Positions 1-64,000 of a DNA stretch of 64,000 nucleotides are shown here, one piece after another (within the stretch, counting starts at the first letter, position 1; each line of letters begins with the position of its first letter). The translations under genes and the position numbers were made by a program. The notes under the pieces are model-generated. The model saw only the letters and a program-made list of their open reading frames with translations. It had not been told where the DNA came from and did not search any database. This stretch comes from Janibacter sp. CX7 (lineage in GTDB: Bacteria > Actinomycetota > Actinomycetes > Actinomycetales > Dermatophilaceae): the NCBI RefSeq assembly GCF_024362365.1, contig NZ_CP101464.1, forward strand, positions 2,790,001 through 2,854,000. Direction: 5' to 3'.

Positions 1-127
1 ACTCCCTTCGATCGGCGTTTCAGCCCAGACTAGCGCCGGGGACGGGGCACACTCGGAGGTGACGCCACGCGTCACACCCGCACCACCCGTCACTGATGGA
101 TGTCACCGCCTCGCCCCTGGAGTCCCC

Positions 128-880
128 ATGCGCCCGAGCACCCGCCGCGCGATGATCCTCACCGCCACCACTGCCCTGACCGTCTCGCTCGCCCCCGCAG
201 CGAGCAGCACCGCCGCCCCGACCGCGGCGCCGGCTGCCGACACCGCGGCGACCGCGAAGCGCGACGTCGGTCTCAACCTCACCGTGGAGCCGCTGTGGAG
301 CGGGACCAACGAGAGCCTGACGACCGTCGGCGAGGTCTTCGACGCCTCGACCTACCGGCCGCTCACCGGCCGGCGCATCTCGATCCAGGCCCGCAACGTC
401 GGCTCGACGACGTGGCGCACCGTCGCCACCCCGGAGAGCAACTCCAACGGCGCCTTCCTCGTGCGCCTCACGGCCGACCGGTCCAAGACCTATCGCGCGG
501 TCTACGCGGGCAATGCCTGGTACAGCTACAAGCAGAGCAACTGGGAGCGCCAGACGGCCAAGCCCGGGACCAAGGTGCGCACGAGCGTCAAGCTCAAGGC
601 GACGAGCAACGGCGGCAGCAAGGTCACCGGCCGGGTCACCCAGCTGTGGAGCAACCCGATCCGCCCGCTCAAGGGCGTGAGCGTCTACATCCAGGCGCGG
701 CAGGCCTACGGCTCCTACTGGTTCGACGCCGGCTCGACGCGGACCAACAGCCTCGGCTACTACAACTGGAACACCTCGGTGAAGCCGAGCGCCTGCTACC
801 GCTATCGCGCCATCTACAAGGGCAACTCCAACGGCTGGGCCGCCAAGAGCGCGACCGGCGAGTGGACCAGCTGCGGCTGA
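128..880 (+). CDS. Secreted Ig-like repeat protein
   Basis: A 250-residue protein starts at the ATG at 128, preceded by a GGAG ribosome site; the frame is open from 59 but the upstream part has no signal-peptide character. Residues 1 to about 35 form a Sec signal peptide (MRPSTRRAM, a hydrophobic stretch, then an AxA-rich cleavage area). Two tandem repeats of about 95 residues follow. Each holds a 'plt/plkG..i.IQAR' strand, a 'G.f...' turn and an aromatic 'YRA.Y.GN' end, as in carboxypeptidase-regulatory-like or bacterial Ig-like folds. Two cysteines lie in the C-terminal repeat, one of them the penultimate residue. It is exported, probably to the cell surface or medium; the partner is unknown. 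It converges on the CopD/CtaG gene 20 bp downstream. Confidence 0.75.
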   Translation: MRPSTRRAMILTATTALTVSLAPAASSTAAPTAAPAADTAATAKRDVGLNLTVEPLWSGTNESLTTVGEVFDASTYRPLTGRRISIQARNVGSTTWRTVATPESNSNGAFLVRLTADRSKTYRAVYAGNAWYSYKQSNWERQTAKPGTKVRTSVKLKATSNGGSKVTGRVTQLWSNPIRPLKGVSVYIQARQAYGSYWFDAGSTRTNSLGYYNWNTSVKPSACYRYRAIYKGNSNGWAAKSATGEWTSCG

Positions 881-900
881 CCTCCCCTTCGGCCCATCGC

Positions 901-2907
901 TCAGTCCTCGCGACCGAGCTGGGCGAGGTGCCGGTTGTAGGCCTCGAGCTCGGCGTCGCCGTCCCGGTCGGCAGCCCGGTCACGACGGCGCGACTCGCGG
1001 TCGTCGCTGCGCATCCACTGCCAGGCGACGGCCACGGCGAGCACGAGGGTCGGGGCCTCGCCGACGCCCCACGCGATGGCGCCTCCGGTGCGCTGGTCGG
1101 CGACCGGGTCGGTCATCCACGGCAGGTCGAGCCGTCCGAAGAAGCCCGGGGCGAGCAGCTCGGTGGACTGGGTGAGGATCACCCCGAAGAAGGCGTGGAA
1201 GCTGATCGTCGCGAAGAGGACGACGAGCAGCGCGAGCGGCGACCAGCGCTTCGGGCCCGGGTCGATGCCGATGAGCACCCACGTGAACATGTACCCGGTC
1301 AGCAGGAAGTGCAGCATCATCAGCACGTGCCCGGTGTGGGTGACCATCGCCAGCTCGAAGAGCGGGCTGTAGTAGAAGATCGCCAGGCTGAAGAAGAAGA
1401 GCGACGCCGCGACGGCGGGGTTGGCCAGCACCCGCAGACAGCTCGAGTGGACCGTCGCGAGGATGACCTCGCGCGGACCGAGGGTCTTGTCCCGGCGCGC
1501 CGGCAGCGCGCGCAGCGCGAGGGTGATCGGGGCGCCGGGCACGAGCAGCAGCGGCGCGATCATCGCGACACCCATGTGCTCGACCATGTGCCAGGAAAAG
1601 AGGATCTTGCCGTAGACGGCCGGGCCGCCCGAGGTGAAGTAGACGAAGACCGCCCAGCCGAGGACCCAGCTGATCGTGCGCAGCACCGACCAGTGGTCCC
1701 CCCGGGCGCGCAGGCGCAGGGCCCACCGCACGTAGACGACGACCGCGATGACCGCGACGGCCAGCCACAGCCAGTCGGTCTGCCACGAGGCGATCCAGCT
1801 CGTCGAGGTCGGCGCCCCCGGGTCGGGGTAGCCCGACAGGTCGTAGACGATCGAGTTGCCCGGTGCGAGCTGCGCCGACTCGGGCGTCGGCGTGCGGCCG
1901 ACGGCAACACCCAGACCCATCGCCGTGGCCATGACGATGACCTCGCCGACGGCCAGACGGACGAAGGCGCCGCCCCCGGTCGGGGCACCGGAGGTCGAGG
2001 CGCTGGACCCCGCACCGGCCTCCAGGGCGGCGATGACCCGGTGGCGGTGCCACCAGCCGGCGATGCCGAGCAGGACCACCGCGAGCGCCTTGAGCAGGAG
2101 CAGCACGCCGTAGCGCGAGGCGAGCCCTGACAGGCCGCCGATGTTGACCCAGGTGGCGAGCACGCCGGAGCCGACGAGCAGTGCGTAGCACCAGCCCGCG
2201 ATGCTCGAGTAGCGCCGCGTGGTCACGGCGAGGTGCTGGCCGAGCGCGGGGCGGATGACGAGGAGCGCGACGAGCCCGCCGACCCAGACGGTCGCGGAGA
2301 CGAGGTGGAAGGCCAGCGCGTTGACCCCGCTCATGTGGTCGAGACTCGCGGCGGAGTGGCCGGCGAGGGCCAGCGGCAGGAGGGCGAGGACCGAGCCGGC
2401 GGAGAGCCAGGCGAGCGCGCCCTTGCTCCGGGCGAGCGGCGCGCCGACCGCGACGACACCGACGATCGCCGAGGAGATGACGGCGGTGCGGGTCGAGTCG
2501 AGCTCCCAGACGAAGGCGAGCAGCTGCGACAGGTAGGTCGGCGCGCTGAGCGGGAGCCCCGCGAGCGAGGCGAAGTCGCAGAGCATCCGGCCGATGCCGG
2601 CGAGGAACCACACGATCGCCGCACCACCGGCCAGCCGGGCGAGGCTGTCGCGCCGCGACGTGCGGGTCGTCTCCGGCACGAGGAAGGCGGCAAGCACGAG
2701 GGCGCCGACGGTCACCGCCGCCGCCGCGTCGTGGACGACGCGCAGCACGGGCAGCGCCCACCGGACAAAGGCGCCGGGGTCGCCGAGCTCGAGCGGCGCG
2801 GCCCCGCCGCCGAAGGCCGTCGCCGCGACGACGACCACCACCGAGACGACGCCGAGGACCCCGAGCGGGAGGGATGTGGTGCGGGTGGCGCCCGGGCGTG
2901 CAGACAT
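901..2907 (-). CDS. CopD/CtaG copper membrane fusion protein
   Basis: A polytopic 668-residue membrane protein. The start at 2907 (MSARPGAT) is chosen because GAGGG lies just upstream and the extra residues upstream look non-coding. The N-terminal half matches the CopD copper resistance family. The C-terminal part, from about residue 380, matches the caa3-type CtaG cytochrome oxidase assembly family, with His-rich helix motifs HMVEH and HTGH. The tail is charged and cytoplasmic. Such fusions are common in Actinobacteria and are thought to supply copper to haem-copper oxidases. It is divergent from a MarR regulator, which may control it. The 11-12 membrane helices are judged by eye. Confidence 0.85.
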   Translation of the reverse strand: MSARPGATRTTSLPLGVLGVVSVVVVVAATAFGGGAAPLELGDPGAFVRWALPVLRVVHDAAAAVTVGALVLAAFLVPETTRTSRRDSLARLAGGAAIVWFLAGIGRMLCDFASLAGLPLSAPTYLSQLLAFVWELDSTRTAVISSAIVGVVAVGAPLARSKGALAWLSAGSVLALLPLALAGHSAASLDHMSGVNALAFHLVSATVWVGGLVALLVIRPALGQHLAVTTRRYSSIAGWCYALLVGSGVLATWVNIGGLSGLASRYGVLLLLKALAVVLLGIAGWWHRHRVIAALEAGAGSSASTSGAPTGGGAFVRLAVGEVIVMATAMGLGVAVGRTPTPESAQLAPGNSIVYDLSGYPDPGAPTSTSWIASWQTDWLWLAVAVIAVVVYVRWALRLRARGDHWSVLRTISWVLGWAVFVYFTSGGPAVYGKILFSWHMVEHMGVAMIAPLLLVPGAPITLALRALPARRDKTLGPREVILATVHSSCLRVLANPAVAASLFFFSLAIFYYSPLFELAMVTHTGHVLMMLHFLLTGYMFTWVLIGIDPGPKRWSPLALLVVLFATISFHAFFGVILTQSTELLAPGFFGRLDLPWMTDPVADQRTGGAIAWGVGEAPTLVLAVAVAWQWMRSDDRESRRRDRAADRDGDAELEAYNRHLAQLGRED

Positions 2908-2983
2908 GCCCTCTAATCTAGGCAACGAGTCCGGGGACCACCGCATCGCGTCCTGTCAGGGACAACGATCGAAGGGAGTGCCC

Positions 2984-3427
2984 GTGACCACGTCGTCCAC
3001 CGAGCTGAGCACCAGCGTCATCCGCATGATGAGGATGCTGCACGCCACCCGAGCCCGGGCCCCGCGGGTGCACCCCGCGGTCGAGCCGAGCCACCACTCG
3101 GTCCTCGTCGCCGTGCGCGAGTCCCCGAGCCGGGTCGGCGACATCGCCGAGCGCAACCTCTCCGACGCCTCGACCGTGAGTCGTCAGGTGAGCCACCTGA
3201 CCGCGCTCGGCCTGCTGCACAAGGTCCCCGACCCCGAGGACGGTCGCGCCCAGCTCGTCGCTCTCACCGACGAGGGCGTCGCCCTGCTCGACGACCTCGT
3301 CAAGCACCGCGAGGCCTGGTTCGCCGAGCTGCTCGCCGACTGGAGCGAGCAGGACATCGCGGCCTTCATCGGCTACGTCGACCGCTTCTGCGATGCCGTG
3401 GCCGACGACCCGCGCCACCGGGGCTGA
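2984..3427 (+). CDS. MarR family transcriptional regulator
   Basis: A 147-residue winged-helix regulator. The GTG at 2984 is preferred because GAAGGGAG lies nine bases upstream. The recognition region 'DIAERNLSDASTVSRQVSHLTALGLL' and the wing 'DPEDGRAQLVALTDEG' are typical of MarR proteins. It is divergent from the CopD/CtaG gene and has its own strong ribosome site. The ligand is unknown. No clear dyad operator was found in the 76-bp intergenic space. Confidence 0.85.
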   Translation: MTTSSTELSTSVIRMMRMLHATRARAPRVHPAVEPSHHSVLVAVRESPSRVGDIAERNLSDASTVSRQVSHLTALGLLHKVPDPEDGRAQLVALTDEGVALLDDLVKHREAWFAELLADWSEQDIAAFIGYVDRFCDAVADDPRHRG

Positions 3428-3522
3428 CCCCCCTTCGTCCCCTGCCGGAGGCAACCCTGCGGGCCGCTGGGGCGTCTGTCAGGATGACCGATGTCACTGG
3501 CCACAGACCGGGGGGACCCACC

Positions 3523-5499
3523 ATGTCGCACCGCCGAGCAGTACTCACCGCGCTCGTCCTGACCACGTCGGGGGCACTCGTCGGCACGTCCGCCGGCGCC
3601 GCGCCCGCGGCACCCACCAGCACGGGCATCGACGTCATCTGCGACGGGATCGGTGCCGACACCGTCACCGTCACCGGCGAGCTCGCCTCCGGCGGCACCG
3701 CCGAGATCACCCGCGGGCCGCTGACCGTCGTCGGCCGCCCCGGGTTCACCGGCGAGGACGCGAGCGGTCACCAGGTCGAGGTCGCGCCCACCGGTCAGGG
3801 GGCCGTGTGCACCGCCGACGAGACGACCACGGCCGACGACATCTCGCAGGTCCTGCCGGCCGTCCAGGCGGTCAAGGCGCCGACGAACGGCGAGGTGAGC
3901 GGCCGGCTGACCTTCACCGTCGAGGTCGACACGACGACGACCGCGGCCGCGAAGTCCGCCGCCGCGCAGAGTGACGCCCAGTCGACGGCTGCGGCGCTGC
4001 CCTTCGAGTCCGAGCTGCGCACCTACCTCGCCTCGCGGCCGGGCGCCGTGGGTGTGGCCGTGCGCCTGCCGGGCAAGAACACGTCCTGGACCTACACCAA
4101 GGTCTCCTCGCGCAATGTCACGGCGAGCATCGTCAAGGTGCAGATCATGTCGGCCGTGATGATGAAGGCCCAGGCCGAGGGGCGCGCCCTCTCGAGCTGG
4201 GAGAAGTCGAAGATCTCGCCGATGATCCGCAACAGCGACAACGACGCGACGACGGCGCTCTTCAACCACATCGGCGGCCGCGCCGCCATCGACAGCAGCG
4301 CCGACCGGCTCGGCATGAGCGGCACCGTCGCCGACCCCTACAACCACTGGGGCCTGACGAGCACGACCGCCGCCGACCAGGCCAGGCTGATGGAGCACTA
4401 CGCGCGCACCTCCTCGGTGCTCAGCGCGACCAACCGGATGTACGGCCTGAGCCTGATGCGCCAGATCAACTCCAGCCAGGACTGGGGCGTGACCGCCGGC
4501 CCGCCGGCCGGGACGGTCGCGCTGAAGAACGGCTGGCTGCCGCGCACCGACGGCTGGCACGTCAACTCCATCGGCTGGGTCAAGTCCTATGCGCCCGACT
4601 ACACGATCGCCGTGCTCACCCACGACAACCCGGGCGCGATGAGCACCCAGGTCTCGACGATCGAGGGCGTCTCGCGGATCGTGTGGAAGAACCGCAGCAA
4701 GCTCGTCGACTCGACGACCCCCACGCCCACCCCGAAGCGCGCGATGCGCGGTGACTGGGACGGCGACGGCAAGGCCGACCTGTGGGGCCTGTCGGCGAGC
4801 GGCCGGGTCTACGTCATGAAGAGCAGCGGCACCAACGTCGGCGCCAAGAAGGTCGTCAAGTCCGGCCTCTCGGACGCCACGTGGATCGGCAGCGCCGGCG
4901 ACGTCAACCGCGACGGTCGCGCCGACGTCCTCGTGCGTCGCGGCGACGGTCGCCTGCAGCTGATGCGCACGACGAGCAGCGGGGCCCTCGGCACCCTGTC
5001 GACGATCGGCACCGGCTGGGGCTCCTACACCGACATCGCGGCCGGCGGGGACGTCGACGGCAACGGCCGGCTCGACATCCTCGTGCGCAAGGTCGGCGGC
5101 TACGTCGACCTCTACGACGTGACCGACAAGGGCAACCTGCGACGGGTGCGCGCGATGGGCCGCCCGGCCGTCTACTACTCCAACATCATGCTCGTGAACG
5201 ACGTCAACGGGGACGGCAAGGACGACATGCGAGGCGTCTCCAGCGGCGGCCGGATGCGCACCTGGACCTCGACGGGCACGAGCTGGAAGCAGACGAGCGC
5301 GACGAGCACCGGCTGGAACACCTATCGCTTCGTCGCCTCCCCCGGCGACGTCAACGCCTCCTCGACGAAGCAGGACGACATCGTCGCCGTCACCTCCTCC
5401 GGTGCCGGCCGCCTGATGTACGGCGCCACCGGCGGTGGCATGGGCAACGGCTACCGCACCCTGGCGGAGTACCTCGGCGGACTGCCGATGGTCTTCTGA
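3523..5499 (+). CDS. Secreted class A beta-lactamase-like serine hydrolase with FG-GAP repeats
   Basis: A 658-residue exported protein starting at ATG 3523, with a signal peptide ending near AGAAPA. An N-terminal module of about 125 residues is followed by a penicillin-recognising serine hydrolase domain. It has SIVK (active Ser at about residue 202, SxxK), SDN at about 238-240 and a KNGW segment in place of KTG. From about residue 405 the C-terminus carries FG-GAP/VCBS repeats with Ca-binding-like loops (DWDGDGKAD, DVNRDGRAD, DVDGNGRLD, DVNGDGKDD). The family includes beta-lactamases and cell-wall-active serine hydrolases. The changed KTG box and fused propeller argue for a non-lactamase role, for example on cell wall or surface peptides. 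A terminator hairpin follows. Confidence 0.8.
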   Translation: MSHRRAVLTALVLTTSGALVGTSAGAAPAAPTSTGIDVICDGIGADTVTVTGELASGGTAEITRGPLTVVGRPGFTGEDASGHQVEVAPTGQGAVCTADETTTADDISQVLPAVQAVKAPTNGEVSGRLTFTVEVDTTTTAAAKSAAAQSDAQSTAAALPFESELRTYLASRPGAVGVAVRLPGKNTSWTYTKVSSRNVTASIVKVQIMSAVMMKAQAEGRALSSWEKSKISPMIRNSDNDATTALFNHIGGRAAIDSSADRLGMSGTVADPYNHWGLTSTTAADQARLMEHYARTSSVLSATNRMYGLSLMRQINSSQDWGVTAGPPAGTVALKNGWLPRTDGWHVNSIGWVKSYAPDYTIAVLTHDNPGAMSTQVSTIEGVSRIVWKNRSKLVDSTTPTPTPKRAMRGDWDGDGKADLWGLSASGRVYVMKSSGTNVGAKKVVKSGLSDATWIGSAGDVNRDGRADVLVRRGDGRLQLMRTTSSGALGTLSTIGTGWGSYTDIAAGGDVDGNGRLDILVRKVGGYVDLYDVTDKGNLRRVRAMGRPAVYYSNIMLVNDVNGDGKDDMRGVSSGGRMRTWTSTGTSWKQTSATSTGWNTYRFVASPGDVNASSTKQDDIVAVTSSGAGRLMYGATGGGMGNGYRTLAEYLGGLPMVF

Positions 5500-5510
5500 C
5501 CCCGGACGCG

Positions 5511-5552
5511 CCTGTGGGGCTGTCCCTCCTCTCGGAGGGGCAGCCCCACAGG
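5511..5552. terminator. Bidirectional terminator hairpin
   Basis: A 19-bp stem (5511-5529 with 5534-5552, one G-U pair) closes a 4-base loop between two convergent genes. It starts 11 bases after the stop codon of the serine hydrolase and lies just beyond the stop of bkdC. There is no U-tract, as is usual in high-GC actinobacteria. Confidence 0.75.
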
Positions 5553-5571
5553 CATGTCGAAGGGGGTGCCC

Positions 5572-6951
5572 TCAGGCCCAGAGGAAGGCGGTGCCGGGGT
5601 CGTGGAGCAGGGCCGCGACGTCGGCGAGCAGCTTGGAGCCGAGCTCACCGTCGATCAGCCGGTGGTCGAAGGAGAGCGCGAGCTGGGTGACCCAGCGCGG
5701 CTCGATCGACTCGCTGCCGTCGGCCGCGGTGACGACCCACGGCATGCGCCGCACGGCACCGAAGGCGAGGATCGCCGCCTCGCCGGGGTTGAGGATCGGG
5801 GTGCCGGTGTCGACGCCGAAGACGCCGACGTTGGTGATCGTCGCCGTGCCACCGGACAGGTCGGCGGGCTGGGTGCGCCCGTCGCGCGCCGTGGCGACGA
5901 GGTCGCCGAGGGCACCGGCCAGGTCGTGCAGCGAGAGCTGGTCGGCGGCCTTGATGTTGGGCACGAGCAGCCCGCGCGGGGTGGCCGCGGCGATGCCGAG
6001 GTTGACCTGCGGGTGCAGCACGATCTCCTGCGCGCCCTGGTCCCAGCTCGCGTTGGCCTCGCGGTGCCGTCGCAGGGCGAGGCAGAAGGCCTTGGCGACG
6101 AGCAGCAGCGGCGTGACCTTGACGTCGGCGAAGGCCCGGTCCCGCTTGAGCCGGTCGACCAGCTCCATCATCGCGGTGACGTCGGCGGTGACGAACTCGG
6201 TGACGTGCGGTGCGGTGAAGGCCGAGGCGACCATCGCCTCCGCCGTCGCCTTGCGCACGCCCTTGATCGGCACGCGCACCTCTTCGCGCTGGTCGAGGTG
6301 CGAGGAACGAGCCTCGAGACCACTCCCCGAGGCCGCGCCCTCGACGTCCGCCCGGGTGACGATCCCCCCTTCGCCCGTGGGGGCCACGGACTGCAGGTCG
6401 ACGCCGAGGTCCTTGGCCAGCTTGCGCACCGGCGGCTTGGCCAGGGCGCGGGTCTGCGCGCCCGTGAGCGGCTGGGCCGGGGCCGACCCTTCGAGACGGC
6501 GCTGGCGCGCCTCCTCAGGGACCGGGGGTGCCGCGGGGGCGGCCGGAGCGGGCGCGGGGGCGGGGGCCGCCGGAGCGGGGGCCACGTCGGCACCGCCCTT
6601 GCGGGCACGCCGACGGGTGCTGCCCGCCTTGGCGCCGTAGCCGACGAGGTTGGGCCCGGAGGCCTCCTCGGCCTCGCCGCCGGCCGGGGCGGCCGGCTCC
6701 GGGTCGGAGCCGGCGACCTCGACGGTGATGATCGGGGCGCCGACGTCGACGGTGTCGCCTTCGGCGACGAGCAGCTCGACGACGGTGCCGGCGAAGGGGA
6801 TGGGCAGCTCGACGAGCGACTTCGCGGTCTCGACCTCGATGACGATGTCGTTGACGGCGACGGTGTCGCCGACCTTGACCTTCCAGGTCGTCACCTCGGC
6901 CTCGGTGAGGCCCTCGCCGGGGTCGGGCAGGTTGAACTTCTTGACGGCCAC
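5572..6951 (-). CDS. bkdC: Branched-chain 2-oxoacid dehydrogenase E2 (dihydrolipoamide acyltransferase)
   Basis: A 459-residue E2 component. The GTG at 6951 is chosen because AGGAG precedes it and the protein then begins VAVKKFNLPDPGEG, the canonical lipoyl-domain start. The lipoyl Lys lies in VETAKS. A Pro/Ala linker follows, then a peripheral subunit-binding domain (PPVRKLAKDLGVDL...GGIVTRADV). The C-terminal catalytic domain ends with the HxxxDG motif (FDHRLIDGELG). Between the binding and catalytic domains, residues about 210-220 (LEARSSHLDQRE) are encoded by an in-frame copy of the REP-like repeat. It forms an operon with the E1 genes upstream (11-bp gap). The complex likely oxidises branched-chain 2-oxoacids to acyl-CoA, although a pyruvate role cannot be excluded. 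Confidence 0.9.
   Translation of the reverse strand: MAVKKFNLPDPGEGLTEAEVTTWKVKVGDTVAVNDIVIEVETAKSLVELPIPFAGTVVELLVAEGDTVDVGAPIITVEVAGSDPEPAAPAGGEAEEASGPNLVGYGAKAGSTRRRARKGGADVAPAPAAPAPAPAPAAPAAPPVPEEARQRRLEGSAPAQPLTGAQTRALAKPPVRKLAKDLGVDLQSVAPTGEGGIVTRADVEGAASGSGLEARSSHLDQREEVRVPIKGVRKATAEAMVASAFTAPHVTEFVTADVTAMMELVDRLKRDRAFADVKVTPLLLVAKAFCLALRRHREANASWDQGAQEIVLHPQVNLGIAAATPRGLLVPNIKAADQLSLHDLAGALGDLVATARDGRTQPADLSGGTATITNVGVFGVDTGTPILNPGEAAILAFGAVRRMPWVVTAADGSESIEPRWVTQLALSFDHRLIDGELGSKLLADVAALLHDPGTAFLWA
6290..6322 (-). repeat. REP-like hairpin repeat R1, in frame in bkdC
   Basis: A 33-base imperfect palindrome with ends TGGTCTCGAGGCTCG and GCACCTCGACCA when read on the minus strand. Apart from its loop it is nearly identical to the intergenic copy at 23277-23309. 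Here it is translated in frame as part of the E2 linker. Confidence 0.85.
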
Positions 6952-6962
6952 AGTGACTCCTG

Positions 6963-7952
6963 TCAGTGCGCGAGCGAGCGGTCGACGGCGTCGAGGACCC
7001 GGTCGAGGGTCGGGAGGAACTCCTCCTCGAAGCGGCTGGGCGGGTAGGGGATGTTGTAGCCGCCGACCCGCAGCACGGGCGCCTCGAGGTGGTAGAAGCA
7101 CTCCTCCTGGACCCGGGCGGCGATCTCCGCGCCGAGCCCGGCGAAGGTCTGCGCCTCGTGGACGATGACGGCGCGACCGGTCTTCTTCACCGAGTCGGTG
7201 ATCGTCGGCAGGTCGAGCGGGCTGAGCGAGCGCAGGTCGACGACCTCGAGGTCGCGGCCCTCCTCGCGCGCGGCCTCGGCCGCCTGCAGGCAGGTCTTGA
7301 CCATCGGGCCGTAGCACAGGAGGGTCGCGTCACGACCCTCCCGGACCACGCGGGCGTCGTAGAGACCGAGGTCAGGGGCGCCCCCTTCGTCGATCTCGGT
7401 CTCGCCGCGCTCGTGGTAGCGACGCTTGGGCTCGAAGAAGATCACCGGGTCGTCGGTCTCGATCGCCTGCTGGATCATCCAGTAGGCGTCGGCCGCATTG
7501 CTGCACGAGACGACCCGCAGGCCGGCGGTGTGCGCGAAGTAGGCCTCGTTGGACTCGCTGTGGTGCTCGACGGCACCGATGCCACCACCGCAGGGGATGC
7601 GGATGACCATCGGCACCTTGAGGTGACCGAGGGATCGGGCGTGCATCTTGGCGACCTGGCTGACGATCTGGTCGAAGGCCGGGTAGACGAAGCCGTCGAA
7701 CTGGATCTCGACGACGGGCCGGTAGCCGCGCAGGGCCAGGCCGACGGCGGTGCCGACGATGCCCGACTCCGCGAGCGGGGTGTCGAGGACACGGTGCTCG
7801 CCGAAGTCCTTCTGCAGGCCCTCGGTGATGCGGAAGACGCCGCCGAGCTTGCCGACGTCCTCACCCATGAGGACGACCTTGGGGTCCTTGTCCATGGCCT
7901 TGCGCAGGCCGGCGTTGAGGCCCTTGGCGAGGGAGAGGCGCTGGCCGCTCAT
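6963..7952 (-). CDS. bkdB: Branched-chain 2-oxoacid dehydrogenase E1 beta
   Basis: A 329-residue thiamine-diphosphate E1 beta subunit beginning MSGQRLSLAKGLNAG. It has the characteristic GEDVGKLGGVFRITEGL, ESGIVGTAVGLALRG and RIPCGGGIGAVEHHSES segments and a C-terminal transketolase-like domain ending in DRVLDAVDRSLAH. Its start codon overlaps the stop of E1 alpha by four bases (ATGA), so translation is coupled. It pairs with E1 alpha to decarboxylate the 2-oxoacid and acylate the lipoyl group of E2. No E3 (lipoamide dehydrogenase) gene lies next to it; that is normal in actinobacteria. Confidence 0.92.
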   Translation of the reverse strand: MSGQRLSLAKGLNAGLRKAMDKDPKVVLMGEDVGKLGGVFRITEGLQKDFGEHRVLDTPLAESGIVGTAVGLALRGYRPVVEIQFDGFVYPAFDQIVSQVAKMHARSLGHLKVPMVIRIPCGGGIGAVEHHSESNEAYFAHTAGLRVVSCSNAADAYWMIQQAIETDDPVIFFEPKRRYHERGETEIDEGGAPDLGLYDARVVREGRDATLLCYGPMVKTCLQAAEAAREEGRDLEVVDLRSLSPLDLPTITDSVKKTGRAVIVHEAQTFAGLGAEIAARVQEECFYHLEAPVLRVGGYNIPYPPSRFEEEFLPTLDRVLDAVDRSLAH

Positions 7953-9190
7953 CGGGGGTCTCCTTCCTCGGCGAAGCCGGCGTGGTAGGCGAGGAACTCC
8001 TCGCGCTCGGCGTCGACGACGGGGTGGGGCTCGGTGTACTGGTGGTCGAACATCGTCGGCAGCTCCGGGTCGGGCATCTCCTGGCAGGCCTTGCGGATGC
8101 GCTCGGCGACCTCACCGGCCTCGACGTCGACGGCGTCGAAGAAGGCCTGGTCAGCGTGACCGCGCTCGGTCATGAAGCCGCGCATGCGCTTGATCGGGTC
8201 CTTGTGCTTCCAGATCTCGACCTCGGCGTCGCTGCGGTACTTCGTCGGGTCGTCGGAGGTCGTGTGCGCGCCCATCCGGTAGGTGTAGGCCTCGATGAGC
8301 GTCGGGCCCTGGCCGCTGCGCGCCTTGTCGAGCGCGTCCTTGGCGACGGCATAGGTCGCAAGCGGGTCGTTGCCGTCGACGAGCACGCCGGGGAAGCCGA
8401 AGCCTCGGGCACGCTGGTAGGGCGGGATGATGAACTGCTTGTCGTTGGGCTCGGAGATCGCCCACTGGTTGTTCTGGACGAAGAAGACGACCGGGGCATT
8501 GGTCACCGCGGCGAAGACGAGGGCCTCGTTGAAGTCGCCCTGGCTGGTGCCGCCGTCGCCGGTGAAGGCCATGACCGCGCTGTCGCGCTCGGGGTCGCCG
8601 GTGCCCATCGCACCGTCGGCCGTGATGCCCATGGCGTAGCCGACCGCGTGGAGCATCTGGTTGCCGATGACGATCGTGTAGAGGTGGAAGTTGTTCTCGT
8701 TGGAGTCCCACCCGCCGTGGTTGACCCCGCGGAACATCCCGAAGAGGCTCACCGGGTCGACGCCCCGGCACCACGCGACACCGTGCTCGCGGTAGCCCGG
8801 GAAGGCGTAGTCGTGGGGGCGCAGCGCGCGGCCGGCGCCGACCTGCGCGGCCTCCTGGCCGAAGAGGCTCGGCCACAGGCCGAGCTCGCCCTGGCGCTGG
8901 AGGGCGAAGCCCTCGGCGTCGATGCGGCGGACGAGGACGAGGTCGCGGTAGATCGTGCGCGCGTCCTCGCTCGTCATGTCCTCGACGATCTGGGCGTAGG
9001 GCGCGTTGGTCGCATTGGTCTCGAGGCGGGTGCCCTCGGCGTCGACGAACTGCACCATCTCGGGGTTGTCGTCGGAGAAGTGCCCGCTGATCTGCGATGG
9101 CGGCTTCGGCCCCATCTCCGGCGAGGGCTCGAAGGCCCCTGCCACGTGTCCTCGGGTGCCGGCCTGGCCGGCGACGTCGTTGTCGCTCAC
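7949..9190 (-). CDS. bkdA: Branched-chain 2-oxoacid dehydrogenase E1 alpha
   Basis: A 413-residue E1 alpha subunit. The GTG at 9190 (VSDNDVAGQ) is supported by AAGGGAG nine bases upstream; longer frames upstream are not convincing. The thiamine-diphosphate motif runs from GDGGTSQGDFNEALVFA to the NN of FVQNNQWAIS. The phosphorylation-loop-like RMGAHTTSDDPTKYR and the substrate segment YREHGVAW are also present. It is the first gene of bkdABC. No regulator is adjacent; the 340 bases upstream hold two palindromic repeats and presumably the promoter. The segment HAVGYAMG and the overall size favour a branched-chain rather than pyruvate enzyme, but only moderately. Confidence 0.9.
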   Translation of the reverse strand: MSDNDVAGQAGTRGHVAGAFEPSPEMGPKPPSQISGHFSDDNPEMVQFVDAEGTRLETNATNAPYAQIVEDMTSEDARTIYRDLVLVRRIDAEGFALQRQGELGLWPSLFGQEAAQVGAGRALRPHDYAFPGYREHGVAWCRGVDPVSLFGMFRGVNHGGWDSNENNFHLYTIVIGNQMLHAVGYAMGITADGAMGTGDPERDSAVMAFTGDGGTSQGDFNEALVFAAVTNAPVVFFVQNNQWAISEPNDKQFIIPPYQRARGFGFPGVLVDGNDPLATYAVAKDALDKARSGQGPTLIEAYTYRMGAHTTSDDPTKYRSDAEVEIWKHKDPIKRMRGFMTERGHADQAFFDAVDVEAGEVAERIRKACQEMPDPELPTMFDHQYTEPHPVVDAEREEFLAYHAGFAEEGDPR

Positions 9191-9398
9191 GATGTGCTCC
9201 CTTCGGCCCGGCCCGGGGGTCACCCGGCCGCGGCCCCGAGGGCGTCGGCTGCGACGCCCCGAACGGCTGCGGTGGGCTTGTGACCCGAACCACAGTTCAC
9301 TGGCTGGGGCCAACCTAGCGTCTCAGCAGGTGGACGCCCAAACCGGCTCCGACCCACTGCGCCGCCCTCGTCACCGCCCCCCGGAACCAGCCCATCCC

Positions 9399-9430
9399 AA
9401 CTCCGCAAAACCCTAGGGTCTTGCAGGGTT
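9399..9430. repeat. 32-bp CCTAGG palindrome, copy A
   Basis: The left arm AACTCCGCAAAACCCTAG meets the right arm GGTCTTGCAGGGTT around a CCTAGG centre. It is the first of a pair; copy B starts exactly 42 bp later. Confidence 0.9.
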
Positions 9431-9440
9431 GAGCCACTCC

Positions 9441-9472
9441 AACTCCGCAGGACCCTAGGGTTTTGCAGGGTT
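9441..9472. repeat. 32-bp CCTAGG palindrome, copy B
   Basis: Same element as copy A with small changes (AACTCCGCAGGACC on the left, TTTTGCAGGGTT on the right), 42 bp downstream of it. The pair sits just upstream of the AbiEi-like gene. Confidence 0.9.
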
Positions 9473-9531
9473 GATGCCTGGCCTGTGGATAACGGCGGCG
9501 CCGGGTGCCGCCGCTCGGCCACGGTGGGGGC

Positions 9532-10470
9532 ATGCCCGGACCTCCTGCTCGCCACCGAGACATCTCCGCCCTGCGTGACCTGCCGCTCTTCACCAGCAGA
9601 GAAGCTCGCGAAGCGCGCCTGTCCGGGCACGACCTGGCGATCTTGGCCCGGCGCCAGCTCGTCTTGCGGGTCGCCCGCGGGTGGTACTCCTGCCTCGTCG
9701 ACGCCTCGGAGGAAGAGCTCCACGTCCTCAGGACGGTCGCCAACCTGCGCCTCCTCGGCGGCACCGCGGTGGCGTCCGGCATGTCCGCCGCCCTGGTCCA
9801 CGGGCTGCCGCTCGCCAGGTGTGACCTGTCCACCGTCGAGATCGCCACCGAGGGGGTCGGCCACGGCCGAACCCGGCAGGGTGTGCGCGTCAGCGAGCAC
9901 GCGACGAAGGGGGCGCAGCGGCTGGCCGTCCACGTGCCGCTCGTGGGCACGAGCGTCCCCGTCGTCGACCTCGCGAGCGCGATCGTCGGGACGGCGCTGT
10001 CCGGGGCCACGTCCGCGGCCCTCGTCGCCGCCGACCACGCGGTCCGCCACGAGGTGTGCACCTCCGAGCAGATCCAACAGGCACTGGCGGCTCGACACGG
10101 CTTCCGTGGGATTGCCCGGGCCCGCACCGCCCTCGAAATCGTCGATGGCAAGCACGAGTCACCCGGCGAGACCTTGACCGCGATGATCCTGCGCGAAGGG
10201 CCGTGGGACTTCGAGCCCCAACTGCGGGTGAGCGCGCGCGGCCGCAACTTTCGGCTCGACTTCGCGCTGCGTGAGCACAAGGTCGCCATCGAGTTCGACG
10301 GCGAGGGCAAGTACACCGGTCCCGAGGTGATGGAGGACCAGCTGGCTCGGCAGGCAGCACTCGAGGCCGAAGGGTGGGTCTTCGTGCGACTGGGCTGGGC
10401 CGACCTGGACGATCCTTCGACGCTCCTGCGACGGATCGCCGACGCTGTCGCCATCGCCGACGCGCGCTGA
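9532..10470 (+). CDS. AbiEi antitoxin/DUF559-like protein
   Basis: A 312-residue cytosolic protein. ATG 9532 is preferred because GGTGGGGG precedes it; an ATG at 9505 is also in frame. The N-terminal 'LPLFTSREAREARLSGHDLAILARRQLVLRVARGWYS' resembles the winged-helix AbiEi antitoxin domain. The C-terminal part (FRLDFALREHKVAIEFDGEGKY...EGWVFVRLGWADL) has the D...E.D.. pattern of the restriction-endonuclease-like DUF559/Vsr fold. Such proteins are frequent, often multicopy, orphan genes in actinobacteria. No AbiEii toxin nucleotidyltransferase lies beside it. It is bracketed on both sides by pairs of the CCTAGG palindrome. Its function is unproven. Confidence 0.7.
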   Translation: MPGPPARHRDISALRDLPLFTSREAREARLSGHDLAILARRQLVLRVARGWYSCLVDASEEELHVLRTVANLRLLGGTAVASGMSAALVHGLPLARCDLSTVEIATEGVGHGRTRQGVRVSEHATKGAQRLAVHVPLVGTSVPVVDLASAIVGTALSGATSAALVAADHAVRHEVCTSEQIQQALAARHGFRGIARARTALEIVDGKHESPGETLTAMILREGPWDFEPQLRVSARGRNFRLDFALREHKVAIEFDGEGKYTGPEVMEDQLARQAALEAEGWVFVRLGWADLDDPSTLLRRIADAVAIADAR

Positions 10471-10518
10471 TCTCCCCTTCGCCGCCGGTCCACCGCCGAC
10501 CACGACCCGGCATGACAG

Positions 10519-10550
10519 AACCCTGCAAGACCCTAGGGTTTTGCAGGGTT
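10519..10550. repeat. 32-bp CCTAGG palindrome, copy C
   Basis: A near-perfect copy: left arm AACCCTGCAAGACCCTAG, right arm GGTTTTGCAGGGTT. It lies 48 bp after the AbiEi-like gene and pairs with copy D. Confidence 0.9.
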
Positions 10551-10561
10551 CTGGGGCCGTC

Positions 10562-10593
10562 AACTGCGCAGGACCCTAGGGTCTTGCGAAGTT
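10562..10593. repeat. 32-bp CCTAGG palindrome, copy D
   Basis: A diverged copy (AACTGCGCAGGACC ... GTCTTGCGAAGTT) 43 bp after copy C, between the AbiEi-like gene and the convergent hisC-type gene. Confidence 0.85.
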
Positions 10594-10616
10594 GCGGGCC
10601 AGGGGTAGGTGGCAGG

Positions 10617-11690
10617 TCAGGCCGGGCCGAAGGCCCGGGCCACCGCGATCAGGCGGTCGTTGGCCTCGGGCTCGCCGATGGTCACCCGCACGCCGTCGGT
10701 GCCGTAGGGGCGCACGGACAGGCCGGCCTCCGTGCAGGCGGCGACGAAGTCGGCCGTGCGCTCGCCGAGCGGGAACCACACGAAGTTGGCCTGACTCGGG
10801 GTCATCTGCCAGCCGGCCTCGGCGAGGGCGGCGAGGACCCGCTCGCGCTCGGCGACGATCTCCTTGACCCGCACGTCGAGCTCGTCCTTCGCCTCGAGCG
10901 AGGCGACCGCCGCGGCCTGGGCGAGCAGGTTGACGCCGAAGGGGGTCGCGGTCTTGCGCAGCGCCTCGGCCACCGGCTCCGGCGCGACGGCGTAGCCGAC
11001 GCGCAGCCCGGCGAGGCCGTAGGCCTTGGAAAAGGTGCGCAGGAGCATGACGTTGCCGTGCTCGCGACGCAGGGAGAGCCCGTCGACCTCCCCTTCGCCC
11101 TCCACGAACTCGAGATAGGCCTCGTCGACGACGACGAGGACGTCACGCGGCACCTTGGCGATGAAGGCTTCGAGCTCCGCGTGGGTCACCGACGGACCGG
11201 TCGGGTTGTTGGGGGTGCACACGAGCACGACGCGGGTGCGGTCGGTGATCGCGGCGGCCATCGCGTCGAGGTCGTGGCGCTGGTCGGCGGTCAGCGGCAC
11301 CTGGACCGACACGGCGCCGGCGATGGCGACGACGATCGGGTAGGCCTCGAAGGAGCGCCACGCGTAGACGACCTCGTCACCCGGGTCGCACGTCGACTGG
11401 ATGATCTGCGCGAGCACGCCCACCGACCCGGTACCGGTCGCGATCTGCTCGCGCGGCACGTCGAGGTGCGCGGCGAGGGCGTCGGTGAGGGCCGTGACCC
11501 CCATGTCGGGGTAGCGGTTGACCCCGGCGGCGGCCTGCGTGATGACGTCGACGACCGAAGGGAGGGGAGGGTACGGATTCTCGTTGGAAGAGACCTTGTA
11601 GACCGTCACTCCGTCACGCGGGGCGGGCGGCTTGCCGGCCACGTAGGCGGGGACCTGGTCGAGGGCGGAGCGCAGCCGGGGTGACGTCAT
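10617..11690 (-). CDS. hisC: Histidinol-phosphate/aromatic aminotransferase (HisC family)
   Basis: A 357-residue class I/II aminotransferase; the start at 11690 ([10 protein letters not shown]) is the usual length for the family. It has the HisC hallmark [16 protein letters not shown], the PLP-lysine motif [17 protein letters not shown] and [11 protein letters not shown]. It transfers the amino group from glutamate to imidazole-acetol phosphate or an aromatic 2-oxoacid. There are no other histidine genes nearby, so it may be the second HisC paralog of actinobacteria, which often acts as a phenylalanine/tyrosine aminotransferase (pat). It is flanked by palindrome pairs C/D and E/F. Confidence 0.88.
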
Positions 11691-11730
11691 GCCCGGCACC
11701 CTAGTGGCCCGCCTCTCCACGGGACGCCAC

Positions 11731-11762
11731 AGCCCTGCAGGACCCTAGGGTCTTGCAGGGTT
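11731..11762. repeat. 32-bp CCTAGG palindrome, copy E
   Basis: Arms AGCCCTGCAGGACCCTAG and GGTCTTGCAGGGTT; 42 bp before copy F, upstream of the hisC-type gene and downstream of the holin-like gene. Confidence 0.9.
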
Positions 11763-11772
11763 GGAAGGCCGG

Positions 11773-11804
11773 AACTCTGCAGGACCCTAGGGTCTTGCAG
11801 AGTG
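11773..11804. repeat. 32-bp CCTAGG palindrome, copy F
   Basis: Arms AACTCTGCAGGACCCTAG and GGTCTTGCAGAGTG. The two ends change together (CTCTGCA with TGCAGAG), which keeps the pairing. Confidence 0.9.
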
Positions 11805-11838
11805 TCGGGGCGCAGAGCTGGGCTGCAGAGGCTCTGGG

Positions 11839-12237
11839 TCAGCGGTCGAGGTCCTCCTTCTCCGGCAGCACCCAGTTGAGGATCATCGAGACGATGGTGA
11901 TGACGAGGGCGCCGATGACCGCGTCCCACCAGAACTTCGTGATCTCGAAGTCGAGGCCCAGCGGCGAGGCGATCCACTCGGTCAGCTGCAGGAGGAAGGC
12001 GTTGACGACGAAGGTGAACAGGCCCAGCGTCAGGACGATCGCGGGGAAGGCGAGCACCTTGGCGATCGGCTTCACGATCGCGTTGACGACACCGAAGATC
12101 AGGGCGACGAGGACGATCGTGGCGAACTTCGAGGCGAAGGTCGCGCTGCCGTCGGCGAGGTGGATGCCGTCGATGAGCCACGCGCAGACCCACAGCGCCA
12201 CGGCGTTGACACCGGTCCGGATCAGGAAGTTGGTCAT
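11839..12237 (-). CDS. Phage-holin-family 4-TM membrane protein
   Basis: A 132-residue protein (start 12237, MTNFLIRTGVNA) with four hydrophobic helices and the conserved 'FGVVNAIVKPIAKVLAFP' and 'NAFLLQLTEWI' segments of the actinobacterial 'phage holin family' (DUF360-like) proteins. These are widespread chromosomal membrane proteins of unknown role and are not evidence of a prophage; no phage genes are nearby. It is divergent from the substrate-binding/VWA gene. Confidence 0.8.
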   Translation of the reverse strand: MTNFLIRTGVNAVALWVCAWLIDGIHLADGSATFASKFATIVLVALIFGVVNAIVKPIAKVLAFPAIVLTLGLFTFVVNAFLLQLTEWIASPLGLDFEITKFWWDAVIGALVITIVSMILNWVLPEKEDLDR

Positions 12238-12365
12238 GGCCCCAGCATGGCAGCCCGACGTGATCGTGGGCACGTGACGGTCCGCGCCGGGCCACCCGAG
12301 GTCACCCGTGGTCCATACTTGACCGGCCGGTAGCGACGGAGTATCGGCGATGGAGGACAGCACGG

Positions 12366-14135
12366 ATGAGCGACGGACGCCCGGGACGACGACACGACCT
12401 GTGGGACGACGACGAGCAGGAGACCTCGCGCGCGACCTCCGCGAGCGAGCGGACCGGCTCCGCGGCGAGGTCGAAGGGGGCGGCCGCGGCTGCCGCAGGC
12501 CCCGCACCTTCGCGCCGGTCGCGACGTGAGCAGGAGTCGAGCAAGCGTCGCTGGCTGGTTCCGGTCGCGATCCTGCTCGTCCTCGCCCTCTGCGGCGGCG
12601 GCGCCTGGGCGGCCCTCGGTGGCGGCGGTGACGACACCGCCTGCGAGGGCGACCCGCTGACCGTGGCGGCCACCCCCGAGATCGCCGATGCGCTCGAGGA
12701 CGCCCTGGCCAAGGTGCGCGAGAGCGACTCCTGCGCCAACTTCGACATCTCGTCGACCTCCGCCGCCGACGCGGCGAAGAACATCAACGACGGCAACGGC
12801 CCGGACATCTGGGTCCCCGACAGCTCGACCTGGATCGACGCGGTCGACCCGACGAAGACGACCGGTCAGTGGCTCGAGGGCAGCTCGATCGCCTCCTCCC
12901 CCGTCGTCCTCGCGTCGAGCCGGGAGCAGAAGGACGCGGTGAGCAGCTTCAGCTCCTGGGCCAACCTCGTCAACCAGGACGGCGGGCTGCGGATGGCCAA
13001 CCCCGACTCCGACACCGCCAGCCGCCTTGCGTACCACGCCAGCCGCATCGGCCAGCCGGGCAAGATCGGCCTCGACACCGGCAAGCGGCTGATCTTCATG
13101 TCGCGCTTCGCCGCGAGCTCGCTCCCCCAGCTCTTCGACGGCTACGCCAACGACCCGGCGAAGAGCCAGCCCTTCCCGGCCTCGGAGCAGCAGATCGCCG
13201 CGTGGAACACGGACAACGGCGACGCCACCCCCCTTCGCGCCGTGATGCCGGACAAGGGCACGCTGACGCTCGACTACCCGTGGATCACCAACCCGACCCT
13301 CGCCGGCGACGACCTCAAGGCCGCCGAGAGCGCCCGCAAGGAGCTCGGCTCGCTCGAGGTGCGCCAGGCCCTCACCGACGCCGGCTTCCGCGACTCCAAG
13401 GGTGGCGGCGGGCCGAAGATCGACGGCAAGGCCCCGGCGAAGCTCACCGCGCTCTCGCCACTCGACCGCAACGAGCGGATCGCCGCCGTCGAGCAGTGGG
13501 ACGTCATGCGCACGGACATGCGGATGCTCGCCCTCATCGACGCCTCCGGCTCGATGAAATGGGACAGCCCGACGCCTGGCCAGACGCGCTGGGACGTGAC
13601 GAAGGGAGCGCTGCTCCAGGGCGCCGAGATGCTCCCCGCGGGCAGCCAGGTCGGCGCATGGGCCTTCAGCAGCGATCGGGCCAAGGGCAAGGACTACGAG
13701 GAGATCGCCCCGGTCAAGCGACTGGACGCCGCCGTCGGCACGGGCAGCCACCGCGACCGGCTGCTCCGGCTCATCAACGGCTCGGACAAGCTCATCGAGG
13801 GCGACACCGCGCTCTACGACTCGATCTGGGCCGCCCACCAGCAGATGGTCAAGGACTACGACCCCGACTACGTCAACTCGATCGTCGTCTTCACCGACGG
13901 GGAGAATGACGACCCCAACGGCGGGCTCGCGCTCAACCAGCTGCTCAAGAAGCTCGACGAGAGCTACGACCCGAAGCGCCCCGTGCGCGTCGTGACGATC
14001 GGCATGGGCGAGGCCGACCCGACGGCCCTGCAGAAGATCGCCGACGAGACCGGCGGCACCAGCTACATCGCCGAGACCCCCGACGACATCGAGCGCGTCT
14101 TCGTCCAGGCGCTGCTCGCGCGCACGCGCGACTGA
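12366..14135 (+). CDS. Membrane-anchored substrate-binding and VWA domain protein
   Basis: A 589-residue protein. A basic, Ser/Ala-rich cytoplasmic segment (1-60) leads to one transmembrane helix (about residues 62-80). A periplasmic-binding-like domain (about 95-330) then resembles bacterial extracellular solute-binding proteins. The C-terminal von Willebrand A domain has a complete MIDAS: DASGS (DxSxS) at about residue 395 and a later FTDGENDD. Such fusions occur in actinobacteria; the ligand is unknown and a metal-dependent adhesion or sensing role is only inferred. It precedes the amino acid ABC operon but is separated from it by a hairpin. Confidence 0.8.
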   Translation: MSDGRPGRRHDLWDDDEQETSRATSASERTGSAARSKGAAAAAAGPAPSRRSRREQESSKRRWLVPVAILLVLALCGGGAWAALGGGGDDTACEGDPLTVAATPEIADALEDALAKVRESDSCANFDISSTSAADAAKNINDGNGPDIWVPDSSTWIDAVDPTKTTGQWLEGSSIASSPVVLASSREQKDAVSSFSSWANLVNQDGGLRMANPDSDTASRLAYHASRIGQPGKIGLDTGKRLIFMSRFAASSLPQLFDGYANDPAKSQPFPASEQQIAAWNTDNGDATPLRAVMPDKGTLTLDYPWITNPTLAGDDLKAAESARKELGSLEVRQALTDAGFRDSKGGGGPKIDGKAPAKLTALSPLDRNERIAAVEQWDVMRTDMRMLALIDASGSMKWDSPTPGQTRWDVTKGALLQGAEMLPAGSQVGAWAFSSDRAKGKDYEEIAPVKRLDAAVGTGSHRDRLLRLINGSDKLIEGDTALYDSIWAAHQQMVKDYDPDYVNSIVVFTDGENDDPNGGLALNQLLKKLDESYDPKRPVRVVTIGMGEADPTALQKIADETGGTSYIAETPDDIERVFVQALLARTRD

Positions 14136-14157
14136 GCAGCGGTCACGACACGGTGAA

Positions 14158-14187
14158 GGTCGCGGCGGGGGTGTCCCCGCCGCGACC
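14158..14187. terminator. Terminator hairpin
   Basis: A perfect 13-bp GC-rich stem (GGTCGCGGCGGGG with its complement) with a GTGT loop, 22 bases after the stop of the VWA gene. It probably separates that gene from the ABC transporter operon. Confidence 0.7.
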
Positions 14188-14257
14188 GGCACGGTGGCAC
14201 CATGGCCCGACAACCGGGCACATCCCCACGTGCCCCACTGCATCTGGAGGACACACC

Positions 14258-15148
14258 ATGCGCCGTGCACACGTCGCTCTCTTCGCCTCGCTCGCCCTCG
14301 GTGCGGGCGCCCTGACCGCGTGCGGGTCGGACTCGCTCGACGGGACCGACGCCGGCGGGGGTGGCGAGACCTCGGCCAAGGAGGTCAAGGTCGACGACGC
14401 CGTCGCGAAGCTCGTGCCCGAGGACGTCAAGAGCAAGGGCACGCTCAACATCGGCTCCGACGCCTCCTACGCGCCCAACGAGTTCCTCGGTGACGACGGC
14501 AAGACCGTCGAGGGCATGGACGTCGAGCTCTTCGACGCCGCCGCCGCCAAGATGGGCCTGAAGACGTCGTGGAAGAACGCCTCCTTCGACTCGCTGATCC
14601 TCGGCGTCAGCTCCGACAAGTACGACGTCGCGGTCAGCTCCTTCACGATCAACGACGAGCGCAAGAAGCAGGTCAACATGATCAGCTACTTCGACGCCGG
14701 CACCCAGTGGGTCACCGCCAAGGGCAACCCGGGCAAGGTCGACCCCAAGGACCCGTGCGGCGCGACCGTCGGCGTGCAGAAGGGCACCGTCCAGTTCGAC
14801 GAGCTCGAGGCGCTCAACAAGAAGTGCGACGACAAGATCAAGATCGTCGTCGAGCAGGAGCAGTCCAAGGTGACCGCGAGCCTCGTCTCCGGCAAGACCG
14901 AGGCCATGGCGGCCGACTCCCCGATCAGCCTCTACGCCGTCAAGCAGCAGGGCGAGGAGCTCGAGGCCCTCGGTGACATCTACGACTCGGCCCCCTACGG
15001 CATCGTCGTCCCGAAGGACCAGAAGGAGTTCGGCGAGGCCATCGCCGCCGCCTTCGAGTCCATGAAGAAGGACGGCACCTACGAGCAGATCCTCAAGGAC
15101 TGGGGCAACGAGTCCGGCGGCATCGACGAGTTCTCCGTCAACCCCTGA
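14258..15148 (+). CDS. Polar amino acid ABC transporter, substrate-binding lipoprotein
   Basis: A 296-residue solute-binding protein of family 3. ATG 14258 is preceded by TGGAGG. The signal peptide ends in the lipobox LTAC, so the protein is lipid-anchored outside the membrane. 'KGTLNIGSDASYAPNEFLGDDGKTVEGMDVELFDAAAAKMG' and 'DVAVSSFTINDERKKQ' are classic family-3 segments for polar amino acids. Its stop overlaps the permease start by one base (TGATG). The exact substrate (glutamine, glutamate, arginine or other) cannot be read from the sequence. Confidence 0.9.
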   Translation: MRRAHVALFASLALGAGALTACGSDSLDGTDAGGGGETSAKEVKVDDAVAKLVPEDVKSKGTLNIGSDASYAPNEFLGDDGKTVEGMDVELFDAAAAKMGLKTSWKNASFDSLILGVSSDKYDVAVSSFTINDERKKQVNMISYFDAGTQWVTAKGNPGKVDPKDPCGATVGVQKGTVQFDELEALNKKCDDKIKIVVEQEQSKVTASLVSGKTEAMAADSPISLYAVKQQGEELEALGDIYDSAPYGIVVPKDQKEFGEAIAAAFESMKKDGTYEQILKDWGNESGGIDEFSVNP

Positions 15149-16164
15149 TGTCCGGCACGAGCAGCGCGGCGGTCCCCCCTTCGGCAGGCGAAGGGGGGAC
15201 CGCCCCCGTGTCCGAGGAGGCCGGCCCCATCGACGCCGTCCCGGTCCGTCACCCCGGCCGGTGGGTGGCGCTCGTGGTCATCGCGGTGATCTTCGCGATG
15301 ATCATCAGCAGCTTCGTCACGAACCCGCGGTGGGACTGGCCCTTCGCCTTCCAGGTGATGAACTACTCCCCGGTCCTCGAGGGACTGCTCAAGGGCACGA
15401 TCCTCGCGACGATCGGGTCCATGGTCATCGGCGTCACCCTCGGCATCGTCATCGGCGTCATGAGGCTCTCCGACAACCCGGTGCTGAAGTTCGTCGGCTT
15501 CCTCTACACCTGGTTCTTCCGCGGGATCCCGCGCCTGGTGCTCGTCGTCCTCTTCGGCACGGGCATCGGATACCTCTACCCGCGCTTCGACATCGGGCCC
15601 TTCCCCTTCAGCCAGCAGCTCGCCGGCTGGCTGGGCCTGAGCAGCGACCTGACGCTCTTCACCTTCAACGTCAACCAGATCAGCAGCTCGCTCATCTGGG
15701 GCATCATCGCCATGGGCCTGTCGGAGGCCGCCTACATGGCCGAGATCGCCCGCGCCGGCATCATGTCGGTCGACGAGGGCCAGCGTGAGGCCGCCGCCGC
15801 GCTCGGCATGAAGCCGAGCCTGTCGATGCGGCGCGTCATCCTGCCGCAAGCGATGCGCGTCATCATCCCGCCGACGGGCAACGAGACGATCGCGATGCTC
15901 AAGGACACCTCGCTGCTCATGGCGCTGCCGCTGAGCACCGAGCTCTTCTTCCAGGCGCAGGCCATCGGCAACCGGACGCTGAAGATCATGCCGACGCTCA
16001 TGGCCGCCTGCCTCTGGTACCTGATCATCACGTCGGTCCTCATGGTCGGGCAGTACTTCCTCGAGCGGCACTTCGGTCGCGGCTACGGCAACACGCGCAC
16101 CCAGATCAGGACCGAGACCACCCGCACCCGCCTCATGGGCCTGACGATCGGAGGCGGCAAGTGA
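15148..16164 (+). CDS. Polar amino acid ABC transporter permease
   Basis: A 338-residue permease of the HisM/GlnP type with a long N-terminal extension. The ATG overlaps the stop of the binding protein; a GTG at 15208 is an alternative that would leave the hairpin at 15169-15203 untranslated. The inner-membrane EAA-loop segment '[29 protein letters not shown]' is well conserved and precedes '[19 protein letters not shown]'. Both subunits of the channel may come from this single gene. The stop overlaps the ATPase start by four bases. Confidence 0.9.
15169..15203 (+). promoter_or_regulatory. 15-bp perfect hairpin at the binding protein/permease junction
   Basis: GCGGTCCCCCCTTCG (15169-15183) and its exact complement (15189-15203) enclose a 5-base loop, 21 bases after the binding-protein stop. 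It is built from inverted CCCCTTCG words. It could protect the upstream mRNA or attenuate permease expression relative to binding protein. Confidence 0.65.
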
Positions 16165-16967
16165 GCCAGCCACTCGTGCGCGCGGTGCAGGTGCGCAAGT
16201 CCTACGGCAGCAACGAGGTGCTCAAGGGCATCGACATGGAGGTCTCCCCCGGCGAGGTCGTCTGCCTGCTCGGGCCCTCCGGCTCGGGCAAGACGACCTT
16301 CCTGCGGTGCATCAACCAGCTCGAGGACATCCAGGCCGGGCGAATCTTCGTCGACGGCGACCTCATGGGCTACAAGGTCAAGGGCGAGCGCCTGCACCGC
16401 CTGAAGGACAAGGAGATCGCCGCCCAGCGCCGCGAGATCGGCATGGTCTTCCAGCGGTTCAACCTCTTCCCCCACATGACGGCCCTCGAGAACGTCATGG
16501 AGGCTCCGGTGCGCGTGCAGCGTCGTGCGAAGGGAGAGGTCCGCGCCGAGGCGCTCGAGCTGCTCGACAAGGTGGGTCTCGGTGACAAGTCGAGCGCATA
16601 CCCCGGTCAGCTCTCCGGTGGGCAGCAGCAGCGGGTCGCCATCGCCCGGGCCCTCGCGATGAAGCCCAAGCTCATGCTCTTCGACGAGCCGACCTCGGCC
16701 CTCGACCCCGAGCTCGTCGGCGAGGTCCTCGAGGTCATGCGCGACCTCGCCGGCCAGGGCATGACGATGATCGTCGTCACCCACGAGATGGCCTTCGCTC
16801 GCGACGTCGCCGACCGGGTCGTCTTCATGGACGGCGGGGTCGTCGTCGAGCAGGGCACCCCGAGCGAGGTCATCAGCAACCCGCAGCACGCGCGGACCAA
16901 GGACTTCCTGCGGCGGCTGCGTGCCGAGCACGAGAAGGTTGCCGAGGCGGTCGCCGACCTGGGGTGA
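16161..16967 (+). CDS. Polar amino acid ABC transporter ATP-binding protein
   Basis: A 268-residue ATPase of the GlnQ/HisP type starting at GTG 16161. It has Walker [10 protein letters not shown], the Q-loop [18 protein letters not shown], signature [15 protein letters not shown], Walker [14 protein letters not shown] and the H-loop TH. It completes the three-gene binding protein-permease-ATPase operon. A short stem (16941-16981) straddles its stop codon. Confidence 0.93.
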
Positions 16968-16981
16968 GCAACCGCCTCGGC
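16941..16981. terminator. Possible bidirectional terminator
   Basis: GCCGAGGCGGT (16941-16951) pairs with ACCGCCTCGGC (16971-16981). An alternative stem GGGTGAGC/GCTCACCC lies inside and just beyond it. It overlaps the stop of the ATPase gene and sits just before the convergent monooxygenase stop. Confidence 0.5.
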
Positions 16982-16986
16982 GAGGC

Positions 16987-18810
16987 TCACCCGAGGTGGT
17001 GGACCGGCGCCAGGGCGTGGACCGGGGTGTCGAGCCCGACGTGCCGGGCCTTGAGCTGCAGGGCGAGGTAGAGCGAGTAGTGCCGCGACTGGTGCAGGTT
17101 GCCGCCGTGGAACCACAGGTTCTCCTGCTGCGTCGGCTTCCACATGTTGCGCTGCTCGCCCTCCCAGGGGCCCGGGTCCTTGGTCGTGTCCGAGCCGAGA
17201 CCCCAGACTTTGCCGACCTTGTCCGCGACCTCCTGGCTGATGAGGTCGGCAGCCCAGCCGTTCATCGAGCCGTAGCCCGTCGCGTAGACGACGAGGTCGG
17301 CCTCGAGCTCGGTGCCGTCGGCGAGGACCACCGCGTCCTCGGTGAGGTGGTCGAGCTGGCCCTTGACGAGCTTGACGCTGCCGTCGGCGACGAGCTCGGC
17401 CGCGCCGACGTCGATGTAGTAGCCGGACCCGCGCCGCAGGTACTTGAGGAAGAGCCCCGAGCCGTCGTCACCGAAGTCGAGGTCGAAGCCGGCCGCCTCG
17501 AGCCGCGCGTAGAAGTCGGCGTCGACCTGCTTCATCTTGTCGTAGAGCGGGATCTGGAACTCGTGCATGATCCGGTAGGGCAGTGACGCGAAGACGAGGT
17601 CGGCCTTCTCCGTCGTCATCCCCGCCGCGAGCGCCCGCTCGGAGTAGAGGTCACCGAGACCGATCTCCATGAGACTCGCGCTCTTGACGATGTGCGTCGA
17701 CGAGCGCTGCACCATCGTCACGTCGGCTCCGTGCTCCCACAGCGCGCCGCAGATGTCGAAGGCGGAGTTGTTGGACCCGATGACGACGACCTTCTTGCCG
17801 GTGTACCGGTCCGGTCCCGTGTGCTGCGACGAATGGTGCTGCTCGCCGCGGAAGATGTCCTGACCGGGCACGGTCGGCACGTTGGGCTTGCCCGACATGC
17901 CGGTCGCGAGGACGAGCTGCGTCGGCCGGAGGGTCATCGCCTGACCGTCGCGGTCGATCTCGACGGTCCACTCCCCCTTCGCCTCGTCGTAGCTGGCGCT
18001 CTTGACCGTCGTGGAGCCCCAGTAGGGCACCTCCATGATCTTCGTGTAGCTCTCCAGCCAGTCGCCGATCTTGTCCTTGGGGGCGAAGACCGGCCAGTTG
18101 TCGGGGAACTTCAGGTACGGCAGGTGGTCGTACCAGACCGGGTCGTGCAGGCAGAGGGACTTGTAGCGCTGCCGCCACTGGTCGCCGGGTCGCTCGTTGC
18201 GGTCGAGCACGAGCGAGGGCACCCCGAGCTGGCGCAGCCGGGCGCCGAGGGCGATGCCGCCCTGTCCGCCGCCGACGACGAGGACGTAGGGCTGGGTGCT
18301 CACGCCCATCGCCGCGTCCTCGGCCTCGCGCTTCTCCTTCCAGCTGAGGCGCTGTGGGTCGACGCCGTGCTCGGCCCCCTTCGGCCGGTACTCGCCGCGC
18401 GGCTCCTCGTGGCCCTTGAGCTCGTAGAGGGTGGTGAGGAAGGTCCAGGCGCGGTCCTCGCCGTCCTCGGTGACGAGCCGGGCGAGCCCGCGGCCGCGGC
18501 CGACCGCGGTCTCGAAGGTGAACCAGGCGGTGATCACCCCGTCCTCCTCGGTCGCCTCCTCGGAGAGGGCGAAGCTGCGAGCCGCGGTCGCACGCGCCGT
18601 GCTCTCGAGCAGCTCGCTCACCCCCTCCCGGTGCTCTACGGTGACGAGGTTCCACGAGAAGGCGACGAGATCTCGCCAATAGCTCTCGGTGGCGAAGAGA
18701 TCTGCGGCCGCCGCCACGTCCTGCGCCGTGAGGGCCGCCTCGAGGGCACCGAACCAGGCCGTTGCCCGCTCGGTCGCCGTCGTCGTCTGCTGCTCGGTCA
18801 TCTGGGTCAC
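16987..18810 (-). CDS. NTF2/SnoaL-fused flavin-containing monooxygenase
   Basis: A 607-residue protein. GTG 18810 is favoured because AAAGGAG lies six bases upstream; an ATG at 18801 is in frame. Residues about 10-140 look like a SnoaL/NTF2-type small domain (WFGALEAALTAQDVAAAADLFATESYWRDLVAFSW). The rest is a class B flavin monooxygenase: FAD motif VLVVGGGQGGIALG, NADPH motif VVVIGSNNSAFDICG and the C-terminal VVYATGYGS. Relatives oxygenate small amines, ketones or indole-pyruvate-like compounds using NADPH and O2. It is divergent from a GAF-domain activator that probably regulates it. Confidence 0.87.
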   Translation of the reverse strand: MTQMTEQQTTTATERATAWFGALEAALTAQDVAAAADLFATESYWRDLVAFSWNLVTVEHREGVSELLESTARATAARSFALSEEATEEDGVITAWFTFETAVGRGRGLARLVTEDGEDRAWTFLTTLYELKGHEEPRGEYRPKGAEHGVDPQRLSWKEKREAEDAAMGVSTQPYVLVVGGGQGGIALGARLRQLGVPSLVLDRNERPGDQWRQRYKSLCLHDPVWYDHLPYLKFPDNWPVFAPKDKIGDWLESYTKIMEVPYWGSTTVKSASYDEAKGEWTVEIDRDGQAMTLRPTQLVLATGMSGKPNVPTVPGQDIFRGEQHHSSQHTGPDRYTGKKVVVIGSNNSAFDICGALWEHGADVTMVQRSSTHIVKSASLMEIGLGDLYSERALAAGMTTEKADLVFASLPYRIMHEFQIPLYDKMKQVDADFYARLEAAGFDLDFGDDGSGLFLKYLRRGSGYYIDVGAAELVADGSVKLVKGQLDHLTEDAVVLADGTELEADLVVYATGYGSMNGWAADLISQEVADKVGKVWGLGSDTTKDPGPWEGEQRNMWKPTQQENLWFHGGNLHQSRHYSLYLALQLKARHVGLDTPVHALAPVHHLG

Positions 18811-18872
18811 GATCCGCTCCTTTGCGTTGTACCGTGACCCACACAACTCCGGCAGCGGCGCCGGGCGACAGG

Positions 18873-18889
18873 GTTGCATGACGTTGCAT
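18873..18889. promoter_or_regulatory. Direct repeats in the monooxygenase/GAF-regulator intergenic region
   Basis: GTTGCAT occurs at 18873-18879 and again at 18883-18889, one helical turn apart, in the 118-bp divergent promoter region. It is a candidate binding site for the GAF regulator at 18929; this is inference from position. Confidence 0.35.
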
Positions 18890-18928
18890 CCCTCCCGCTC
18901 CCCTCCGCCGTCGGGTGAGGAGCGAGCC

Positions 18929-20167
18929 ATGGAACCGAGCGAGCGGGAGCGTGCGCGGCAGCGCGACGCCCACCTCGGCGCGTGCTCGAAGGGCGATCCC
19001 CCCGGCCGCGCGGACGTCATCGCGTCGTGGCGAAGGGTGAGCGCCGCGGGGGTCGACCCCGGCGGACGGCCCCGCATCGCGCCCCTCGATGAGGCCGAGG
19101 TGCAGCGCCGCCGCACCCACCACGGGCTCGACCGCATCACCTCCGAGCTCACCCCCTACCTCCAGTCGGTCGTCGACGGCGGCCACCTCGTCGTCGTCAC
19201 CGACGCCGACGGGCACGTGCTGTGGCGGATGGGCCGCCCCGGGGTGCGCCGCTTCGCCGACGACCTCGGCTTCGTCCCCGGCTCCGAGTGGACCGAGGGC
19301 AATGTCGGGACCAATGCCATCGGCACCGCCCTCGTCCTCGGCGAACCGGTGCACATCCAGGGCTCGGAGCACTTCGTCGAGTCACACGCCCGGTGGGGGT
19401 GCTCCGCCGCTCCGCTGCGCGACCCGTGGACCGACGAGGTCGTCGGGGTCGTCGACATCAGCGGTCCGCGCACGGCGATGCACCCGAGCGTGCTCGCGAC
19501 CGCGGCCATGGCCTCCCGGCTCGCCTCGATGGAGCTGCTCGAGCGGCACCGCCGCTCCCTCGAGGAGCTGCGCACCGGGTCGGGCCACGTCCTCACCCGC
19601 GTCAGCAGCCCTGCCGCCGTCGTCGACCGCGCCGGGCACGTCGCCGCGACCTCCGGCCTGCTGACCCAGCGGCGGGTCGCCCTTCCCGACGACCTCCAGC
19701 CCGGCGTCGTCCACCTCGCCGGGCTCGGCGACGTCGTCGTCGAGCCGTTGCCCGGCGGCTGGCTCCTGCGCGGCGGGCCCGCCGAGGGCCCGCTCGCGCC
19801 GCGGGCCGTGCTCGACCTCACCGCCGAGCCGAGCATCGAGGTGGTCGCCGAGTCCGGCGCGTGGACGCGGCGGCTCACGCCCCGCCACGCCGAGCTTCTC
19901 CTCGCGCTCGTCGGCGCGGGCGACACGGGGCTGACCGCCGCGGCCCTCGCCGACGAGGTCTTCGCCGACCCGAGCAGGGTCGTCACGGTCCGCGCCGAGA
20001 TGTCCCGGCTGCGGCGGGTGCTCGGCGGGCTGCTGCTCGCGCGCCCCTACCGAGTCGCCCCGACCGTCGACCTCGAGGTCCGGTGGCCGCCGAGCGGGAC
20101 GCAGTTGCTGCCCGGAGCCAGCGCCCCCGTCGTCATGCGTGCGCGGGGGGCTCTGGCGCGGGCGTAG
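18929..20167 (+). CDS. GAF domain transcriptional regulator (AcoR-like N-terminus)
   Basis: A 412-residue regulator. ATG 18929 follows GTGAGGAG. 'RADVIASWRRVSAAGVDPGGRPRIAPL' is the segment that begins AcoR-type activators, and a GAF domain follows (GHLVVVTDADGHVLWRMG...GSEWTEGNVGTNAIGTAL). There is no sigma54 AAA domain. The C-terminus has a winged-helix-like 'LTPRHAELLLALV...LADEVFADPSRVVTVRAEMSRLRRVLGG'. A paralog with the same plan lies at 51312. In actinobacteria this type commonly neighbours oxidoreductase genes. It is divergent from the monooxygenase, its likely target. Confidence 0.8.
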   Translation: MEPSERERARQRDAHLGACSKGDPPGRADVIASWRRVSAAGVDPGGRPRIAPLDEAEVQRRRTHHGLDRITSELTPYLQSVVDGGHLVVVTDADGHVLWRMGRPGVRRFADDLGFVPGSEWTEGNVGTNAIGTALVLGEPVHIQGSEHFVESHARWGCSAAPLRDPWTDEVVGVVDISGPRTAMHPSVLATAAMASRLASMELLERHRRSLEELRTGSGHVLTRVSSPAAVVDRAGHVAATSGLLTQRRVALPDDLQPGVVHLAGLGDVVVEPLPGGWLLRGGPAEGPLAPRAVLDLTAEPSIEVVAESGAWTRRLTPRHAELLLALVGAGDTGLTAAALADEVFADPSRVVTVRAEMSRLRRVLGGLLLARPYRVAPTVDLEVRWPPSGTQLLPGASAPVVMRARGALARA

Positions 20168-20176
20168 GGTGACGCG

Positions 20177-21448
20177 GTGCGTCGCCTCCGGGGCCTGCTG
20201 GCCGACACCCGCCCACTGCAGGTCCCGGCGTACCGTCGGCTCTTCACCGCGCAGATCGTCACCGTCATCGGGGCGCAGCTGACCATCGTCACCGTGCCCG
20301 CGCAGATCTACTCGATGACCGGCTCGAGTGCCTACGTCGGGCTGACCGGGATCTTCGGGCTGGTGCCCCTCGTCGTCTTCGGCCTCTACGGCGGGTCACT
20401 GGCCGATCACTTCGACCGGCGTCGGATCCTCACCGTGACGACGTGGGGCCTGATCATCACCTCGGCCCTGTTCTTCGTGCAGGCCGCGCTCGGCAACACC
20501 AATGTCTGGCTGCTGCTCGCAATCTTTTCCCTGCAGCAGGCCTTCTTCGCGGTCAACCAGCCGACCCGGTCGGCGGTCCTGCCACGCATCGTGCCGGCCG
20601 AGCTGCTCCCTTCGGCCAACACGCTCAACATGACGGTCTTCACCGGCGGTGCCATCGCCGGCCCGCTCGTCGGTGGCGCGCTCATCCCCGTGCTCGGCTT
20701 CTCCTGGCTCTACCTCGCCGACACGATCTGCCTCTTCGCGACCCTGTGGGCGGTCATCTCGCTGCCGCCGCTGCCGGTCGAGGCTGTCGCCGGGTCGACC
20801 CCGGGGCTGCGCTCGGTGCTCGACGGGTTCGTCTACCTCGCCGGGCACCCGGTGCTGCTCATGTCCTTCGTCGTCGACCTCATCGCGATGATCTTCGGCA
20901 TGCCGCGAGCGCTCATCCCCGAGATGGCGCACCTCGACTTCGGCGGGCCGGTCGACGGTGGGCTGGCCTTCGCGGTGCTCTTCGCCGCCATGCCCGCCGG
21001 CGCCTTCCTCGGCGGGGTGATGTCCGGGTGGGTCTCGCGGGTGGAGCGGCAGGGCTTGGCCGTCGTCGTCGCGATCCTCGTGTGGGGTGGCGCGATCACC
21101 GGCTTCGGCACCGCGGTCGCCCTCGCCGACGGGTCGGCCGGCCTCTGGCTCGCCGTCGCCGTCGTCTTCTTCGCGGCCGGCGGTGCTGCCGACGTCGCCT
21201 CCGCGGCCTTCCGCTCGACGATGCTGCAGAGCTCGGCCACCGACGCGATGCGCGGTCGCCTGCAGGGTGTCTTCATCGTCGTCGTCGCCGGCGGCCCTCG
21301 CGTTGCCGACGTGCTCCACGGGCTCGTCGCCGGGCAGATCGGCGCGGCCACGACGACCATCGTCGGCGGCCTGCTCGTCATCGTCCTGACGCTGCTCGCC
21401 TCGGCGCTCGTGCCGGCCTTCGCGAGGTACCGGGTGCCGCGGGGCTGA
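20177..21448 (+). CDS. MFS exporter (EntS/MFS_3-like)
   Basis: A 423-residue protein starting at GTG 20177, nine bases after the GAF regulator stop. It has about 12 hydrophobic helices and the MFS loop motif GGSLADHFDRRRIL between helices 2 and 3. 'FSLQQAFFAVNQPTRSAVLPRIVPAELLPSANTLNM' is typical of the EntS/enterobactin-exporter-like MFS_3 family. The substrate is unknown. Its short gap to the regulator suggests co-transcription. Confidence 0.85.
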   Translation: MRRLRGLLADTRPLQVPAYRRLFTAQIVTVIGAQLTIVTVPAQIYSMTGSSAYVGLTGIFGLVPLVVFGLYGGSLADHFDRRRILTVTTWGLIITSALFFVQAALGNTNVWLLLAIFSLQQAFFAVNQPTRSAVLPRIVPAELLPSANTLNMTVFTGGAIAGPLVGGALIPVLGFSWLYLADTICLFATLWAVISLPPLPVEAVAGSTPGLRSVLDGFVYLAGHPVLLMSFVVDLIAMIFGMPRALIPEMAHLDFGGPVDGGLAFAVLFAAMPAGAFLGGVMSGWVSRVERQGLAVVVAILVWGGAITGFGTAVALADGSAGLWLAVAVVFFAAGGAADVASAAFRSTMLQSSATDAMRGRLQGVFIVVVAGGPRVADVLHGLVAGQIGAATTTIVGGLLVIVLTLLASALVPAFARYRVPRG

Positions 21449-21454
21449 CGCCGG

Positions 21455-21512
21455 TGGTCTCGAGGCTCGCAAGCTCGCACCTCGACCAGCGAAGGGGGCC
21501 GCACCTCGACCA
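21455..21512. repeat. REP-like repeat R2 with partial second copy
   Basis: 21455-21488 is a full element (TGGTCTCGAGGCTCGC ... GCTCGCACCTCGACCA). A right-half copy (GCACCTCGACCA) follows at 21501-21512. It lies between the MFS and phoD genes. Confidence 0.8.
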
Positions 21513-21632
21513 GCGTCGGGGAGAAGGCTGACCAAAGGCTGACCGGACCTTCATGCACGGACCACGCTGCGGGGCAGGCGGGTTCACCCAAGTCGGCGGA
21601 CGGGTTCACCCGACGACGACAGGCTGCGGCCC

Positions 21633-23210
21633 ATGACCCTCAGCCGTCGCCACGTCCTCGCCGGTGGTCTCGCCGCCGGCACCGCCACGATCATCGCCAC
21701 GCCCGCCTCCGCCAGCACCCTCACCGCTGCGGGACCGGTGCGGACCTCCCCCTTCGCCCTGGGTGTCGCCTCGGGTGATCCGACCCCGACCGGCGTCGTC
21801 CTGTGGACCCGGCTGGCGGTCGACCCGCTCGCCCCCGACGGCAAGGGCGGCATGCCGGGCCGCGACATCACGGTGCAGTGGGAGGTCGCCGACAACGATC
21901 GGATGCACCGTCCCGTCGCCCGCGGCGCGGTCCCCGCTCGGGCCGCCGACGCGCACAGCGTGCACGTCGAGGTCGAGGGCCTGCGGTCCGGCCGCGAGTA
22001 CTGGTACCGCTTCCGCGTCGACGGCCACCTCAGCCCTGTCGGCCGCACCCGCACCGCACCGCGGCGCGACGAGATGCCGGCATCGCTCGCGATGTCCGCG
22101 GCCAGCTGCGCCAACTGGGAGGCGGGATTCTTCACCGCCTATCGCTACCTCGCCGACGACGTGCCGGATCTCGTGCTCCACCTCGGCGACTACCAGTACG
22201 AGGGCAAGGGCACCACCAACCCGGCCGCGCCGCGGGTCCACGCGGGCGACGAGACCGTGACCCTCGAGGGCTACCGCCTGCGGCACGCGCAGTACAAGAC
22301 CGACCCCGACCTGCAGACCGCCCACGCCATCGCCCCGTGGCTCGTCGTCTGGGACGACCACGAGGTCGACAACAACTGGGCCGGCGGCGTCCCCCAGGAC
22401 ACCAAGGCGCCGGAGTGGAACGACACCCCCGAGCGCTTCCTCGCCCGGCGGGCCAATGCCTTCCGCGCCTACTACGAGAACATGCCGCTGCGCCGCTCCT
22501 CGATCCCCCGCGGCTCCGACATGCAGATCTACCGGCGCCTCGGCTGGGGCCGGCTGGCGAGCTTCCACATGCTCGACACGCGGCAGTACCGCGACGACCA
22601 GGCGTGCGACGACGGCTGGGACACCAACTGCGAGGCGGCACTCGACCCGAGCCGCACGATCACCGGCGCCGCGCAGGAGCAGTGGCTGCGAGAGGGACTC
22701 TCCCGCAGCGGTGCTCGCTGGGACTTCCTCGGCCAGCAGGTCTTCTTCGCGCAGCGCGACGGCAAGGTCGAGCAGGACCTGCTCCACACGAGCAACGACG
22801 CGTGGGACGGCTACGTCGGCTCGCGCGACCGCGTCACCCGCGCGTGGGTGGACGCCGGTGTGCGCAACCCCGTCGTCCTCACCGGTGACGTCCACAAGCA
22901 CTGGGCCGCCGACATCAGGACCGACTACGCCGACCCCGACTCCCCCGTCGTCGGCACCGAGCTCGTCGCCTCGTCGATCACCTCGGGCGGCAACGGCAAT
23001 GCCACGTGGTCGGACCCGATCATGGCGTGGAACCCGCACCTGAAGTTCTCCGGCGACCAGCGCGGCTACGTGCGCACGACGGTGACGCCGGCGGGGATGC
23101 GCGCGGACTTCCGCTCGGTCGACCGGGTGACGACGCGCGGTGGTGCCGCCTACACGCAGGCGAGCTTCGAGGTCGCGGACGGGCAGCGGGGGCTGCAGCG
23201 CGTGGGGTGA
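21633..23210 (+). CDS. phoD: Tat-exported alkaline phosphatase/phosphodiesterase PhoD
   Basis: A 525-residue protein with a twin-arginine signal (LSRRHVLAGG). The PhoD N-terminal domain (FALGVASGDPTPTGVVLWTRLA) precedes the metallophosphoesterase core with metal-binding motifs HLGDYQYEG, WDDHEVDNN and LTGDVHKHWAAD. The enzyme is secreted and hydrolyses phosphate mono- and diesters using Ca and Fe, typically under phosphate limitation. No PHO box was recognised; the upstream gap carries the REP-like repeat R2. A strong terminator follows. Confidence 0.93.
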   Translation: MTLSRRHVLAGGLAAGTATIIATPASASTLTAAGPVRTSPFALGVASGDPTPTGVVLWTRLAVDPLAPDGKGGMPGRDITVQWEVADNDRMHRPVARGAVPARAADAHSVHVEVEGLRSGREYWYRFRVDGHLSPVGRTRTAPRRDEMPASLAMSAASCANWEAGFFTAYRYLADDVPDLVLHLGDYQYEGKGTTNPAAPRVHAGDETVTLEGYRLRHAQYKTDPDLQTAHAIAPWLVVWDDHEVDNNWAGGVPQDTKAPEWNDTPERFLARRANAFRAYYENMPLRRSSIPRGSDMQIYRRLGWGRLASFHMLDTRQYRDDQACDDGWDTNCEAALDPSRTITGAAQEQWLREGLSRSGARWDFLGQQVFFAQRDGKVEQDLLHTSNDAWDGYVGSRDRVTRAWVDAGVRNPVVLTGDVHKHWAADIRTDYADPDSPVVGTELVASSITSGGNGNATWSDPIMAWNPHLKFSGDQRGYVRTTVTPAGMRADFRSVDRVTTRGGAAYTQASFEVADGQRGLQRVG

Positions 23211-23222
23211 CCCGCGAGGAGG

Positions 23223-23269
23223 ACGAAGGGAGGCCCCGCCGCAGATCACGCGGCGGGGTCTCCCTTCGT
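23223..23269 (+). terminator. Terminator after phoD
   Basis: A 20-bp stem (23223-23242 with 23250-23269, one G-U pair) and a 7-base loop. The outer stem is the CGAAGGG/CCCTTCG word pair. It begins 12 bases after the phoD stop. Confidence 0.8.
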
Positions 23270-23276
23270 GCGTTCA

Positions 23277-23309
23277 TGGTCTCGAGGCTCCTTTTTCGCA
23301 CCTCGACCA
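23277..23309. repeat. REP-like repeat R3
   Basis: A 33-base element with ends TGGTCTCGAGGCTC and GCACCTCGACCA. It matches R1 (in bkdC) outside the central six or so bases. It lies between the phoD terminator and the cydA promoter region. Confidence 0.85.
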
Positions 23310-23327
23310 ACGGGGCAGCAGGCGGGT

Positions 23328-23368
23328 GTAGCATCTACTACGTCATGTCGTACTCATCGACGTAGTAG
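23328..23368 (+). promoter_or_regulatory. Dyad operator in front of cydA, candidate BlaI-type site
   Basis: Perfect 10-base arms CTACTACGTC (23335-23344) and GACGTAGTAG (23359-23368) are separated by 14 bases. A second small dyad GTAGCATCTAC (23328-23338) overlaps the left arm. The dyad ends immediately before AAGGAA, the cydA ribosome site, so a bound protein would block transcription start or early elongation. The TAC/GTA half-sites resemble those used by BlaI/MecI/CopY repressors, and such a repressor is encoded at the end of this operon. Confidence 0.6.
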
Positions 23369-23379
23369 AAGGAACCGGG

Positions 23380-24819
23380 ATGGACGTCCTCGACCTCGCG
23401 CGGTGGCAGTTCGCGATCACCACCGTCTACCACTTCTTCTTCGTGCCGATCACGATCGGGCTCTCCGCGATCGTCGCCTGGTACCACTCGCGGTGGATCC
23501 GCACGCGGGACGAGTCCCACCTGCGGATGGCGAAGTTCCTCGGCAAGCTCTTCACGATCAACTTCGCCCTCGGCCTGGTCACCGGCATCGTCCAGGAGTT
23601 CCAGTTCGGCATGAACTGGAGCACCTACAGCCGCTTCGTCGGTGACATCTTCGGCGCGCCGCTGGCCCTCGAGGCGCTGCTCGCCTTCTTCCTCGAGTCG
23701 ACCTTCCTCGGCCTGTGGATCTTCGGCTGGGGCCGCATCCCCGAGCGGCTGCACGCGGCCTGCATGTGGATCGTGCACATCGGCACCCTGCTGTCGGCCT
23801 ACTTCATCCTCGCGGCCAACTCCTTCATGCAGCACCCCGTCGGCTACCGGATCAACCCCGAGACCGGTCGCGCCGAGATGGCCGACTTCGTCGCGATCCT
23901 CACCAACGAGGTCCAGCTCGTCGCCTTCCCCCACGTCATCACCGCCTGCTACCTCGTCGGTGGCGCCCTGGTCCTGGCCGTCGGGCTGCACAAGCTGCGC
24001 CAGACCGTGACGAAGGGGGGACCCGACACCGATCGCAGGATGTACCGACACGCGGCCCGCCTCGGTGCGGTCGTCGTCCTCGTCTCCGGTCTGGGTGTGG
24101 CCATCAGCGGTGACCTCCAGGGCAAGGTGATGACCGAGGTCCAGCCGATGAAGATGGCTGCGGCAGAGGCCCTTTACGACACCCCGCCCGAGGGCCAGTG
24201 CGCTCCCTTCTCCGTGCTGACCGTCGCCGGCCTCGGCGGCGAGGACCCCACGCACGTCATCGAGATCCCCTGCCTGCTCTCCTTCCTCGGCACCGGGAGC
24301 TTCGACGGGGAGGTCCGCGGCATCGCCGACCTCGAGGCCGACTACCGGGCGAGCTTCGGCGACGACGAGCTGACGCAGGCCGACACCTACGTCCCACCGA
24401 TCGCCATGACCTACTGGAACTTCCGCCTGATGATGGCCACCGGGTTCTTCGCCATGGCCGTCGGGGCCTGGGTCCTGTGGGCCACGCGCAAGGACCGGGT
24501 GCCGATGCAGCGGTGGGTCTTCCCCATCATCGTGCTCACCCCCCTCGCGACCGTCCTCGGGCACAGCTTCGGCTGGATCTTCACCGAGGTCGGCCGCCAG
24601 CCGTGGGTCGTCTTCGGCGAGATGGCCACGCACACGGCCGTCTCCCCTTCGGTCGGCGCCTCTGACGTGTGGACGTCGATGATCGTCTTCACCCTGCTCT
24701 ACGGAGGCCTGGCCGTCGTCGAGGTCCGACTCCTCCTCTCCTACATCCGCGCGGGCGCCGAGCCCTTCGAGCAGCCACGCCTCGTCGAGGACGACGAGCC
24801 GCTCGAGTTCGCCTACTGA
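23380..24819 (+). CDS. cydA: Cytochrome bd quinol oxidase subunit I
   Basis: A 479-residue membrane protein. ATG 23380 follows AAGGAA by a few bases. It starts LARWQFAITTVYHFFFVPITIGLS, where the His is a haem b595 ligand. It contains GLVTGIVQEFQFGMNW and the Q-loop/haem b558 region, and later WNFRLMMATGFF with the conserved GW.. helices. It oxidises menaquinol and reduces O2 to water with high affinity. The Q-loop is short, as usual in actinobacteria. First gene of cydABDC-blaI-M56, with a dyad operator directly upstream. Confidence 0.95.
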   Translation: MDVLDLARWQFAITTVYHFFFVPITIGLSAIVAWYHSRWIRTRDESHLRMAKFLGKLFTINFALGLVTGIVQEFQFGMNWSTYSRFVGDIFGAPLALEALLAFFLESTFLGLWIFGWGRIPERLHAACMWIVHIGTLLSAYFILAANSFMQHPVGYRINPETGRAEMADFVAILTNEVQLVAFPHVITACYLVGGALVLAVGLHKLRQTVTKGGPDTDRRMYRHAARLGAVVVLVSGLGVAISGDLQGKVMTEVQPMKMAAAEALYDTPPEGQCAPFSVLTVAGLGGEDPTHVIEIPCLLSFLGTGSFDGEVRGIADLEADYRASFGDDELTQADTYVPPIAMTYWNFRLMMATGFFAMAVGAWVLWATRKDRVPMQRWVFPIIVLTPLATVLGHSFGWIFTEVGRQPWVVFGEMATHTAVSPSVGASDVWTSMIVFTLLYGGLAVVEVRLLLSYIRAGAEPFEQPRLVEDDEPLEFAY

Positions 24820-24833
24820 CCGGGAGCACTGAC

Positions 24834-25886
24834 ATGGATCTCATCACCATCTGGTTCGTCCTGCTGGCCGTCCTGTGGACCGGCTACCTCGTCACCGAGG
24901 GATTCGACTTCGGTGTCGGCATGCTCCTGCCCGTGCTCGACAAGGGTGGGGAGCAGCAGGAGACGCGGCGACGCACGATGCTCACGACCATCGGCCCCCA
25001 CTGGGACGGCAACGAGGTGTGGCTGCTCACCGCCGGCGGCGCGACCTTCGCGGCCTTCCCGCACTGGTACGCGACGATGTTCTCCGGCATGTACCTCGCC
25101 CTGCTGCTCCTGCTCGTCACGCTCATCCTGCGCAACATGGGGCTGGAGTACCGGCACAAGCGGCACGACCGTGAGTGGGTGCGCCGCTGGGACCTGGCCA
25201 TCGTCGCCGGCTCCTACATCGCCCCCTTCGTCGTCGGTGTGGCCCTGACCAACCTCGTCGCCGGCCTGCCGATGACCGAGCACACGATGGGCAGCACCGC
25301 CTACACGGAGTTCGACGGCACCATGCTCAGCCTCTTCACGCCGGTCGCGGTCCTCGGCGGGCTCACCGTCGTCGCCGCCTGCCTCACCCACGGCGCGCAC
25401 TTCCTCGCGCTCAAGACCGACGGCCCGATCCGCCAGCAGGCGCGCTCGGTCGCCACCCGCGGTGGCCTCGTCACGGCGGTGCTCGCCGTCGCGCTCTTCG
25501 TGTGGCTCGGCGCGCAGCGCGGCACCGCCGTCTCGTGGGTCGTCTCCGGCGTCGCCGCGGTGGCCCTGCTCGCCGCGATCGCGGCCAATGCGAAGGGGAG
25601 GGAGGGCTGGGCCTTCGTCGGCACCTCCGTGACGATCGGCCTGACCGTCGTCAGCTACTTCGTCATGCTGGCGCCCAATGCGATCAACGGCCGCGGCGAC
25701 AGCCCCGACCTCACCCTCGAGGCCGCCGCGAGCTCGCCGATGACCCTGGAGATCATGACCTGGGCGGCGGTGGTCTTCACCCCGATCATGATCGGCTACA
25801 CGGTGTGGACCTACTGGGTCTTCCGGCGGCGGCTGCGGGTCGAGCACATGCCCGAGCACGAGCCGGCGGGCGCGGGGGCGCACTGA
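24834..25886 (+). CDS. cydB: Cytochrome bd quinol oxidase subunit II
   Basis: A 350-residue polytopic subunit starting MDLITIWFVLLAVLWTGYLVTEGFDFGVGMLLP, the standard CydB opening. GPHWDGNEVWLLTAGGATFAAFP and NMGLEYRHKR are conserved. It stabilises the haem groups of subunit I. It starts 14 bases after cydA and ends two bases before cydD, so it sits within one transcription unit. Confidence 0.95.
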   Translation: MDLITIWFVLLAVLWTGYLVTEGFDFGVGMLLPVLDKGGEQQETRRRTMLTTIGPHWDGNEVWLLTAGGATFAAFPHWYATMFSGMYLALLLLLVTLILRNMGLEYRHKRHDREWVRRWDLAIVAGSYIAPFVVGVALTNLVAGLPMTEHTMGSTAYTEFDGTMLSLFTPVAVLGGLTVVAACLTHGAHFLALKTDGPIRQQARSVATRGGLVTAVLAVALFVWLGAQRGTAVSWVVSGVAAVALLAAIAANAKGREGWAFVGTSVTIGLTVVSYFVMLAPNAINGRGDSPDLTLEAAASSPMTLEIMTWAAVVFTPIMIGYTVWTYWVFRRRLRVEHMPEHEPAGAGAH

Positions 25887-25888
25887 CG

Positions 25889-27538
25889 ATGCGGCCCTTC
25901 GACCCACGCCTGCTGCGGGCGGTCCCGGCGACCCGCCGGCCGGTCGCCGCCCTGGCAGCCATCGGCATCGCGCAGGGCATCGCGACGATCGCGACGGCCT
26001 TCGCCCTCGCGTCCCTCGTCGTCGCGGTCGTGCGTGGGTCTGACCTGCTCGCACCGCTGGCGTGGACGGGTGGGCTCTTCGCCGCCCGCGCCCTGCTCGG
26101 GGCCCTGTCGGAGACCGTCGCGGCGCGGGCCGGCGCCGCGGTGGCGACCGGACTGCGGGAGCAGCTGCTCGCGGCCTGGGCTGCGCGTGGTGAGCGTGGA
26201 CTCCCTTCGCGCACAGGGGCGTTGACGCTCGCGGTGCAGGGCACGAGCACCGTCGAGCCCTATGTCGCGAGGTACCTGCCCGCCCTCGTCGGTGCCGCCG
26301 TCGTGCCGGCCCTCGCCATCGCCTGCCTCGTCGTCGTCGACTGGCCGAGCGCGGCGATCGTCGTCGGCACGGTGTGGCTGCTGCCGCTCTTCGCGGCGCT
26401 CATCGGTGCGACGACGCAGGCCGACACGGAGCGCCGGTGGGGTGCGCTCGCCGACCTGTCGGGGCACTTCCTCGACGTCGTGCGCGGGCTGCCGACGCTC
26501 GTCGCCTACGGGCGCGCCGAGCGGCAGACCGCGACGATCGCCGAGGTGAGTCAGCGGCACCGGCGGGCGACGATGCGCACGCTGCGGCTGGCCTTCATGT
26601 CCGCCGCGGCGCTCGAGCTGCTCGCGACGATCTCGGTGGCGATCGTCGCCGTCGTCGTCGGCCTGCGCCTGACGCACGGGTCGATGGACCTGCTCGTCGG
26701 GCTCACGGCGATCCTCCTCGCACCCGAGGCCTACTGGCCGATTCGTCGGGTCGGCACGGAGTTCCACGCCGCCGCCGACGGTGCCGCCGCCCTCGACGAG
26801 ATCCTCGCCGAGCTGGCACCCTCTGACCCCACAACTTCGCAAAACCCTAGGGTTTTGCAGAGTTCGAGCCCCACAACTTCGCAGGACCCTAGGGTTTTGC
26901 AGAGTTCGGGCGGCGGGTCTGCGACGGGCGAGGTCGTCTCGGTCACGGGCGTCGACTACACCCACCCCGGGGCGAAGGGGGCGACCCTCACCGGTGTCGA
27001 CCTCGTCGCCGGTCGCGGCCTCACCGTCGTCACCGGGCCCTCTGGGTGCGGCAAGACGACGCTGCTCGAGGTCATCGCCGGCACCCGCACCGCCGACCGC
27101 GGCGAGGTCGTCGCCGGACCGGTGCACATGGTGACGCAGCGCCCCTTCCTCGGCGCGGGCACGCTGCGCGACAACCTGACCATCGGTGGCCCGCAGGAGT
27201 CCGCGGACCTGTGGCGGGTGCTGCGCGAGGTCGGCCTGGACGGCGTCGTCGCCGGGCTGCCCGACGGGCTCGAGACCCGGATCGGCGATGACGGCTTTGG
27301 GCTGTCAGCCGGGCAGCGCGCCCGACTCGTGCTCGCCCGCGCGATCCTCTCCCCCGCACCCGTGCTGCTGCTCGACGAGGTCACCGCGCACGTCGACGCC
27401 GACTCCGTCGCCACCCTCGGCGAGGTCATCGCCCGGCTCGCGAAGGAGCGCACGGTCATCGCCGTGACCCACCAGCCCGACCTCGTCGCCCGCGCCGACG
27501 AGCACGTCGCCCTGCGCCAGCCGGAGGTGGCCCGATGA
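25889..27538 (+). CDS. cydD: Cysteine/glutathione-type ABC exporter subunit CydD
   Basis: A 549-residue half-transporter needed for cytochrome bd assembly. Six membrane helices (to about residue 300) precede the ATPase domain: Walker A GPSGCGKTT, signature GLSAGQRARLVLARAIL and Walker B VLLLDEVTAHVD. The linker, about residues 312-340 (TSQNPRVLQSS twice), is encoded entirely by two in-frame copies of the 32-bp CCTAGG palindrome. Its stop overlaps the cydC start (ATGA). The family exports thiols to set the redox state outside the membrane. Confidence 0.92.
   Translation: MRPFDPRLLRAVPATRRPVAALAAIGIAQGIATIATAFALASLVVAVVRGSDLLAPLAWTGGLFAARALLGALSETVAARAGAAVATGLREQLLAAWAARGERGLPSRTGALTLAVQGTSTVEPYVARYLPALVGAAVVPALAIACLVVVDWPSAAIVVGTVWLLPLFAALIGATTQADTERRWGALADLSGHFLDVVRGLPTLVAYGRAERQTATIAEVSQRHRRATMRTLRLAFMSAAALELLATISVAIVAVVVGLRLTHGSMDLLVGLTAILLAPEAYWPIRRVGTEFHAAADGAAALDEILAELAPSDPTTSQNPRVLQSSSPTTSQDPRVLQSSGGGSATGEVVSVTGVDYTHPGAKGATLTGVDLVAGRGLTVVTGPSGCGKTTLLEVIAGTRTADRGEVVAGPVHMVTQRPFLGAGTLRDNLTIGGPQESADLWRVLREVGLDGVVAGLPDGLETRIGDDGFGLSAGQRARLVLARAILSPAPVLLLDEVTAHVDADSVATLGEVIARLAKERTVIAVTHQPDLVARADEHVALRQPEVAR
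26833..26864 (+). repeat. 32-bp CCTAGG palindrome, copy G, in frame in cydD
   Basis: Arms AACTTCGCAAAACCCTAG and GGTTTTGCAGAGTT. It is read as TSQNPRVLQSS in the linker between the membrane and ATPase domains; copy H follows 42 bp (14 codons) later. Confidence 0.92.
26875..26906 (+). repeat. 32-bp CCTAGG palindrome, copy H, in frame in cydD
   Basis: Arms AACTTCGCAGGACCCTAG and GGTTTTGCAGAGTT. It is read as TSQDPRVLQSS, in the same reading frame as copy G. Confidence 0.92.
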
Positions 27539-29316
27539 CCCGATGCACTCCCCCTTCGCCATCGGTCGCGGACACCCGTCGACCCGCTGCCGGCCGCCTG
27601 CTGCACCTGAGCCGCGGGCTCGTCGTCGCCGGGCTGCTCGGTGGGGTCGCCACCGCCGCCGGCATCGCCCTGACGACGACGTCCGGGTGGCTCATCGTCC
27701 GCGCCGACCAGCGGCCGCAGATCATGCTGCTGCTCACGGCGATCGTCGCGGTCCGCACCTTCGGCCTGGCGCGGCCGGTCTTCCGCTACTGGGAGCGGCT
27801 GCGCAGCCACGACACCGCGCTCGCCGACCTCGCCGACGCGCGGACGAGCACCTATGCCGCGCTCATCCCGCTCACGCCCGCGCGACTGGGCCGGCGCGGT
27901 CGGGCCGAGGTGCTCACCGGCGTCGTCGACGACCTGACCGACGTCGTCGAGGCCTCGGTGCGGGTCACCGTACCGGCCCTGTCGGCCCTGCTCGCCGGGG
28001 TTCTCGCCGCCGCCCTCACCGCCCTCGTCGACCCGCGGGTCGGGCTCGTGCTCGCCGCGATGCTCCTCGCCGTCGCCGGGGTGGCCGTGGTCGCCGACCG
28101 GCTCGAGTCGCGCTCCCAGACGCAGGTGCTCGCCGCCCGCGCCGAGGTCGCCCGGGTCGCGCAGCTGACCGTCGGGCAGGCCGACGAGCTGCGCGTCGTC
28201 GGCGGCACCGAGACCGCCGCTGGCTGGCTGCGCGCGGCCCACGCCGAGCTGCGGGAGAGCGTCGCCCGCCAGTCGCGGGGCCGATCGCTCTCTGCCGCAG
28301 CGGTGCTCGTCATCACCAGCCTCGCCACCCTGGCCGCCGCCGCCCTCGCAAGCACCTCCGGCGCGGACACCCCCGTGCGAGCCCTGCTCGTCCTCGCCCC
28401 CGTCGCCACGGGTGAAGCCCTCGGCGTGCTCACCGATGCCACCCGTGCCCTCGCCCGGGCCCGCGCCTGCGCCGCCCGGCTCGACGAGCTGCTCGACCAG
28501 GAGCCGGCCGTCGTGCCGCCGCCAACCCTGCAAAACCCTAGGGTCTTGCAGGGTTCTGGGCCGTCAACTCTGCAAAACCCTAGGGTCTTGCAGGGTTCTG
28601 GGTCGCGCGGGGAGCCGCGGGCGCCCCGGGCCCCGCGGGCGCCGCGGATCGAGCTGCGCGGGCTGACCGCGGGCTGGGTCGACGGCCGCACCGACCTCGG
28701 GCCGGTCGACCTTACCGTCGAGCCGGGCGAGCACATCGCCATCACCGGGCCCAACGGCAGCGGCAAGTCGACTCTGCTCGCCGTGCTCGCCCGCCACCTC
28801 GACCCGACGACCGGCAGCTACACCGTCGACGGCACCGATGCCACGACCGCGCCCCTCGACGACGTGCGGGCGCTCATGGCGATCGTCGACGACGAGCCGC
28901 ACGTCTTCGCCGGCACCCTGCGGGCCAACCTGGCGCTCGCCGCACCCGAGGCGGACGACGAGGCGCTCGTCGACTCCCTTCGTCGGGCCGGTCTCGGCTG
29001 GTGGCTCGACGGCCTCGCAGACGGCCTCGACACCCGGCTCGGCACCACGGGTCGCGGCATCTCCGGCGGGGAGCGGGCGCGGCTGTCGATCGCCCGCGCC
29101 ATCGCCAGCGGGCGGCCGGTCATCCTGCTCGACGAGCCCGTCGCCCACCTCGACCACCCGACCGCCGACGCCGTCATCGCGGACCTGCTGCAGCACGCCG
29201 GCGACCGGTCGGTGATCATGGTGACCCACCACGGTGTCGGCCTCGACCGCATGGACCGCACCATCACCATCGCCAGGGAAGGAGCCACCCGTGGCCAGGA
29301 ATGCATCCCTCGGTGA
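27535..29316 (+). CDS. cydC: Cysteine/glutathione-type ABC exporter subunit CydC
   Basis: A 593-residue partner of CydD. A six-helix membrane domain is followed by an ATPase with Walker A GPNGSGKST, signature GISGGERARLSIARAIA and Walker B VILLDEPVAHLD. Residues about 331-354 (TLQNPRVLQGS twice) come from two in-frame CCTAGG palindromes, at the same inter-domain position as in CydD. A Pro/Arg-rich stretch (PRAPRAPRAPR) follows. It overlaps cydD by four bases and blaI by 26 bases. It acts with CydD in the membrane to allow cytochrome bd maturation. Confidence 0.92.
   Translation: MTRCTPPSPSVADTRRPAAGRLLHLSRGLVVAGLLGGVATAAGIALTTTSGWLIVRADQRPQIMLLLTAIVAVRTFGLARPVFRYWERLRSHDTALADLADARTSTYAALIPLTPARLGRRGRAEVLTGVVDDLTDVVEASVRVTVPALSALLAGVLAAALTALVDPRVGLVLAAMLLAVAGVAVVADRLESRSQTQVLAARAEVARVAQLTVGQADELRVVGGTETAAGWLRAAHAELRESVARQSRGRSLSAAAVLVITSLATLAAAALASTSGADTPVRALLVLAPVATGEALGVLTDATRALARARACAARLDELLDQEPAVVPPPTLQNPRVLQGSGPSTLQNPRVLQGSGSRGEPRAPRAPRAPRIELRGLTAGWVDGRTDLGPVDLTVEPGEHIAITGPNGSGKSTLLAVLARHLDPTTGSYTVDGTDATTAPLDDVRALMAIVDDEPHVFAGTLRANLALAAPEADDEALVDSLRRAGLGWWLDGLADGLDTRLGTTGRGISGGERARLSIARAIASGRPVILLDEPVAHLDHPTADAVIADLLQHAGDRSVIMVTHHGVGLDRMDRTITIAREGATRGQECIPR
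28524..28555 (+). repeat. 32-bp CCTAGG palindrome, copy I, in frame in cydC
   Basis: Arms AACCCTGCAAAACCCTAG and GGTCTTGCAGGGTT, read as TLQNPRVLQGS. Copy J starts exactly 42 bp later. Confidence 0.92.
28566..28597 (+). repeat. 32-bp CCTAGG palindrome, copy J, in frame in cydC
   Basis: Arms AACTCTGCAAAACCCTAG and GGTCTTGCAGGGTT, again read as TLQNPRVLQGS. Confidence 0.92.
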
Positions 29317-29719
29317 CCTCGAGCAGGCGATCATGGACGTCCTCTGGGGCGCCGACGTCGACACCGGCCTCACCGTCCGCGAGGTCCTCGCGCGCCTCAC
29401 CGGCCGGGATCTCGCCTACACGACCGTCATGACGGTCCTCTCCCGCCTCGAGGCGAAGGGGGTGACCGCCCGCGAGCGCGACGGGCGCGCCTGGCGCTAC
29501 CGCCCGGCCGCCAGCCGGGAGTCGCTCACCGCGGAGGCCATGCGCAGCCCGCTGCACGACCTGAGCGACCGGGAGCGGCAGGCGGCGATCCTGCACTTCC
29601 TGTCGGAGGCGAGCGCCGACGACCTGGCCGCCGTGCGCGAGGCGATGGCCGAGGTGGAGGCACGCGGCGACCGGCCACGACGGCGCCGCGGCCGGGGTGC
29701 GGCAGACTCGCACGGGTGA
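29291..29719 (+). CDS. BlaI/MecI/CopY family repressor
   Basis: A 142-residue winged-helix repressor starting at GTG 29291, with AAGGAG upstream inside the end of cydC. It opens SLGDLEQAIMDVLWGADVDTGLTVREVL and has the recognition segment YTTVMTVLSRLEAKGVTARERDGRAWRYRP, diagnostic of BlaI/MecI. The C-terminal dimerisation part is followed by a short Arg-rich tail. It overlaps cydC by 26 bases and its M56 partner by four, so it is translated from the cyd message. A dyad in front of cydA is the likely operator, which would make the operon self-controlled. Confidence 0.9.
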   Translation: MARNASLGDLEQAIMDVLWGADVDTGLTVREVLARLTGRDLAYTTVMTVLSRLEAKGVTARERDGRAWRYRPAASRESLTAEAMRSPLHDLSDRERQAAILHFLSEASADDLAAVREAMAEVEARGDRPRRRRGRGAADSHG

Positions 29720-30561
29720 TCGCTGCCCTGCTGCTGCTCTGCGCAGCGGCGCTCCTCACCGCTCCGCGCCTGCTCGCGCGGATCGAGCGGCTGCGCACCA
29801 GCCCCCGCGCTGCACTCCTCGTCTGGCAGTCGCTCTCCCTCTCCGCCGTGCTCTGCCTGCTCACCGCGGCACCACTGGCGCTCGTGCACCACGGGCCGCT
29901 CTGGTCCACCCCCGAGATCGTCGTCCTCGTCGTCGCCGCCGTCGCCGGGCTCGGCGTCCTCGTGCGCCTGCTGGTCAACGGGCACGACGTCGGCACCCGC
30001 ATCCGCGCCGCGCGCGCCCAGCACCGGCAGCTCGTCGACCTCGTCGGCCGGCACGAGGGCGACCACACCCGGGTGCTGCCCTCGCAACGCCCCTCGGCCT
30101 ACTGCCTCCCGGGCGCCGGCTCACGCCTGGTGCTCACCGAGGCCGCGCAGGCGCTGCCCGACGACCAGCTCGCCGCCGTCGTCGCCCACGAGGAGGCGCA
30201 CCTGCGCTGGCGGCACGACCTCGTGCTCGAGTTCTTCACCGTGCTGCACACCGCGACCCCTCGACTGCTGCGCACCGACGCCGCGCTGCGCGAGGTCGCC
30301 CTGCTCGTCGAGGTGCTCGCCGACAGGGCGGCTCGCGAGGAGGTCGGCGAGGTCGCGCTCGGTCACGCGCTCGTCTCCCTCGCCGAGGCCGCCGGCAGCG
30401 ACCTGACGCCCGGCGCCTCCCCCGGCGCCGGTGCGGCTGCTGCTCGGATCCGGCTGCTCGCCGCCGACGACCCGGCCCCGTGGCAGACCTGGGTGCTCTA
30501 CGGCATCTGCGTGGCGGCCTTCGTCACGCCGCCCGTGCTCGCAGTGATGGTCGGCGTCTGA
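29716..30561 (+). CDS. M56 family membrane metallopeptidase (BlaR1-like)
   Basis: A 281-residue protein starting at GTG 29716, overlapping the repressor stop. It has helices near residues 1-20, 38-58, 72-92 and 250-275. The zinc motif HEEAH (HExxH) lies in AAVVAHEEAHLRWRHD, with a later E in the LVEVLADRAAREE helix as third ligand. It lacks the large extracellular penicillin-binding sensor of BlaR1, as is common for actinobacterial M56 partners of BlaI. It may cleave or inactivate the repressor in response to a membrane or redox signal; that signal is unknown. Confidence 0.88.
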   Translation: MIAALLLLCAAALLTAPRLLARIERLRTSPRAALLVWQSLSLSAVLCLLTAAPLALVHHGPLWSTPEIVVLVVAAVAGLGVLVRLLVNGHDVGTRIRAARAQHRQLVDLVGRHEGDHTRVLPSQRPSAYCLPGAGSRLVLTEAAQALPDDQLAAVVAHEEAHLRWRHDLVLEFFTVLHTATPRLLRTDAALREVALLVEVLADRAAREEVGEVALGHALVSLAEAAGSDLTPGASPGAGAAAARIRLLAADDPAPWQTWVLYGICVAAFVTPPVLAVMVGV

Positions 30562-30580
30562 GCGCCTGACCCGGGCCGCC

Positions 30581-30612
30581 AACCCTGCAGGACCCTAGGG
30601 TTTTGCAGAGTT
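30581..30612. repeat. 32-bp CCTAGG palindrome, copy K
   Basis: Arms AACCCTGCAGGACCCTAG and GGTTTTGCAGAGTT, 19 bp after the M56 stop. Only a degenerate trace of a second copy (GGTCCTTGCAGGCC) follows, so it is effectively single. Confidence 0.88.
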
Positions 30613-30636
30613 GGGCTCAGGTCCTTGCAGGCCGGA

Positions 30637-31122
30637 CTAGTCCTGGTCGGGGCGCACCGGCCGCCAGCGGGCCGGGCCGGTCTCGTCGACCTGGGGCGGA
30701 CCCCACGTGCCACCCGTCGTCGGGTGCGAGGGCGGCGGGGGCGGAGGGACGCTCCCCCGCGGCTGGCTCAGGAAGTCGCCGTGCCGGCCGGCCCGCTCCG
30801 GCGGGGGCTGCGGGATGCCGTCGGACCCCCCTTCGCGCTCCGGTGCCGGCGGGACACCGGCCGGCGCACCACCGCTCGTGCGCAGCTCGAAGTCGCGGAT
30901 CGCACCGCGCTGCTCGAGCGCCTGCAGCACCTCGACCAGGCGCTGCTGCGTGCCGGCGTCGACGGGGCGGCCGGTCGCCGCGAGATAGGCGAGGACCCCG
31001 AGGTCGCGGTAGTGCTGGTCGATGTCGCCGAGCTCCCGGCTCGACGTCGCCTGGTCGAAGGCGGAGTCCGCCCGTCCGGCGAGGTTGTCGTAGCCGGCGC
31101 GTGCTCGCTCGAAGAAGCTCAT
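30637..31122 (-). CDS. Hypothetical protein with Pro-rich tail
   Basis: A 161-residue protein (MSFFERARAGYDNLAGRADSAF). The first 85 residues look helical and resemble small actinobacterial proteins of unknown function. The C-terminal half is proline-rich and disordered (PPPPPPSHP), ending ARWRPVRPDQD. It has no signal peptide or membrane helix. It is divergent from the AIM24 gene. The frame has good codon bias, but I do not recognise a function. Confidence 0.65.
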   Translation of the reverse strand: MSFFERARAGYDNLAGRADSAFDQATSSRELGDIDQHYRDLGVLAYLAATGRPVDAGTQQRLVEVLQALEQRGAIRDFELRTSGGAPAGVPPAPEREGGSDGIPQPPPERAGRHGDFLSQPRGSVPPPPPPSHPTTGGTWGPPQVDETGPARWRPVRPDQD

Positions 31123-31254
31123 CGACCGTCCTTGCGTAGGGGGGAGGCACCAGGGCCTGCAGGGGGTCAACACCCTAGAGGGCCGGCGCCTTTCGCTCTA
31201 CAGTTGCCGACGAGAGGCGCCGCAGGGGACGCCCCGGACCAGGAAGACACCGTC

Positions 31255-31980
31255 ATGCCGATCCACGGATCTTTGTTCCACGACTTCCGCGAGGAGTCGT
31301 CCACCGACCAGTTCGCACTGCAGAACAAGAAGCTGCTCAAGATCCAGATGGGCCACGGCCCGGTCATGGCGCGGACCGGCTCGATGGTCGCCTACCAGGG
31401 CGACATCCGCTTCGAGAACAAGGGCTCGGGCGGCGTCGGCAAGTTCCTCAAGCAGGCCGCCACGGGCGAGGGCGTCAAGATGATGACCTGCTCCGGCCAG
31501 GGCGAGCTCTTCGTCGCCAACGAGGCCCAGGAGATCCAGGTGATCTACCTCGAGAACGACATGATCTCGGTCAACGGCAACAACATCCTCGCCTTCAGCG
31601 CCTCCATCGAGTGGGACATCCACCGGATCCAGGCGCGCGGCGCCGCGATGACCGGCGGCCTCTACAACGTCACCCTCCGCGGCAGCGGCTACGTCGCCCT
31701 CACGACGAAGGGAGAGCCCGTCGCCCTCGACGTCGCGAGCGCCCCGACCTTCGGCGACGCGCAGGCCGTCGTCATGTGGACCGGTGGCGTCCGGATGGAC
31801 ATCAAGGTCGACACCGGCGGCCTGAAGTCGATGGTCCGCGGGGGCACCGGCGAGACCTTCCAGATGGCCTTCGGCGGGCAGGGGTACGTCCTCGTCCAGC
31901 CCGCGGAGTCGGTGACCGACGGGGGTCACCAGAGCTCCGGCGGCGGAGGCGGCGGGCTGAGCGACCTGCTCGGTGGCTGA
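31255..31980 (+). CDS. AIM24 family protein
   Basis: A 241-residue protein of the AIM24/TIGR00266-like beta-sandwich family. The start at ATG 31255 follows CCAGGAAG. MPIHGSLFHDF, then MARTGSMVAYQGDIRFENKG, GELFVANEAQEIQVIYLENDMISVNGNNILAFSASIEWDI and a Gly-rich C-terminus (GGGGGG) fit the family. Its molecular role is unknown; relatives bind membranes or act in stress. It overlaps the next small gene by eight bases. Confidence 0.88.
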   Translation: MPIHGSLFHDFREESSTDQFALQNKKLLKIQMGHGPVMARTGSMVAYQGDIRFENKGSGGVGKFLKQAATGEGVKMMTCSGQGELFVANEAQEIQVIYLENDMISVNGNNILAFSASIEWDIHRIQARGAAMTGGLYNVTLRGSGYVALTTKGEPVALDVASAPTFGDAQAVVMWTGGVRMDIKVDTGGLKSMVRGGTGETFQMAFGGQGYVLVQPAESVTDGGHQSSGGGGGGLSDLLGG

Positions 31981-32365
31981 CCGCGAGCGGCGCTGGCCGG
32001 CGGCGCTCGGCGGATGTGCCGCCGGCGCCGCCGGCCTGCTGCTCGTGGTCGGCGCCGTCGGCCTCGCCGAGTCCGTGCTCGTCGGCGGGCAGACGCGGGA
32101 GTGGTGCGAGGAGCTCACTGACGACCCGACGGCCACCGTGCGCGAGCGGTGCGTCCGCGAGCGCGACAACGTCAACATCGTCGCGTCCGACGAGCACCTC
32201 GTGGAGTTCTACTACCGCCACACCGGCGGCGTGCGCTACGAGCCGCACCCCTGGCCGCTCTCCGGCGAGGTGGAGGTGGAGTTCGGCGACGGCGAGGTGA
32301 CCCTGCGCAACGACGCGGGGATGGCGGCGACCTACCCCGACGAGGTCTTCCACGACGCGCGCTGA
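31973..32365 (+). CDS. Small membrane-anchored hypothetical protein
   Basis: A 130-residue protein starting at GTG 31973 within the end of the AIM24 gene. One hydrophobic helix (about residues 10-35) is followed by an extracytoplasmic domain with two Cys (WCEELTDDP...RCVRERDN). No family was recognised. The overlap suggests coupled translation with AIM24. Confidence 0.7.
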   Translation: MADRERRWPAALGGCAAGAAGLLLVVGAVGLAESVLVGGQTREWCEELTDDPTATVRERCVRERDNVNIVASDEHLVEFYYRHTGGVRYEPHPWPLSGEVEVEFGDGEVTLRNDAGMAATYPDEVFHDAR

Positions 32366-32372
32366 GCGCACT

Positions 32373-32404
32373 ATCTGGGCAAAACCCTAGGGTTCTGTGC
32401 AGTT
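32373..32404. repeat. Degenerate CCTAGG palindrome, copy L
   Basis: The core CAAAACCCTAGGGTTCTG is kept, but both outer arms are eroded (ATCTGGG on the left, TGCAGTT on the right). A single copy between two convergent genes. Confidence 0.75.
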
Positions 32405-32411
32405 GGTGCGC

Positions 32412-33233
32412 TCAACGCACGATGACGGTCGACCCGACCGGCATGAGGTCCTCGCTCCAGATGAGGTCCATCGCCGCATTGCTCACCCGCGCGCACCCGT
32501 GCGAGGCGGGGTAGCCGGGGATCGACGCGGCACCGTGGACGGCATAGCCGCCGTAGAAGTAGCGCGGGCTGTAGAGCGTGCCGAGCGGCGCGACCTCGTT
32601 GCCGCGGTGCGTGCGGCCGACGGTGAAGGTCCCCGTCGGCGTCACCGCGACCGCCGGTCGTCCGTGCGACATGTAGGTCTCTCCCGAGGCGGTGCTCGTG
32701 TTGATGACGTAGCGGATCGAGCCGCCGCGCACGACGAGCAGCACCTGCCGCTCGAGGTCGATCTCGATGCGGTCGGCCGCCCCCTTCGGCAGCGGCGGCA
32801 GGGTGCCGGAGGCCAGGGCGTCGAGGGTCTTGCGGCCGGCGATACCGTCGCGCCCCAGACCGGCGGACTTCTGCAGCGCGAGGACGGCCTGCTCGGTGAG
32901 GTGCCCGTAGGTGCCGTCGGCGCGGCCGTTCCAGTAGCCGGCCTCGGTGAGGTCGCGCTGCAGCCGGCGCACCTGCGGTCCGCGGTCCCCCGGACGAAGG
33001 GGGTCGCTCGCGTCCCCCTTCGCCCCTGCCGTGCTCGTGGGCGACGTGCTCGACGGCGCGCTCGTCGTGGACGTGCTCGACGAGGTGGTGCTCGGCGACG
33101 TCGTACTCGACGAGGACGTCGGCCGGTCGACCGGCGCCGTGACGGTGATCGGCTGCTGCGCCACCTGGGTGCCGCAGCCGGCGAGAGTCGCCCCGGCGAG
33201 CAGCGCCACGAGCGCTGCGCGTGCGTGAGTCAT
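32412..33233 (-). CDS. L,D-transpeptidase lipoprotein with peptidoglycan-binding domain
   Basis: A 273-residue exported lipoprotein (lipobox LAGC). A Ser/Thr-rich linker leads to a peptidoglycan-binding domain (PGDRGPQVRRLQRDLTEAGYWNGRADGTYG...GIAGRKTLDAL). The C-terminal YkuD domain carries the catalytic box HGCARVS and the upstream His of YAVHGAAS. It cross-links peptidoglycan 3-3 or attaches proteins, acting outside the membrane. It is divergent from a small Cys-rich protein. Confidence 0.92.
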   Translation of the reverse strand: MTHARAALVALLAGATLAGCGTQVAQQPITVTAPVDRPTSSSSTTSPSTTSSSTSTTSAPSSTSPTSTAGAKGDASDPLRPGDRGPQVRRLQRDLTEAGYWNGRADGTYGHLTEQAVLALQKSAGLGRDGIAGRKTLDALASGTLPPLPKGAADRIEIDLERQVLLVVRGGSIRYVINTSTASGETYMSHGRPAVAVTPTGTFTVGRTHRGNEVAPLGTLYSPRYFYGGYAVHGAASIPGYPASHGCARVSNAAMDLIWSEDLMPVGSTVIVR

Positions 33234-33407
33234 AGGTCCATCCCCTGCTGTGCGGCCGGACGCCCCCTGCGCCCGGTCTCGTCATGATGGACGCACCGGG
33301 GACCGAGACGGTTGCGTGGTGTCCGGGACGTGACCGACACGTGACCGGCGCGATGCACGAGGGGTCTGGTGAGGGGTCGTGGTGAGGCATGGGACACAAT
33401 CGGTGCC

Positions 33408-33680
33408 ATGAGTGACCTCCCCACCGCCGGCGACTCCGGGTGGAGCGACCCCGACACCCTCGGCGCCATCCCCCCTGTCGTCGCGGTCACCTACTGCGGC
33501 CACTGCGGCAAGTCCGCCAACAAGGGCAACCACGTCCGCTGCCGCACGGAGCTCGACGCCCACGGCCCGACCTACTGCACGACCTGTCGACGCACCCTCA
33601 CGGTGGAGCGGGCGGGCGACACCTGGACCGCGACCTGCAAGAAGCACGGCGAGTCGACCGGCACCCTCGCCGGCGCCTGA
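33408..33680 (+). CDS. Small Cys-rich zinc-ribbon-like protein
   Basis: A 90-residue protein starting at ATG 33408. Cysteines are spaced CGHC, then RC, then CTTC and finally CKKH, with several His, suggesting one or two zinc ribbons. No signal peptide. I do not recognise a family. It lies between the L,D-transpeptidase and the MarR gene. Confidence 0.7.
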   Translation: MSDLPTAGDSGWSDPDTLGAIPPVVAVTYCGHCGKSANKGNHVRCRTELDAHGPTYCTTCRRTLTVERAGDTWTATCKKHGESTGTLAGA

Positions 33681-33703
33681 CCCGGCCCTGACCGCGGGGG
33701 CGG

Positions 33704-34180
33704 TCAGCAGCTCGCGTCGCCCAGCAGGTCGGTGAGGGCCTGGCGAAGGGAGGCGACCTGCGCCTGGCCGATGCGCTCGGCCCACTCCTGCTCGACCTCG
33801 CCGAAGAGGCGGTGGACGACCGCCTGGGCACATTCCCCCTTCGCCGTGAGGCTGACGATGCGTGCCCGCTGGTCCTCGTCGTCGCGACCGACGGCGACGT
33901 AGCCGTTGCGCTCGAGGTGGGCGATCTGCTGACTGACCGCCTGCTTCGTCACGCCGCAGCGGTCGACGATCTCGCGGGCTCGGCGCGGGCCCTCGCCGAG
34001 GTGGCGCAGGACATTGGTCGAGTGCGCGAGGGACAGGCCCTCGATCTCGGAGGCGCGCAGCCGCGCCTCGAAGTCGGCGATGAAGGCCGCCTGCGCGCGG
34101 GCGATGAGGTTGACGAGCGGCGGCTGCCCGTCGCCACCGGCGCACGGGCCGGCCAGCGGGGAGGACAGGTCGGGAGTCAT
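33704..34180 (-). CDS. MarR family regulator next to FMN reductase
   Basis: A winged-helix protein of 158 residues from ATG 34180, or 164 from ATG 34198. I prefer 34180: a -10-like TACCAT (34192-34187) ends six bases before it, which fits a leaderless transcript. The region GPRRAREIVDRCGVTKQAVSQQIAHLERNGYVAVGRDDEDQRARIVSLTAKG is a clear MarR DNA-binding domain. It has three Cys, including one near the N-terminus and one at the C-terminus, possibly redox-sensing. Two matching palindromes lie in the divergent promoter, so it probably represses itself and the FMN reductase. Confidence 0.87.
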   Translation of the reverse strand: MTPDLSSPLAGPCAGGDGQPPLVNLIARAQAAFIADFEARLRASEIEGLSLAHSTNVLRHLGEGPRRAREIVDRCGVTKQAVSQQIAHLERNGYVAVGRDDEDQRARIVSLTAKGECAQAVVHRLFGEVEQEWAERIGQAQVASLRQALTDLLGDASC

Positions 34181-34198
34181 GAGCCCATGGTAAGCCAT

Positions 34199-34256
34199 TG
34201 GTCAAGGACTTGACTTTGATCGTGGCGGACGCCCACCATGGTCAAGCACTTGACCA
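34199..34256. promoter_or_regulatory. Twin MarR operators
   Basis: TGGTCAAGGACTTGACTT (34199-34216) and TGGTCAAGCACTTGACCA (34239-34256) are two copies of one dyad (TGGTCAAG-NN-CTTGACCA), 40 bp apart, between the MarR and FMN reductase genes. The second ends 21 bases before the reductase ATG. Confidence 0.8.
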
Positions 34257-34277
34257 AACCTCCCCCCTGGAGTCCCC

Positions 34278-34817
34278 ATGAACGTCCTCGTCCTGCTCGG
34301 CTCGCTCCGCGACGGCTCGACCAACCGCACCCTCGCCGAGGCCGCCGTCGCCCACCTGCCCGAGGGCGCGACCGCGACCTTCTTCAACAGCGGCGCCGAC
34401 CTGCCCCACTACTCCGAGGACCTCGACGTCGAGGGCCGCGTCCCGCAGGTCGCGACCGAGCTGCGCGAGGCCGTGACCGCCGCCGACGCCCTCATCGTCG
34501 TCACCCCCGAGTACAACGGCACGCTCTCGAGCGTCGTCAAGAACACCATCGACTGGGCCTCCCGCCCCCGCGAGGCCGCGAGCATCCACGGCAAGCAGGC
34601 CATCGTCCTCGCCGCCTCGGGCGCCCCCTACGGTGCCGAGTGGGCCCGCAAGGACGCCGTCCGCACCCTGCAGATCGCCGGCGCGCAGGTCGTCGAGGAC
34701 ACCTTCGGCATCGGCGCCTCCTACGAGGCCTTCGCCGACGGCCGACTCGTCGACGGCGACGCCGACAGCCAGCTCCAGGCCCTCGTCGCGCGCCTCGCCA
34801 CGCCCGTCGCCGCCTGA
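34278..34817 (+). CDS. NADPH-dependent FMN reductase
   Basis: A 179-residue flavodoxin-fold reductase. ATG 34278 follows CTGGAG. The FMN phosphate loop GSLRDGSTNR and the flavin motif TPEYNGTLSSVVKNTIDW are conserved. It reduces FMN, quinones or similar acceptors with NADPH. The adjacent MarR gene and its twin operators suggest induction by quinone or electrophile stress. A terminator follows. Confidence 0.9.
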   Translation: MNVLVLLGSLRDGSTNRTLAEAAVAHLPEGATATFFNSGADLPHYSEDLDVEGRVPQVATELREAVTAADALIVVTPEYNGTLSSVVKNTIDWASRPREAASIHGKQAIVLAASGAPYGAEWARKDAVRTLQIAGAQVVEDTFGIGASYEAFADGRLVDGDADSQLQALVARLATPVAA

Positions 34818-34830
34818 CCCACGCCCGACC

Positions 34831-34870
34831 CGAAGGGGGTCGGCCTCCAGTCGGAGGTCGACCCCCTTCG
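34831..34870 (+). terminator. Terminator after FMN reductase
   Basis: An 18-bp stem (34831-34848 with 34853-34870, one G-U pair) and a 4-base loop. The outer part is an inverted pair of the CGAAGGGGG word. Confidence 0.8.
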
Positions 34871-34929
34871 CTGTAGCCCACGGACAGCGAACGGTAGGGC
34901 GCAGGAGGGTTTTGCACGAAGAGGACGAG

Positions 34930-34962
34930 AGTGCAAGACTGCACTTCGTGACCGAAAGTGCA
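34930..34962. promoter_or_regulatory. Overlapping dyads at the TetR start
   Basis: AGTGCA-AGAC-TGCACT (34930-34945) and TGCACTT ... AAGTGCA (34940-34962) share the middle half-site and flank the GTG start at 34948. A further TTTGCAC lies upstream at 34911. They are probable autoregulatory TetR sites. Confidence 0.6.
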
Positions 34963-35532
34963 ACCACCCCCAGGAGCGACCGCCGCGCGGCGATCATCGC
35001 TGCGGCACAACGACTCTCGGTGGGGTGCGGGTACTCCGGCTTCACCCTCGACGACCTCGCGCAGGCCGTCGGGGTCTCCCGACGCACGCTCTTCAACCAC
35101 GTCTCCTCCAAGGAGGAGGCCGTGCTCGGCATGCTCCCGGTCCTCACCGACGAGCAGGCGCAGACCCTGCGAGCCGGCGGGCCGACCGGGCACCTCGTCG
35201 ACGACGTGCTCACCGTCGTCCTCGACTGCCTCGGCGCCGACACCGGCACCACGGCCGACTACCAGCAGCTCCACGACGTCATCGAGCGCAATCCGGAGCT
35301 CTTCGTCCGGGTCAAGGCGCACGTCGAGGAGCTCACCGAGCAGCTCGTGACCCACCTGTCCGAGCGTGAGGACGCCGACGACTCCCGGGCCCGCATGGCG
35401 CTGGCGATCGTCGGCGGCGTCGTGCAGCACTCGGTGGTCGAGTGCCTCGCCACGCCCTCGCTCGGCCCGCTCTCCGACCGGGCCCGCACCAACCTCACCA
35501 TCGCCCGGGAGATCCTCGCCGACCCGGCGTGA
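34948..35532 (+). CDS. TetR family regulator
   Basis: A 194-residue regulator from GTG 34948. The helix-turn-helix is RRAAIIAAAQRLSVGCGYSGFTLDDLAQAVGVSRRTLFNHVSSKEEAVLGM. The ligand-binding half is variable. It lies 86 bp upstream of, and in line with, the MMPL transporter it probably controls. The start codon sits within overlapping dyads, which argues for autoregulation. Confidence 0.87.
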   Translation: MTESATTPRSDRRAAIIAAAQRLSVGCGYSGFTLDDLAQAVGVSRRTLFNHVSSKEEAVLGMLPVLTDEQAQTLRAGGPTGHLVDDVLTVVLDCLGADTGTTADYQQLHDVIERNPELFVRVKAHVEELTEQLVTHLSEREDADDSRARMALAIVGGVVQHSVVECLATPSLGPLSDRARTNLTIAREILADPA

Positions 35533-35618
35533 CCTCCCTTCGCCCCCCGTCCTCACCGACTCCGCGCCTCCGGCCCCGACGACGCGGTCACCCACCCACG
35601 CCCCTCGAAAGGCATCCC

Positions 35619-37973
35619 ATGGCCCACGCCCTCTACCGTCTCGGACGGCTGGCGCACCGACGCTGGCCGGCCTTCCTCATCGGCTGGCTCGTCGTGCTCG
35701 TCGCCATCGGCGGCGCCGCGTCGACGCTGTCGCAGCCGATGAGCGACAAGTTCTCCATCCCCGGCATCGAGTCCGAGCAGGCACAGACCCTGCAGCAGGA
35801 GCTCTTCCCGCAGACCCAGGACGCCTTCGACCAGGCCACCGGCACGGTCGTCGTCCAGGCGCCCGCGGGCGAAAAGCTCTCGGACCCGGCGAACTCCGCC
35901 GCCGTCGACGACCTGCTCACCGAGCTGCGCGACGTGCCGCAGGTCGGGTCGGCGGACCAGTTCGTCAACCCCGTCACCGCGGCGAAGGGGGTCGAGCAGC
36001 AGCTGCTCCAGCAGGCCGAGAAGTCCGGCCAGCCGGAGGCCGTCGCCCAGGCCAATGCCGCGGCGGTCTCCCCGCTGACGGAGGACGGCCGCACCGGGCT
36101 GATCCAGTGGACCTTCGACGTCGACACCGTCACCGACGTCGAGCAGAGCACCCGTGACGACGTCACCGCCGCGGTCGACCACGCCCGCGACTCCGGCCTG
36201 ACCGTCGAGGTCACCGGCACCGGCATGCAGGGCATGCCCGAGATGGGCATGACGAGCGAGCTCATCGGCATCGCCGTCGCGCTGCTCGTCCTCGTGCTCA
36301 CCTTCGGCTCGCTCGTCGCCGCCGGCCTGCCGATCATCACCGCACTCGTCGGCGTCGGCACCGGCATCCTCGGCATCACCGCCGCGACCGCCTTCTTCGA
36401 CCTCGGCACGACGACCCCGATCCTCGCCTCGATGCTCGGCCTCGCCGTCGGCATCGACTACGCCCTCTTCATCCTCAGCCGCTACCGCACCGAGCTGCGG
36501 CACACCGACGACCGCAGCCACGCGATCGGCCTGGCCGTGGGCCGCGCCGGCTCCGCCGTCGTCTTCGCCGGCCTGACGGTGATCATCGCGCTCGCCGCGC
36601 TCGCCGTCGTCCAGATCCCCTTCCTCACCGCGATGGGCCTGGCGGCCGCCGGCACCGTCCTCGTCGCCGTGCTCGTCGCGCTCACCCTGCTGCCGGCGAT
36701 CCTCGGCGCCCTCGGCCGACGTGCCTTCGCCGGTCAGCTCCGCAAGGACAAGGCGGTCGACGAGGGCCAGCACGTCGACAACGGCGGCACCCGCTGGGCG
36801 CGCGCCATCGGCGCCCGCCCGGTCCTCGCGGCCCTGGTCGCCGTCCTCGCGCTCGGCGCCCTGGCGATCCCGGCCAAGGACCTGCACCTGACCCTGCCGA
36901 CCGACTCCACCGCCGCGGCCGACACCCCGCAGCGGCGCGCCGCCGACCTCATCACCGACGGCTTCGGCGCCGGCCAGGAGGCCCGGATGATCGTCGTCGT
37001 CGACGCCCGCGAGGTCGACGAGCCGCGGCAGGCGCCGGCCGCCTACGGCAAGGTCGTCGAGTGGCTGAGCGGCTTCGACGGTGTCGCCAACGCGCAGGTG
37101 ATGGCGATGAACAAGGAGGGCACCGGAGCCCAGGTCCTCGTCACCCCGACGACCGGTGCCACCGACCCCGCGACCGAGGACCTGCTCGGCGACATCCGGG
37201 CCGGCCAGGGCCAGGTCGAGAGCACCACCGGCACGACGATCGGCGTCACCGGGCTCACCGCGATCCAGACCGACGTGTCGACGAAGCTGCAGGGTGCGCT
37301 CATCCCCTACCTCGCCGTCGTCGTCGGGCTCGCCTTCGTCCTGCTCATGCTCGTCTTCCGCTCGGTGCTCGTGCCGCTCACGGCGACGCTCGGCTTCATC
37401 CTGTCGACGCTCGCGACGCTCGGCGCCACGGTGCTGATCTTCCAGGAGGGCACCTTCGGTCTCGTCGACGGCGCCCCGCTCGTGAGCTTCCTGCCGATCC
37501 TCATGATCGGCATCGTCTTCGGGCTGGCGATGGACTACCAGGTCTTCCTCGTCACCCGGATGCGGGAGGCCTACGTCCACGGGGACACCGCCCGCGAGGC
37601 CGTCGTCGACGGCTTCCGCCACGGCGCCCGGGTCGTCACCGCGGCCGCGCTCATCATGATCTCGGTCTTCGCCGCCTTCATGCTGCAGCCCGACAACCTC
37701 ATCAAGTCGATGGGCTTCGCGCTCGCGGCGGCCGTCCTGCTCGACGCCTTCGTCGTGCGCATGGTCCTCATCCCCGCGCTCATGTACCTCATGGGCGACC
37801 GGGCCTGGGCCATGCCGCGCTGGCTGGACCGGATCCTGCCCAACGTCGACGTCGAAGGGGAGGCCCTCACCCAGCACACCGCGACCGGTGAGACCTCCGG
37901 TCGGGACGGCGACGACGACAACGCCGGCGGCCGGCACGGCCGCGGCTCGGGAGACCTCGTCACGGCGGGCTGA
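35619..37973 (+). CDS. MMPL family RND transporter
   Basis: A 784-residue transporter starting at ATG 35619 after GAAAGG. It has two halves of six helices, each with an Asp-Tyr pair for proton relay (GLAVGIDYALFILSRYR and GLAMDYQVFLVTRMREA), and large external loops after helices 1 and 7. The C-terminus is charged and disordered (DGDDDNAGGRHGRG). The family exports lipids, siderophores or drugs. With TetR upstream, an inducible drug or lipid efflux role is inferred. Confidence 0.92.
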   Translation: MAHALYRLGRLAHRRWPAFLIGWLVVLVAIGGAASTLSQPMSDKFSIPGIESEQAQTLQQELFPQTQDAFDQATGTVVVQAPAGEKLSDPANSAAVDDLLTELRDVPQVGSADQFVNPVTAAKGVEQQLLQQAEKSGQPEAVAQANAAAVSPLTEDGRTGLIQWTFDVDTVTDVEQSTRDDVTAAVDHARDSGLTVEVTGTGMQGMPEMGMTSELIGIAVALLVLVLTFGSLVAAGLPIITALVGVGTGILGITAATAFFDLGTTTPILASMLGLAVGIDYALFILSRYRTELRHTDDRSHAIGLAVGRAGSAVVFAGLTVIIALAALAVVQIPFLTAMGLAAAGTVLVAVLVALTLLPAILGALGRRAFAGQLRKDKAVDEGQHVDNGGTRWARAIGARPVLAALVAVLALGALAIPAKDLHLTLPTDSTAAADTPQRRAADLITDGFGAGQEARMIVVVDAREVDEPRQAPAAYGKVVEWLSGFDGVANAQVMAMNKEGTGAQVLVTPTTGATDPATEDLLGDIRAGQGQVESTTGTTIGVTGLTAIQTDVSTKLQGALIPYLAVVVGLAFVLLMLVFRSVLVPLTATLGFILSTLATLGATVLIFQEGTFGLVDGAPLVSFLPILMIGIVFGLAMDYQVFLVTRMREAYVHGDTAREAVVDGFRHGARVVTAAALIMISVFAAFMLQPDNLIKSMGFALAAAVLLDAFVVRMVLIPALMYLMGDRAWAMPRWLDRILPNVDVEGEALTQHTATGETSGRDGDDDNAGGRHGRGSGDLVTAG

Positions 37974-37989
37974 TCCCCCCTTCGCCCGT

Positions 37990-38025
37990 CGGCCCGTGCC
38001 CCCGCACCACCGGGGGCACGGGCCG
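37990..38025 (+). terminator. Terminator after MMPL gene
   Basis: A perfect 15-bp stem, CGGCCCGTGCCCCCG with its complement, and a CACCAC loop, 16 bases after the stop codon. Confidence 0.8.
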
Positions 38026-38141
38026 TCGGCATGCTGCCTGACCGGGAAGCTCGCCCTCCCTCCCGGGGTCACACATGCACGGTGACTAGGATCGGGCCAC
38101 ACCGGCCCGGAGCCGGACCCGTCCGGGCAAGGAGTGACGAC

Positions 38142-39179
38142 GTGAAGCGCACGAAGGTGGCCGTCATGGGGGCCGGCAGCATCGGGTGCTACCTGGCGGG
38201 GTGGCTCGCTGCGGCCGCCGACGTCACGCTCGTCGGCCGACCGGCCCTCGTCGATGCCATCGGGCGCGAGGGACTCACGGTCACCGACCTCGCCGGCCGC
38301 ACCCGCACCGTCCCGCCGCAGTCGCTCACTCTGGCCACGGAGCCGAGCGCCGTCGTCGGCGCCGACTACGTCCTGCTGACGACGAAGACCGTCGCCCTGA
38401 CGGCGGCCACCCAGCAGATCGCGCCCTACCTGCAGCACGACTCGGTCGTCATCTCCTTCCAGAACGGCCTGCGCAATGCGAGCGCGATCGACGAGGCGCT
38501 CGCCGGCGCCTTCCCGAGTCGGGCCTCACGGCCGCTCGTGCTCTCCGGCATGGTGCCCTTCAACGTCGTGCGCACCGCTGACGCGCACTGGACCCAGACG
38601 ACCTCGGGCCGACCTGTGGCCAAGGACCACCCGCGGATCGACCCCTTCGTCCGGGTCGCGCAGGGCGGCGGGCTGCGGGTCGAGGTCGACCCCGACATGC
38701 GGGCGGTGCTCTTCGGCAAGCTGCTGCTCAACCTCAACAACGCGGTCAACGCGCTCACCGGGCTGCCCCTGGCCGTCGAGCTGCGCGATCGCGACTGCCG
38801 GCACGTCCTCGCCGCCTGCCAGGACGAGGCGCTCACCCTCGCCCGCCGCGTCGGCGTGACGCCCAAGCGCATGACGCCGCTGCCCGCCGCCGCGATGCCG
38901 ACGCTGCTGCGCTCGCCGACCCCCGTCTTCACCAACCTCGCCCGCGCCACGCTCAAGGTCGCGCCGACGGCGCGCTCGTCGATGGCCGACGACCTCGACG
39001 CCGGGCGACCCACCGAGATCGACGAGCTGCAGGGCTTCGTCGTCCAGCTCGGTGCCGACCACGGCGCCGCCGCGCCGGTGTCCGCACGCATCGTCGACCT
39101 CGTCCGCGAGGCCGAGGCCGCCGGACCGGACCGGCACCGCTGGACGGGCGCGCAGCTGCGCCGGGCGGTGGGCCTGTGA
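38142..39179 (+). CDS. panE: 2-dehydropantoate 2-reductase
   Basis: A 345-residue Rossmann protein from GTG 38142 (AAGGAG upstream). NADPH motif MGAGSIGCYLAG, then QNGLRN, and the catalytic-region Lys and Asn in FGKLLLNLNNAVNALTG. C-terminal ApbA_C domain. It makes pantoate for coenzyme A, although many actinobacterial paralogs have other 2-oxoacid substrates. It overlaps the region before the phosphatase gene. Confidence 0.87.
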   Translation: MKRTKVAVMGAGSIGCYLAGWLAAAADVTLVGRPALVDAIGREGLTVTDLAGRTRTVPPQSLTLATEPSAVVGADYVLLTTKTVALTAATQQIAPYLQHDSVVISFQNGLRNASAIDEALAGAFPSRASRPLVLSGMVPFNVVRTADAHWTQTTSGRPVAKDHPRIDPFVRVAQGGGLRVEVDPDMRAVLFGKLLLNLNNAVNALTGLPLAVELRDRDCRHVLAACQDEALTLARRVGVTPKRMTPLPAAAMPTLLRSPTPVFTNLARATLKVAPTARSSMADDLDAGRPTEIDELQGFVVQLGADHGAAAPVSARIVDLVREAEAAGPDRHRWTGAQLRRAVGL

Positions 39180-39202
39180 CCCCCGCCGGAGAGGATGCCG
39201 CC

Positions 39203-39709
39203 ATGGACCCCTACCGCGTCACCGTCGTGTGCACGGGCAACATCTGCCGCTCCCCCATGGCCGAGTGGCTGCTGCGTGAGGCCCTCGAGCAGGCGGGTCT
39301 GGGCGAGCGGGTCCTCGTCGACTCGGCCGGCACCACCGCGTGGGAGAAGGGCAACCCCGCCGACCCGCGCACCATCGCCGCGATGCACCGCCACGGTCAC
39401 ACCGGCGACTACTCCGGGCACCGCGCCCGGGTCTTCGACAAGCGATGGTTCGACGAGGTCGACCTCGTGCTCGCCGCCGACCACGGCCACTACACAGTGC
39501 TGCGCCGGCTCGCGGGCGATCGCGCCGCCAAGGACGGCATCCGGATGATCCGCGCCTTCGACCCCGCGGGGCTCAAGGGCGACGACCTGGCGATCGACGA
39601 CCCCTGGTACGGCGACGACAGCGACTTCGACCGCACCTACGAGGAGATCTCGGCAGCGGTCGACGGCATCGTCGAGCACGTCCGCGGCCAGCTGGGCGAC
39701 GCTCCCTGA
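39203..39709 (+). CDS. Low-molecular-weight protein tyrosine phosphatase
   Basis: A 168-residue phosphatase. ATG 39203 follows GGAGAGG; an in-frame GTG at 39176 overlaps panE. The P-loop is VCTGNICRSPMAE (CX5R) and the general-acid Asp lies in IDDPWYG. It dephosphorylates protein tyrosines in the cytosol or after export. Distinct from the arsenate reductase at 50288, which shares the fold. Confidence 0.9.
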   Translation: MDPYRVTVVCTGNICRSPMAEWLLREALEQAGLGERVLVDSAGTTAWEKGNPADPRTIAAMHRHGHTGDYSGHRARVFDKRWFDEVDLVLAADHGHYTVLRRLAGDRAAKDGIRMIRAFDPAGLKGDDLAIDDPWYGDDSDFDRTYEEISAAVDGIVEHVRGQLGDAP

Positions 39710-39754
39710 GGTGCGACGCAGGAGCCTCGAAGGGCGGCACGCAGACATGGGCGA

Positions 39755-39787
39755 CGGGCGCCGACTCCCCTGAAGAGTCGACGCCCG
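39755..39787. terminator. Bidirectional terminator hairpin
   Basis: CGGGCGCCGACT (39755-39766) pairs with AGTCGACGCCCG (39776-39787), one mismatch, between the convergent phosphatase and Rpf-like genes. Confidence 0.65.
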
Positions 39788-39829
39788 CCACGTGTGTGCG
39801 GCGCTCGTCAGGCGCCGGGCCGGTGCTGC

Positions 39830-40489
39830 TCAGGCACCGTTGGTCGCGGTCAGACCCGCCTTGACCGAGCACACGGGCCAGGCGCCCGGGCCCTGCTCGG
39901 CGAGGACCTTCTGCGCGATCTCGACCTGCTGCTCCGGCGTGGCCTGGTCGGCCGTCGCGGCGTACTGGTCGCCGCCGTAGGCCAGCCACGTGTCGGGGCT
40001 GAACTGCAGCCCGCCGTAGTAGCCGTTGCCGGTGTTGATGCTCCAGTCACCGCCGGACTCGCACTCGGCGACCGCGTCCCACACGGACGGGTAGCTGCCG
40101 GCGGTCGTGCCGTCGGTGTCCGTCGTGGTGTCGGTCGTAGTGGTGTCGGCGGTCGTGTCCGTCGTCGTGTCGACGGTCTCGACCGGAGCCTCCTCGACGG
40201 GTGCCTCCTCGACCGGGGTCTCCTCGGCGGGTGCCTCGCGCAGCAGCGCGCTGTTGTCGGAGGCGTGCTCGAGGGCCTGGTCGGACGCGTGCTCCGCGCC
40301 CTGGCCCTGCGTGGAGGGCAGGCCGGTGTGGCCGTGCGCCTCACCGGCGGGCTGGGCCTGCTCGCTGGCGTGCCCGGCGTTGGGGCCCTGGGCGGCCATG
40401 GCGGTGCCGGTGCCGGCCACGGTCAGCAGGCCGGCGGCGGCGAGCGCCTGGGCGGCGCGGCGGGTGGTGCTGTGACGGGTGGTGGCCAT
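39830..40489 (-). CDS. Resuscitation-promoting factor-like transglycosylase
   Basis: A 219-residue secreted protein (start 40489, GAGGAG upstream). A signal peptide ends AMAAQ. A long low-complexity region rich in Thr/Asp and PVEEAPVEE repeats follows. The C-terminal Rpf domain is [37 protein letters not shown], with the catalytic Glu in ECESGG, and continues to [12 protein letters not shown]. It cleaves peptidoglycan during regrowth from dormancy. No LysM or G5 domain is present. Confidence 0.92.
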
Positions 40490-40653
40490 TGGTGATGACT
40501 CCTCCTCGTCTCGGGACGCGGCCCCGTCGAGGGCCACGAGCGATCAGGTGACCGCATCGGTCGTGCCGGCGGACGGTGCCCGCCGGGCCGTCGCACACCG
40601 TAGACACAGACGGGGGGAAGATCTCAAATCGGTAACGGCTCCGCCCGGGGTGA

Positions 40654-40701
40654 CGAAGGGGGGTGCCCGGCCCCTGGTCGAGGTGACGGGCACCCCCTTC
40701 G
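40654..40701 (+). promoter_or_regulatory. Inverted CGAAGGGG hairpin in the purB leader
   Basis: CGAAGGGGGGTGCCCG (40654-40669) and CGGGCACCCCCTTCG (40687-40701) form a stem of about 15 bp around a 17-base loop, 20 bases before the purB ATG. No plus-strand gene ends upstream, so it is not an ordinary gene-end terminator; attenuation of purB is possible. Confidence 0.55.
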
Positions 40702-40721
40702 CCTCTGGGAGGATGGGGGTC

Positions 40722-42131
40722 ATGCAGAGCCTCGCTGACGCCACGCCCCAGATCGCCCTCGGCGCGCTCGACGGCCGCTACCGGCCCGCCGTCTCGCCCC
40801 TCATCGACCACCTGAGCGAGCCCGCGCTCAACCGCATGCGGGTGCACGTGGAGGTGGAGTGGCTCATCCACCTGACCTCGCAGCAGGTCGTGCCCGGTGT
40901 GCGCGCCCTCACCGAGGACGAGCAGGCGGCGCTGCGGCAGGTCGTCGAGGACTTCGGCCCCGAGGACATCGCCGAGCTCGGCGCGACCGAGAAGGTCACC
41001 CAGCACGACGTCAAGGCCGTCGAGTACTTCCTCAAGGAGCGCCTGCGCAAGATCGCGCCGGCTCCCGAGGACGCCGGCCTGTCGGAGCTCATCCACTTCT
41101 GCTGCACGAGCGAGGACATCAACAACCTCGCCTACGCCCTCATGGTCCAGGGGGCCGTCGAGGAGGTCTGGCTGCCGCGCGCCGCCGACCTCGCCGAGGC
41201 CGTCGCGGCGATGGCCGTCGACCTGCGCGACGTGCCGCTCCTCTCGCACACCCACGGCCAGCCGGCGACCCCGACGACGATGGGCAAGGAGCTCGCCGTC
41301 CTCGCGCACCGCCTGATGCGCCAGCTGCGGCGGATCCAGCACGACGAGTACCTCGGCAAGATCAACGGCGCGACCGGCACCTTCGGCGCCCACCTGGCCG
41401 CCGTGCCCGAGGCCGACTGGCTGGAGATCTCGCGCACCTTCGTCGAGGGCCTCGGCCTGACGTGGAACCCCCTGACGACGCAGATCGAGTCGCACGACTG
41501 GCAGGCCGAGGTCTACGCCGACATCGCCCGCTTCAACCGCGTGCTGCACAACCTGTGCACCGACGTGTGGACCTACATCTCGATGGGCTACTTCGCCCAG
41601 GTCCGCGGTCAGGGCACCGTCGGGTCGAGCACGATGCCGCACAAGGTCAACCCGATCCGCTTCGAAAATGCGGAGGCCAACCTCGAGGTGAGCAATGCGC
41701 TCCTCGACGTGCTCGCCTCCACGCTCGTCACCTCGCGCCTGCAGCGCGACCTCACCGACAGCTCGATGCAGCGCAACATCGGCACCGCCCTGGGCCACTC
41801 GCTGCTCGCGATCGACAACGCCGGCCGCGGCCTCGCCGGGCTCGACGCCGTGCCCGAGGCCATGGCCGCCGACCTCGACGGCAACTGGGAGGTGCTCGGC
41901 GAGCCGATCCAGTCGGTCATGCGGGCCCTCGGCGCGCAGGGCGTGCCCGGCATGGAGGAGCCCTACGAGCGGCTCAAGGAGCTCACCCGCGGTCAGCGCA
42001 TCGGCCAGCCCGAGCTCGTCGAGTTCGTCCGCGGGCTCGGCCTGCCGGCCGAGGTCGAGGAGCGGGTCGCGGCGATGACCCCGGCGACCTACATCGGCAT
42101 CGCACCGCAGCTGGTCGACCTGCTCGACTGA
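40722..42131 (+). CDS. purB: Adenylosuccinate lyase
   Basis: A 469-residue enzyme. ATG 40722 follows GGGAGG; an ATG at 40713 is also in frame. The fumarase/aspartase signature SSTMPHKVNPIRFENAEAN is intact, as are TSEDINN and SHTHGQPATPTTMGKE (catalytic His). It catalyses two steps of purine synthesis: SAICAR to AICAR and adenylosuccinate to AMP. It is of the longer E. coli-type PurB form. Confidence 0.96.
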   Translation: MQSLADATPQIALGALDGRYRPAVSPLIDHLSEPALNRMRVHVEVEWLIHLTSQQVVPGVRALTEDEQAALRQVVEDFGPEDIAELGATEKVTQHDVKAVEYFLKERLRKIAPAPEDAGLSELIHFCCTSEDINNLAYALMVQGAVEEVWLPRAADLAEAVAAMAVDLRDVPLLSHTHGQPATPTTMGKELAVLAHRLMRQLRRIQHDEYLGKINGATGTFGAHLAAVPEADWLEISRTFVEGLGLTWNPLTTQIESHDWQAEVYADIARFNRVLHNLCTDVWTYISMGYFAQVRGQGTVGSSTMPHKVNPIRFENAEANLEVSNALLDVLASTLVTSRLQRDLTDSSMQRNIGTALGHSLLAIDNAGRGLAGLDAVPEAMAADLDGNWEVLGEPIQSVMRALGAQGVPGMEEPYERLKELTRGQRIGQPELVEFVRGLGLPAEVEERVAAMTPATYIGIAPQLVDLLD

Positions 42132-42174
42132 GCTGCTCTCTCCCGACGCACCCACACGGCGGGGCCCACCACCA

Positions 42175-42206
42175 CACCCTGCAGGACCCTGGGGTCCTGC
42201 AGGGTG
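42175..42206. repeat. Variant palindrome, copy M (CCTGGGG core)
   Basis: CACCCTGCAGGACCCTGG and GGTCCTGCAGGGTG: the arms are perfect but the core reads CCTGGGG instead of CCTAGGG. A single copy after purB; a GGACCCTGGGG half lies 24 bp further on. Confidence 0.8.
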
Positions 42207-42240
42207 TGTGCGTGTCCGCGCGGACCCTGGGGCGCGGGCC

Positions 42241-42359
42241 GTGGTGACCCCCGGGTACGACGACCACTACGGCTCCAGCGAAGGGCGAAGAGCCCCGGTA
42301 CGACGGGAGCCGGCCGCCGTCACGCGTGGCGAGTGGTCGTCATACCCGCGAGTCACGAC
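42241..42359. repeat. 119-bp MITE-like inverted repeat
   Basis: 28-base ends (42241-42268 and 42332-42359) match in inverted orientation at 24 of 28 positions. An inner stem CGGCTCC (42270-42276) / GGAGCCG (42306-42312) lies inside. It sits between the convergent purB and MMPL genes and has no coding frame of note. It may be a small non-autonomous mobile element or a structured terminator. Confidence 0.6.
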
Positions 42360-42384
42360 GCTGCGGGCGGGCCGGCGAGAACCC

Positions 42385-44499
42385 TCAGCCCCTCTCCTCG
42401 TCGTCGGCCATCCGCCCGGACCCGGGCCACCAGATGCGGTTGCCCAGGTCGGTGGCGAGCGCCGGCACGAGGACCGAGCGGGTGACGAGGGTGTCGAGCA
42501 GCACGCCGAAGGCGACGATGAAGGCGATCTGCGCGAGGAAGAGCAGCGGGATCACCCACAGGGCGGAGAAGGTCGCGGCGAGGACGACGCCGGCGCTGGT
42601 GATGACCCCGCCCGTGACCGCGACGGCCCGGCGCACCCCACGGCGGGTCCCGACGTGCAGCGACTCCTCCCGCGCACGCGTCATGAGGAAGATCGAGTAG
42701 TCGACAGCGAGGGCGACGAGGAAGACGAACCCGAGCACGGGTGTCGAGGGGTCGGCGCCCGGCTGGTCGAGGACGCGGGTGAAGAGCACCGCCGAGACCC
42801 CGAGGGTCGCGGCGAAGGTCAGCACGTTGACCACGACGAGCAGCACCGCCGCCGCGACCGACCGCAGCAGGGCCATGAGCACGAGGGTGACGACGAGCAG
42901 GATCGCGGGCACGACGACGCGGTAGTCGCGGATGCTCGCGTCGTCGGTGTCGACCGCGGTCGCGGTCGCGCCCCCGACGATGATGTCGGGGTCGACGTCG
43001 TGGAGCCCGGCGCGCAGGTCGCGGACGACGTCGCGCGCCTCGGGCGACTCGGACCCGACGGTCAGGGTTGCCGAGAGCAGGGTCGACCCCGACCCCGTCG
43101 TCGACTCCTGCGAGCGGATCTGCCCCGAGACGTCGTCGTGGTCGGCGAGGACCCCCTTCGCCTCGCGGACGGCCGCGTCGGGGACGACGACCTGGACGGG
43201 CCGCTGGTCTCCCCCGTCGAAGTGCCGGTCGAGGACGCGCTGACCGTCGACGGACTCAACGTCGGTCGTGAAGAACTGTGCCTGCGTGATGCCCTGGGTC
43301 GGGAAGGTGAGCGCCGCAGCCGCGGCGACGAGCAGCACGGCGGTCGTCACGACCCAGGTGATGCGGGGACGGGACGTCACGCGACGCGCCACACCGGACC
43401 AGAGCCGGTGCTGCGGGCGCGTGCCGCGTCGGGGCACGGACGGCCAGAAGGCGGCCCGGCCCAGCAGCGCGAGGGCCGCGGGGAGCAGGGTGAGCGAGGC
43501 GGTCATCGCCCCGGCGATGCCGAGGGCACCGACCGGCCCGAGGCCGGCGATGTTGCCGAGGTCGGACAAGAGCAGGCAGAGCAGGCCCGCGATGACGGTG
43601 CCGCCACTGGCCGCGACCGGCCCCAGGGTCTGGCGCCACGCGATGCGCAGGGCCGGCAGCGGGTCGGCCGCGTGCAGCTCCTCGCGGTAGCGCGCGACGA
43701 GCAGCAGCGAGTAGTCGGTCGCGGCGCCGACGACGAGGATGAAGAGGATGCCCTGGCTCTGGCCCGAGAGCTGGATCCAGTCGGCGGCGGCCATCGGGTG
43801 GATGAGCAGTGCCGCGAGCGCGAGCCCGAAGATGCTCGTGAGGAGCACGACGAAGGGGAGGACCGGGCTGCGGTAGACGACGAGCAGGATGACGAGCACG
43901 ACGGCGAGGGTGACGAGGAGCAGCAGCCCGTCGATGCCGGCGAAGGCCTCGCCGAGGTCGGCGGCGAAGCCCGCCGGGCCGGTCACCGCCACCGTGGCCT
44001 TGTCGACGTCCGGGGCCAGGCTGCCCCGCAGGTCGTCGACGAGCAGGTCGGAGATGCTCGTCTCGTCGACGGTCTCCTCGACGGCCGCTGCGTCGAGGCT
44101 GAGGACGACGATCGCCGCGTCGCCGTCCTCCGACGGGATCACCGGGATCCGTTGGGCGGCAAGGTAGTCCGCCACCGTCCCCGGCGCGGAGTCCAGCTGC
44201 TGACGCGGCAGCCGCTCGGCCCAGTCGCCGAGCTCGGCGAGCTGGTCACGCCTCAGCCCACCCTCGGCCTCCACGGCCACGATGAGCGGCAGCGTGGAAT
44301 CGGCCTCGAAGTCCGGGAGCTGCTCGGCCACGCGGGTCGACTCGGCGGACTGCGGGAGGAAGGAGGCCTGGTCGTTGTCCTGCACGCTCGACAGCTGGCC
44401 GACGAGCGGCCCGCCCACCGCCCCCACGGCGAACCAGAGCACGATGACGAGGCCGGCGAGGAGGCGGGGCAGCACGCTGGGGCGCGAGAGGGAGGACAT
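42385..44499 (-). CDS. MMPL family transporter
   Basis: A 704-residue transporter starting at ATG 44499. Two six-helix halves carry the relay motifs VVGAATDYSLLLVARYREEL and LVALAVDYSIFLMTRAREES. It resembles the YdfJ/actII-3-like branch. It is not closely similar to the MMPL protein at 35619. No regulator is adjacent; its promoter region holds palindromes N and O. The substrate is unknown. Confidence 0.9.
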   Translation of the reverse strand: MSSLSRPSVLPRLLAGLVIVLWFAVGAVGGPLVGQLSSVQDNDQASFLPQSAESTRVAEQLPDFEADSTLPLIVAVEAEGGLRRDQLAELGDWAERLPRQQLDSAPGTVADYLAAQRIPVIPSEDGDAAIVVLSLDAAAVEETVDETSISDLLVDDLRGSLAPDVDKATVAVTGPAGFAADLGEAFAGIDGLLLLVTLAVVLVILLVVYRSPVLPFVVLLTSIFGLALAALLIHPMAAADWIQLSGQSQGILFILVVGAATDYSLLLVARYREELHAADPLPALRIAWRQTLGPVAASGGTVIAGLLCLLLSDLGNIAGLGPVGALGIAGAMTASLTLLPAALALLGRAAFWPSVPRRGTRPQHRLWSGVARRVTSRPRITWVVTTAVLLVAAAAALTFPTQGITQAQFFTTDVESVDGQRVLDRHFDGGDQRPVQVVVPDAAVREAKGVLADHDDVSGQIRSQESTTGSGSTLLSATLTVGSESPEARDVVRDLRAGLHDVDPDIIVGGATATAVDTDDASIRDYRVVVPAILLVVTLVLMALLRSVAAAVLLVVVNVLTFAATLGVSAVLFTRVLDQPGADPSTPVLGFVFLVALAVDYSIFLMTRAREESLHVGTRRGVRRAVAVTGGVITSAGVVLAATFSALWVIPLLFLAQIAFIVAFGVLLDTLVTRSVLVPALATDLGNRIWWPGSGRMADDEERG

Positions 44500-44544
44500 G
44501 CCCAAACCTTAGACGAACATTGGACACAACTCTACGGTCGGCCC

Positions 44545-44570
44545 AACCCTGCAAAACCCCAGGGTCCTGC
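44545..44570. repeat. Truncated CCTAGG-family palindrome, copy N
   Basis: AACCCTGCAAAACCCC and AGGGTCCTGC: the core has drifted to CCCAGGG and the last six bases of the right arm are missing. Copy O follows 32 bp later rather than the usual 42. Confidence 0.8.
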
Positions 44571-44576
44571 GCTCCG

Positions 44577-44608
44577 AACCCTGCAAGACCCTAGGGTTTT
44601 GCAGGGTT
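44577..44608. repeat. 32-bp CCTAGG palindrome, copy O
   Basis: Full element, AACCCTGCAAGACCCTAG and GGTTTTGCAGGGTT, between the MMPL gene and the first SGNH hydrolase. Confidence 0.9.
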
Positions 44609-44642
44609 CGGAGCGGAGGCGCAAGGGCGGCTGCGGCGCGCC

Positions 44643-45716
44643 TCAGCGCATGGCCGCGCTCAGCGCCGACGCCGAGGCGGTGTAGCCCTCGACCGTCGGG
44701 TGCACCCACTCGGGCAGCTCACGCCCGGGGGCGAGGACGGGCACGAGCCAGGCCTGGGTGTTGTCTGGGACGGAGCGCGGGTCGAGCCCGTGCGCCATGC
44801 CGCCCCACGCGGGCTTGACGTCGACGAAGGTGAACCCACCCCGACCCTTCGCGCTCGCGTCGAGCTCGGCGACCCCTTCGCGCTGGAGCTCGTCGCCGCG
44901 GCGCTGCAGCTCGTCGAGCGCGGCGCCGGCATCGTAGGTCGGTGCGGCCTCGGGGATGCCGTAGCTGTCGGTGTTGAGCAGGTGGGGGTAGCCGAGGAGG
45001 TAGACGTGCGCATTGCCCCGCGACTTCTCCCGGATCGCGGCGAGCGCCTCGGCCGTGTCGTCCTTCAGCGCGGGCAGGGTCGCGTTGGCCGCGTCCATCG
45101 TCGTGCGGCAGCCGCTCGGGGAGCGCAGCACCATGCACTGCAGGACGATCGTGCTGAAGCCGATGTCGTTGCCGCCGACGGTCAGGAAGACCGCATCGGT
45201 CTGCGGGGTCACCGACTCGACCTGGGGCGCGGCCGTCAGCTGGCAGCTGACCGTCGCGGTGAGCTGCCGGCCCGTCGGTGCGCTGCTCGTGACGGTCTGC
45301 TCGTAGTACCAGTCCGGCTGGGCGGGCGTGCCGCACAGGGCGTCGGCCTCGGCCCGCTGCAGCCACTTGCGCTGCTGGACGGCCGCCGTGCCGCTCACCT
45401 CGTAGGTCGCCGTCCGCACAAAGGGGGACCCCAGGGCGCGCGGCTGCGTGATGTCGGCGACGACGCCACCGCTGCACGCGGCATTGGTCAGGTTCGCACC
45501 GTCCTGCGCGGCCACCTTGGCCGCGTAGTTGTCGGGCGAGCGCCAGCAGGTGCGCTCGGTGTAGGTGCCCGCGCCGTTGCCGGCCGAGTATGAGTCACCG
45601 AGCACGACGTAGTCGGGCGAAGGGGGCGCCGCACCGGCCGGGAGGGCCGTCCCGATGCCCGCCGCGAGGGCGGCGAGAGCGGTGGCGATGGACAGGGTGC
45701 GACGACGTCGGCGCAT
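44643..45716 (-). CDS. Secreted SGNH/GDSL hydrolase 1
   Basis: A 357-residue esterase/lipase with a signal peptide (MRRRRRTLSIATALAAL ... AGAAP). Block I is VVLGDSYSAGNGAGTY (nucleophile Ser) and block III is VGGNDIGFS. The catalytic His is in EWVHPT, where Glu stands at the usual Asp position three residues before it. Six Cys suggest disulphides. It resembles actinobacterial extracellular lipases. A paralog lies immediately upstream on the same strand (96-bp gap), a tandem duplication. Ribosome site GGAGG. Confidence 0.9.
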   Translation of the reverse strand: MRRRRRTLSIATALAALAAGIGTALPAGAAPPSPDYVVLGDSYSAGNGAGTYTERTCWRSPDNYAAKVAAQDGANLTNAACSGGVVADITQPRALGSPFVRTATYEVSGTAAVQQRKWLQRAEADALCGTPAQPDWYYEQTVTSSAPTGRQLTATVSCQLTAAPQVESVTPQTDAVFLTVGGNDIGFSTIVLQCMVLRSPSGCRTTMDAANATLPALKDDTAEALAAIREKSRGNAHVYLLGYPHLLNTDSYGIPEAAPTYDAGAALDELQRRGDELQREGVAELDASAKGRGGFTFVDVKPAWGGMAHGLDPRSVPDNTQAWLVPVLAPGRELPEWVHPTVEGYTASASALSAAMR

Positions 45717-45812
45717 GGTGACCTCCTGGTGGCCGCTCCCCGTCGAGCGGCTGGTGACTCGAGAGTAATCGCCGGGGCGGGCCGGCAGTGGCTAGAGCCC
45801 GCCCCCAGCGAC

Positions 45813-46883
45813 TCAGCGCATCGCGTCGGCAAGCGCCAGCGCGCTCGCACCCCAACCCGCGGCGGTCGGGTGGACGAACTCCTTGAGCTCGCGCCCCGGC
45901 GAGAGGACCGGGACGAGCCAGGCATCGCTGTTGTCCGCGACGACGTGCGGGTCGATCCCGTGCGTGTAGCCACCCCAGTCACGCTTGACGTCGACGAAGG
46001 TGAACCCACCCCGGCCACCGTTGGCCCGGGACAGCTCCGTCATCGCCGCCCGCTGCAGGGTGTCGCCGCGCAGCTGCATCCGCGAGAGCTCATTCCCTGC
46101 GTCATAGGTCGAGCCCAGGCGGAAGTTGTCGGTGTTGATCAGGTGCGGGTAGCCCAGCAGGTAGACGTGCGCACGCCCGCCGGAGCGGTCGTGGACCGCC
46201 TGCAGTGTCTCCTTGGTCTCCTGCTTCAGCGACGTCAGCTGGGCGTTCGCCGCGTCGATGCGCGCCTTGCAGCTTCCCGCCGCGCGCAGCACGAGGCAGT
46301 CGATGACGATCGAGGTGAAGCCCACGTCGTTGCCGCCCGTGGTGACGAAGACGGCGTCCGTCGAACGGTCGACCGCGTTGATCTGCGGTGCGGCCTGCAG
46401 CTGGCAGCGGACCGTCGCGGTGTAGAGGTCGCCGGCCGACGCGCTCGAGCTGATGGTGTAGACGTAGGAGAAGTCCGACTGGGCCGGGGTGCCGCAGAAC
46501 TGGTCGGCCTTCGCCTTCGCCAGCCACTGGGCTCGGGCGTCGACCGCGCCCGCCGGGATCCGATAGGTGCGCGTGCGCCACGAGGGAGAGCCGAGATCGC
46601 GCGGCTCGAGGATGTCAGCGGTCACACCGCCGCTGCATGCCGCATTGGTGTAGGTCGCGCCCTTGAGCTGGGCGACCCGGGCGCCGTAGTTGTTCGGCGA
46701 GCGCCAGCAGGTCTTCTCCACGTAGCTGCCCGCGCCATTGCCCGAGGAGAAGGAGTCGCCGAGCTGGACGAAGTGCTGCGGCGACTCGACCGAGCCGCCG
46801 GGGACGGCGTTCGAGGGGCTCGCTCCGACGGTGGCCACCACGGCGGCGACGGCGGTGACGACGGACAGAGCGCGAACGCGCAT
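45813..46883 (-). CDS. Secreted SGNH/GDSL hydrolase 2
   Basis: A 356-residue paralog of the preceding gene: VQLGDSFSSGNGAGSYVEKTCWRSPNNY, TTGGNDVGFTS and EFVHPTAAG, with the same Cys pattern and length. Signal peptide MRVRALSVVTAVAAVVATVGASPSNA. By eye roughly half the residues are identical to copy 1, so the duplication is old. Both likely cleave lipids or esters outside the cell. Confidence 0.9.
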   Translation of the reverse strand: MRVRALSVVTAVAAVVATVGASPSNAVPGGSVESPQHFVQLGDSFSSGNGAGSYVEKTCWRSPNNYGARVAQLKGATYTNAACSGGVTADILEPRDLGSPSWRTRTYRIPAGAVDARAQWLAKAKADQFCGTPAQSDFSYVYTISSSASAGDLYTATVRCQLQAAPQINAVDRSTDAVFVTTGGNDVGFTSIVIDCLVLRAAGSCKARIDAANAQLTSLKQETKETLQAVHDRSGGRAHVYLLGYPHLINTDNFRLGSTYDAGNELSRMQLRGDTLQRAAMTELSRANGGRGGFTFVDVKRDWGGYTHGIDPHVVADNSDAWLVPVLSPGRELKEFVHPTAAGWGASALALADAMR

Positions 46884-47027
46884 GACTTCCTCCCGGGCTG
46901 AGCCGGTCGTCGACGACCAGCAGTTACTCGACGGTAACTACGGCTCGGGTGACGTGCATGACGAGGCGCGCGGCGTCTCGGGATGCGGGAAGGCGCAGGC
47001 GGGCCCCCTTCGCCCGGAGGCCTGGGC

Positions 47028-47882
47028 TCAGGCCAGGCGCACGAGCGCTGAGGGGTCCTCCTGCGGGAGCCGGCCCTCGGTGAGCGTGGCGGTGACGACC
47101 TGACGGTTGAAGGTCGTACGGCCACCGCGCGTGGTGAGGAAGGCGGTGTCGGCCGCGTCGCGGCCGGTGGCGATGCGGACCATCGCCTCGCGGGGGGCCA
47201 GTCGGGTCGCGTCGACGATGTGCCACGCGTCGTCGACCCAGGCCTCGGCCACGGCGTGGAAGTCCATCGGCTGCAGCCCCGGGGCGTAGACCGAGACGAG
47301 CCGCGCGGGGGTGCCGAGCGCCCGCAGCAGGGCGACGACGACGTGCGCGAAGTCGCGGCACACTCCCGAGGCCTGGAGGATCGAGTCGACGGCGCCGTCG
47401 GTGCCCCGGCTCGACCCGGAGATGTAGGCCATGTGCGTGTTGACCCACTCGCCGACGGCATTGACCCGCTCGATCCCGGACTGGCTCGGGAAGAGCCGAG
47501 CAGCCATGGGCGCCAGTCGATCCGACTCGGCGTAGCGGCTCGGGCGGGTGAAGACCCAGCGGTCGAAGTCGATCTCACGCCCCACCTGGTCACCCGTCGG
47601 CCTGGTGATGTCGACAACCGCGCGATAGGTCACCTCTAGCCAGCCGTCGCCCACCTCGTCGACGACGTGCAGCCGAGTGCCGTGGTTGCCGGCAAGCTCT
47701 CGCGCCTCGACCTGCTTGCCACCCGCGTGGATGAGGATCTCCTCCTCGAGGATGTCGTGCGCAGCGGACACGGCGAAGGAGAGGAGCGCCTCGCGGACTC
47801 CGGTCGTGCCGTAGGCGAACTTGGTCCCCACGGTGGCGGTGAGCGGCGTGGGGTCGGCGTCGACGATCGCGAGGTCGGTCAT
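47028..47882 (-). CDS. Transglutaminase-like cysteine protease
   Basis: A 284-residue cytosolic protein (start 47882). An N-terminal beta domain precedes the transglutaminase core with the triad Cys in SGVCRDFAHVVVALLRALG, His in MDFHAVAEAWVDDAWHIVDAT and the following Asp. Such bacterial transglutaminase-like proteins are probable proteases or amidases. No ATP-grasp or circularly-permuted partner is near, so the pathway is unknown. Confidence 0.88.
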   Translation of the reverse strand: MTDLAIVDADPTPLTATVGTKFAYGTTGVREALLSFAVSAAHDILEEEILIHAGGKQVEARELAGNHGTRLHVVDEVGDGWLEVTYRAVVDITRPTGDQVGREIDFDRWVFTRPSRYAESDRLAPMAARLFPSQSGIERVNAVGEWVNTHMAYISGSSRGTDGAVDSILQASGVCRDFAHVVVALLRALGTPARLVSVYAPGLQPMDFHAVAEAWVDDAWHIVDATRLAPREAMVRIATGRDAADTAFLTTRGGRTTFNRQVVTATLTEGRLPQEDPSALVRLA

Positions 47883-47938
47883 GGACCCATGGGACCGCGC
47901 CGGGGCGGCTGGCGTCAAAGCGAAGGGGGCGGGGGGGC

Positions 47939-48289
47939 TCAGCCGGCAGGGGCGACCGCGAGCAGGGTCGACAGGGCGCCGAGGGCCTCGGGGTTGATCC
48001 AGTAGTAGACGAAGGTGCCGCGGCGCTCGCAGTCGACGAGCCCGGCCTCGCGCAGCAGCTTGAGGTGGTGCGAGATCGTGCCCGACGACAGGTCGAAGGC
48101 CGGGGTGATCTCGCAGACGCACAGCTCGGGCTGCGCGGCGATCATCGAGACCATGCGCAGCCGGACCGGGTCGCCGAGCGCCTTGAAGACCGGCGCCAGA
48201 CGGGCCGCGTCGGCCTCGGTGACGGGCGAGGTCGCCAGCCCGCAGCAGGTCACGGCCTGCTCACCGGGGACCGACTCGAGGATGCTCAC
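47939..48289 (-). CDS. arsR: Arsenical-responsive repressor ArsR
   Basis: A 116-residue winged-helix repressor. The metalloid site is ELCVCEI at the start of the recognition region, followed by LSSGTISHHLKLLREAGLV. An additional CC lies near the N-terminus (TCCGLA). It binds As(III) through the Cys and leaves the operator, inducing the divergent arsM-acr3-arsC operon. Confidence 0.93.
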   Translation of the reverse strand: MSILESVPGEQAVTCCGLATSPVTEADAARLAPVFKALGDPVRLRMVSMIAAQPELCVCEITPAFDLSSGTISHHLKLLREAGLVDCERRGTFVYYWINPEALGALSTLLAVAPAG

Positions 48290-48295
48290 GGGCTT

Positions 48296-48314
48296 ATCTT
48301 GACATATCTCAAAT
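48296..48314. promoter_or_regulatory. Candidate ArsR operator
   Basis: ATCTTGACATATCTCAAAT has TTGA/TCAA arms of the kind ArsR proteins bind and also offers a TTGACA -35-like hexamer. It starts seven bases upstream of the arsR ATG, in the 83-bp divergent region. ATCAA and TTGAT half-sites recur further towards arsM. Confidence 0.55.
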
Positions 48315-48372
48315 CAACGGGCCATGCTGGCCACGGCAGTTGATTCGACATCCATCGAAGCAGGAGCTTCTC

Positions 48373-49212
48373 GTGATCCCCACGACCCCCACCCGCGACG
48401 CCGTGCGCGAGCGCTATGCCGCTGCCGCCCGGTCCCACCTCACGGGAGACGCCAGCCCGTGCTGCAGCGGGTCCAGCCCCGGGGGCGAACCCGACCCGAT
48501 CACCGTCGGTCTCTACGAGGGGACGGACTCCCCTTCGGACGCGGCACTCGCAGCCTCGCTCGGGTGCGGCAACCCGACGGCCCTCGCCGACCTCTCCCCC
48601 GGCGAGGACGTCCTCGACCTGGGCTCCGGCGGCGGTCTCGACGTGCTGCTCTCCGCGCGCCGCGTCGGCCCCACCGGCACCGCGACCGGGCTCGACATGA
48701 CTGACGAGATGCTCGAGCTCGCCCGCCGCAACCAGGCCGAGGCCGGCATCGCCAATGCGCGCTTCGTCCGTGGCCGGATCGAGGCCATCCCGCTCGATGA
48801 CGCGAGCGTCGACGTCGTCATCTCCAACTGCGTCATCAACCTCAGCGCGGACAAGGACGCCGTGATCCGTGAGGCGCACCGCGTGCTGCGGCCGGGCGGA
48901 CGCTTCGCCGTCGCCGACATCGTGCTGCTGCGCGAGCTCCCCGCCCAGCTCACCGGCATCGTCGGGCTGTGGACGGGCTGCATCTCGGGGGCCCTGCTCG
49001 ACGTCGACTACGTCGAGCACCTCACTGCCGCAGGCTTCGAGGAGGCCTCCGTCGAGGTGACGCGCACCTACGACCGGGCCGAGCTCGTGCGCCTGGCCGA
49101 CCTGCTCGACGGGCAACTGCCGCAGGGCTGGACGCTCGAGCAGGTCGTCGACGCCCTCGACGGGTCCTTCGCCAGCGCCTTCGTCCGCGCGAGCAAGGCC
49201 GCCCCGCAGTGA
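48373..49212 (+). CDS. arsM: Arsenite methyltransferase
   Basis: A 279-residue SAM enzyme starting at GTG 48373 with AGGAG upstream. It has PCCSGSS, GCGNP, the SAM motif [50 protein letters not shown] and TGCISGAL. The Cys of the C-terminal pair bind As(III). It methylates arsenite to volatile or less bound forms. Overlaps acr3 by four bases. Confidence 0.93.
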
Positions 49213-50291
49213 GCGTCGACACCGCACCAGCGCAGGCGCCCGCCCGCCTGTCGACCCTCGACCGGTGGCTGCCGGCGTGGATCGGGCTGGCCATGGTCGC
49301 CGGACTCCTCCTCGGCCGGCTCGTCCCCGGCCTCGGTGACCTGCTGAGCGCCATCGAGGTCGACGGGATCTCACTGCCGATCGCCCTCGGCCTGCTCGTG
49401 ATGATGTACCCGGTGCTGGCCAAGGTCCGCTACGACCGGCTCGACACCGTGACGAGCGACCGGCGGCTGCTCGGGTCCTCGCTGCTGCTCAACTGGGTCG
49501 TCGGGCCGGCGCTGATGTTCGCCCTCGCCTGGCTGCTCCTCCCCGACCTGCCGGAGTACCGCACCGGCCTGATCATCGTCGGGCTCGCCCGCTGCATCGC
49601 CATGGTCATCATCTGGAACGACCTGGCCTGCGGCGACCGCGACGCCGCCGCCGTCCTCGTGGCGCTCAACTCGCTCTTCCAGGTCGTCGCCTTCGCCGGG
49701 CTCGGCTGGTTCTACCTGTCGGTCCTACCCGGCTGGCTCGGCCTCGAGCAGGCCGACCTCGACGTCTCCGCCTGGCAGATCGCGAAGTCCGTGATGATCT
49801 TCCTCGGCATCCCCCTGCTCGCCGGTTACCTCTCCCGACGCATCGGCGAGCGCCGTTGGGGGCGAAGGGAGTACGAGCAGACCTTCCTGCCGAAGGTCGG
49901 GCCGTGGGCCCTCTACGGGTTGCTCTTCACGATCGTCGTCCTCTTCGCCCTGCAGGGCGAGGCGATCACCTCACGGCCCCTAGACGTCGCCCGGATCGCG
50001 CTGCCGCTGCTCGCCTACTTCGCCCTCATGTGGGGCGCGGGCTATCTGCTCGGGCGGGCGCTCGGCATGGGCTACGAGCGCACGACGACGCTCGCCTTCA
50101 CCGCGGCGGGCAACAACTTCGAGCTGGCCATCGCCGTCGCCATCGCGACCTTCGGCGCGACGAGCGGCCAGGCCCTCGCCGGCGTCGTCGGCCCGCTCAT
50201 CGAGGTCCCCGTCCTCGTCGGCCTCGTCTACGTCAGCCTCGCCCTGCGCCGACGTCTCCCCTCCCCTTCGTCCCTGCAGGAGTCCCGATGA
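49209..50291 (+). CDS. acr3: Arsenite efflux permease ACR3
   Basis: A 360-residue, ten-helix exporter from GTG 49209. The conserved Cys lies in GLARCIAMVIIWNDLACGD, and AAGNNFELAIAVAIATFG is a family hallmark. It pumps As(III) out with the proton motive force. It is co-translated with arsM upstream (GTGA overlap) and arsC downstream (ATGA overlap). Confidence 0.95.
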   Translation: MSVDTAPAQAPARLSTLDRWLPAWIGLAMVAGLLLGRLVPGLGDLLSAIEVDGISLPIALGLLVMMYPVLAKVRYDRLDTVTSDRRLLGSSLLLNWVVGPALMFALAWLLLPDLPEYRTGLIIVGLARCIAMVIIWNDLACGDRDAAAVLVALNSLFQVVAFAGLGWFYLSVLPGWLGLEQADLDVSAWQIAKSVMIFLGIPLLAGYLSRRIGERRWGRREYEQTFLPKVGPWALYGLLFTIVVLFALQGEAITSRPLDVARIALPLLAYFALMWGAGYLLGRALGMGYERTTTLAFTAAGNNFELAIAVAIATFGATSGQALAGVVGPLIEVPVLVGLVYVSLALRRRLPSPSSLQESR

Positions 50292-50680
50292 CCGCCTCCG
50301 TCCTCTATGTCTGCGTGCACAACGCCGGCCGCTCGCAGATGGCCGCGGCCTACACACGGGCCCTGTCCCGAGGTGCCGTCGAGGTGCGCTCCGCCGGCTC
50401 CGCGCCCGCCGACTCGATCAACCCCGCCGTCCACGCAGCGATGCTCGAGGAGGGCATCGACCTGTCCACCGAGCGGCCCAAGGTGCTGACCACCGACGCC
50501 GTGCAGGCCAGCGACGTCGTCATCACGATGGGGTGCGGCGACGCCTGCCCGATCTTCCCCGGCAAGCGCTACGAGGACTGGCAGCTCGACGACCCCGCCG
50601 GGCAGGGCGTCGAGGCGGTGCGGCCGATCCGCGACGAGATCAAGGGCCGGGTACGGGAGCTGCTCGAGTCGCTCGGGTAG
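50288..50680 (+). CDS. arsC: Arsenate reductase, LMW-phosphatase type
   Basis: A 130-residue reductase. The P-loop is CVHNAGRSQMA (CX5R), and redox Cys lie in MGCGDACPIFPG. DWQLDDPAGQG carries the general acid. It reduces arsenate to arsenite for Acr3, using thioredoxin or mycothiol. Last gene of the ars operon; REP-like R4 begins two bases after its stop. Confidence 0.94.
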   Translation: MTASVLYVCVHNAGRSQMAAAYTRALSRGAVEVRSAGSAPADSINPAVHAAMLEEGIDLSTERPKVLTTDAVQASDVVITMGCGDACPIFPGKRYEDWQLDDPAGQGVEAVRPIRDEIKGRVRELLESLG

Positions 50681-50681
50681 G

Positions 50682-50717
50682 TGGCTTCGAGGCTCGCTGG
50701 CGCTCGCACCTCAGCCA
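50682..50717. repeat. REP-like repeat R4, covarying ends
   Basis: TGGCTTCGAGGCTCGC ... GCTCGCACCTCAGCCA. The TGGTC/GACCA ends of R1-R3 are replaced by TGGCT/AGCCA, a compensatory change. It overlaps the last codons of the convergent YbaK-type gene. Confidence 0.8.
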
Positions 50718-51253
50718 GCGGGGGCGGGGAGCGCCAGGGCGAGGACCTCGGCACTCGACAGCGCCGCGAGCTCGGCGGCGTCGACGAGCAGCTTGGAGCC
50801 GCGCACCCCCGACCCGATGACGACCTCGTCGGCAGCGACGACCGCCTCGTCGACGAGGACCGGCCACGCCTCGGGCAGCCCCACGGGGGTGATGCCGCCG
50901 TACTCCATGCCGGTGATCTCCACCGCCTCGCCCATCGGGGCGAAAGAGATCTTGCGCGCGTCGACGTGCCGGCGCACGACGCCGTTGATGTCCGCCCGGT
51001 CCGTCGCGAGGACGAGGACCGCGGCATGCCGGGTCTCCCCTCCCCTTCGCCCCGCGACGACGACGCAGTTGGCGGAGAACTGCGGCGGCGACGCATAGGC
51101 CTCGCAGAAGTCGGCGGTGTCCGCCAGCCCGGGGTCGATCTCGGCCACGCGGGCCGAGGGGACGGCCGCGATCGCGGCGGCGACGGGCGCGGCGAGCAGA
51201 TCCGTGCGCTCGGCCGCCGGAGTCCAGGTCAGGGTGCCGGCTGCGGTGCTCAT
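50711..51253 (-). CDS. YbaK/ProX-type aminoacyl-tRNA deacylase
   Basis: A 180-residue protein with the YbaK fold: 'ADFCEAYASPPQFSANCVVVAGRRGGETRHAAVLVLATDRADINGVVRRHV' and 'GMEYGGITPVGLPEAWPVLVDEAV' with the conserved G.TP loop. Relatives hydrolyse misacylated tRNAs. Its last codons fall within repeat R4, so the C-terminus (LALPAPAG) has been shaped by the repeat. Confidence 0.85.
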   Translation of the reverse strand: MSTAAGTLTWTPAAERTDLLAAPVAAAIAAVPSARVAEIDPGLADTADFCEAYASPPQFSANCVVVAGRRGGETRHAAVLVLATDRADINGVVRRHVDARKISFAPMGEAVEITGMEYGGITPVGLPEAWPVLVDEAVVAADEVVIGSGVRGSKLLVDAAELAALSSAEVLALALPAPAG

Positions 51254-51311
51254 CCCTCGACTCTAGGCCCCGCCCGGCCTACCCTGACCGGGGACCACGA
51301 GGAGGTGGCCG

Positions 51312-52523
51312 ATGGTGGAGTCGGGTCGGCGACGCACGCTGGAGCGCGCCTGGGAGCACTGGCGCGAGGGCAGCGCGCCCGAGCAGGTGCGCCCCGAGAT
51401 CCTGTCGTCGTGGCGCCGGTCCGCGGAGCACCTGCCTGCGACCGTCGAGGCCGCTCCGCTGGCGGACGAAGGGGAGACCGCCAGCCTCTTCGCGGAGTCA
51501 CCGCTGTCGGCCGCGGTCGCCCGGCTCGAGGGCGCGCTGCGCTCCGCTGCCGAGGACGGCGACCTCGTCGTCGCGGTCACCGACCCCCAGACCCGGATTC
51601 TGTGGACCTATGGCGGGCGGGTCATGCGCAGCGCCGCCGAGCAGGTCAACTTCGTCGCCGGCGGCCGGTGGGACGAGGGCAGCGTCGGGACCAATGCGCT
51701 CAACCTCGCGCTGCGCACCGACTCCGTCTCGACGGTCTTCGCCGCCGAGCACTACGCCCCGATCGTGCACAGCTGGGTCTGCTGGGCCGCGCCCGTGCAC
51801 GACCCGGGGACCGGCGCCCAGCTCGGGGTCCTCGACCTGTCGACGACGTGGGACCGCAGCCACCCGATCGGCGCCGCGACCGCGCAGGCGCTCGCCCGGC
51901 TGCTCGAGACCGCGATCCCCGCCTCGTCCCTCGCCTCGACGCTGACCGTGCCCGCGCACCAGGGGCTGCACCTGCGGTTGCTCGGCGCGAGCGAGGTCCA
52001 CCTCGACGGATCGCGCCTGCTGCTCACCCGCCGCCAGGTCGAGATCCTCGCGATCCTCGCGCTGCACCCCGACGGGCTCTCGCTCGGCGAGCTGCACGCC
52101 CACCTCTACGGCGACGAGCGGGTGTCGACGAGCACCCTGAAGTCCGAGGTCAGCCAGCTGCGCTCCGCCCTCGGCGGCCGCCTGGCCTCCCGGCCCTATC
52201 GGCTCGACCTGCCCGTGACGAGCGATGTCGACGCGGTGCGAGCGGCGGTGCGTCGCAGCGATGCCCGCGCCGCCGTCGACGCCTACGGCGGCGACCTCGT
52301 CCCCGGGACCAGCTCGCCGCTGCTCACCGAGACCGCCGACTACCTCGCCGTCGCCGTCCGCGAGTGCCTGCTCACCGACCCCGATCCCTCGGCCGTGCTC
52401 GCCTACAGCGAGGTCGTCGCCGACGCCGAGGTGCTCCAGCGGGCGCTCGACGAGCTCGGCGAGGCCCGCCACCCGGCCACGGCGCCGCTCACCGCGCGGT
52501 TGGCGGCGATCTCCGGGCCCTGA
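51312..52523 (+). CDS. GAF domain transcriptional regulator (paralog of 18929)
   Basis: A 403-residue regulator, ATG 51312. It begins RRRTLERAWEHWREGSAPEQVRPEILSSWRRS, then a GAF domain (DLVVAVTDPQTRILWTYGG...GGRWDEGSVGTNALNLAL) and a C-terminal winged-helix-like part (LLTRRQVEILAILALHPDGLSLGELHAHLYGDERVSTSTLKSEVSQLR). There is no AAA domain. It is 2 kb upstream of the mycofactocin genes and could respond to the alcohol or aldehyde they serve, but its position only hints at this. Confidence 0.8.
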   Translation: MVESGRRRTLERAWEHWREGSAPEQVRPEILSSWRRSAEHLPATVEAAPLADEGETASLFAESPLSAAVARLEGALRSAAEDGDLVVAVTDPQTRILWTYGGRVMRSAAEQVNFVAGGRWDEGSVGTNALNLALRTDSVSTVFAAEHYAPIVHSWVCWAAPVHDPGTGAQLGVLDLSTTWDRSHPIGAATAQALARLLETAIPASSLASTLTVPAHQGLHLRLLGASEVHLDGSRLLLTRRQVEILAILALHPDGLSLGELHAHLYGDERVSTSTLKSEVSQLRSALGGRLASRPYRLDLPVTSDVDAVRAAVRRSDARAAVDAYGGDLVPGTSSPLLTETADYLAVAVRECLLTDPDPSAVLAYSEVVADAEVLQRALDELGEARHPATAPLTARLAAISGP

Positions 52524-52533
52524 GGAGGTCTCC

Positions 52534-52600
52534 CTTCGAGACGCTTGCTGCGCAAGCTCCTCAGGGAGCGGGGAGGGGAATGGCGCTCGCACCTCAGCCA
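52534..52600. repeat. REP-like repeat R5, compound
   Basis: A TTCGAGACGCTTGCTGCGC / AAGCTCCTCAGGGA hairpin-like half is followed by a right-half element GGCGCTCGCACCTCAGCCA. It is a mosaic of two REP variants upstream of pgm. Confidence 0.65.
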
Positions 52601-52625
52601 GCGGGGAGGGCGATAGCGTCGGGGC

Positions 52626-54284
<1,659 letters not shown>

Positions 54285-54333
54285 CCACCCGCCTGACCGA
54301 CCCGGGCAGGCCACGGACTACCCGTTAGGGCAG

Positions 54334-54362
54334 TTACGGCCGTCCTCTCACGTCACTAACTT
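54334..54362 (+). promoter_or_regulatory. Candidate promoter of the mycofactocin operon
   Basis: TTACGG (54334-54339) and TAACTT (54357-54362) are separated by 17 bases, matching a sigma70-type promoter. The start point would be near 54369, giving a leader of about 30 bases that contains GGAAGGA before mftA. Confidence 0.5.
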
Positions 54363-54399
54363 GGGCCGAACCAGACAGCGACGTCGGAAGGACAACACC

Positions 54400-54507
54400 A
54401 TGGCAGACGAGCAGCACGACGGTCTCGAGCAAGACGCTCAGGTCGACGCAGTCGCCGATGACCTCGTGGAAGAGGTCTCCATCGACGGCATGTGCGGCGT
54501 CTACTGA
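54400..54507 (+). CDS. mftA: Mycofactocin precursor peptide
   Basis: A 35-residue peptide starting at ATG 54400 (GGAAGGA upstream). It ends in the diagnostic IDGMCGVY; the C-terminal Val-Tyr dipeptide becomes the redox cofactor. The acidic leader (EQDAQVDAVADDLVEEV) is the binding part for MftB. MftC decarboxylates the terminal Tyr and then cross-links it to Val. Confidence 0.97.
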   Translation: MADEQHDGLEQDAQVDAVADDLVEEVSIDGMCGVY

Positions 54508-54529
54508 TCCGCGCCTCGACCAGAGATCG

Positions 54530-54826
54530 ATGATCGCGATGAACGCGGAAACGCCACGGATGCTGATGCGGCCCTGGGAGCTGTCGGCATCCGTGGCGCT
54601 TCGCCCCGAACCCTTCGGGGCCCTGGCCTACAACTTCCACAACCGCAAGCTGTCCTTCCTCAAGCGACCGGAGCTCGTCCGCGTCGTGGAGCACCTCGCC
54701 GACCACCCGGACGTGCAGAGCACCCTGGTCGCCGAGGGCATCCCGCAGGAGCAGCACGACGGGTACCTGCGTGCGCTGCAGGGTCTTGCCGCCAACGGCA
54801 TGATCCGCCCACGCACCGACTCCTGA
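54530..54826 (+). CDS. mftB: Mycofactocin peptide chaperone
   Basis: A 98-residue protein of the PqqD/RRE-type fold. ATG 54530 gives the usual length; ATG 54539 is an alternative. WELSASVALRPEPFGALAYNFHNRKLSFLKRPELVRVVEHL is characteristic. It delivers MftA to the radical SAM enzyme MftC. Nine bases separate its stop from mftC. Confidence 0.93.
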   Translation: MIAMNAETPRMLMRPWELSASVALRPEPFGALAYNFHNRKLSFLKRPELVRVVEHLADHPDVQSTLVAEGIPQEQHDGYLRALQGLAANGMIRPRTDS

Positions 54827-54835
54827 GGAGCCAGC

Positions 54836-56098
54836 ATGACCCTCACCACCGACCGACCCGCGGCCCGGCAGGCACCAGCCCGCCCCGAGGGCGGCACGCT
54901 CGTCGAGCAGTTCGAGTTCGGCCTCGACGCCCCGATCTGCCTGACCTGGGAGCTGACCTACGCCTGCAACCTCGAGTGCGCCCACTGCCTCTCCAGCTCG
55001 GGTCGGCGAGACCCGCGCGAGTTGAGCACCGAGCAGTGCAAGGCCGTCATCGACGAGTTGCAGCGGATGCAGGTCTTCTACGTCAACATCGGCGGTGGTG
55101 AGCCGACGATCCGCCCCGACTTCTGGGAGCTGCTCGAGTACGCGGTCGCCCACGACGTGGGCGTGAAGTTCTCGACGAACGGCGCCCGGATCACCCCCGA
55201 GCGCGCGGCCTTCCTCGCCGCGACCGACTACGTCGACGTACAGATCTCCCTCGACGGCGCGACCGCCGAGGTCAACGACTACGTCCGCGGCCCCGGCTCC
55301 TACGACATGGCGCTGCGTGCCCTCGACAACCTGCAGGCCGCCGGGTTCGGTGACGCCAAGATCTCCGTCGTCTGCACCCGACAGAACATCAGCCAGCTCG
55401 ACGACTTCAAGGCCATCGCCGACCGCTACGGCGCCACGCTGCGCCTGACCCGGCTGCGTCCCTCGGGCCGCGGCGCCGACGTGTGGGACGAACTGCACCC
55501 GTTGCCGGAGCAGCAGCGGGTGCTCTACGACTGGCTCATGGCTCACGGAGAGGACGTGCTCACCGGCGACTCCTTCTTCCACCTTGCGGCCTTCGGCGAG
55601 TCCCTGCCCGGGCTCAACCTCTGCGGCGCCGGCCGCGTCGTCTGCCTCATCGACCCCGTCGGTGACGTCTACGCGTGCCCCTTCGCGATCCACGACCAGT
55701 TCCACGCCGGGAACCTGCTCACCGACGGCGGCTTCGGCGGGGTGTGGCGCGACTCCGAGCTCTTCCGCGAGCTGCGCTCCCCTCAGACCGGTGGCGCCTG
55801 CTCGAAGTGCGCCCACTTCGACAGCTGCCGCGGCGGCTGCATGGCCGCGAAGTTCTTCACCGGCCTGCCGCTCGACGGCCCCGACCCGGAGTGCGTCCAG
55901 GGCTACGGCGAGTCCGCCCTCTCGGGCGAGCGCACCGTGCCCGCCGCCAGCCAGGACCACTCCAAGGCCAACCCCACCCGCAACGAGCCCGTGATGCTCA
56001 AGCTCATGCGCCGCCGGCCCGAAGGGGAGACCGCTGCCCCGCCGCGTCCGGTCTCGCCGTGCGCCGAGAGCCCGCTCGCTGGCTTCGACCCTCGATGA
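54836..56098 (+). CDS. mftC: Mycofactocin radical SAM maturase
   Basis: A 420-residue SPASM-type radical SAM enzyme. The cluster-binding CNLECAHC lies at residues 44-51. SAM-binding 'NIGGGEPTI' follows. The C-terminal SPASM domain has CGAGRVVC, CPFAIHD, CSKCAHFDSCRGGC and a final EC, for two auxiliary [4Fe-4S] clusters. It oxidatively decarboxylates the MftA C-terminal Tyr and then forms the Val-Tyr C-C bond. Confidence 0.97.
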   Translation: MTLTTDRPAARQAPARPEGGTLVEQFEFGLDAPICLTWELTYACNLECAHCLSSSGRRDPRELSTEQCKAVIDELQRMQVFYVNIGGGEPTIRPDFWELLEYAVAHDVGVKFSTNGARITPERAAFLAATDYVDVQISLDGATAEVNDYVRGPGSYDMALRALDNLQAAGFGDAKISVVCTRQNISQLDDFKAIADRYGATLRLTRLRPSGRGADVWDELHPLPEQQRVLYDWLMAHGEDVLTGDSFFHLAAFGESLPGLNLCGAGRVVCLIDPVGDVYACPFAIHDQFHAGNLLTDGGFGGVWRDSELFRELRSPQTGGACSKCAHFDSCRGGCMAAKFFTGLPLDGPDPECVQGYGESALSGERTVPAASQDHSKANPTRNEPVMLKLMRRRPEGETAAPPRPVSPCAESPLAGFDPR

Positions 56099-56111
56099 CG
56101 AGGACGAGACG

Positions 56112-57362
56112 ATGAACAAGCCCGAGTGGCTCACCAACCCCTGGAAGCAGAACCCCTGGTTCGAGTCCGTCGCCGTCGCCCAGGAGCGCGCCCGCAAAAA
56201 GCTGCCCGCTCCCGTCTACGGCGCACTCGTCGCCGGGTCGGAGCGCGGCCAGAGTCGCGACGACAACCAGAGCGCCTTCGCCGAGATCGGCTTGGCTCCG
56301 CACGTCGTCGGCCAGCAGCCCGAGCGTGACCAGTCGACGACCGTCTTCGGCCAGCAGATCGGCTCGCCGGTCATCATCAGCCCCACCGGCGTCCAGGCGG
56401 TCCACCCCGACGGCGAGGTCGCCGTCGCCCGGGCCGCCGCGGCCCGCGGCACGATCATGGGCCTGTCCAACTTCGCCTCGAAGTCCGTCGAGGAGGTCTG
56501 CGACACCGGAGCGACGACCTTCTTCCAGATGTACTGGACCGGCGACCGCGACACGATGATCCAGCGGATGACCCGCGCCCACGAGGCCGGCGCCAAGGGC
56601 CTCATCGCCACCCTCGACTGGTCCTTCTCCATCGGCCGTGACTGGGGCAGCCCGGAGATCCCCGAGAAGGTCGACCTCAAGGCGATGATCCGGCTCGCCC
56701 CGCAGGTCGCGACGAAGCCTCGCTGGCTCGTCGACTTCGGCCGCCAGTTCATCGACACCGGCAAGCTGCCCGACCTCACCGCGCCCAACCTCACCCCGCC
56801 CGGAGGGGAGGCGCCGACCTTCTTCGGTGCCTACTACGAGTGGATGACCACGCCGCCGCCCTCCTGGCAGGACGTCGCGTGGATGCGGGAGCAGTGGTCG
56901 CAGATCAGCGGCACCCCCTTCGTCCTCAAGGGCGTCTCCCGCGTCGACGACGCACTGCGCGCGGTCGACGTCGGTGTCGCCGGCATCTCGGTGTCCAACC
57001 ACGGAGGCAACAACCTCGACGGCACCCCCGCCGCGATCCGCATGGTCCACCCGATCTCACAGCGGGTTGGCCACCAGGTCGACGTCGTCATGGACGGCGG
57101 CATCCGCCGCGGCTCCGACGTCGTCAAGGCCCTCGCCCTCGGCGCCAAGGCCGTCCTCATCGGCCGGGCCTACCTCTGGGGGCTCGCCGCCAACGGCCAG
57201 GCCGGGGTGGAAAACGTCCTCGACCTGCTCAACGGCGGCGTCGACTCCGCGCTGCGCGGCCTCGCCCTCTCCTCCGTCGCCGAGCTGGGCCCCGAGCACC
57301 TGCTCGTCCCCGAGGGTTTCCACCGCGAGCTCGGTGTGCCCGCGGCCGCGACGACGCGCTGA
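56112..57362 (+). CDS. mftD: Premycofactocin synthase (FMN enzyme)
   Basis: A 416-residue FMN-dependent alpha-hydroxyacid-oxidase-type protein beginning NPWKQNPWFESVAVAQERARKKLP. FMN site SPTGVQAVHPDGE and phosphate loop MDGGIRRGSDVVKALALGAKAVLIGR; catalytic His in SNHGGNNLDG. It oxidises the pyrrolidinone intermediate to premycofactocin, giving the redox-active keto-lactam. Confidence 0.96.
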   Translation: MNKPEWLTNPWKQNPWFESVAVAQERARKKLPAPVYGALVAGSERGQSRDDNQSAFAEIGLAPHVVGQQPERDQSTTVFGQQIGSPVIISPTGVQAVHPDGEVAVARAAAARGTIMGLSNFASKSVEEVCDTGATTFFQMYWTGDRDTMIQRMTRAHEAGAKGLIATLDWSFSIGRDWGSPEIPEKVDLKAMIRLAPQVATKPRWLVDFGRQFIDTGKLPDLTAPNLTPPGGEAPTFFGAYYEWMTTPPPSWQDVAWMREQWSQISGTPFVLKGVSRVDDALRAVDVGVAGISVSNHGGNNLDGTPAAIRMVHPISQRVGHQVDVVMDGGIRRGSDVVKALALGAKAVLIGRAYLWGLAANGQAGVENVLDLLNGGVDSALRGLALSSVAELGPEHLLVPEGFHRELGVPAAATTR

Positions 57363-57367
57363 CGGGC

Positions 57368-58081
57368 ATGCCCTCCCCCGACCGGCCGCGCGAGCTGGCC
57401 CACCTTGCCTCCGCGGAGGCCGAAGGGGTGGACCTCCTCGTCGTGCCGGTCGGGTCGCTCGAGCAGCACGGCCCGCACCTGCCGCTCGACACCGACGCGC
57501 TCATCGCCACCGCCGTCGCCCAGGGCGTGGCCGAGCGGCTCACCGCCGCGGGGACGACGGCGTGGGTCGCGCCCGTCGTCGCGCTCGGGTCGAGCGGCGA
57601 GCACCAGCACTTCCCCGGGACCATCTCGATCGGCACCGAAGTCCTGCGCCAGGTCGTCGTCGAGCTCGTCCGCTCGGCCCGCACCTGGGCCCCACGGGTG
57701 CTGCTCGTCAACGGGCACGGCGGCAACAGCCAGGCGCTGACCGCCGCCGTGGGGCAGCTCGTCGACGAGGGCCACGACGTCGACTGGGCCGCGTGCGCCA
57801 CCGAGAGCGTGGACCTGCACGCCGGGCGGACCGAGACCTCGCTTCTGCTCCACCTGCGCCCCGAGTCCGTCCGTCTCGACCGCGCCGAGCCCGGCGACTG
57901 CCGGCCCCTCGCCGAGATCCTGCCCGCGATGATGTCCGGTGGGGTCATCGCCGTCTCGCCCAACGGCGTGCTCGGCGACCCGACCGGAGCGAGCGCCGCC
58001 GAGGGTAATTCGGTCCTCACCGCGATGGTCGACGACGTCGTCGAGCAGGCCCTGGAGCCCACGGTGGAACCGTCGTCATGA
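57368..58081 (+). CDS. mftE: Mycofactocin precursor peptidase
   Basis: A 237-residue creatininase-family metallopeptidase. Metal ligands lie in GSLEQHGPHLPLDTDALIA and HGGNS, and Glu in HAGRTETSLLL. It removes the cross-linked Val-Tyr dipeptide from MftA, after the Gly. It starts five bases after mftD and overlaps the SDR by four. Confidence 0.95.
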   Translation: MPSPDRPRELAHLASAEAEGVDLLVVPVGSLEQHGPHLPLDTDALIATAVAQGVAERLTAAGTTAWVAPVVALGSSGEHQHFPGTISIGTEVLRQVVVELVRSARTWAPRVLLVNGHGGNSQALTAAVGQLVDEGHDVDWAACATESVDLHAGRTETSLLLHLRPESVRLDRAEPGDCRPLAEILPAMMSGGVIAVSPNGVLGDPTGASAAEGNSVLTAMVDDVVEQALEPTVEPSS

Positions 58082-58863
58082 ACCGGGTCGCGCTCGTCAC
58101 CGGGGCCGCCCGCGGCATGGGGGCGGCGACCGCCCTTCGTCTCGCGGAGGAGGGCTACGACGTCCTCGCGCTCGACGCGTGCGCCGGCCCCACCGCCCAC
58201 CCCTACCCGATGCCGACGGTCGACGACCTCGAGTCGGTCGCCGCCGACCCGCGAGCCGGCGGCCGGGTCGTCACCCGGGTCGCCGACGTGCGCGACCCCG
58301 CGGCCGTGGCCGACGCGGTCGTCGACGCCGTCGAGCGGTGGGGGCGGCTCGACGCCGCGGTCGCCGCCGCCGGGATCGTCGCCGGAGGCCAACCCCTCTG
58401 GGAGACACCGACCGACCAGCTCGACCTGCTCTGGCAGGTCGACGCGCTCGGCGTCTGGCACACCGCGGCCGCCGCCGTCCCCGCGATGCTCGCTGGGCCG
58501 GACCCCTCGGGCGGCCGGTTCGTCGCCATCGCCTCCGCGGCCGGAGGGCGCGGCCTCTTCCACCTCGCCGCCTACAACGCCGCCAAGCACGCCGTCGTCG
58601 GCATGGTGCGCGGGCTCGCCGCCGACCTCGTCGGCACCGGCGTCACCGCCGTCGCCGTGAGCCCCGGCGGCACCGACACCCCGATGCTCGCGGCGACGGC
58701 CGCCCTCTACGGCACGACGAGCGAGCACCTCGCCGAGCACCAGCTGCTCCGCCGCCCCCTCGACCCCGACGAGATCGCCGCCACCGTGAGCCTGTGCTGC
58801 TCCCCCGCCGGAGCCGCGCTCAACGGCGGCGTCGTCGCCGCCGACGGGGGGTTCAGCGGATGA
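58078..58863 (+). CDS. Mycofactocin-coupled SDR family oxidoreductase
   Basis: A 261-residue short-chain dehydrogenase. NAD site VTGAARGMGAATA, catalytic YNAAK with the preceding Ser in IASAAGG. The insert ACAGPTAHPYPMPTVDDLE after the second strand is typical of the mycofactocin-associated SDR group, whose nicotinamide is held tightly and re-oxidised by mycofactocin instead of free NAD. Overlaps mftE and mftF by four bases each, so it belongs to the biosynthetic operon. The alcohol substrate is unknown. Confidence 0.92.
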   Translation: MNRVALVTGAARGMGAATALRLAEEGYDVLALDACAGPTAHPYPMPTVDDLESVAADPRAGGRVVTRVADVRDPAAVADAVVDAVERWGRLDAAVAAAGIVAGGQPLWETPTDQLDLLWQVDALGVWHTAAAAVPAMLAGPDPSGGRFVAIASAAGGRGLFHLAAYNAAKHAVVGMVRGLAADLVGTGVTAVAVSPGGTDTPMLAATAALYGTTSEHLAEHQLLRRPLDPDEIAATVSLCCSPAGAALNGGVVAADGGFSG

Positions 58864-60245
58864 CCGCCCGGTTTGCCCCCGGCTACGAGGCCCTGATCCG
58901 CCACGACGTGCGGGCCTACGACGACGGCCTGCTCGTCGGCGGCTCCCCGCTGCGGGCCGTGCGCCTGGGCGCCGCCGCCCGCGAGCGCGTCGTCGACGGT
59001 CGCCTCGTCGTGCGCGGCCCCGCCGACGAGCCCCTCGTCGCCCGCCTCGTCGACGGCAACCTCGCCGACCCCGTGCTCCACGGCGCCGGCCCCGACCCGT
59101 CGGAGATCACCGTCGTCATCCCGATCCGCGACCGGCCCGAGCAGCTCGCACGAGCCCTCGACGCCCTCGACGGGTTGCGCTGCATCGTCGTCGACGATGC
59201 ATCGCACGACCCCGACGCGGTCGCCCGGGTCGCCGCCGACCACGGCGCGCGGGTCATCTCCCTGCCCGTCAACCTCGGCCCCGCCGGGGCCCGCAACGCC
59301 GGCGTTCTCGCGGTGGAGACCCCCTTCGTCGCGCTCGTCGACTCCGACGTCCAGGCCGACGCTGCGATGCTGCGCCGGCTGGCCCGACACTTCGCCGACG
59401 ACCAGGTAGCGCTCGTCGGGCCCCTCGTGCGCAGCCGGGCCCGCGCCGACGACCCCGCGTGGTTCGAGCGCTACGACGAGCAGGTCTCCTCGCTCGCCCT
59501 CGGGCGCCGCGCCTGCTCGGTGCGGCCGGGGGCCGCCGTCGGGTGGCTGCCCAGCGCCTGCCTCGTGGCCCGCGTCGACCGGCTGCGCGCCGCCGGCGGA
59601 TTTGCCGAGGACATGCGCGTCGGCGAGGACGTCGACCTCGTCTGGCGGCTCGTCGACGCCGGCCAGACCGTGCGCTACGACCCCGACGAGATCGCCTGGC
59701 ACGACACCCGCGCCACCGTCGGCGGCTGGCTCGGCCGCAAGTTCCTCTACGGCACCGGCGGCGCCGGCCTCGCCGCCCGCCACGGGCGCAAGGGCGCCCC
59801 CGCCGTCATGTCCGCGACGATGGCCGTCACCGCCGCGGCCGTGCTCGCCCGCCGCCGCTGGTCGCTGCCCGTGGCCGGCTTCGGCCTGCTCTGGGGCGTG
59901 CGCTCGCTCGACCGACGACTGCCCGAGGGGCCGCAGCGGCGCGAGCTCGCCGTGCGCCTCGGCGCCCAGGGCCTGGGCTGGGCCGTCCGGCAGGAGACCG
60001 CGCTGCTGCTGCGCCACTGGTGGCCGCTCGCCGCCGTCGCCGCGACCCGCAGCAGCACCGTGCGTCGAGCCCTCGTCACCTCGCTGCTCGTCGACGTCGT
60101 CGTCGCCCGGACCGACCACCCCGAGGCGACCTACGACCCGATCAGCCGCCGCCTCGACGACCTCGCCTACGGCGCCGGCCTCTGGGTCGGCGCCGCGCGA
60201 GCCCGGTCCCTCGGAGCCCTCCTGCCCCGCCGTCCCGGCGGCTGA
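58860..60245 (+). CDS. mftF: Mycofactocin glycosyltransferase
   Basis: A 461-residue GT2 enzyme. N-terminal 60-75-residue domain, then ITVVIPIRDRPEQL, the DXD-like VDSDVQAD and the catalytic MRVGEDVDLVWRLVDAG (ED/xxRxx). C-terminal hydrophobic segments (about 300-350) may touch the membrane. It adds beta-1,4-linked glucose units to premycofactocin. Confidence 0.94.
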   Translation: MTARFAPGYEALIRHDVRAYDDGLLVGGSPLRAVRLGAAARERVVDGRLVVRGPADEPLVARLVDGNLADPVLHGAGPDPSEITVVIPIRDRPEQLARALDALDGLRCIVVDDASHDPDAVARVAADHGARVISLPVNLGPAGARNAGVLAVETPFVALVDSDVQADAAMLRRLARHFADDQVALVGPLVRSRARADDPAWFERYDEQVSSLALGRRACSVRPGAAVGWLPSACLVARVDRLRAAGGFAEDMRVGEDVDLVWRLVDAGQTVRYDPDEIAWHDTRATVGGWLGRKFLYGTGGAGLAARHGRKGAPAVMSATMAVTAAAVLARRRWSLPVAGFGLLWGVRSLDRRLPEGPQRRELAVRLGAQGLGWAVRQETALLLRHWWPLAAVAATRSSTVRRALVTSLLVDVVVARTDHPEATYDPISRRLDDLAYGAGLWVGAARARSLGALLPRRPGG

Positions 60246-60314
60246 CGGCGGCCCTCCCTTCGCCCCACGAGCCGAGCCGGCACCGCGGGGCGATGACCCA
60301 CGTCCGGGCGCTCT

Positions 60315-60351
60315 GCAGGGCCCTGCCCGATCGGGCAGGTGGGCACCTGCC
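60315..60351 (+). promoter_or_regulatory. Three overlapping palindromes upstream of the alcohol dehydrogenase
   Basis: GCAGGGCCCTGC (60315-60326, perfect), CCTGCCCGATCGGGCAGG (60322-60339, perfect) and GGCAGGTG-GG-CACCTGCC (60334-60351). They lie about 95-130 bases before the start codon, with a weak -10-like TAGGTT near 60402. Likely operator cluster for the dehydrogenase; the cognate regulator is unknown. Confidence 0.55.
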
Positions 60352-60445
60352 ACGGGGGTGGGGATCTGGACTCTGGACTGTCCGGCCGGTGCACCGCCGC
60401 CCTAGGTTCCGAGAGCAACTCACCCCCGGTCAAAGGAGACCCGCC

Positions 60446-61738
60446 ATGCAGGTTGATGATCTGCTCAAGCCATTCCCGATCAAGGAGTTCCACCCCTTCC
60501 CGCGCGCCATGATGGGTCCCGGCGCCTGGGAGATGATCGGTCCGGAGGCCCTCAAGCTCGGCTTCCGCAAGACGCTCGTCATGACGACCGGCCTGCGCGG
60601 CACGGACATCGTCAAGAACATCGTCGAGTCGATGAGGTACCACGGCCTCGAGGTCGTCGTCTACGACAAGGTCGAGTCCAACCCCAAGGACTACAACGTC
60701 ATGGACTCCGTGGCGCTGTACCAGGAAAACGCCTGCGACTCCTTCGTCTCCATCGGCGGCGGCTCCGCGCACGACGCCTGCAAGGGCGCGCGCATCTCCG
60801 TCGCGCACGACGGTCGCAATGTCAACGAGTTCGAGGGCTTCAACATGTCCGAGAACCCGAAGAACCCGCCGCACATCGCGGTCTCCACCACGGCCGGCAC
60901 CGGCTCCGAGACCTCGTGGGCCTACGTCATCACCGACACGACGACCGACCCGGACAACCCCCACAAGTACGTCGCCTTCGACGACGCGTCCGTCGCCAGC
61001 CTCGCCGTCGACGACCCGGTGCTCTACTACGACTGCCCGATCGACTACACCGCCCAGTGCGGGTTCGACGTCCTCGCGCACGCCTCCGAGCCCTACGTCT
61101 CGCGGCTGAACTTCGAGCCCTCGCTCGGCAACGCGATCCGCGCCATCAAGCTCACCTCCGAGAACCTGCGCGAGGCGGTCTGGAACGGTCAGGACCTCAA
61201 GGGCCGCGAGGGCATGATGTACGCCCAGTACATCGCCGCCCAGGCCTTCAACTCCGGTGGCCTCGGCATCATCCACTCGATCAGCCACGCGGTGAGCGCC
61301 TTCTACGACACGCACCACGGGCTCAACAACGCCATCGCCCTGCCGCGCGTGTGGGCCTTCAACATGCCCGCCTGCTACGGCCGCTTCGCCGACATCGCGG
61401 AGGCCATGGGCATCGACACCCACGGCATGACCAAGGTGCAGGCCGCCGACGCCGCGCTCGAGGCGTCGATCCGGCTGCTGCGCGACGTGGGCATCCCCGA
61501 GCGCTTCGTCGACGTCACCCAGGACAGCTACTCCAAGAACCGCCTGGGCACCGGGCCGACGGAGTACTACAAGAACTCCCCGGAGATCAAGGGTGACGCC
61601 GCGGACGTCGACCGCATCACCAACCACGTCCTCGGCGACGCCTGCACCCCGGGCAACGCCAAGGAGTGCACCTTCGAGACCGTGCGCCCCGTCGTCGAGC
61701 ACTGCATGACCGGTGACCTCGACGACCTCATCAGCTGA
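60446..61738 (+). CDS. mno: Nicotinoprotein (NDMA-dependent) methanol/alcohol dehydrogenase
   Basis: A 430-residue iron-type (family III) alcohol dehydrogenase; ATG 60446 follows AAAGGAG. NAD motif GGGSAHDACKG and TTAGTGSETS; metal ligands in GFDVLAHASE and IIHSISHAVSAFYDTHHGLNNA. The segments FHPFPRAMMGPGAW and GTGPTEYYKNSPEIKG are those of actinobacterial methanol:NDMA oxidoreductases, decameric enzymes with bound NADP(H). In mycobacteria such enzymes need mycofactocin for methanol oxidation. Its position after mftF fits. It may prefer other primary alcohols. Confidence 0.93.
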   Translation: MQVDDLLKPFPIKEFHPFPRAMMGPGAWEMIGPEALKLGFRKTLVMTTGLRGTDIVKNIVESMRYHGLEVVVYDKVESNPKDYNVMDSVALYQENACDSFVSIGGGSAHDACKGARISVAHDGRNVNEFEGFNMSENPKNPPHIAVSTTAGTGSETSWAYVITDTTTDPDNPHKYVAFDDASVASLAVDDPVLYYDCPIDYTAQCGFDVLAHASEPYVSRLNFEPSLGNAIRAIKLTSENLREAVWNGQDLKGREGMMYAQYIAAQAFNSGGLGIIHSISHAVSAFYDTHHGLNNAIALPRVWAFNMPACYGRFADIAEAMGIDTHGMTKVQAADAALEASIRLLRDVGIPERFVDVTQDSYSKNRLGTGPTEYYKNSPEIKGDAADVDRITNHVLGDACTPGNAKECTFETVRPVVEHCMTGDLDDLIS

Positions 61739-61754
61739 CGCACCTCACCACGCC

Positions 61755-61807
61755 GCGGCGGTCCCCCTTCGTCCCCACCGGGTAGGAGGACGAAGGGGGA
61801 CCGCCGC
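61755..61807 (+). terminator. Terminator after the alcohol dehydrogenase
   Basis: A perfect 20-bp stem (61755-61774 with 61788-61807) and 13-base loop. The stem centre is an inverted CCCCCTTCG/CGAAGGGGG pair. Some read-through to the MoxR gene, which starts 31 bases later, is possible. Confidence 0.8.
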
Positions 61808-61837
61808 ACCCCCGGACGAACCACCGACAGGAGCGCC

Positions 61838-63028
61838 ATGTCCACCACCACGACGGACGCCGTGCCCGCCCTCGCGAGCGTCGAGGACACCATCGAGAAG
61901 TTCCGCGAGCACGGGTACCTCGCCGACCGCAAGCTCGCGACCACCGTCTTCCTCCAGACCCGCCTGGAGAAGCCGGTCCTCCTCGAGGGGCCGGCCGGCG
62001 TGGGCAAGACGCAGCTGGCCCAGAGCCTCGCCGAGGTGACCGGACGCCGCCTCATCCGCCTGCAGTGCTACGAGGGCCAGGACGAGTCGAAGGCCCTCTA
62101 CGAGTGGGACTACGGCAAGCAGCTGCTCTACACGCAGATCCTGCGGGAGAAGATCGGGCAGATCGTCTCCGACGCCGCCGACCTCACCGAGGCCGTCGAC
62201 CGGATCTCGGCGCACGACAGCATCTTCTTCTCCGAGCGCTTCCTCGCCGCCCGCCCGCTCCTCGAGGCGATCACGAGCGAGGAGCCCGTCGTGCTGCTCA
62301 TCGACGAGGTCGACCGCGCCGACGAGGCCCTCGAGGCGGTCCTGCTCGAGCTGCTCTCCGAGTTCCAGATCTCCATCCCCGAGATCGGGACGATCGAGGC
62401 GACGCACCTGCCGCTCGTCGTGCTGACCTCCAACAACACCCGCGACCTGTCGGCCGCGCTCAAGCGCCGCTGCCTGCACCTCTTCCTCGACTACCCGAGC
62501 CCCGAGCGCGAGCTGGACATCCTGCGCTCCAAGGAGACCGGGCTGCAGGACGCGCTCGCCGCGCGCCTCGTCGAGATCGTCCGCGGCCTGCGCGAGCTCG
62601 AGCTGCGCAAGGCGCCGAGCATCTCCGAGACCATCGACTGGGCGCGCACGCTCGCCGTCCTCGGGGTCGACGAGCTCGACGCGACCCTGCTGTCGGACAC
62701 GCTGAGCGTCGTCGTCAAGTACGACCGCGACCTGCGCCGTGCCGGCGAGGCGCTGCCCAAGCTCGTCGACCCCAATGCCGTCGTCCCCGAGGGGCACGAC
62801 CACGGGCACGGGCACGACCACACGCACGACCACCCTCATCCCCACGGCTCCGACCACGGGGACGACGACGTCGACGGGCGCGAGGCCCGCAAGGCGAAGG
62901 ACGCCCCCGGCCGCCACGACACCGACTACTACGGAGCACCCGGGGGTCTCGGGACCTCCCGCAAGGTGACACCGGGTCAGGGCGACCGCTCCTTCGCCGG
63001 TCGGGGCGCGCGCAAGCGCCCCCTGTGA
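61838..63028 (+). CDS. MoxR-type AAA+ ATPase with His-rich tail
   Basis: A 396-residue ATPase. Walker A GPAGVGKTQLAQSLAE, Walker B VVLLIDEVDRAD, sensor LTSNNTRDLSAALKRRCL. The core (to about residue 305) resembles CoxD/MoxR ATPases. From about residue 315 it has a tail rich in His (GHDHGHGHDHTHDHPHPHG) that looks metal-binding, then a basic disordered end. MoxR ATPases with VWA partners remodel metal enzymes; here the neighbour is a metal-dependent dehydrogenase, so metal insertion or activation is inferred. Confidence 0.9.
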   Translation: MSTTTTDAVPALASVEDTIEKFREHGYLADRKLATTVFLQTRLEKPVLLEGPAGVGKTQLAQSLAEVTGRRLIRLQCYEGQDESKALYEWDYGKQLLYTQILREKIGQIVSDAADLTEAVDRISAHDSIFFSERFLAARPLLEAITSEEPVVLLIDEVDRADEALEAVLLELLSEFQISIPEIGTIEATHLPLVVLTSNNTRDLSAALKRRCLHLFLDYPSPERELDILRSKETGLQDALAARLVEIVRGLRELELRKAPSISETIDWARTLAVLGVDELDATLLSDTLSVVVKYDRDLRRAGEALPKLVDPNAVVPEGHDHGHGHDHTHDHPHPHGSDHGDDDVDGREARKAKDAPGRHDTDYYGAPGGLGTSRKVTPGQGDRSFAGRGARKRPL

Positions 63029-63041
63029 GGAGGGAGCGACG

Positions 63042-64000
63042 ATGGAGACCACCCTCCACCGCTTCGTGCGGATCCTGCGGCTGCGCGGTGTCCCGGCGAG
63101 CGTCGCCGAGGCCATCGACGGGCTGAAAGCCGCCGCGCAGCCGGGCGTCCTGGAGGACCGCGAGGTCCTCCGGGCCGCCCTCGCGGTCAGCCTCATCAAG
63201 GACCGCCGGGACATGCCGGTCTTCGACGAGACCTTCGACCGCTTCTTCTCGCTGCGGCCGGTGCTCACCCAGGACCCCGAGCACGGGCACAGCCACGACG
63301 ACCTCTCCGACGACGGCGAGCTCACCGAGTTCTCCCTGTCGGAGGAGCCGGGCGACATGCCTCAGGACGGTCACTCGCACGGCAAGCCGGTCGACCTGCA
63401 CGACTTCTTCCGGCCCGAGGACATGGCGCAGCAGTACAACCTGCACCAGGAGGCCAACCGCCTCGACATGGCCAACCTCACCGACGAGATCGTCCTGTCC
63501 GACGGGACCCAGGCCGGCCCCGACGAGGCCGCGCGCGTGCAGATCAGCACCTCGCGGCTGCACAACCCGGGGGCGCCCGGCGATCTCGCCCGCCGGCCGG
63601 GCATGCAGGTCGACGCCGAGCTGAGCGTCGCGCAGGAGATGGCCCTGCTCGCGTGGCTCGACGAGTCCTCCGACCTGCCCGAGGGCGACGAGGACGAGGG
63701 ACCGGAGATGGCGGCGCTGCGCGAGGCGCTGCAGCCCTTCCTCGACGCGCTGCCCGAGCGGCTCAAGGGGTTCCTCGAGGAGCTCATGGCCCGCGAGGCC
63801 GAGCTGGAGATGCGCGAGATCGAGGCGGCCCAGGCCGAGACCGTCGACGAGGCCGACCGGGCCGCGCTCGAGGACTCGATCCGCCGGCTGCTGCGCTCGC
63901 TGCACGGCGCGCCCCGCCCCCGGCGGCACACCGCGGCCCGCGGGACGATCGACGGCCGGCTGACGATGCGCCGCAACATGCGCTACGACGGCGTGCCCTT
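63042..64000 (+). CDS. CoxE-like VWA domain protein, partial (continues past the window)
   Basis: The first 319 codons from ATG 63042, with AGGAGGGAG upstream, 13 bases after moxR. The N-terminus FVRILRLRGVPASVAEAIDGLKAA is the CoxE/VWA opening, followed by SLIKDRRDMPVFDETFDRFF. Acidic linkers carry small His motifs (EHGHSHDD, DGHSHGK). The frame reaches the segment DGRLTMRRNMRYDGVP that precedes the VWA domain in this family; the MIDAS region lies beyond the window. Likely partner of the MoxR ATPase. Confidence 0.88.
   Translation, partial: METTLHRFVRILRLRGVPASVAEAIDGLKAAAQPGVLEDREVLRAALAVSLIKDRRDMPVFDETFDRFFSLRPVLTQDPEHGHSHDDLSDDGELTEFSLSEEPGDMPQDGHSHGKPVDLHDFFRPEDMAQQYNLHQEANRLDMANLTDEIVLSDGTQAGPDEAARVQISTSRLHNPGAPGDLARRPGMQVDAELSVAQEMALLAWLDESSDLPEGDEDEGPEMAALREALQPFLDALPERLKGFLEELMAREAELEMREIEAAQAETVDEADRAALEDSIRRLLRSLHGAPRPRRHTAARGTIDGRLTMRRNMRYDGVP

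What the first reader, a model, noticed from the sequence alone, without database searches (positions are those of the whole stretch)
9399..44608. A dispersed family of 32-bp palindromes centred on CCTAGG, mostly in pairs with 42-bp spacing
Fifteen copies (A-O) occur at 9399, 9441, 10519, 10562, 11731, 11773, 26833, 26875, 28524, 28566, 30581, 32373, 42175, 44545 and 44577. The consensus arms are AACCCTGCARRACC and its complement. Five pairs are 42-43 bp apart start to start, about four helical turns, and the sixth is 32 bp. The arms covary in places (CCCTGCA/TGCAGGG, CTCTGCA/TGCAGAG). Having no loop, they look more like protein-binding sites than RNA hairpins, but paired copies resemble bacterial interspersed elements. 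I know of no named element of this sequence.
Basis: seen in the sequence. Interest (0 to 1): 0.88.

Follow-up and report, generated by a model that had tools for sequence, protein, structure and literature searches.

The report
Nuclease gene with scattered cognate sites
Several Janibacter species have each peppered their chromosome with copies of their own short DNA word, and that word flanks one gene for a DNA-binding nuclease-like protein, which suggests that the protein recognises the word and helps it spread or persist.

Summary
In detail: 15 copies at the stated places, 134 genome-wide. The genus is Janibacter. The sequence is private to this species (0 of 185 other family genomes), but sister species carry their own 20-bp site, mostly GCA-N4-C-NTAN-G-N4-TGC, spaced by whole helical turns (160 spacings, none at half turns). 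These families flank one gene, here window 9505-10470: an AbiEi-like DNA-binding domain joined to a Vsr/homing-endonuclease-like domain. Nine of 16 Janibacter genomes have the orthologue: eight hold 70-177 general-motif sites, the ninth 222 of its own word; the seven without hold 2-48, the four of these with hisC assembled 2-11. Site sequence follows the AbiEi domain, though species relatedness also correlates. Sites sit behind stop codons or in frame inside proteins. More distant actinobacterial relatives often have other repeats shared between both flanks (42 of 66 loci). Best reading: recognition sites of this protein, spread or maintained by it as REPs are by RAYTs, but with an unrelated enzyme. 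Binding, cutting and copying are inferred.

The parts
9505..10470 (+). Gene of the AbiEi-like / Vsr-like nuclease fusion, 321 aa as called; a start at about 9532 (312 aa) is likelier, as in the 99% identical database protein
   Evidence: Pfam REase_MTES_1575 E 2.5e-7 (below cut-off) and DUF559 E 0.0035; PADLOC AbiEi models; AlphaFold and structure comparison; database copy of 312 aa
9399..9430 (.). site A, upstream of the nuclease gene
9441..9472 (.). site B, 42 bp after A
10519..10550 (.). site C, downstream of the nuclease gene, between it and hisC
10562..10593 (.). site D, 43 bp after C
11731..11762 (.). site E, upstream of hisC
11773..11804 (.). site F, 42 bp after E
26833..26864 (.). site G, in frame inside CydD
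26875..26906 (.). site H, in frame inside CydD
28524..28555 (.). site I, in frame inside CydC
28566..28597 (.). site J, in frame inside CydC
30581..30612 (.). site K, between convergent genes
32373..32404 (.). site L, degenerate, between convergent genes
42175..42206 (.). site M, between convergent genes
44545..44576 (.). site N, abutting O (32 bp)
44577..44608 (.). site O, behind the stop of a minus-strand gene

Best explanation
The palindromes are duplex-DNA recognition sites of the protein encoded at 9505-10470, a fusion of an AbiEi-like winged-helix domain and a Vsr/homing-endonuclease-like nuclease domain. The AbiEi part binds the 20-bp dyad, neighbouring complexes lying on one face of the helix, which explains spacings of 3, 4 or 6 turns. 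The nuclease part nicks or cuts at or near such sites, and break repair copies or converts sites from other arrays. Arrays therefore lengthen, change their word when the protein's specificity changes, and reach new places, surviving where they do no harm: just behind stop codons or in frame within proteins. Shown here: linkage of gene and sites across species, higher site number where the gene is present, covariation of site and protein, phasing, placement, turnover between species. Inferred: binding, cutting, and copying by repair.
For: Sites of the species' own spelling flank the orthologue in 8 of 10 close orthologue loci by motif search, and in the two G053 loci other repeats by eye; 0 of 20 distant loci have the motif. 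Eight orthologue-bearing species have 70-177 motif sites genome-wide, the ninth 222 of its own word and none in 15 other Janibacter genomes. Site distance follows the AbiEi domain (r 0.62, p 0.0005; 0.60 with the nuclease domain held constant, 9 lineages). AbiEi-like and Vsr/I-Bth0305I-like folds, putative catalytic acidic residues invariant in 18 of 18. 0 of 160 spacings at half-turn offsets. 30 of 31 intergenic clusters nearer a stop than a start. Array present in one species and absent in the other at 2873827; same place with another core at 2871882. AbiEi-type proteins are known to bind paired inverted repeats before their own gene (PMC7319586, passages).
Against: No binding or cutting shown. 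Species distance (hisC) correlates with site distance as well (r 0.66); given hisC the protein's effect is 0.38, p 0.02, and over 14 lineages the AbiEi effect given the nuclease domain is 0.24, p 0.053. G061 has sites on one side of its gene only. G054 (29 sites) and G065 (48) lack a detected orthologue; both are drafts without detected hisC, but G054 is called 100% complete. Intact sites on both sides of the gene are odd for a homing enzyme, which would cut its own locus. G091 has the gene with flanking repeats but only 10 copies.
Confidence: 0.6

Rival explanations
1. Domesticated regulator: the fusion acts mainly as a sequence-specific chromosome-binding protein, and host selection keeps arrays at gene ends as roadblocks, insulators or nucleoid sites; nuclease activity is incidental or lost.
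For: Placement behind stops, 15 of 31 intergenic clusters between convergent genes and 1 between divergent ones; some places occupied in two species by different words.
Against: Acidic residues of the nuclease motif invariant in 18 of 18; 9 of 13 mapped G000 clusters have no G059 array nearby by the mapping used; copies inside proteins; rapid change of the word between close species.
Confidence: 0.2
2. Autoregulation plus hitch-hiking: the protein binds only its own operator; the genome-wide copies are spread by an unrelated factor (another transposase or slippage and recombination).
For: AbiEi proteins are autoregulators (PMC7319586, passages); in G091 7 of 10 copies are at the gene; a distant paralogue's flanking repeat in this genome is hardly dispersed.
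Against: Sites usually lie downstream of the gene too; site number follows the orthologue across species and the G053 word proved dispersed as expected.
Confidence: 0.13
3. RNA hairpins such as terminators or mRNA stabilisers.
For: Position behind stop codons; the G000 32-mer would fold at -23.4 kcal/mol, z -5.6.
Against: Words of G064, G061 and G053 do not fold better than shuffles; arms mostly vary independently; helical phasing; in-frame copies inside proteins; no Rfam match in the window.
Confidence: 0.04
4. Ordinary REP elements moved by a RAYT (Y1 transposase).
For: Copy number, pairing and extragenic placement resemble REPs (PMC3733652 and PMC8266576, passages).
Against: No PF01797 match in this genome, while 5 of 14 control genomes ring; no terminal GTAG in the main family; three families are not hairpins.
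Confidence: 0.02

Closest known systems
REPtrons (TnpA_REP/RAYT with REP/BIME)
   Same: Dispersed short palindromes, often paired, outside genes; a single-copy gene bordered by the same repeats; words differ between species.
   Different: Enzyme is an AbiEi/Vsr-like fusion, not a HuH tyrosine transposase; no GTAG; several words are not hairpins; spacing follows helical turns.
Homing endonuclease genes, EDxHD/Vsr-like type (I-Bth0305I)
   Different: Sites stay intact on both sides of the gene and are scattered 70-222 times; DNA-binding half is AbiEi-like.
AbiEi antitoxins of type IV toxin-antitoxin pairs
   Same: N-terminal domain; tandem inverted repeats at the gene (PMC7319586, passages).
   Different: Fused to a nuclease; in the window the neighbours are an E1 dehydrogenase and hisC, no AbiEii-like toxin gene; repeats dispersed.
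Rickettsia palindromic elements (recalled)
   Same: Palindromes read in frame inside protein-coding genes.
   Different: Unrelated sequence; no linked enzyme is known to me for RPEs (recalled), here one is.

Membership tests
REP/RAYT REPtron | Y1/HuH tyrosine transposase in the genome | tested here: not met
   0 PF01797 matches in G000; the control rings in 5 of 14 genomes
REP/RAYT REPtron | GTAG tetranucleotide at the foot of a hairpin | tested here: not met
   Copies read directly start AAC and end GTT; words of G064, G061 and G053 do not fold
REP/RAYT REPtron | Repeats border a single-copy gene and are dispersed | tested here: met
Homing endonuclease gene | Homing-endonuclease-type nuclease domain | tested here: met
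Homing endonuclease gene | Gene interrupts its own recognition site, so that carriers are immune | tested here: not met
   Intact sites on both sides in this genome
Homing endonuclease gene | Site-specific cleavage followed by copying of the gene | not testable with these tools
   Needs purified protein and a transfer assay
AbiE type IV toxin-antitoxin pair | AbiEi-type winged-helix antitoxin domain | tested here: met
AbiE type IV toxin-antitoxin pair | Adjacent nucleotidyltransferase toxin (AbiEii) | tested here: not met
   Neighbours in the window are an E1 dehydrogenase and an aminotransferase; not tested in the relatives
AbiE type IV toxin-antitoxin pair | Binding to inverted repeats at its own gene | not testable with these tools
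   Repeats are present; binding is not shown

The most novel reading that the evidence does not exclude
A class of selfish nuclease-site systems not found in my literature searches: AbiEi-Vsr fusion proteins of Actinobacteria that write and rewrite a private 20-bp word through their host's chromosome by break-induced copying. The word changes in step with the AbiEi domain, so sister species carry mutually foreign site sets at partly shared addresses, a bacterial parallel to the turnover of recombination hotspots.
Probability: 0.45. Interest if true: 0.93.

Novelty: categorically new. Interest (0 to 1): 0.87.

Why it matters
REP-like repeats are common in bacteria and how they spread is poorly understood (abstract of PMC8266576). 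Here an enzyme unrelated to the REP transposases is tied to such repeats across a genus, with natural replicates: nine species carrying the gene and about six site words. That makes specificity, dispersal and decay directly testable. It also offers an explanation to test for other AbiEi/DUF559-like genes of Actinobacteria that now go by the name of antitoxin or hypothetical protein, and several natural 20-bp DNA specificities on one scaffold.

Tried and rejected
Tried without use: Rfam on the window (0 hits); Y1 transposase (0); the DUF559 Pfam model, which at its default limit misses the relevant gene in this genome; NCBIfam on seven family proteins (only weak hits far below cut-offs); plasmid and phage records (no match). 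Origin bias of sites: 21 zero-mismatch clusters in the terminus half against 28 in the rest of 1-2.80 Mb, p 0.026; only the listed sites were used, so I draw nothing from it. Tandem duplication of palindrome plus 10-bp flank as the origin of all pairs: over 23 pairs spacers resemble a flank slightly more than shuffled (mean 5.7 of 10 against 4.75, p 0.001), driven by a few cases, two of them one triple array. My first idea that distant paralogues lack flanking repeats was wrong: they lack this motif but many have other shared repeats.

Errors and limits of mine: the G000 regular expression was wrong and found only 7 sites; one search repeats it correctly. One search held two duplicate loci (L208, L209), removed. 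One search counts positions, and 69 distinct words. Genes come from a small gene caller of my own. Site words were chosen by me from nuclease flanks. G053 spacings come from the rows listed, not from all 222 sites. I did not check that the 70 and 76 general-motif sites of G057 and G058 are all of their own word. Only CydD and CydC of the genes with inside copies were checked by family search.

Papers: PMC3710099, PMC7319586, PMC3733652 and PMC8266576 were seen as passages only; all others as search listings. No paper linking these genes to repeats appeared; the library holds open-licence papers only.
Full report
OBSERVATION. The core GCARRACCCTAGGGTYYTGC with up to 2 mismatches occurs 134 times in the 3.23-Mb chromosome and its reversed control never. 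In 779,343 contiguous bases I find 69 copies with at most 10 mismatches over 32 bp; of 28 neighbouring distances 23 are 42 bp and 3 are 32 bp. The 10-bp spacers are not conserved. The arms covary only weakly, in the outer part.

SPECIES-SPECIFIC. With up to 1 mismatch the core is found in 0 of 185 other genomes of the family, 15 of them of the same genus. One of those, G063, has the contig length of Janibacter sp. Soil728 (901,467), so the genus is Janibacter.

RELATIVES HAVE THEIR OWN WORDS. Around hisC several sister species carry other repeats in the same kind of place, others none. Word counts on fetched stretches showed a dominant family in several species: GCATTGCC.TA.GGCAATGC (G059, G063, with a variant in G066, few copies there), GCAACTGCTTAGGCTCCTGC (G064), GCACGACCTTAAGGAGATGC (G061); flanks of the gene gave GCATCTCCCTAGGCAAATAC-like words (G058), a CTTAGG word (G057) and GCAACTGCCCGGGCAAATCA (G053). 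In 100 kb of G052 no such family stood out. Most words, not that of G053, fit GCANNNNCNTANGNNNNTGC. Spacings up to 75 bp pooled from six species number 160: 158 are 30-33, 41-44 or 62-66 bp, one 28 and one 52; none lies at 34-39 or 46-50; the resultant for a 10.5-bp period is 0.906 (G053 from listed rows only; some of the 62-66 may span a missed site). The words of G064, G061 and G053 fold no better than shuffled sequence, those of G000 and G059 do.

LINKAGE. Of 10 close orthologue loci (46-100% identity) 8 have the general motif within the fetched flanks, each in its species' own spelling; 0 of 20 distant loci do (one of the 20, L179, had no gene placed). The two failures are both from G053. 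Read by eye, the first has five copies of its word upstream and five inverted ones downstream, the second an inverted repeat of about 75 bp. The first G053 word proved dispersed: 121 plus 101 matches in G053, none in 15 other Janibacter genomes. In G057 and G053 the gene is far from hisC and still has its repeats. G061 has sites on one side only; G058's downstream copies were read by eye.

SITE NUMBER AND GENE. General-motif counts: G000 129, G057 70, G058 76, G059 116, G061 171, G063 145, G064 177, G066 89, all with the orthologue at E <= 1e-45; G053, with two, has 9 of this motif but 222 of its own word. Without it: G055 2, G056 2, G060 8, G052 11, G062 17, G054 29, G065 48; 170 genomes of other genera 0-6; reversed control 0-19. 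G054's best hit (E 2.8e-43, 37% identity) falls just below the limit. In G054, G062 and G065 hisC was not found either, so the orthologue may be missing from the draft; G054 is nevertheless rated 100% complete. In the rows shown, sites of G052, G060 and G062 are mixed, those of G054 and G065 mostly uniform. Five genomes of two other genera pass the same limit and have 0-2 sites of this motif; they have other flanking words.

WHAT SETS THE WORD. Across nine Janibacter lineages site distance correlates with the AbiEi domain (r 0.62, p 0.0005), also with the nuclease domain held constant (0.60, p 0.0008), and not with the nuclease domain given the AbiEi domain (-0.25). Species distance correlates too (hisC, 0.66, p 0.003; given the protein 0.57, p 0.004); the protein's effect given hisC is 0.38, p 0.02. 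Over 14 lineages the AbiEi correlation is 0.43 (p 0.0015) and given the nuclease domain 0.24 (p 0.053). Telling pairs: G061 and G063 share 96% of hisC but 53% of the protein and differ at 6 of 20 site positions; G059 and G066 share 90% of hisC, 71% of the protein, and differ at 1.

WHERE SITES LIE. Of 41 clusters 31 are intergenic by my gene calls: 15 between convergent genes, 15 between co-directional ones, 1 between divergent ones; 30 are nearer a stop than a start. Ten overlap a called ORF: eight read the same frame (TLQNPRVLQ and variants), one only overlaps a gene end, one reads another frame. CydD and CydC were confirmed by family; the other ORFs were not checked. In the CydD linker G059, G061 and G063 have in-frame arrays of their own words; G066 and G052 have none; G064 was not readable in the cut output.

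TURNOVER AND EMPTY SITES. Against G059, 13 of 17 G000 clusters could be mapped; 4 have a G059 array nearby and, by my reading, a fifth lies at the boundary of an inverted segment. Of 11 G059 clusters 7 could be mapped, 4 of them near a G000 cluster. At 2871882 both species have two sites at corresponding positions with different cores; at 2873827 G059 has no array between well-aligned flanks.

BEYOND JANIBACTER. Relatives elsewhere in Actinobacteria often share words between both flanks: 42 of 66 distinct loci share at least four 13-mers, 48 at least one (11 of 12 at 45% identity or more, 8 of 14 at 35-45%, 23 of 40 below, at the four-word limit), against 6 and 37 of 382 genes of this genome, the nuclease and hisC among the 6; mismatched flank pairings share a word in 6.9%. 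The 66 come from tool-ranked lists, not from a random sample. Dispersal is not universal: G091 has 10 copies of one word, 7 at its gene, and a distant paralogue's flanking word occurs once or twice in the 979 kb of this genome held, which do not include that gene's own place.

MECHANISM. Shown: linkage of gene and sites, site number with gene presence, covariation with the AbiEi domain, whole-turn spacing, harmless placement, change between species. Known for the domain: AbiEi and Rv2827c bind paired inverted repeats before their own gene (PMC7319586, passages). Inferred: this fusion binds its arrays, its nuclease half breaks DNA there, and repair copies or converts sites. A domesticated host role is not excluded and would explain the placement too.

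NOVELTY. It works like a REPtron but fails two defining features that I tested (Y1 enzyme, GTAG hairpin); it has the fold but not the split site of a homing endonuclease gene; it has the DNA-binding domain of AbiEi but no toxin partner beside it in this window. I found no description in the open-licence library (searches listed under Tried and rejected). I call it categorically new for the enzyme and the duplex, phased sites; whoever counts all dispersed repeats with a cognate enzyme as one kind would call it a new variant.

Noticed in passing
G000:C1:3063185-3063300 and other places in the 779 kb: A minor second family, GCATTGCCGTTGGGCAATGC and close forms, 10 matches in 779 kb; one copy lies exactly 42 bp after a main-family pair. 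It resembles the main word of G059.
   Followed up: partly
window 9399-11804: The segment with the nuclease gene and hisC is inverted relative to its flanks between G000 and G059, with arrays at both ends in G000: probably recombination between inverted sites.
   Followed up: partly
window 32363-32414 and G000:C1:2999545-2999596: Two single copies are flanked by further inverted repeats of about 10 bp, making about 52-bp palindromes; they may lie inside terminators.
   Followed up: no
L162, L169, L170, L220, L228, L229: Distant paralogues of the gene in Janibacter, Phycicoccus and a Micrococcales genome share another flanking palindrome, CGGGTNACCCG.
   Followed up: no
L166 (second G053 orthologue), L206 (G090): Here the gene is bordered by long imperfect inverted repeats, like the ends of a transposon.
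   Followed up: no
G000 stretches: The word CGGGGCGAAGGGGG is over-represented (19 on both strands in 779 kb against 0.14 expected); nature unknown.
   Followed up: no
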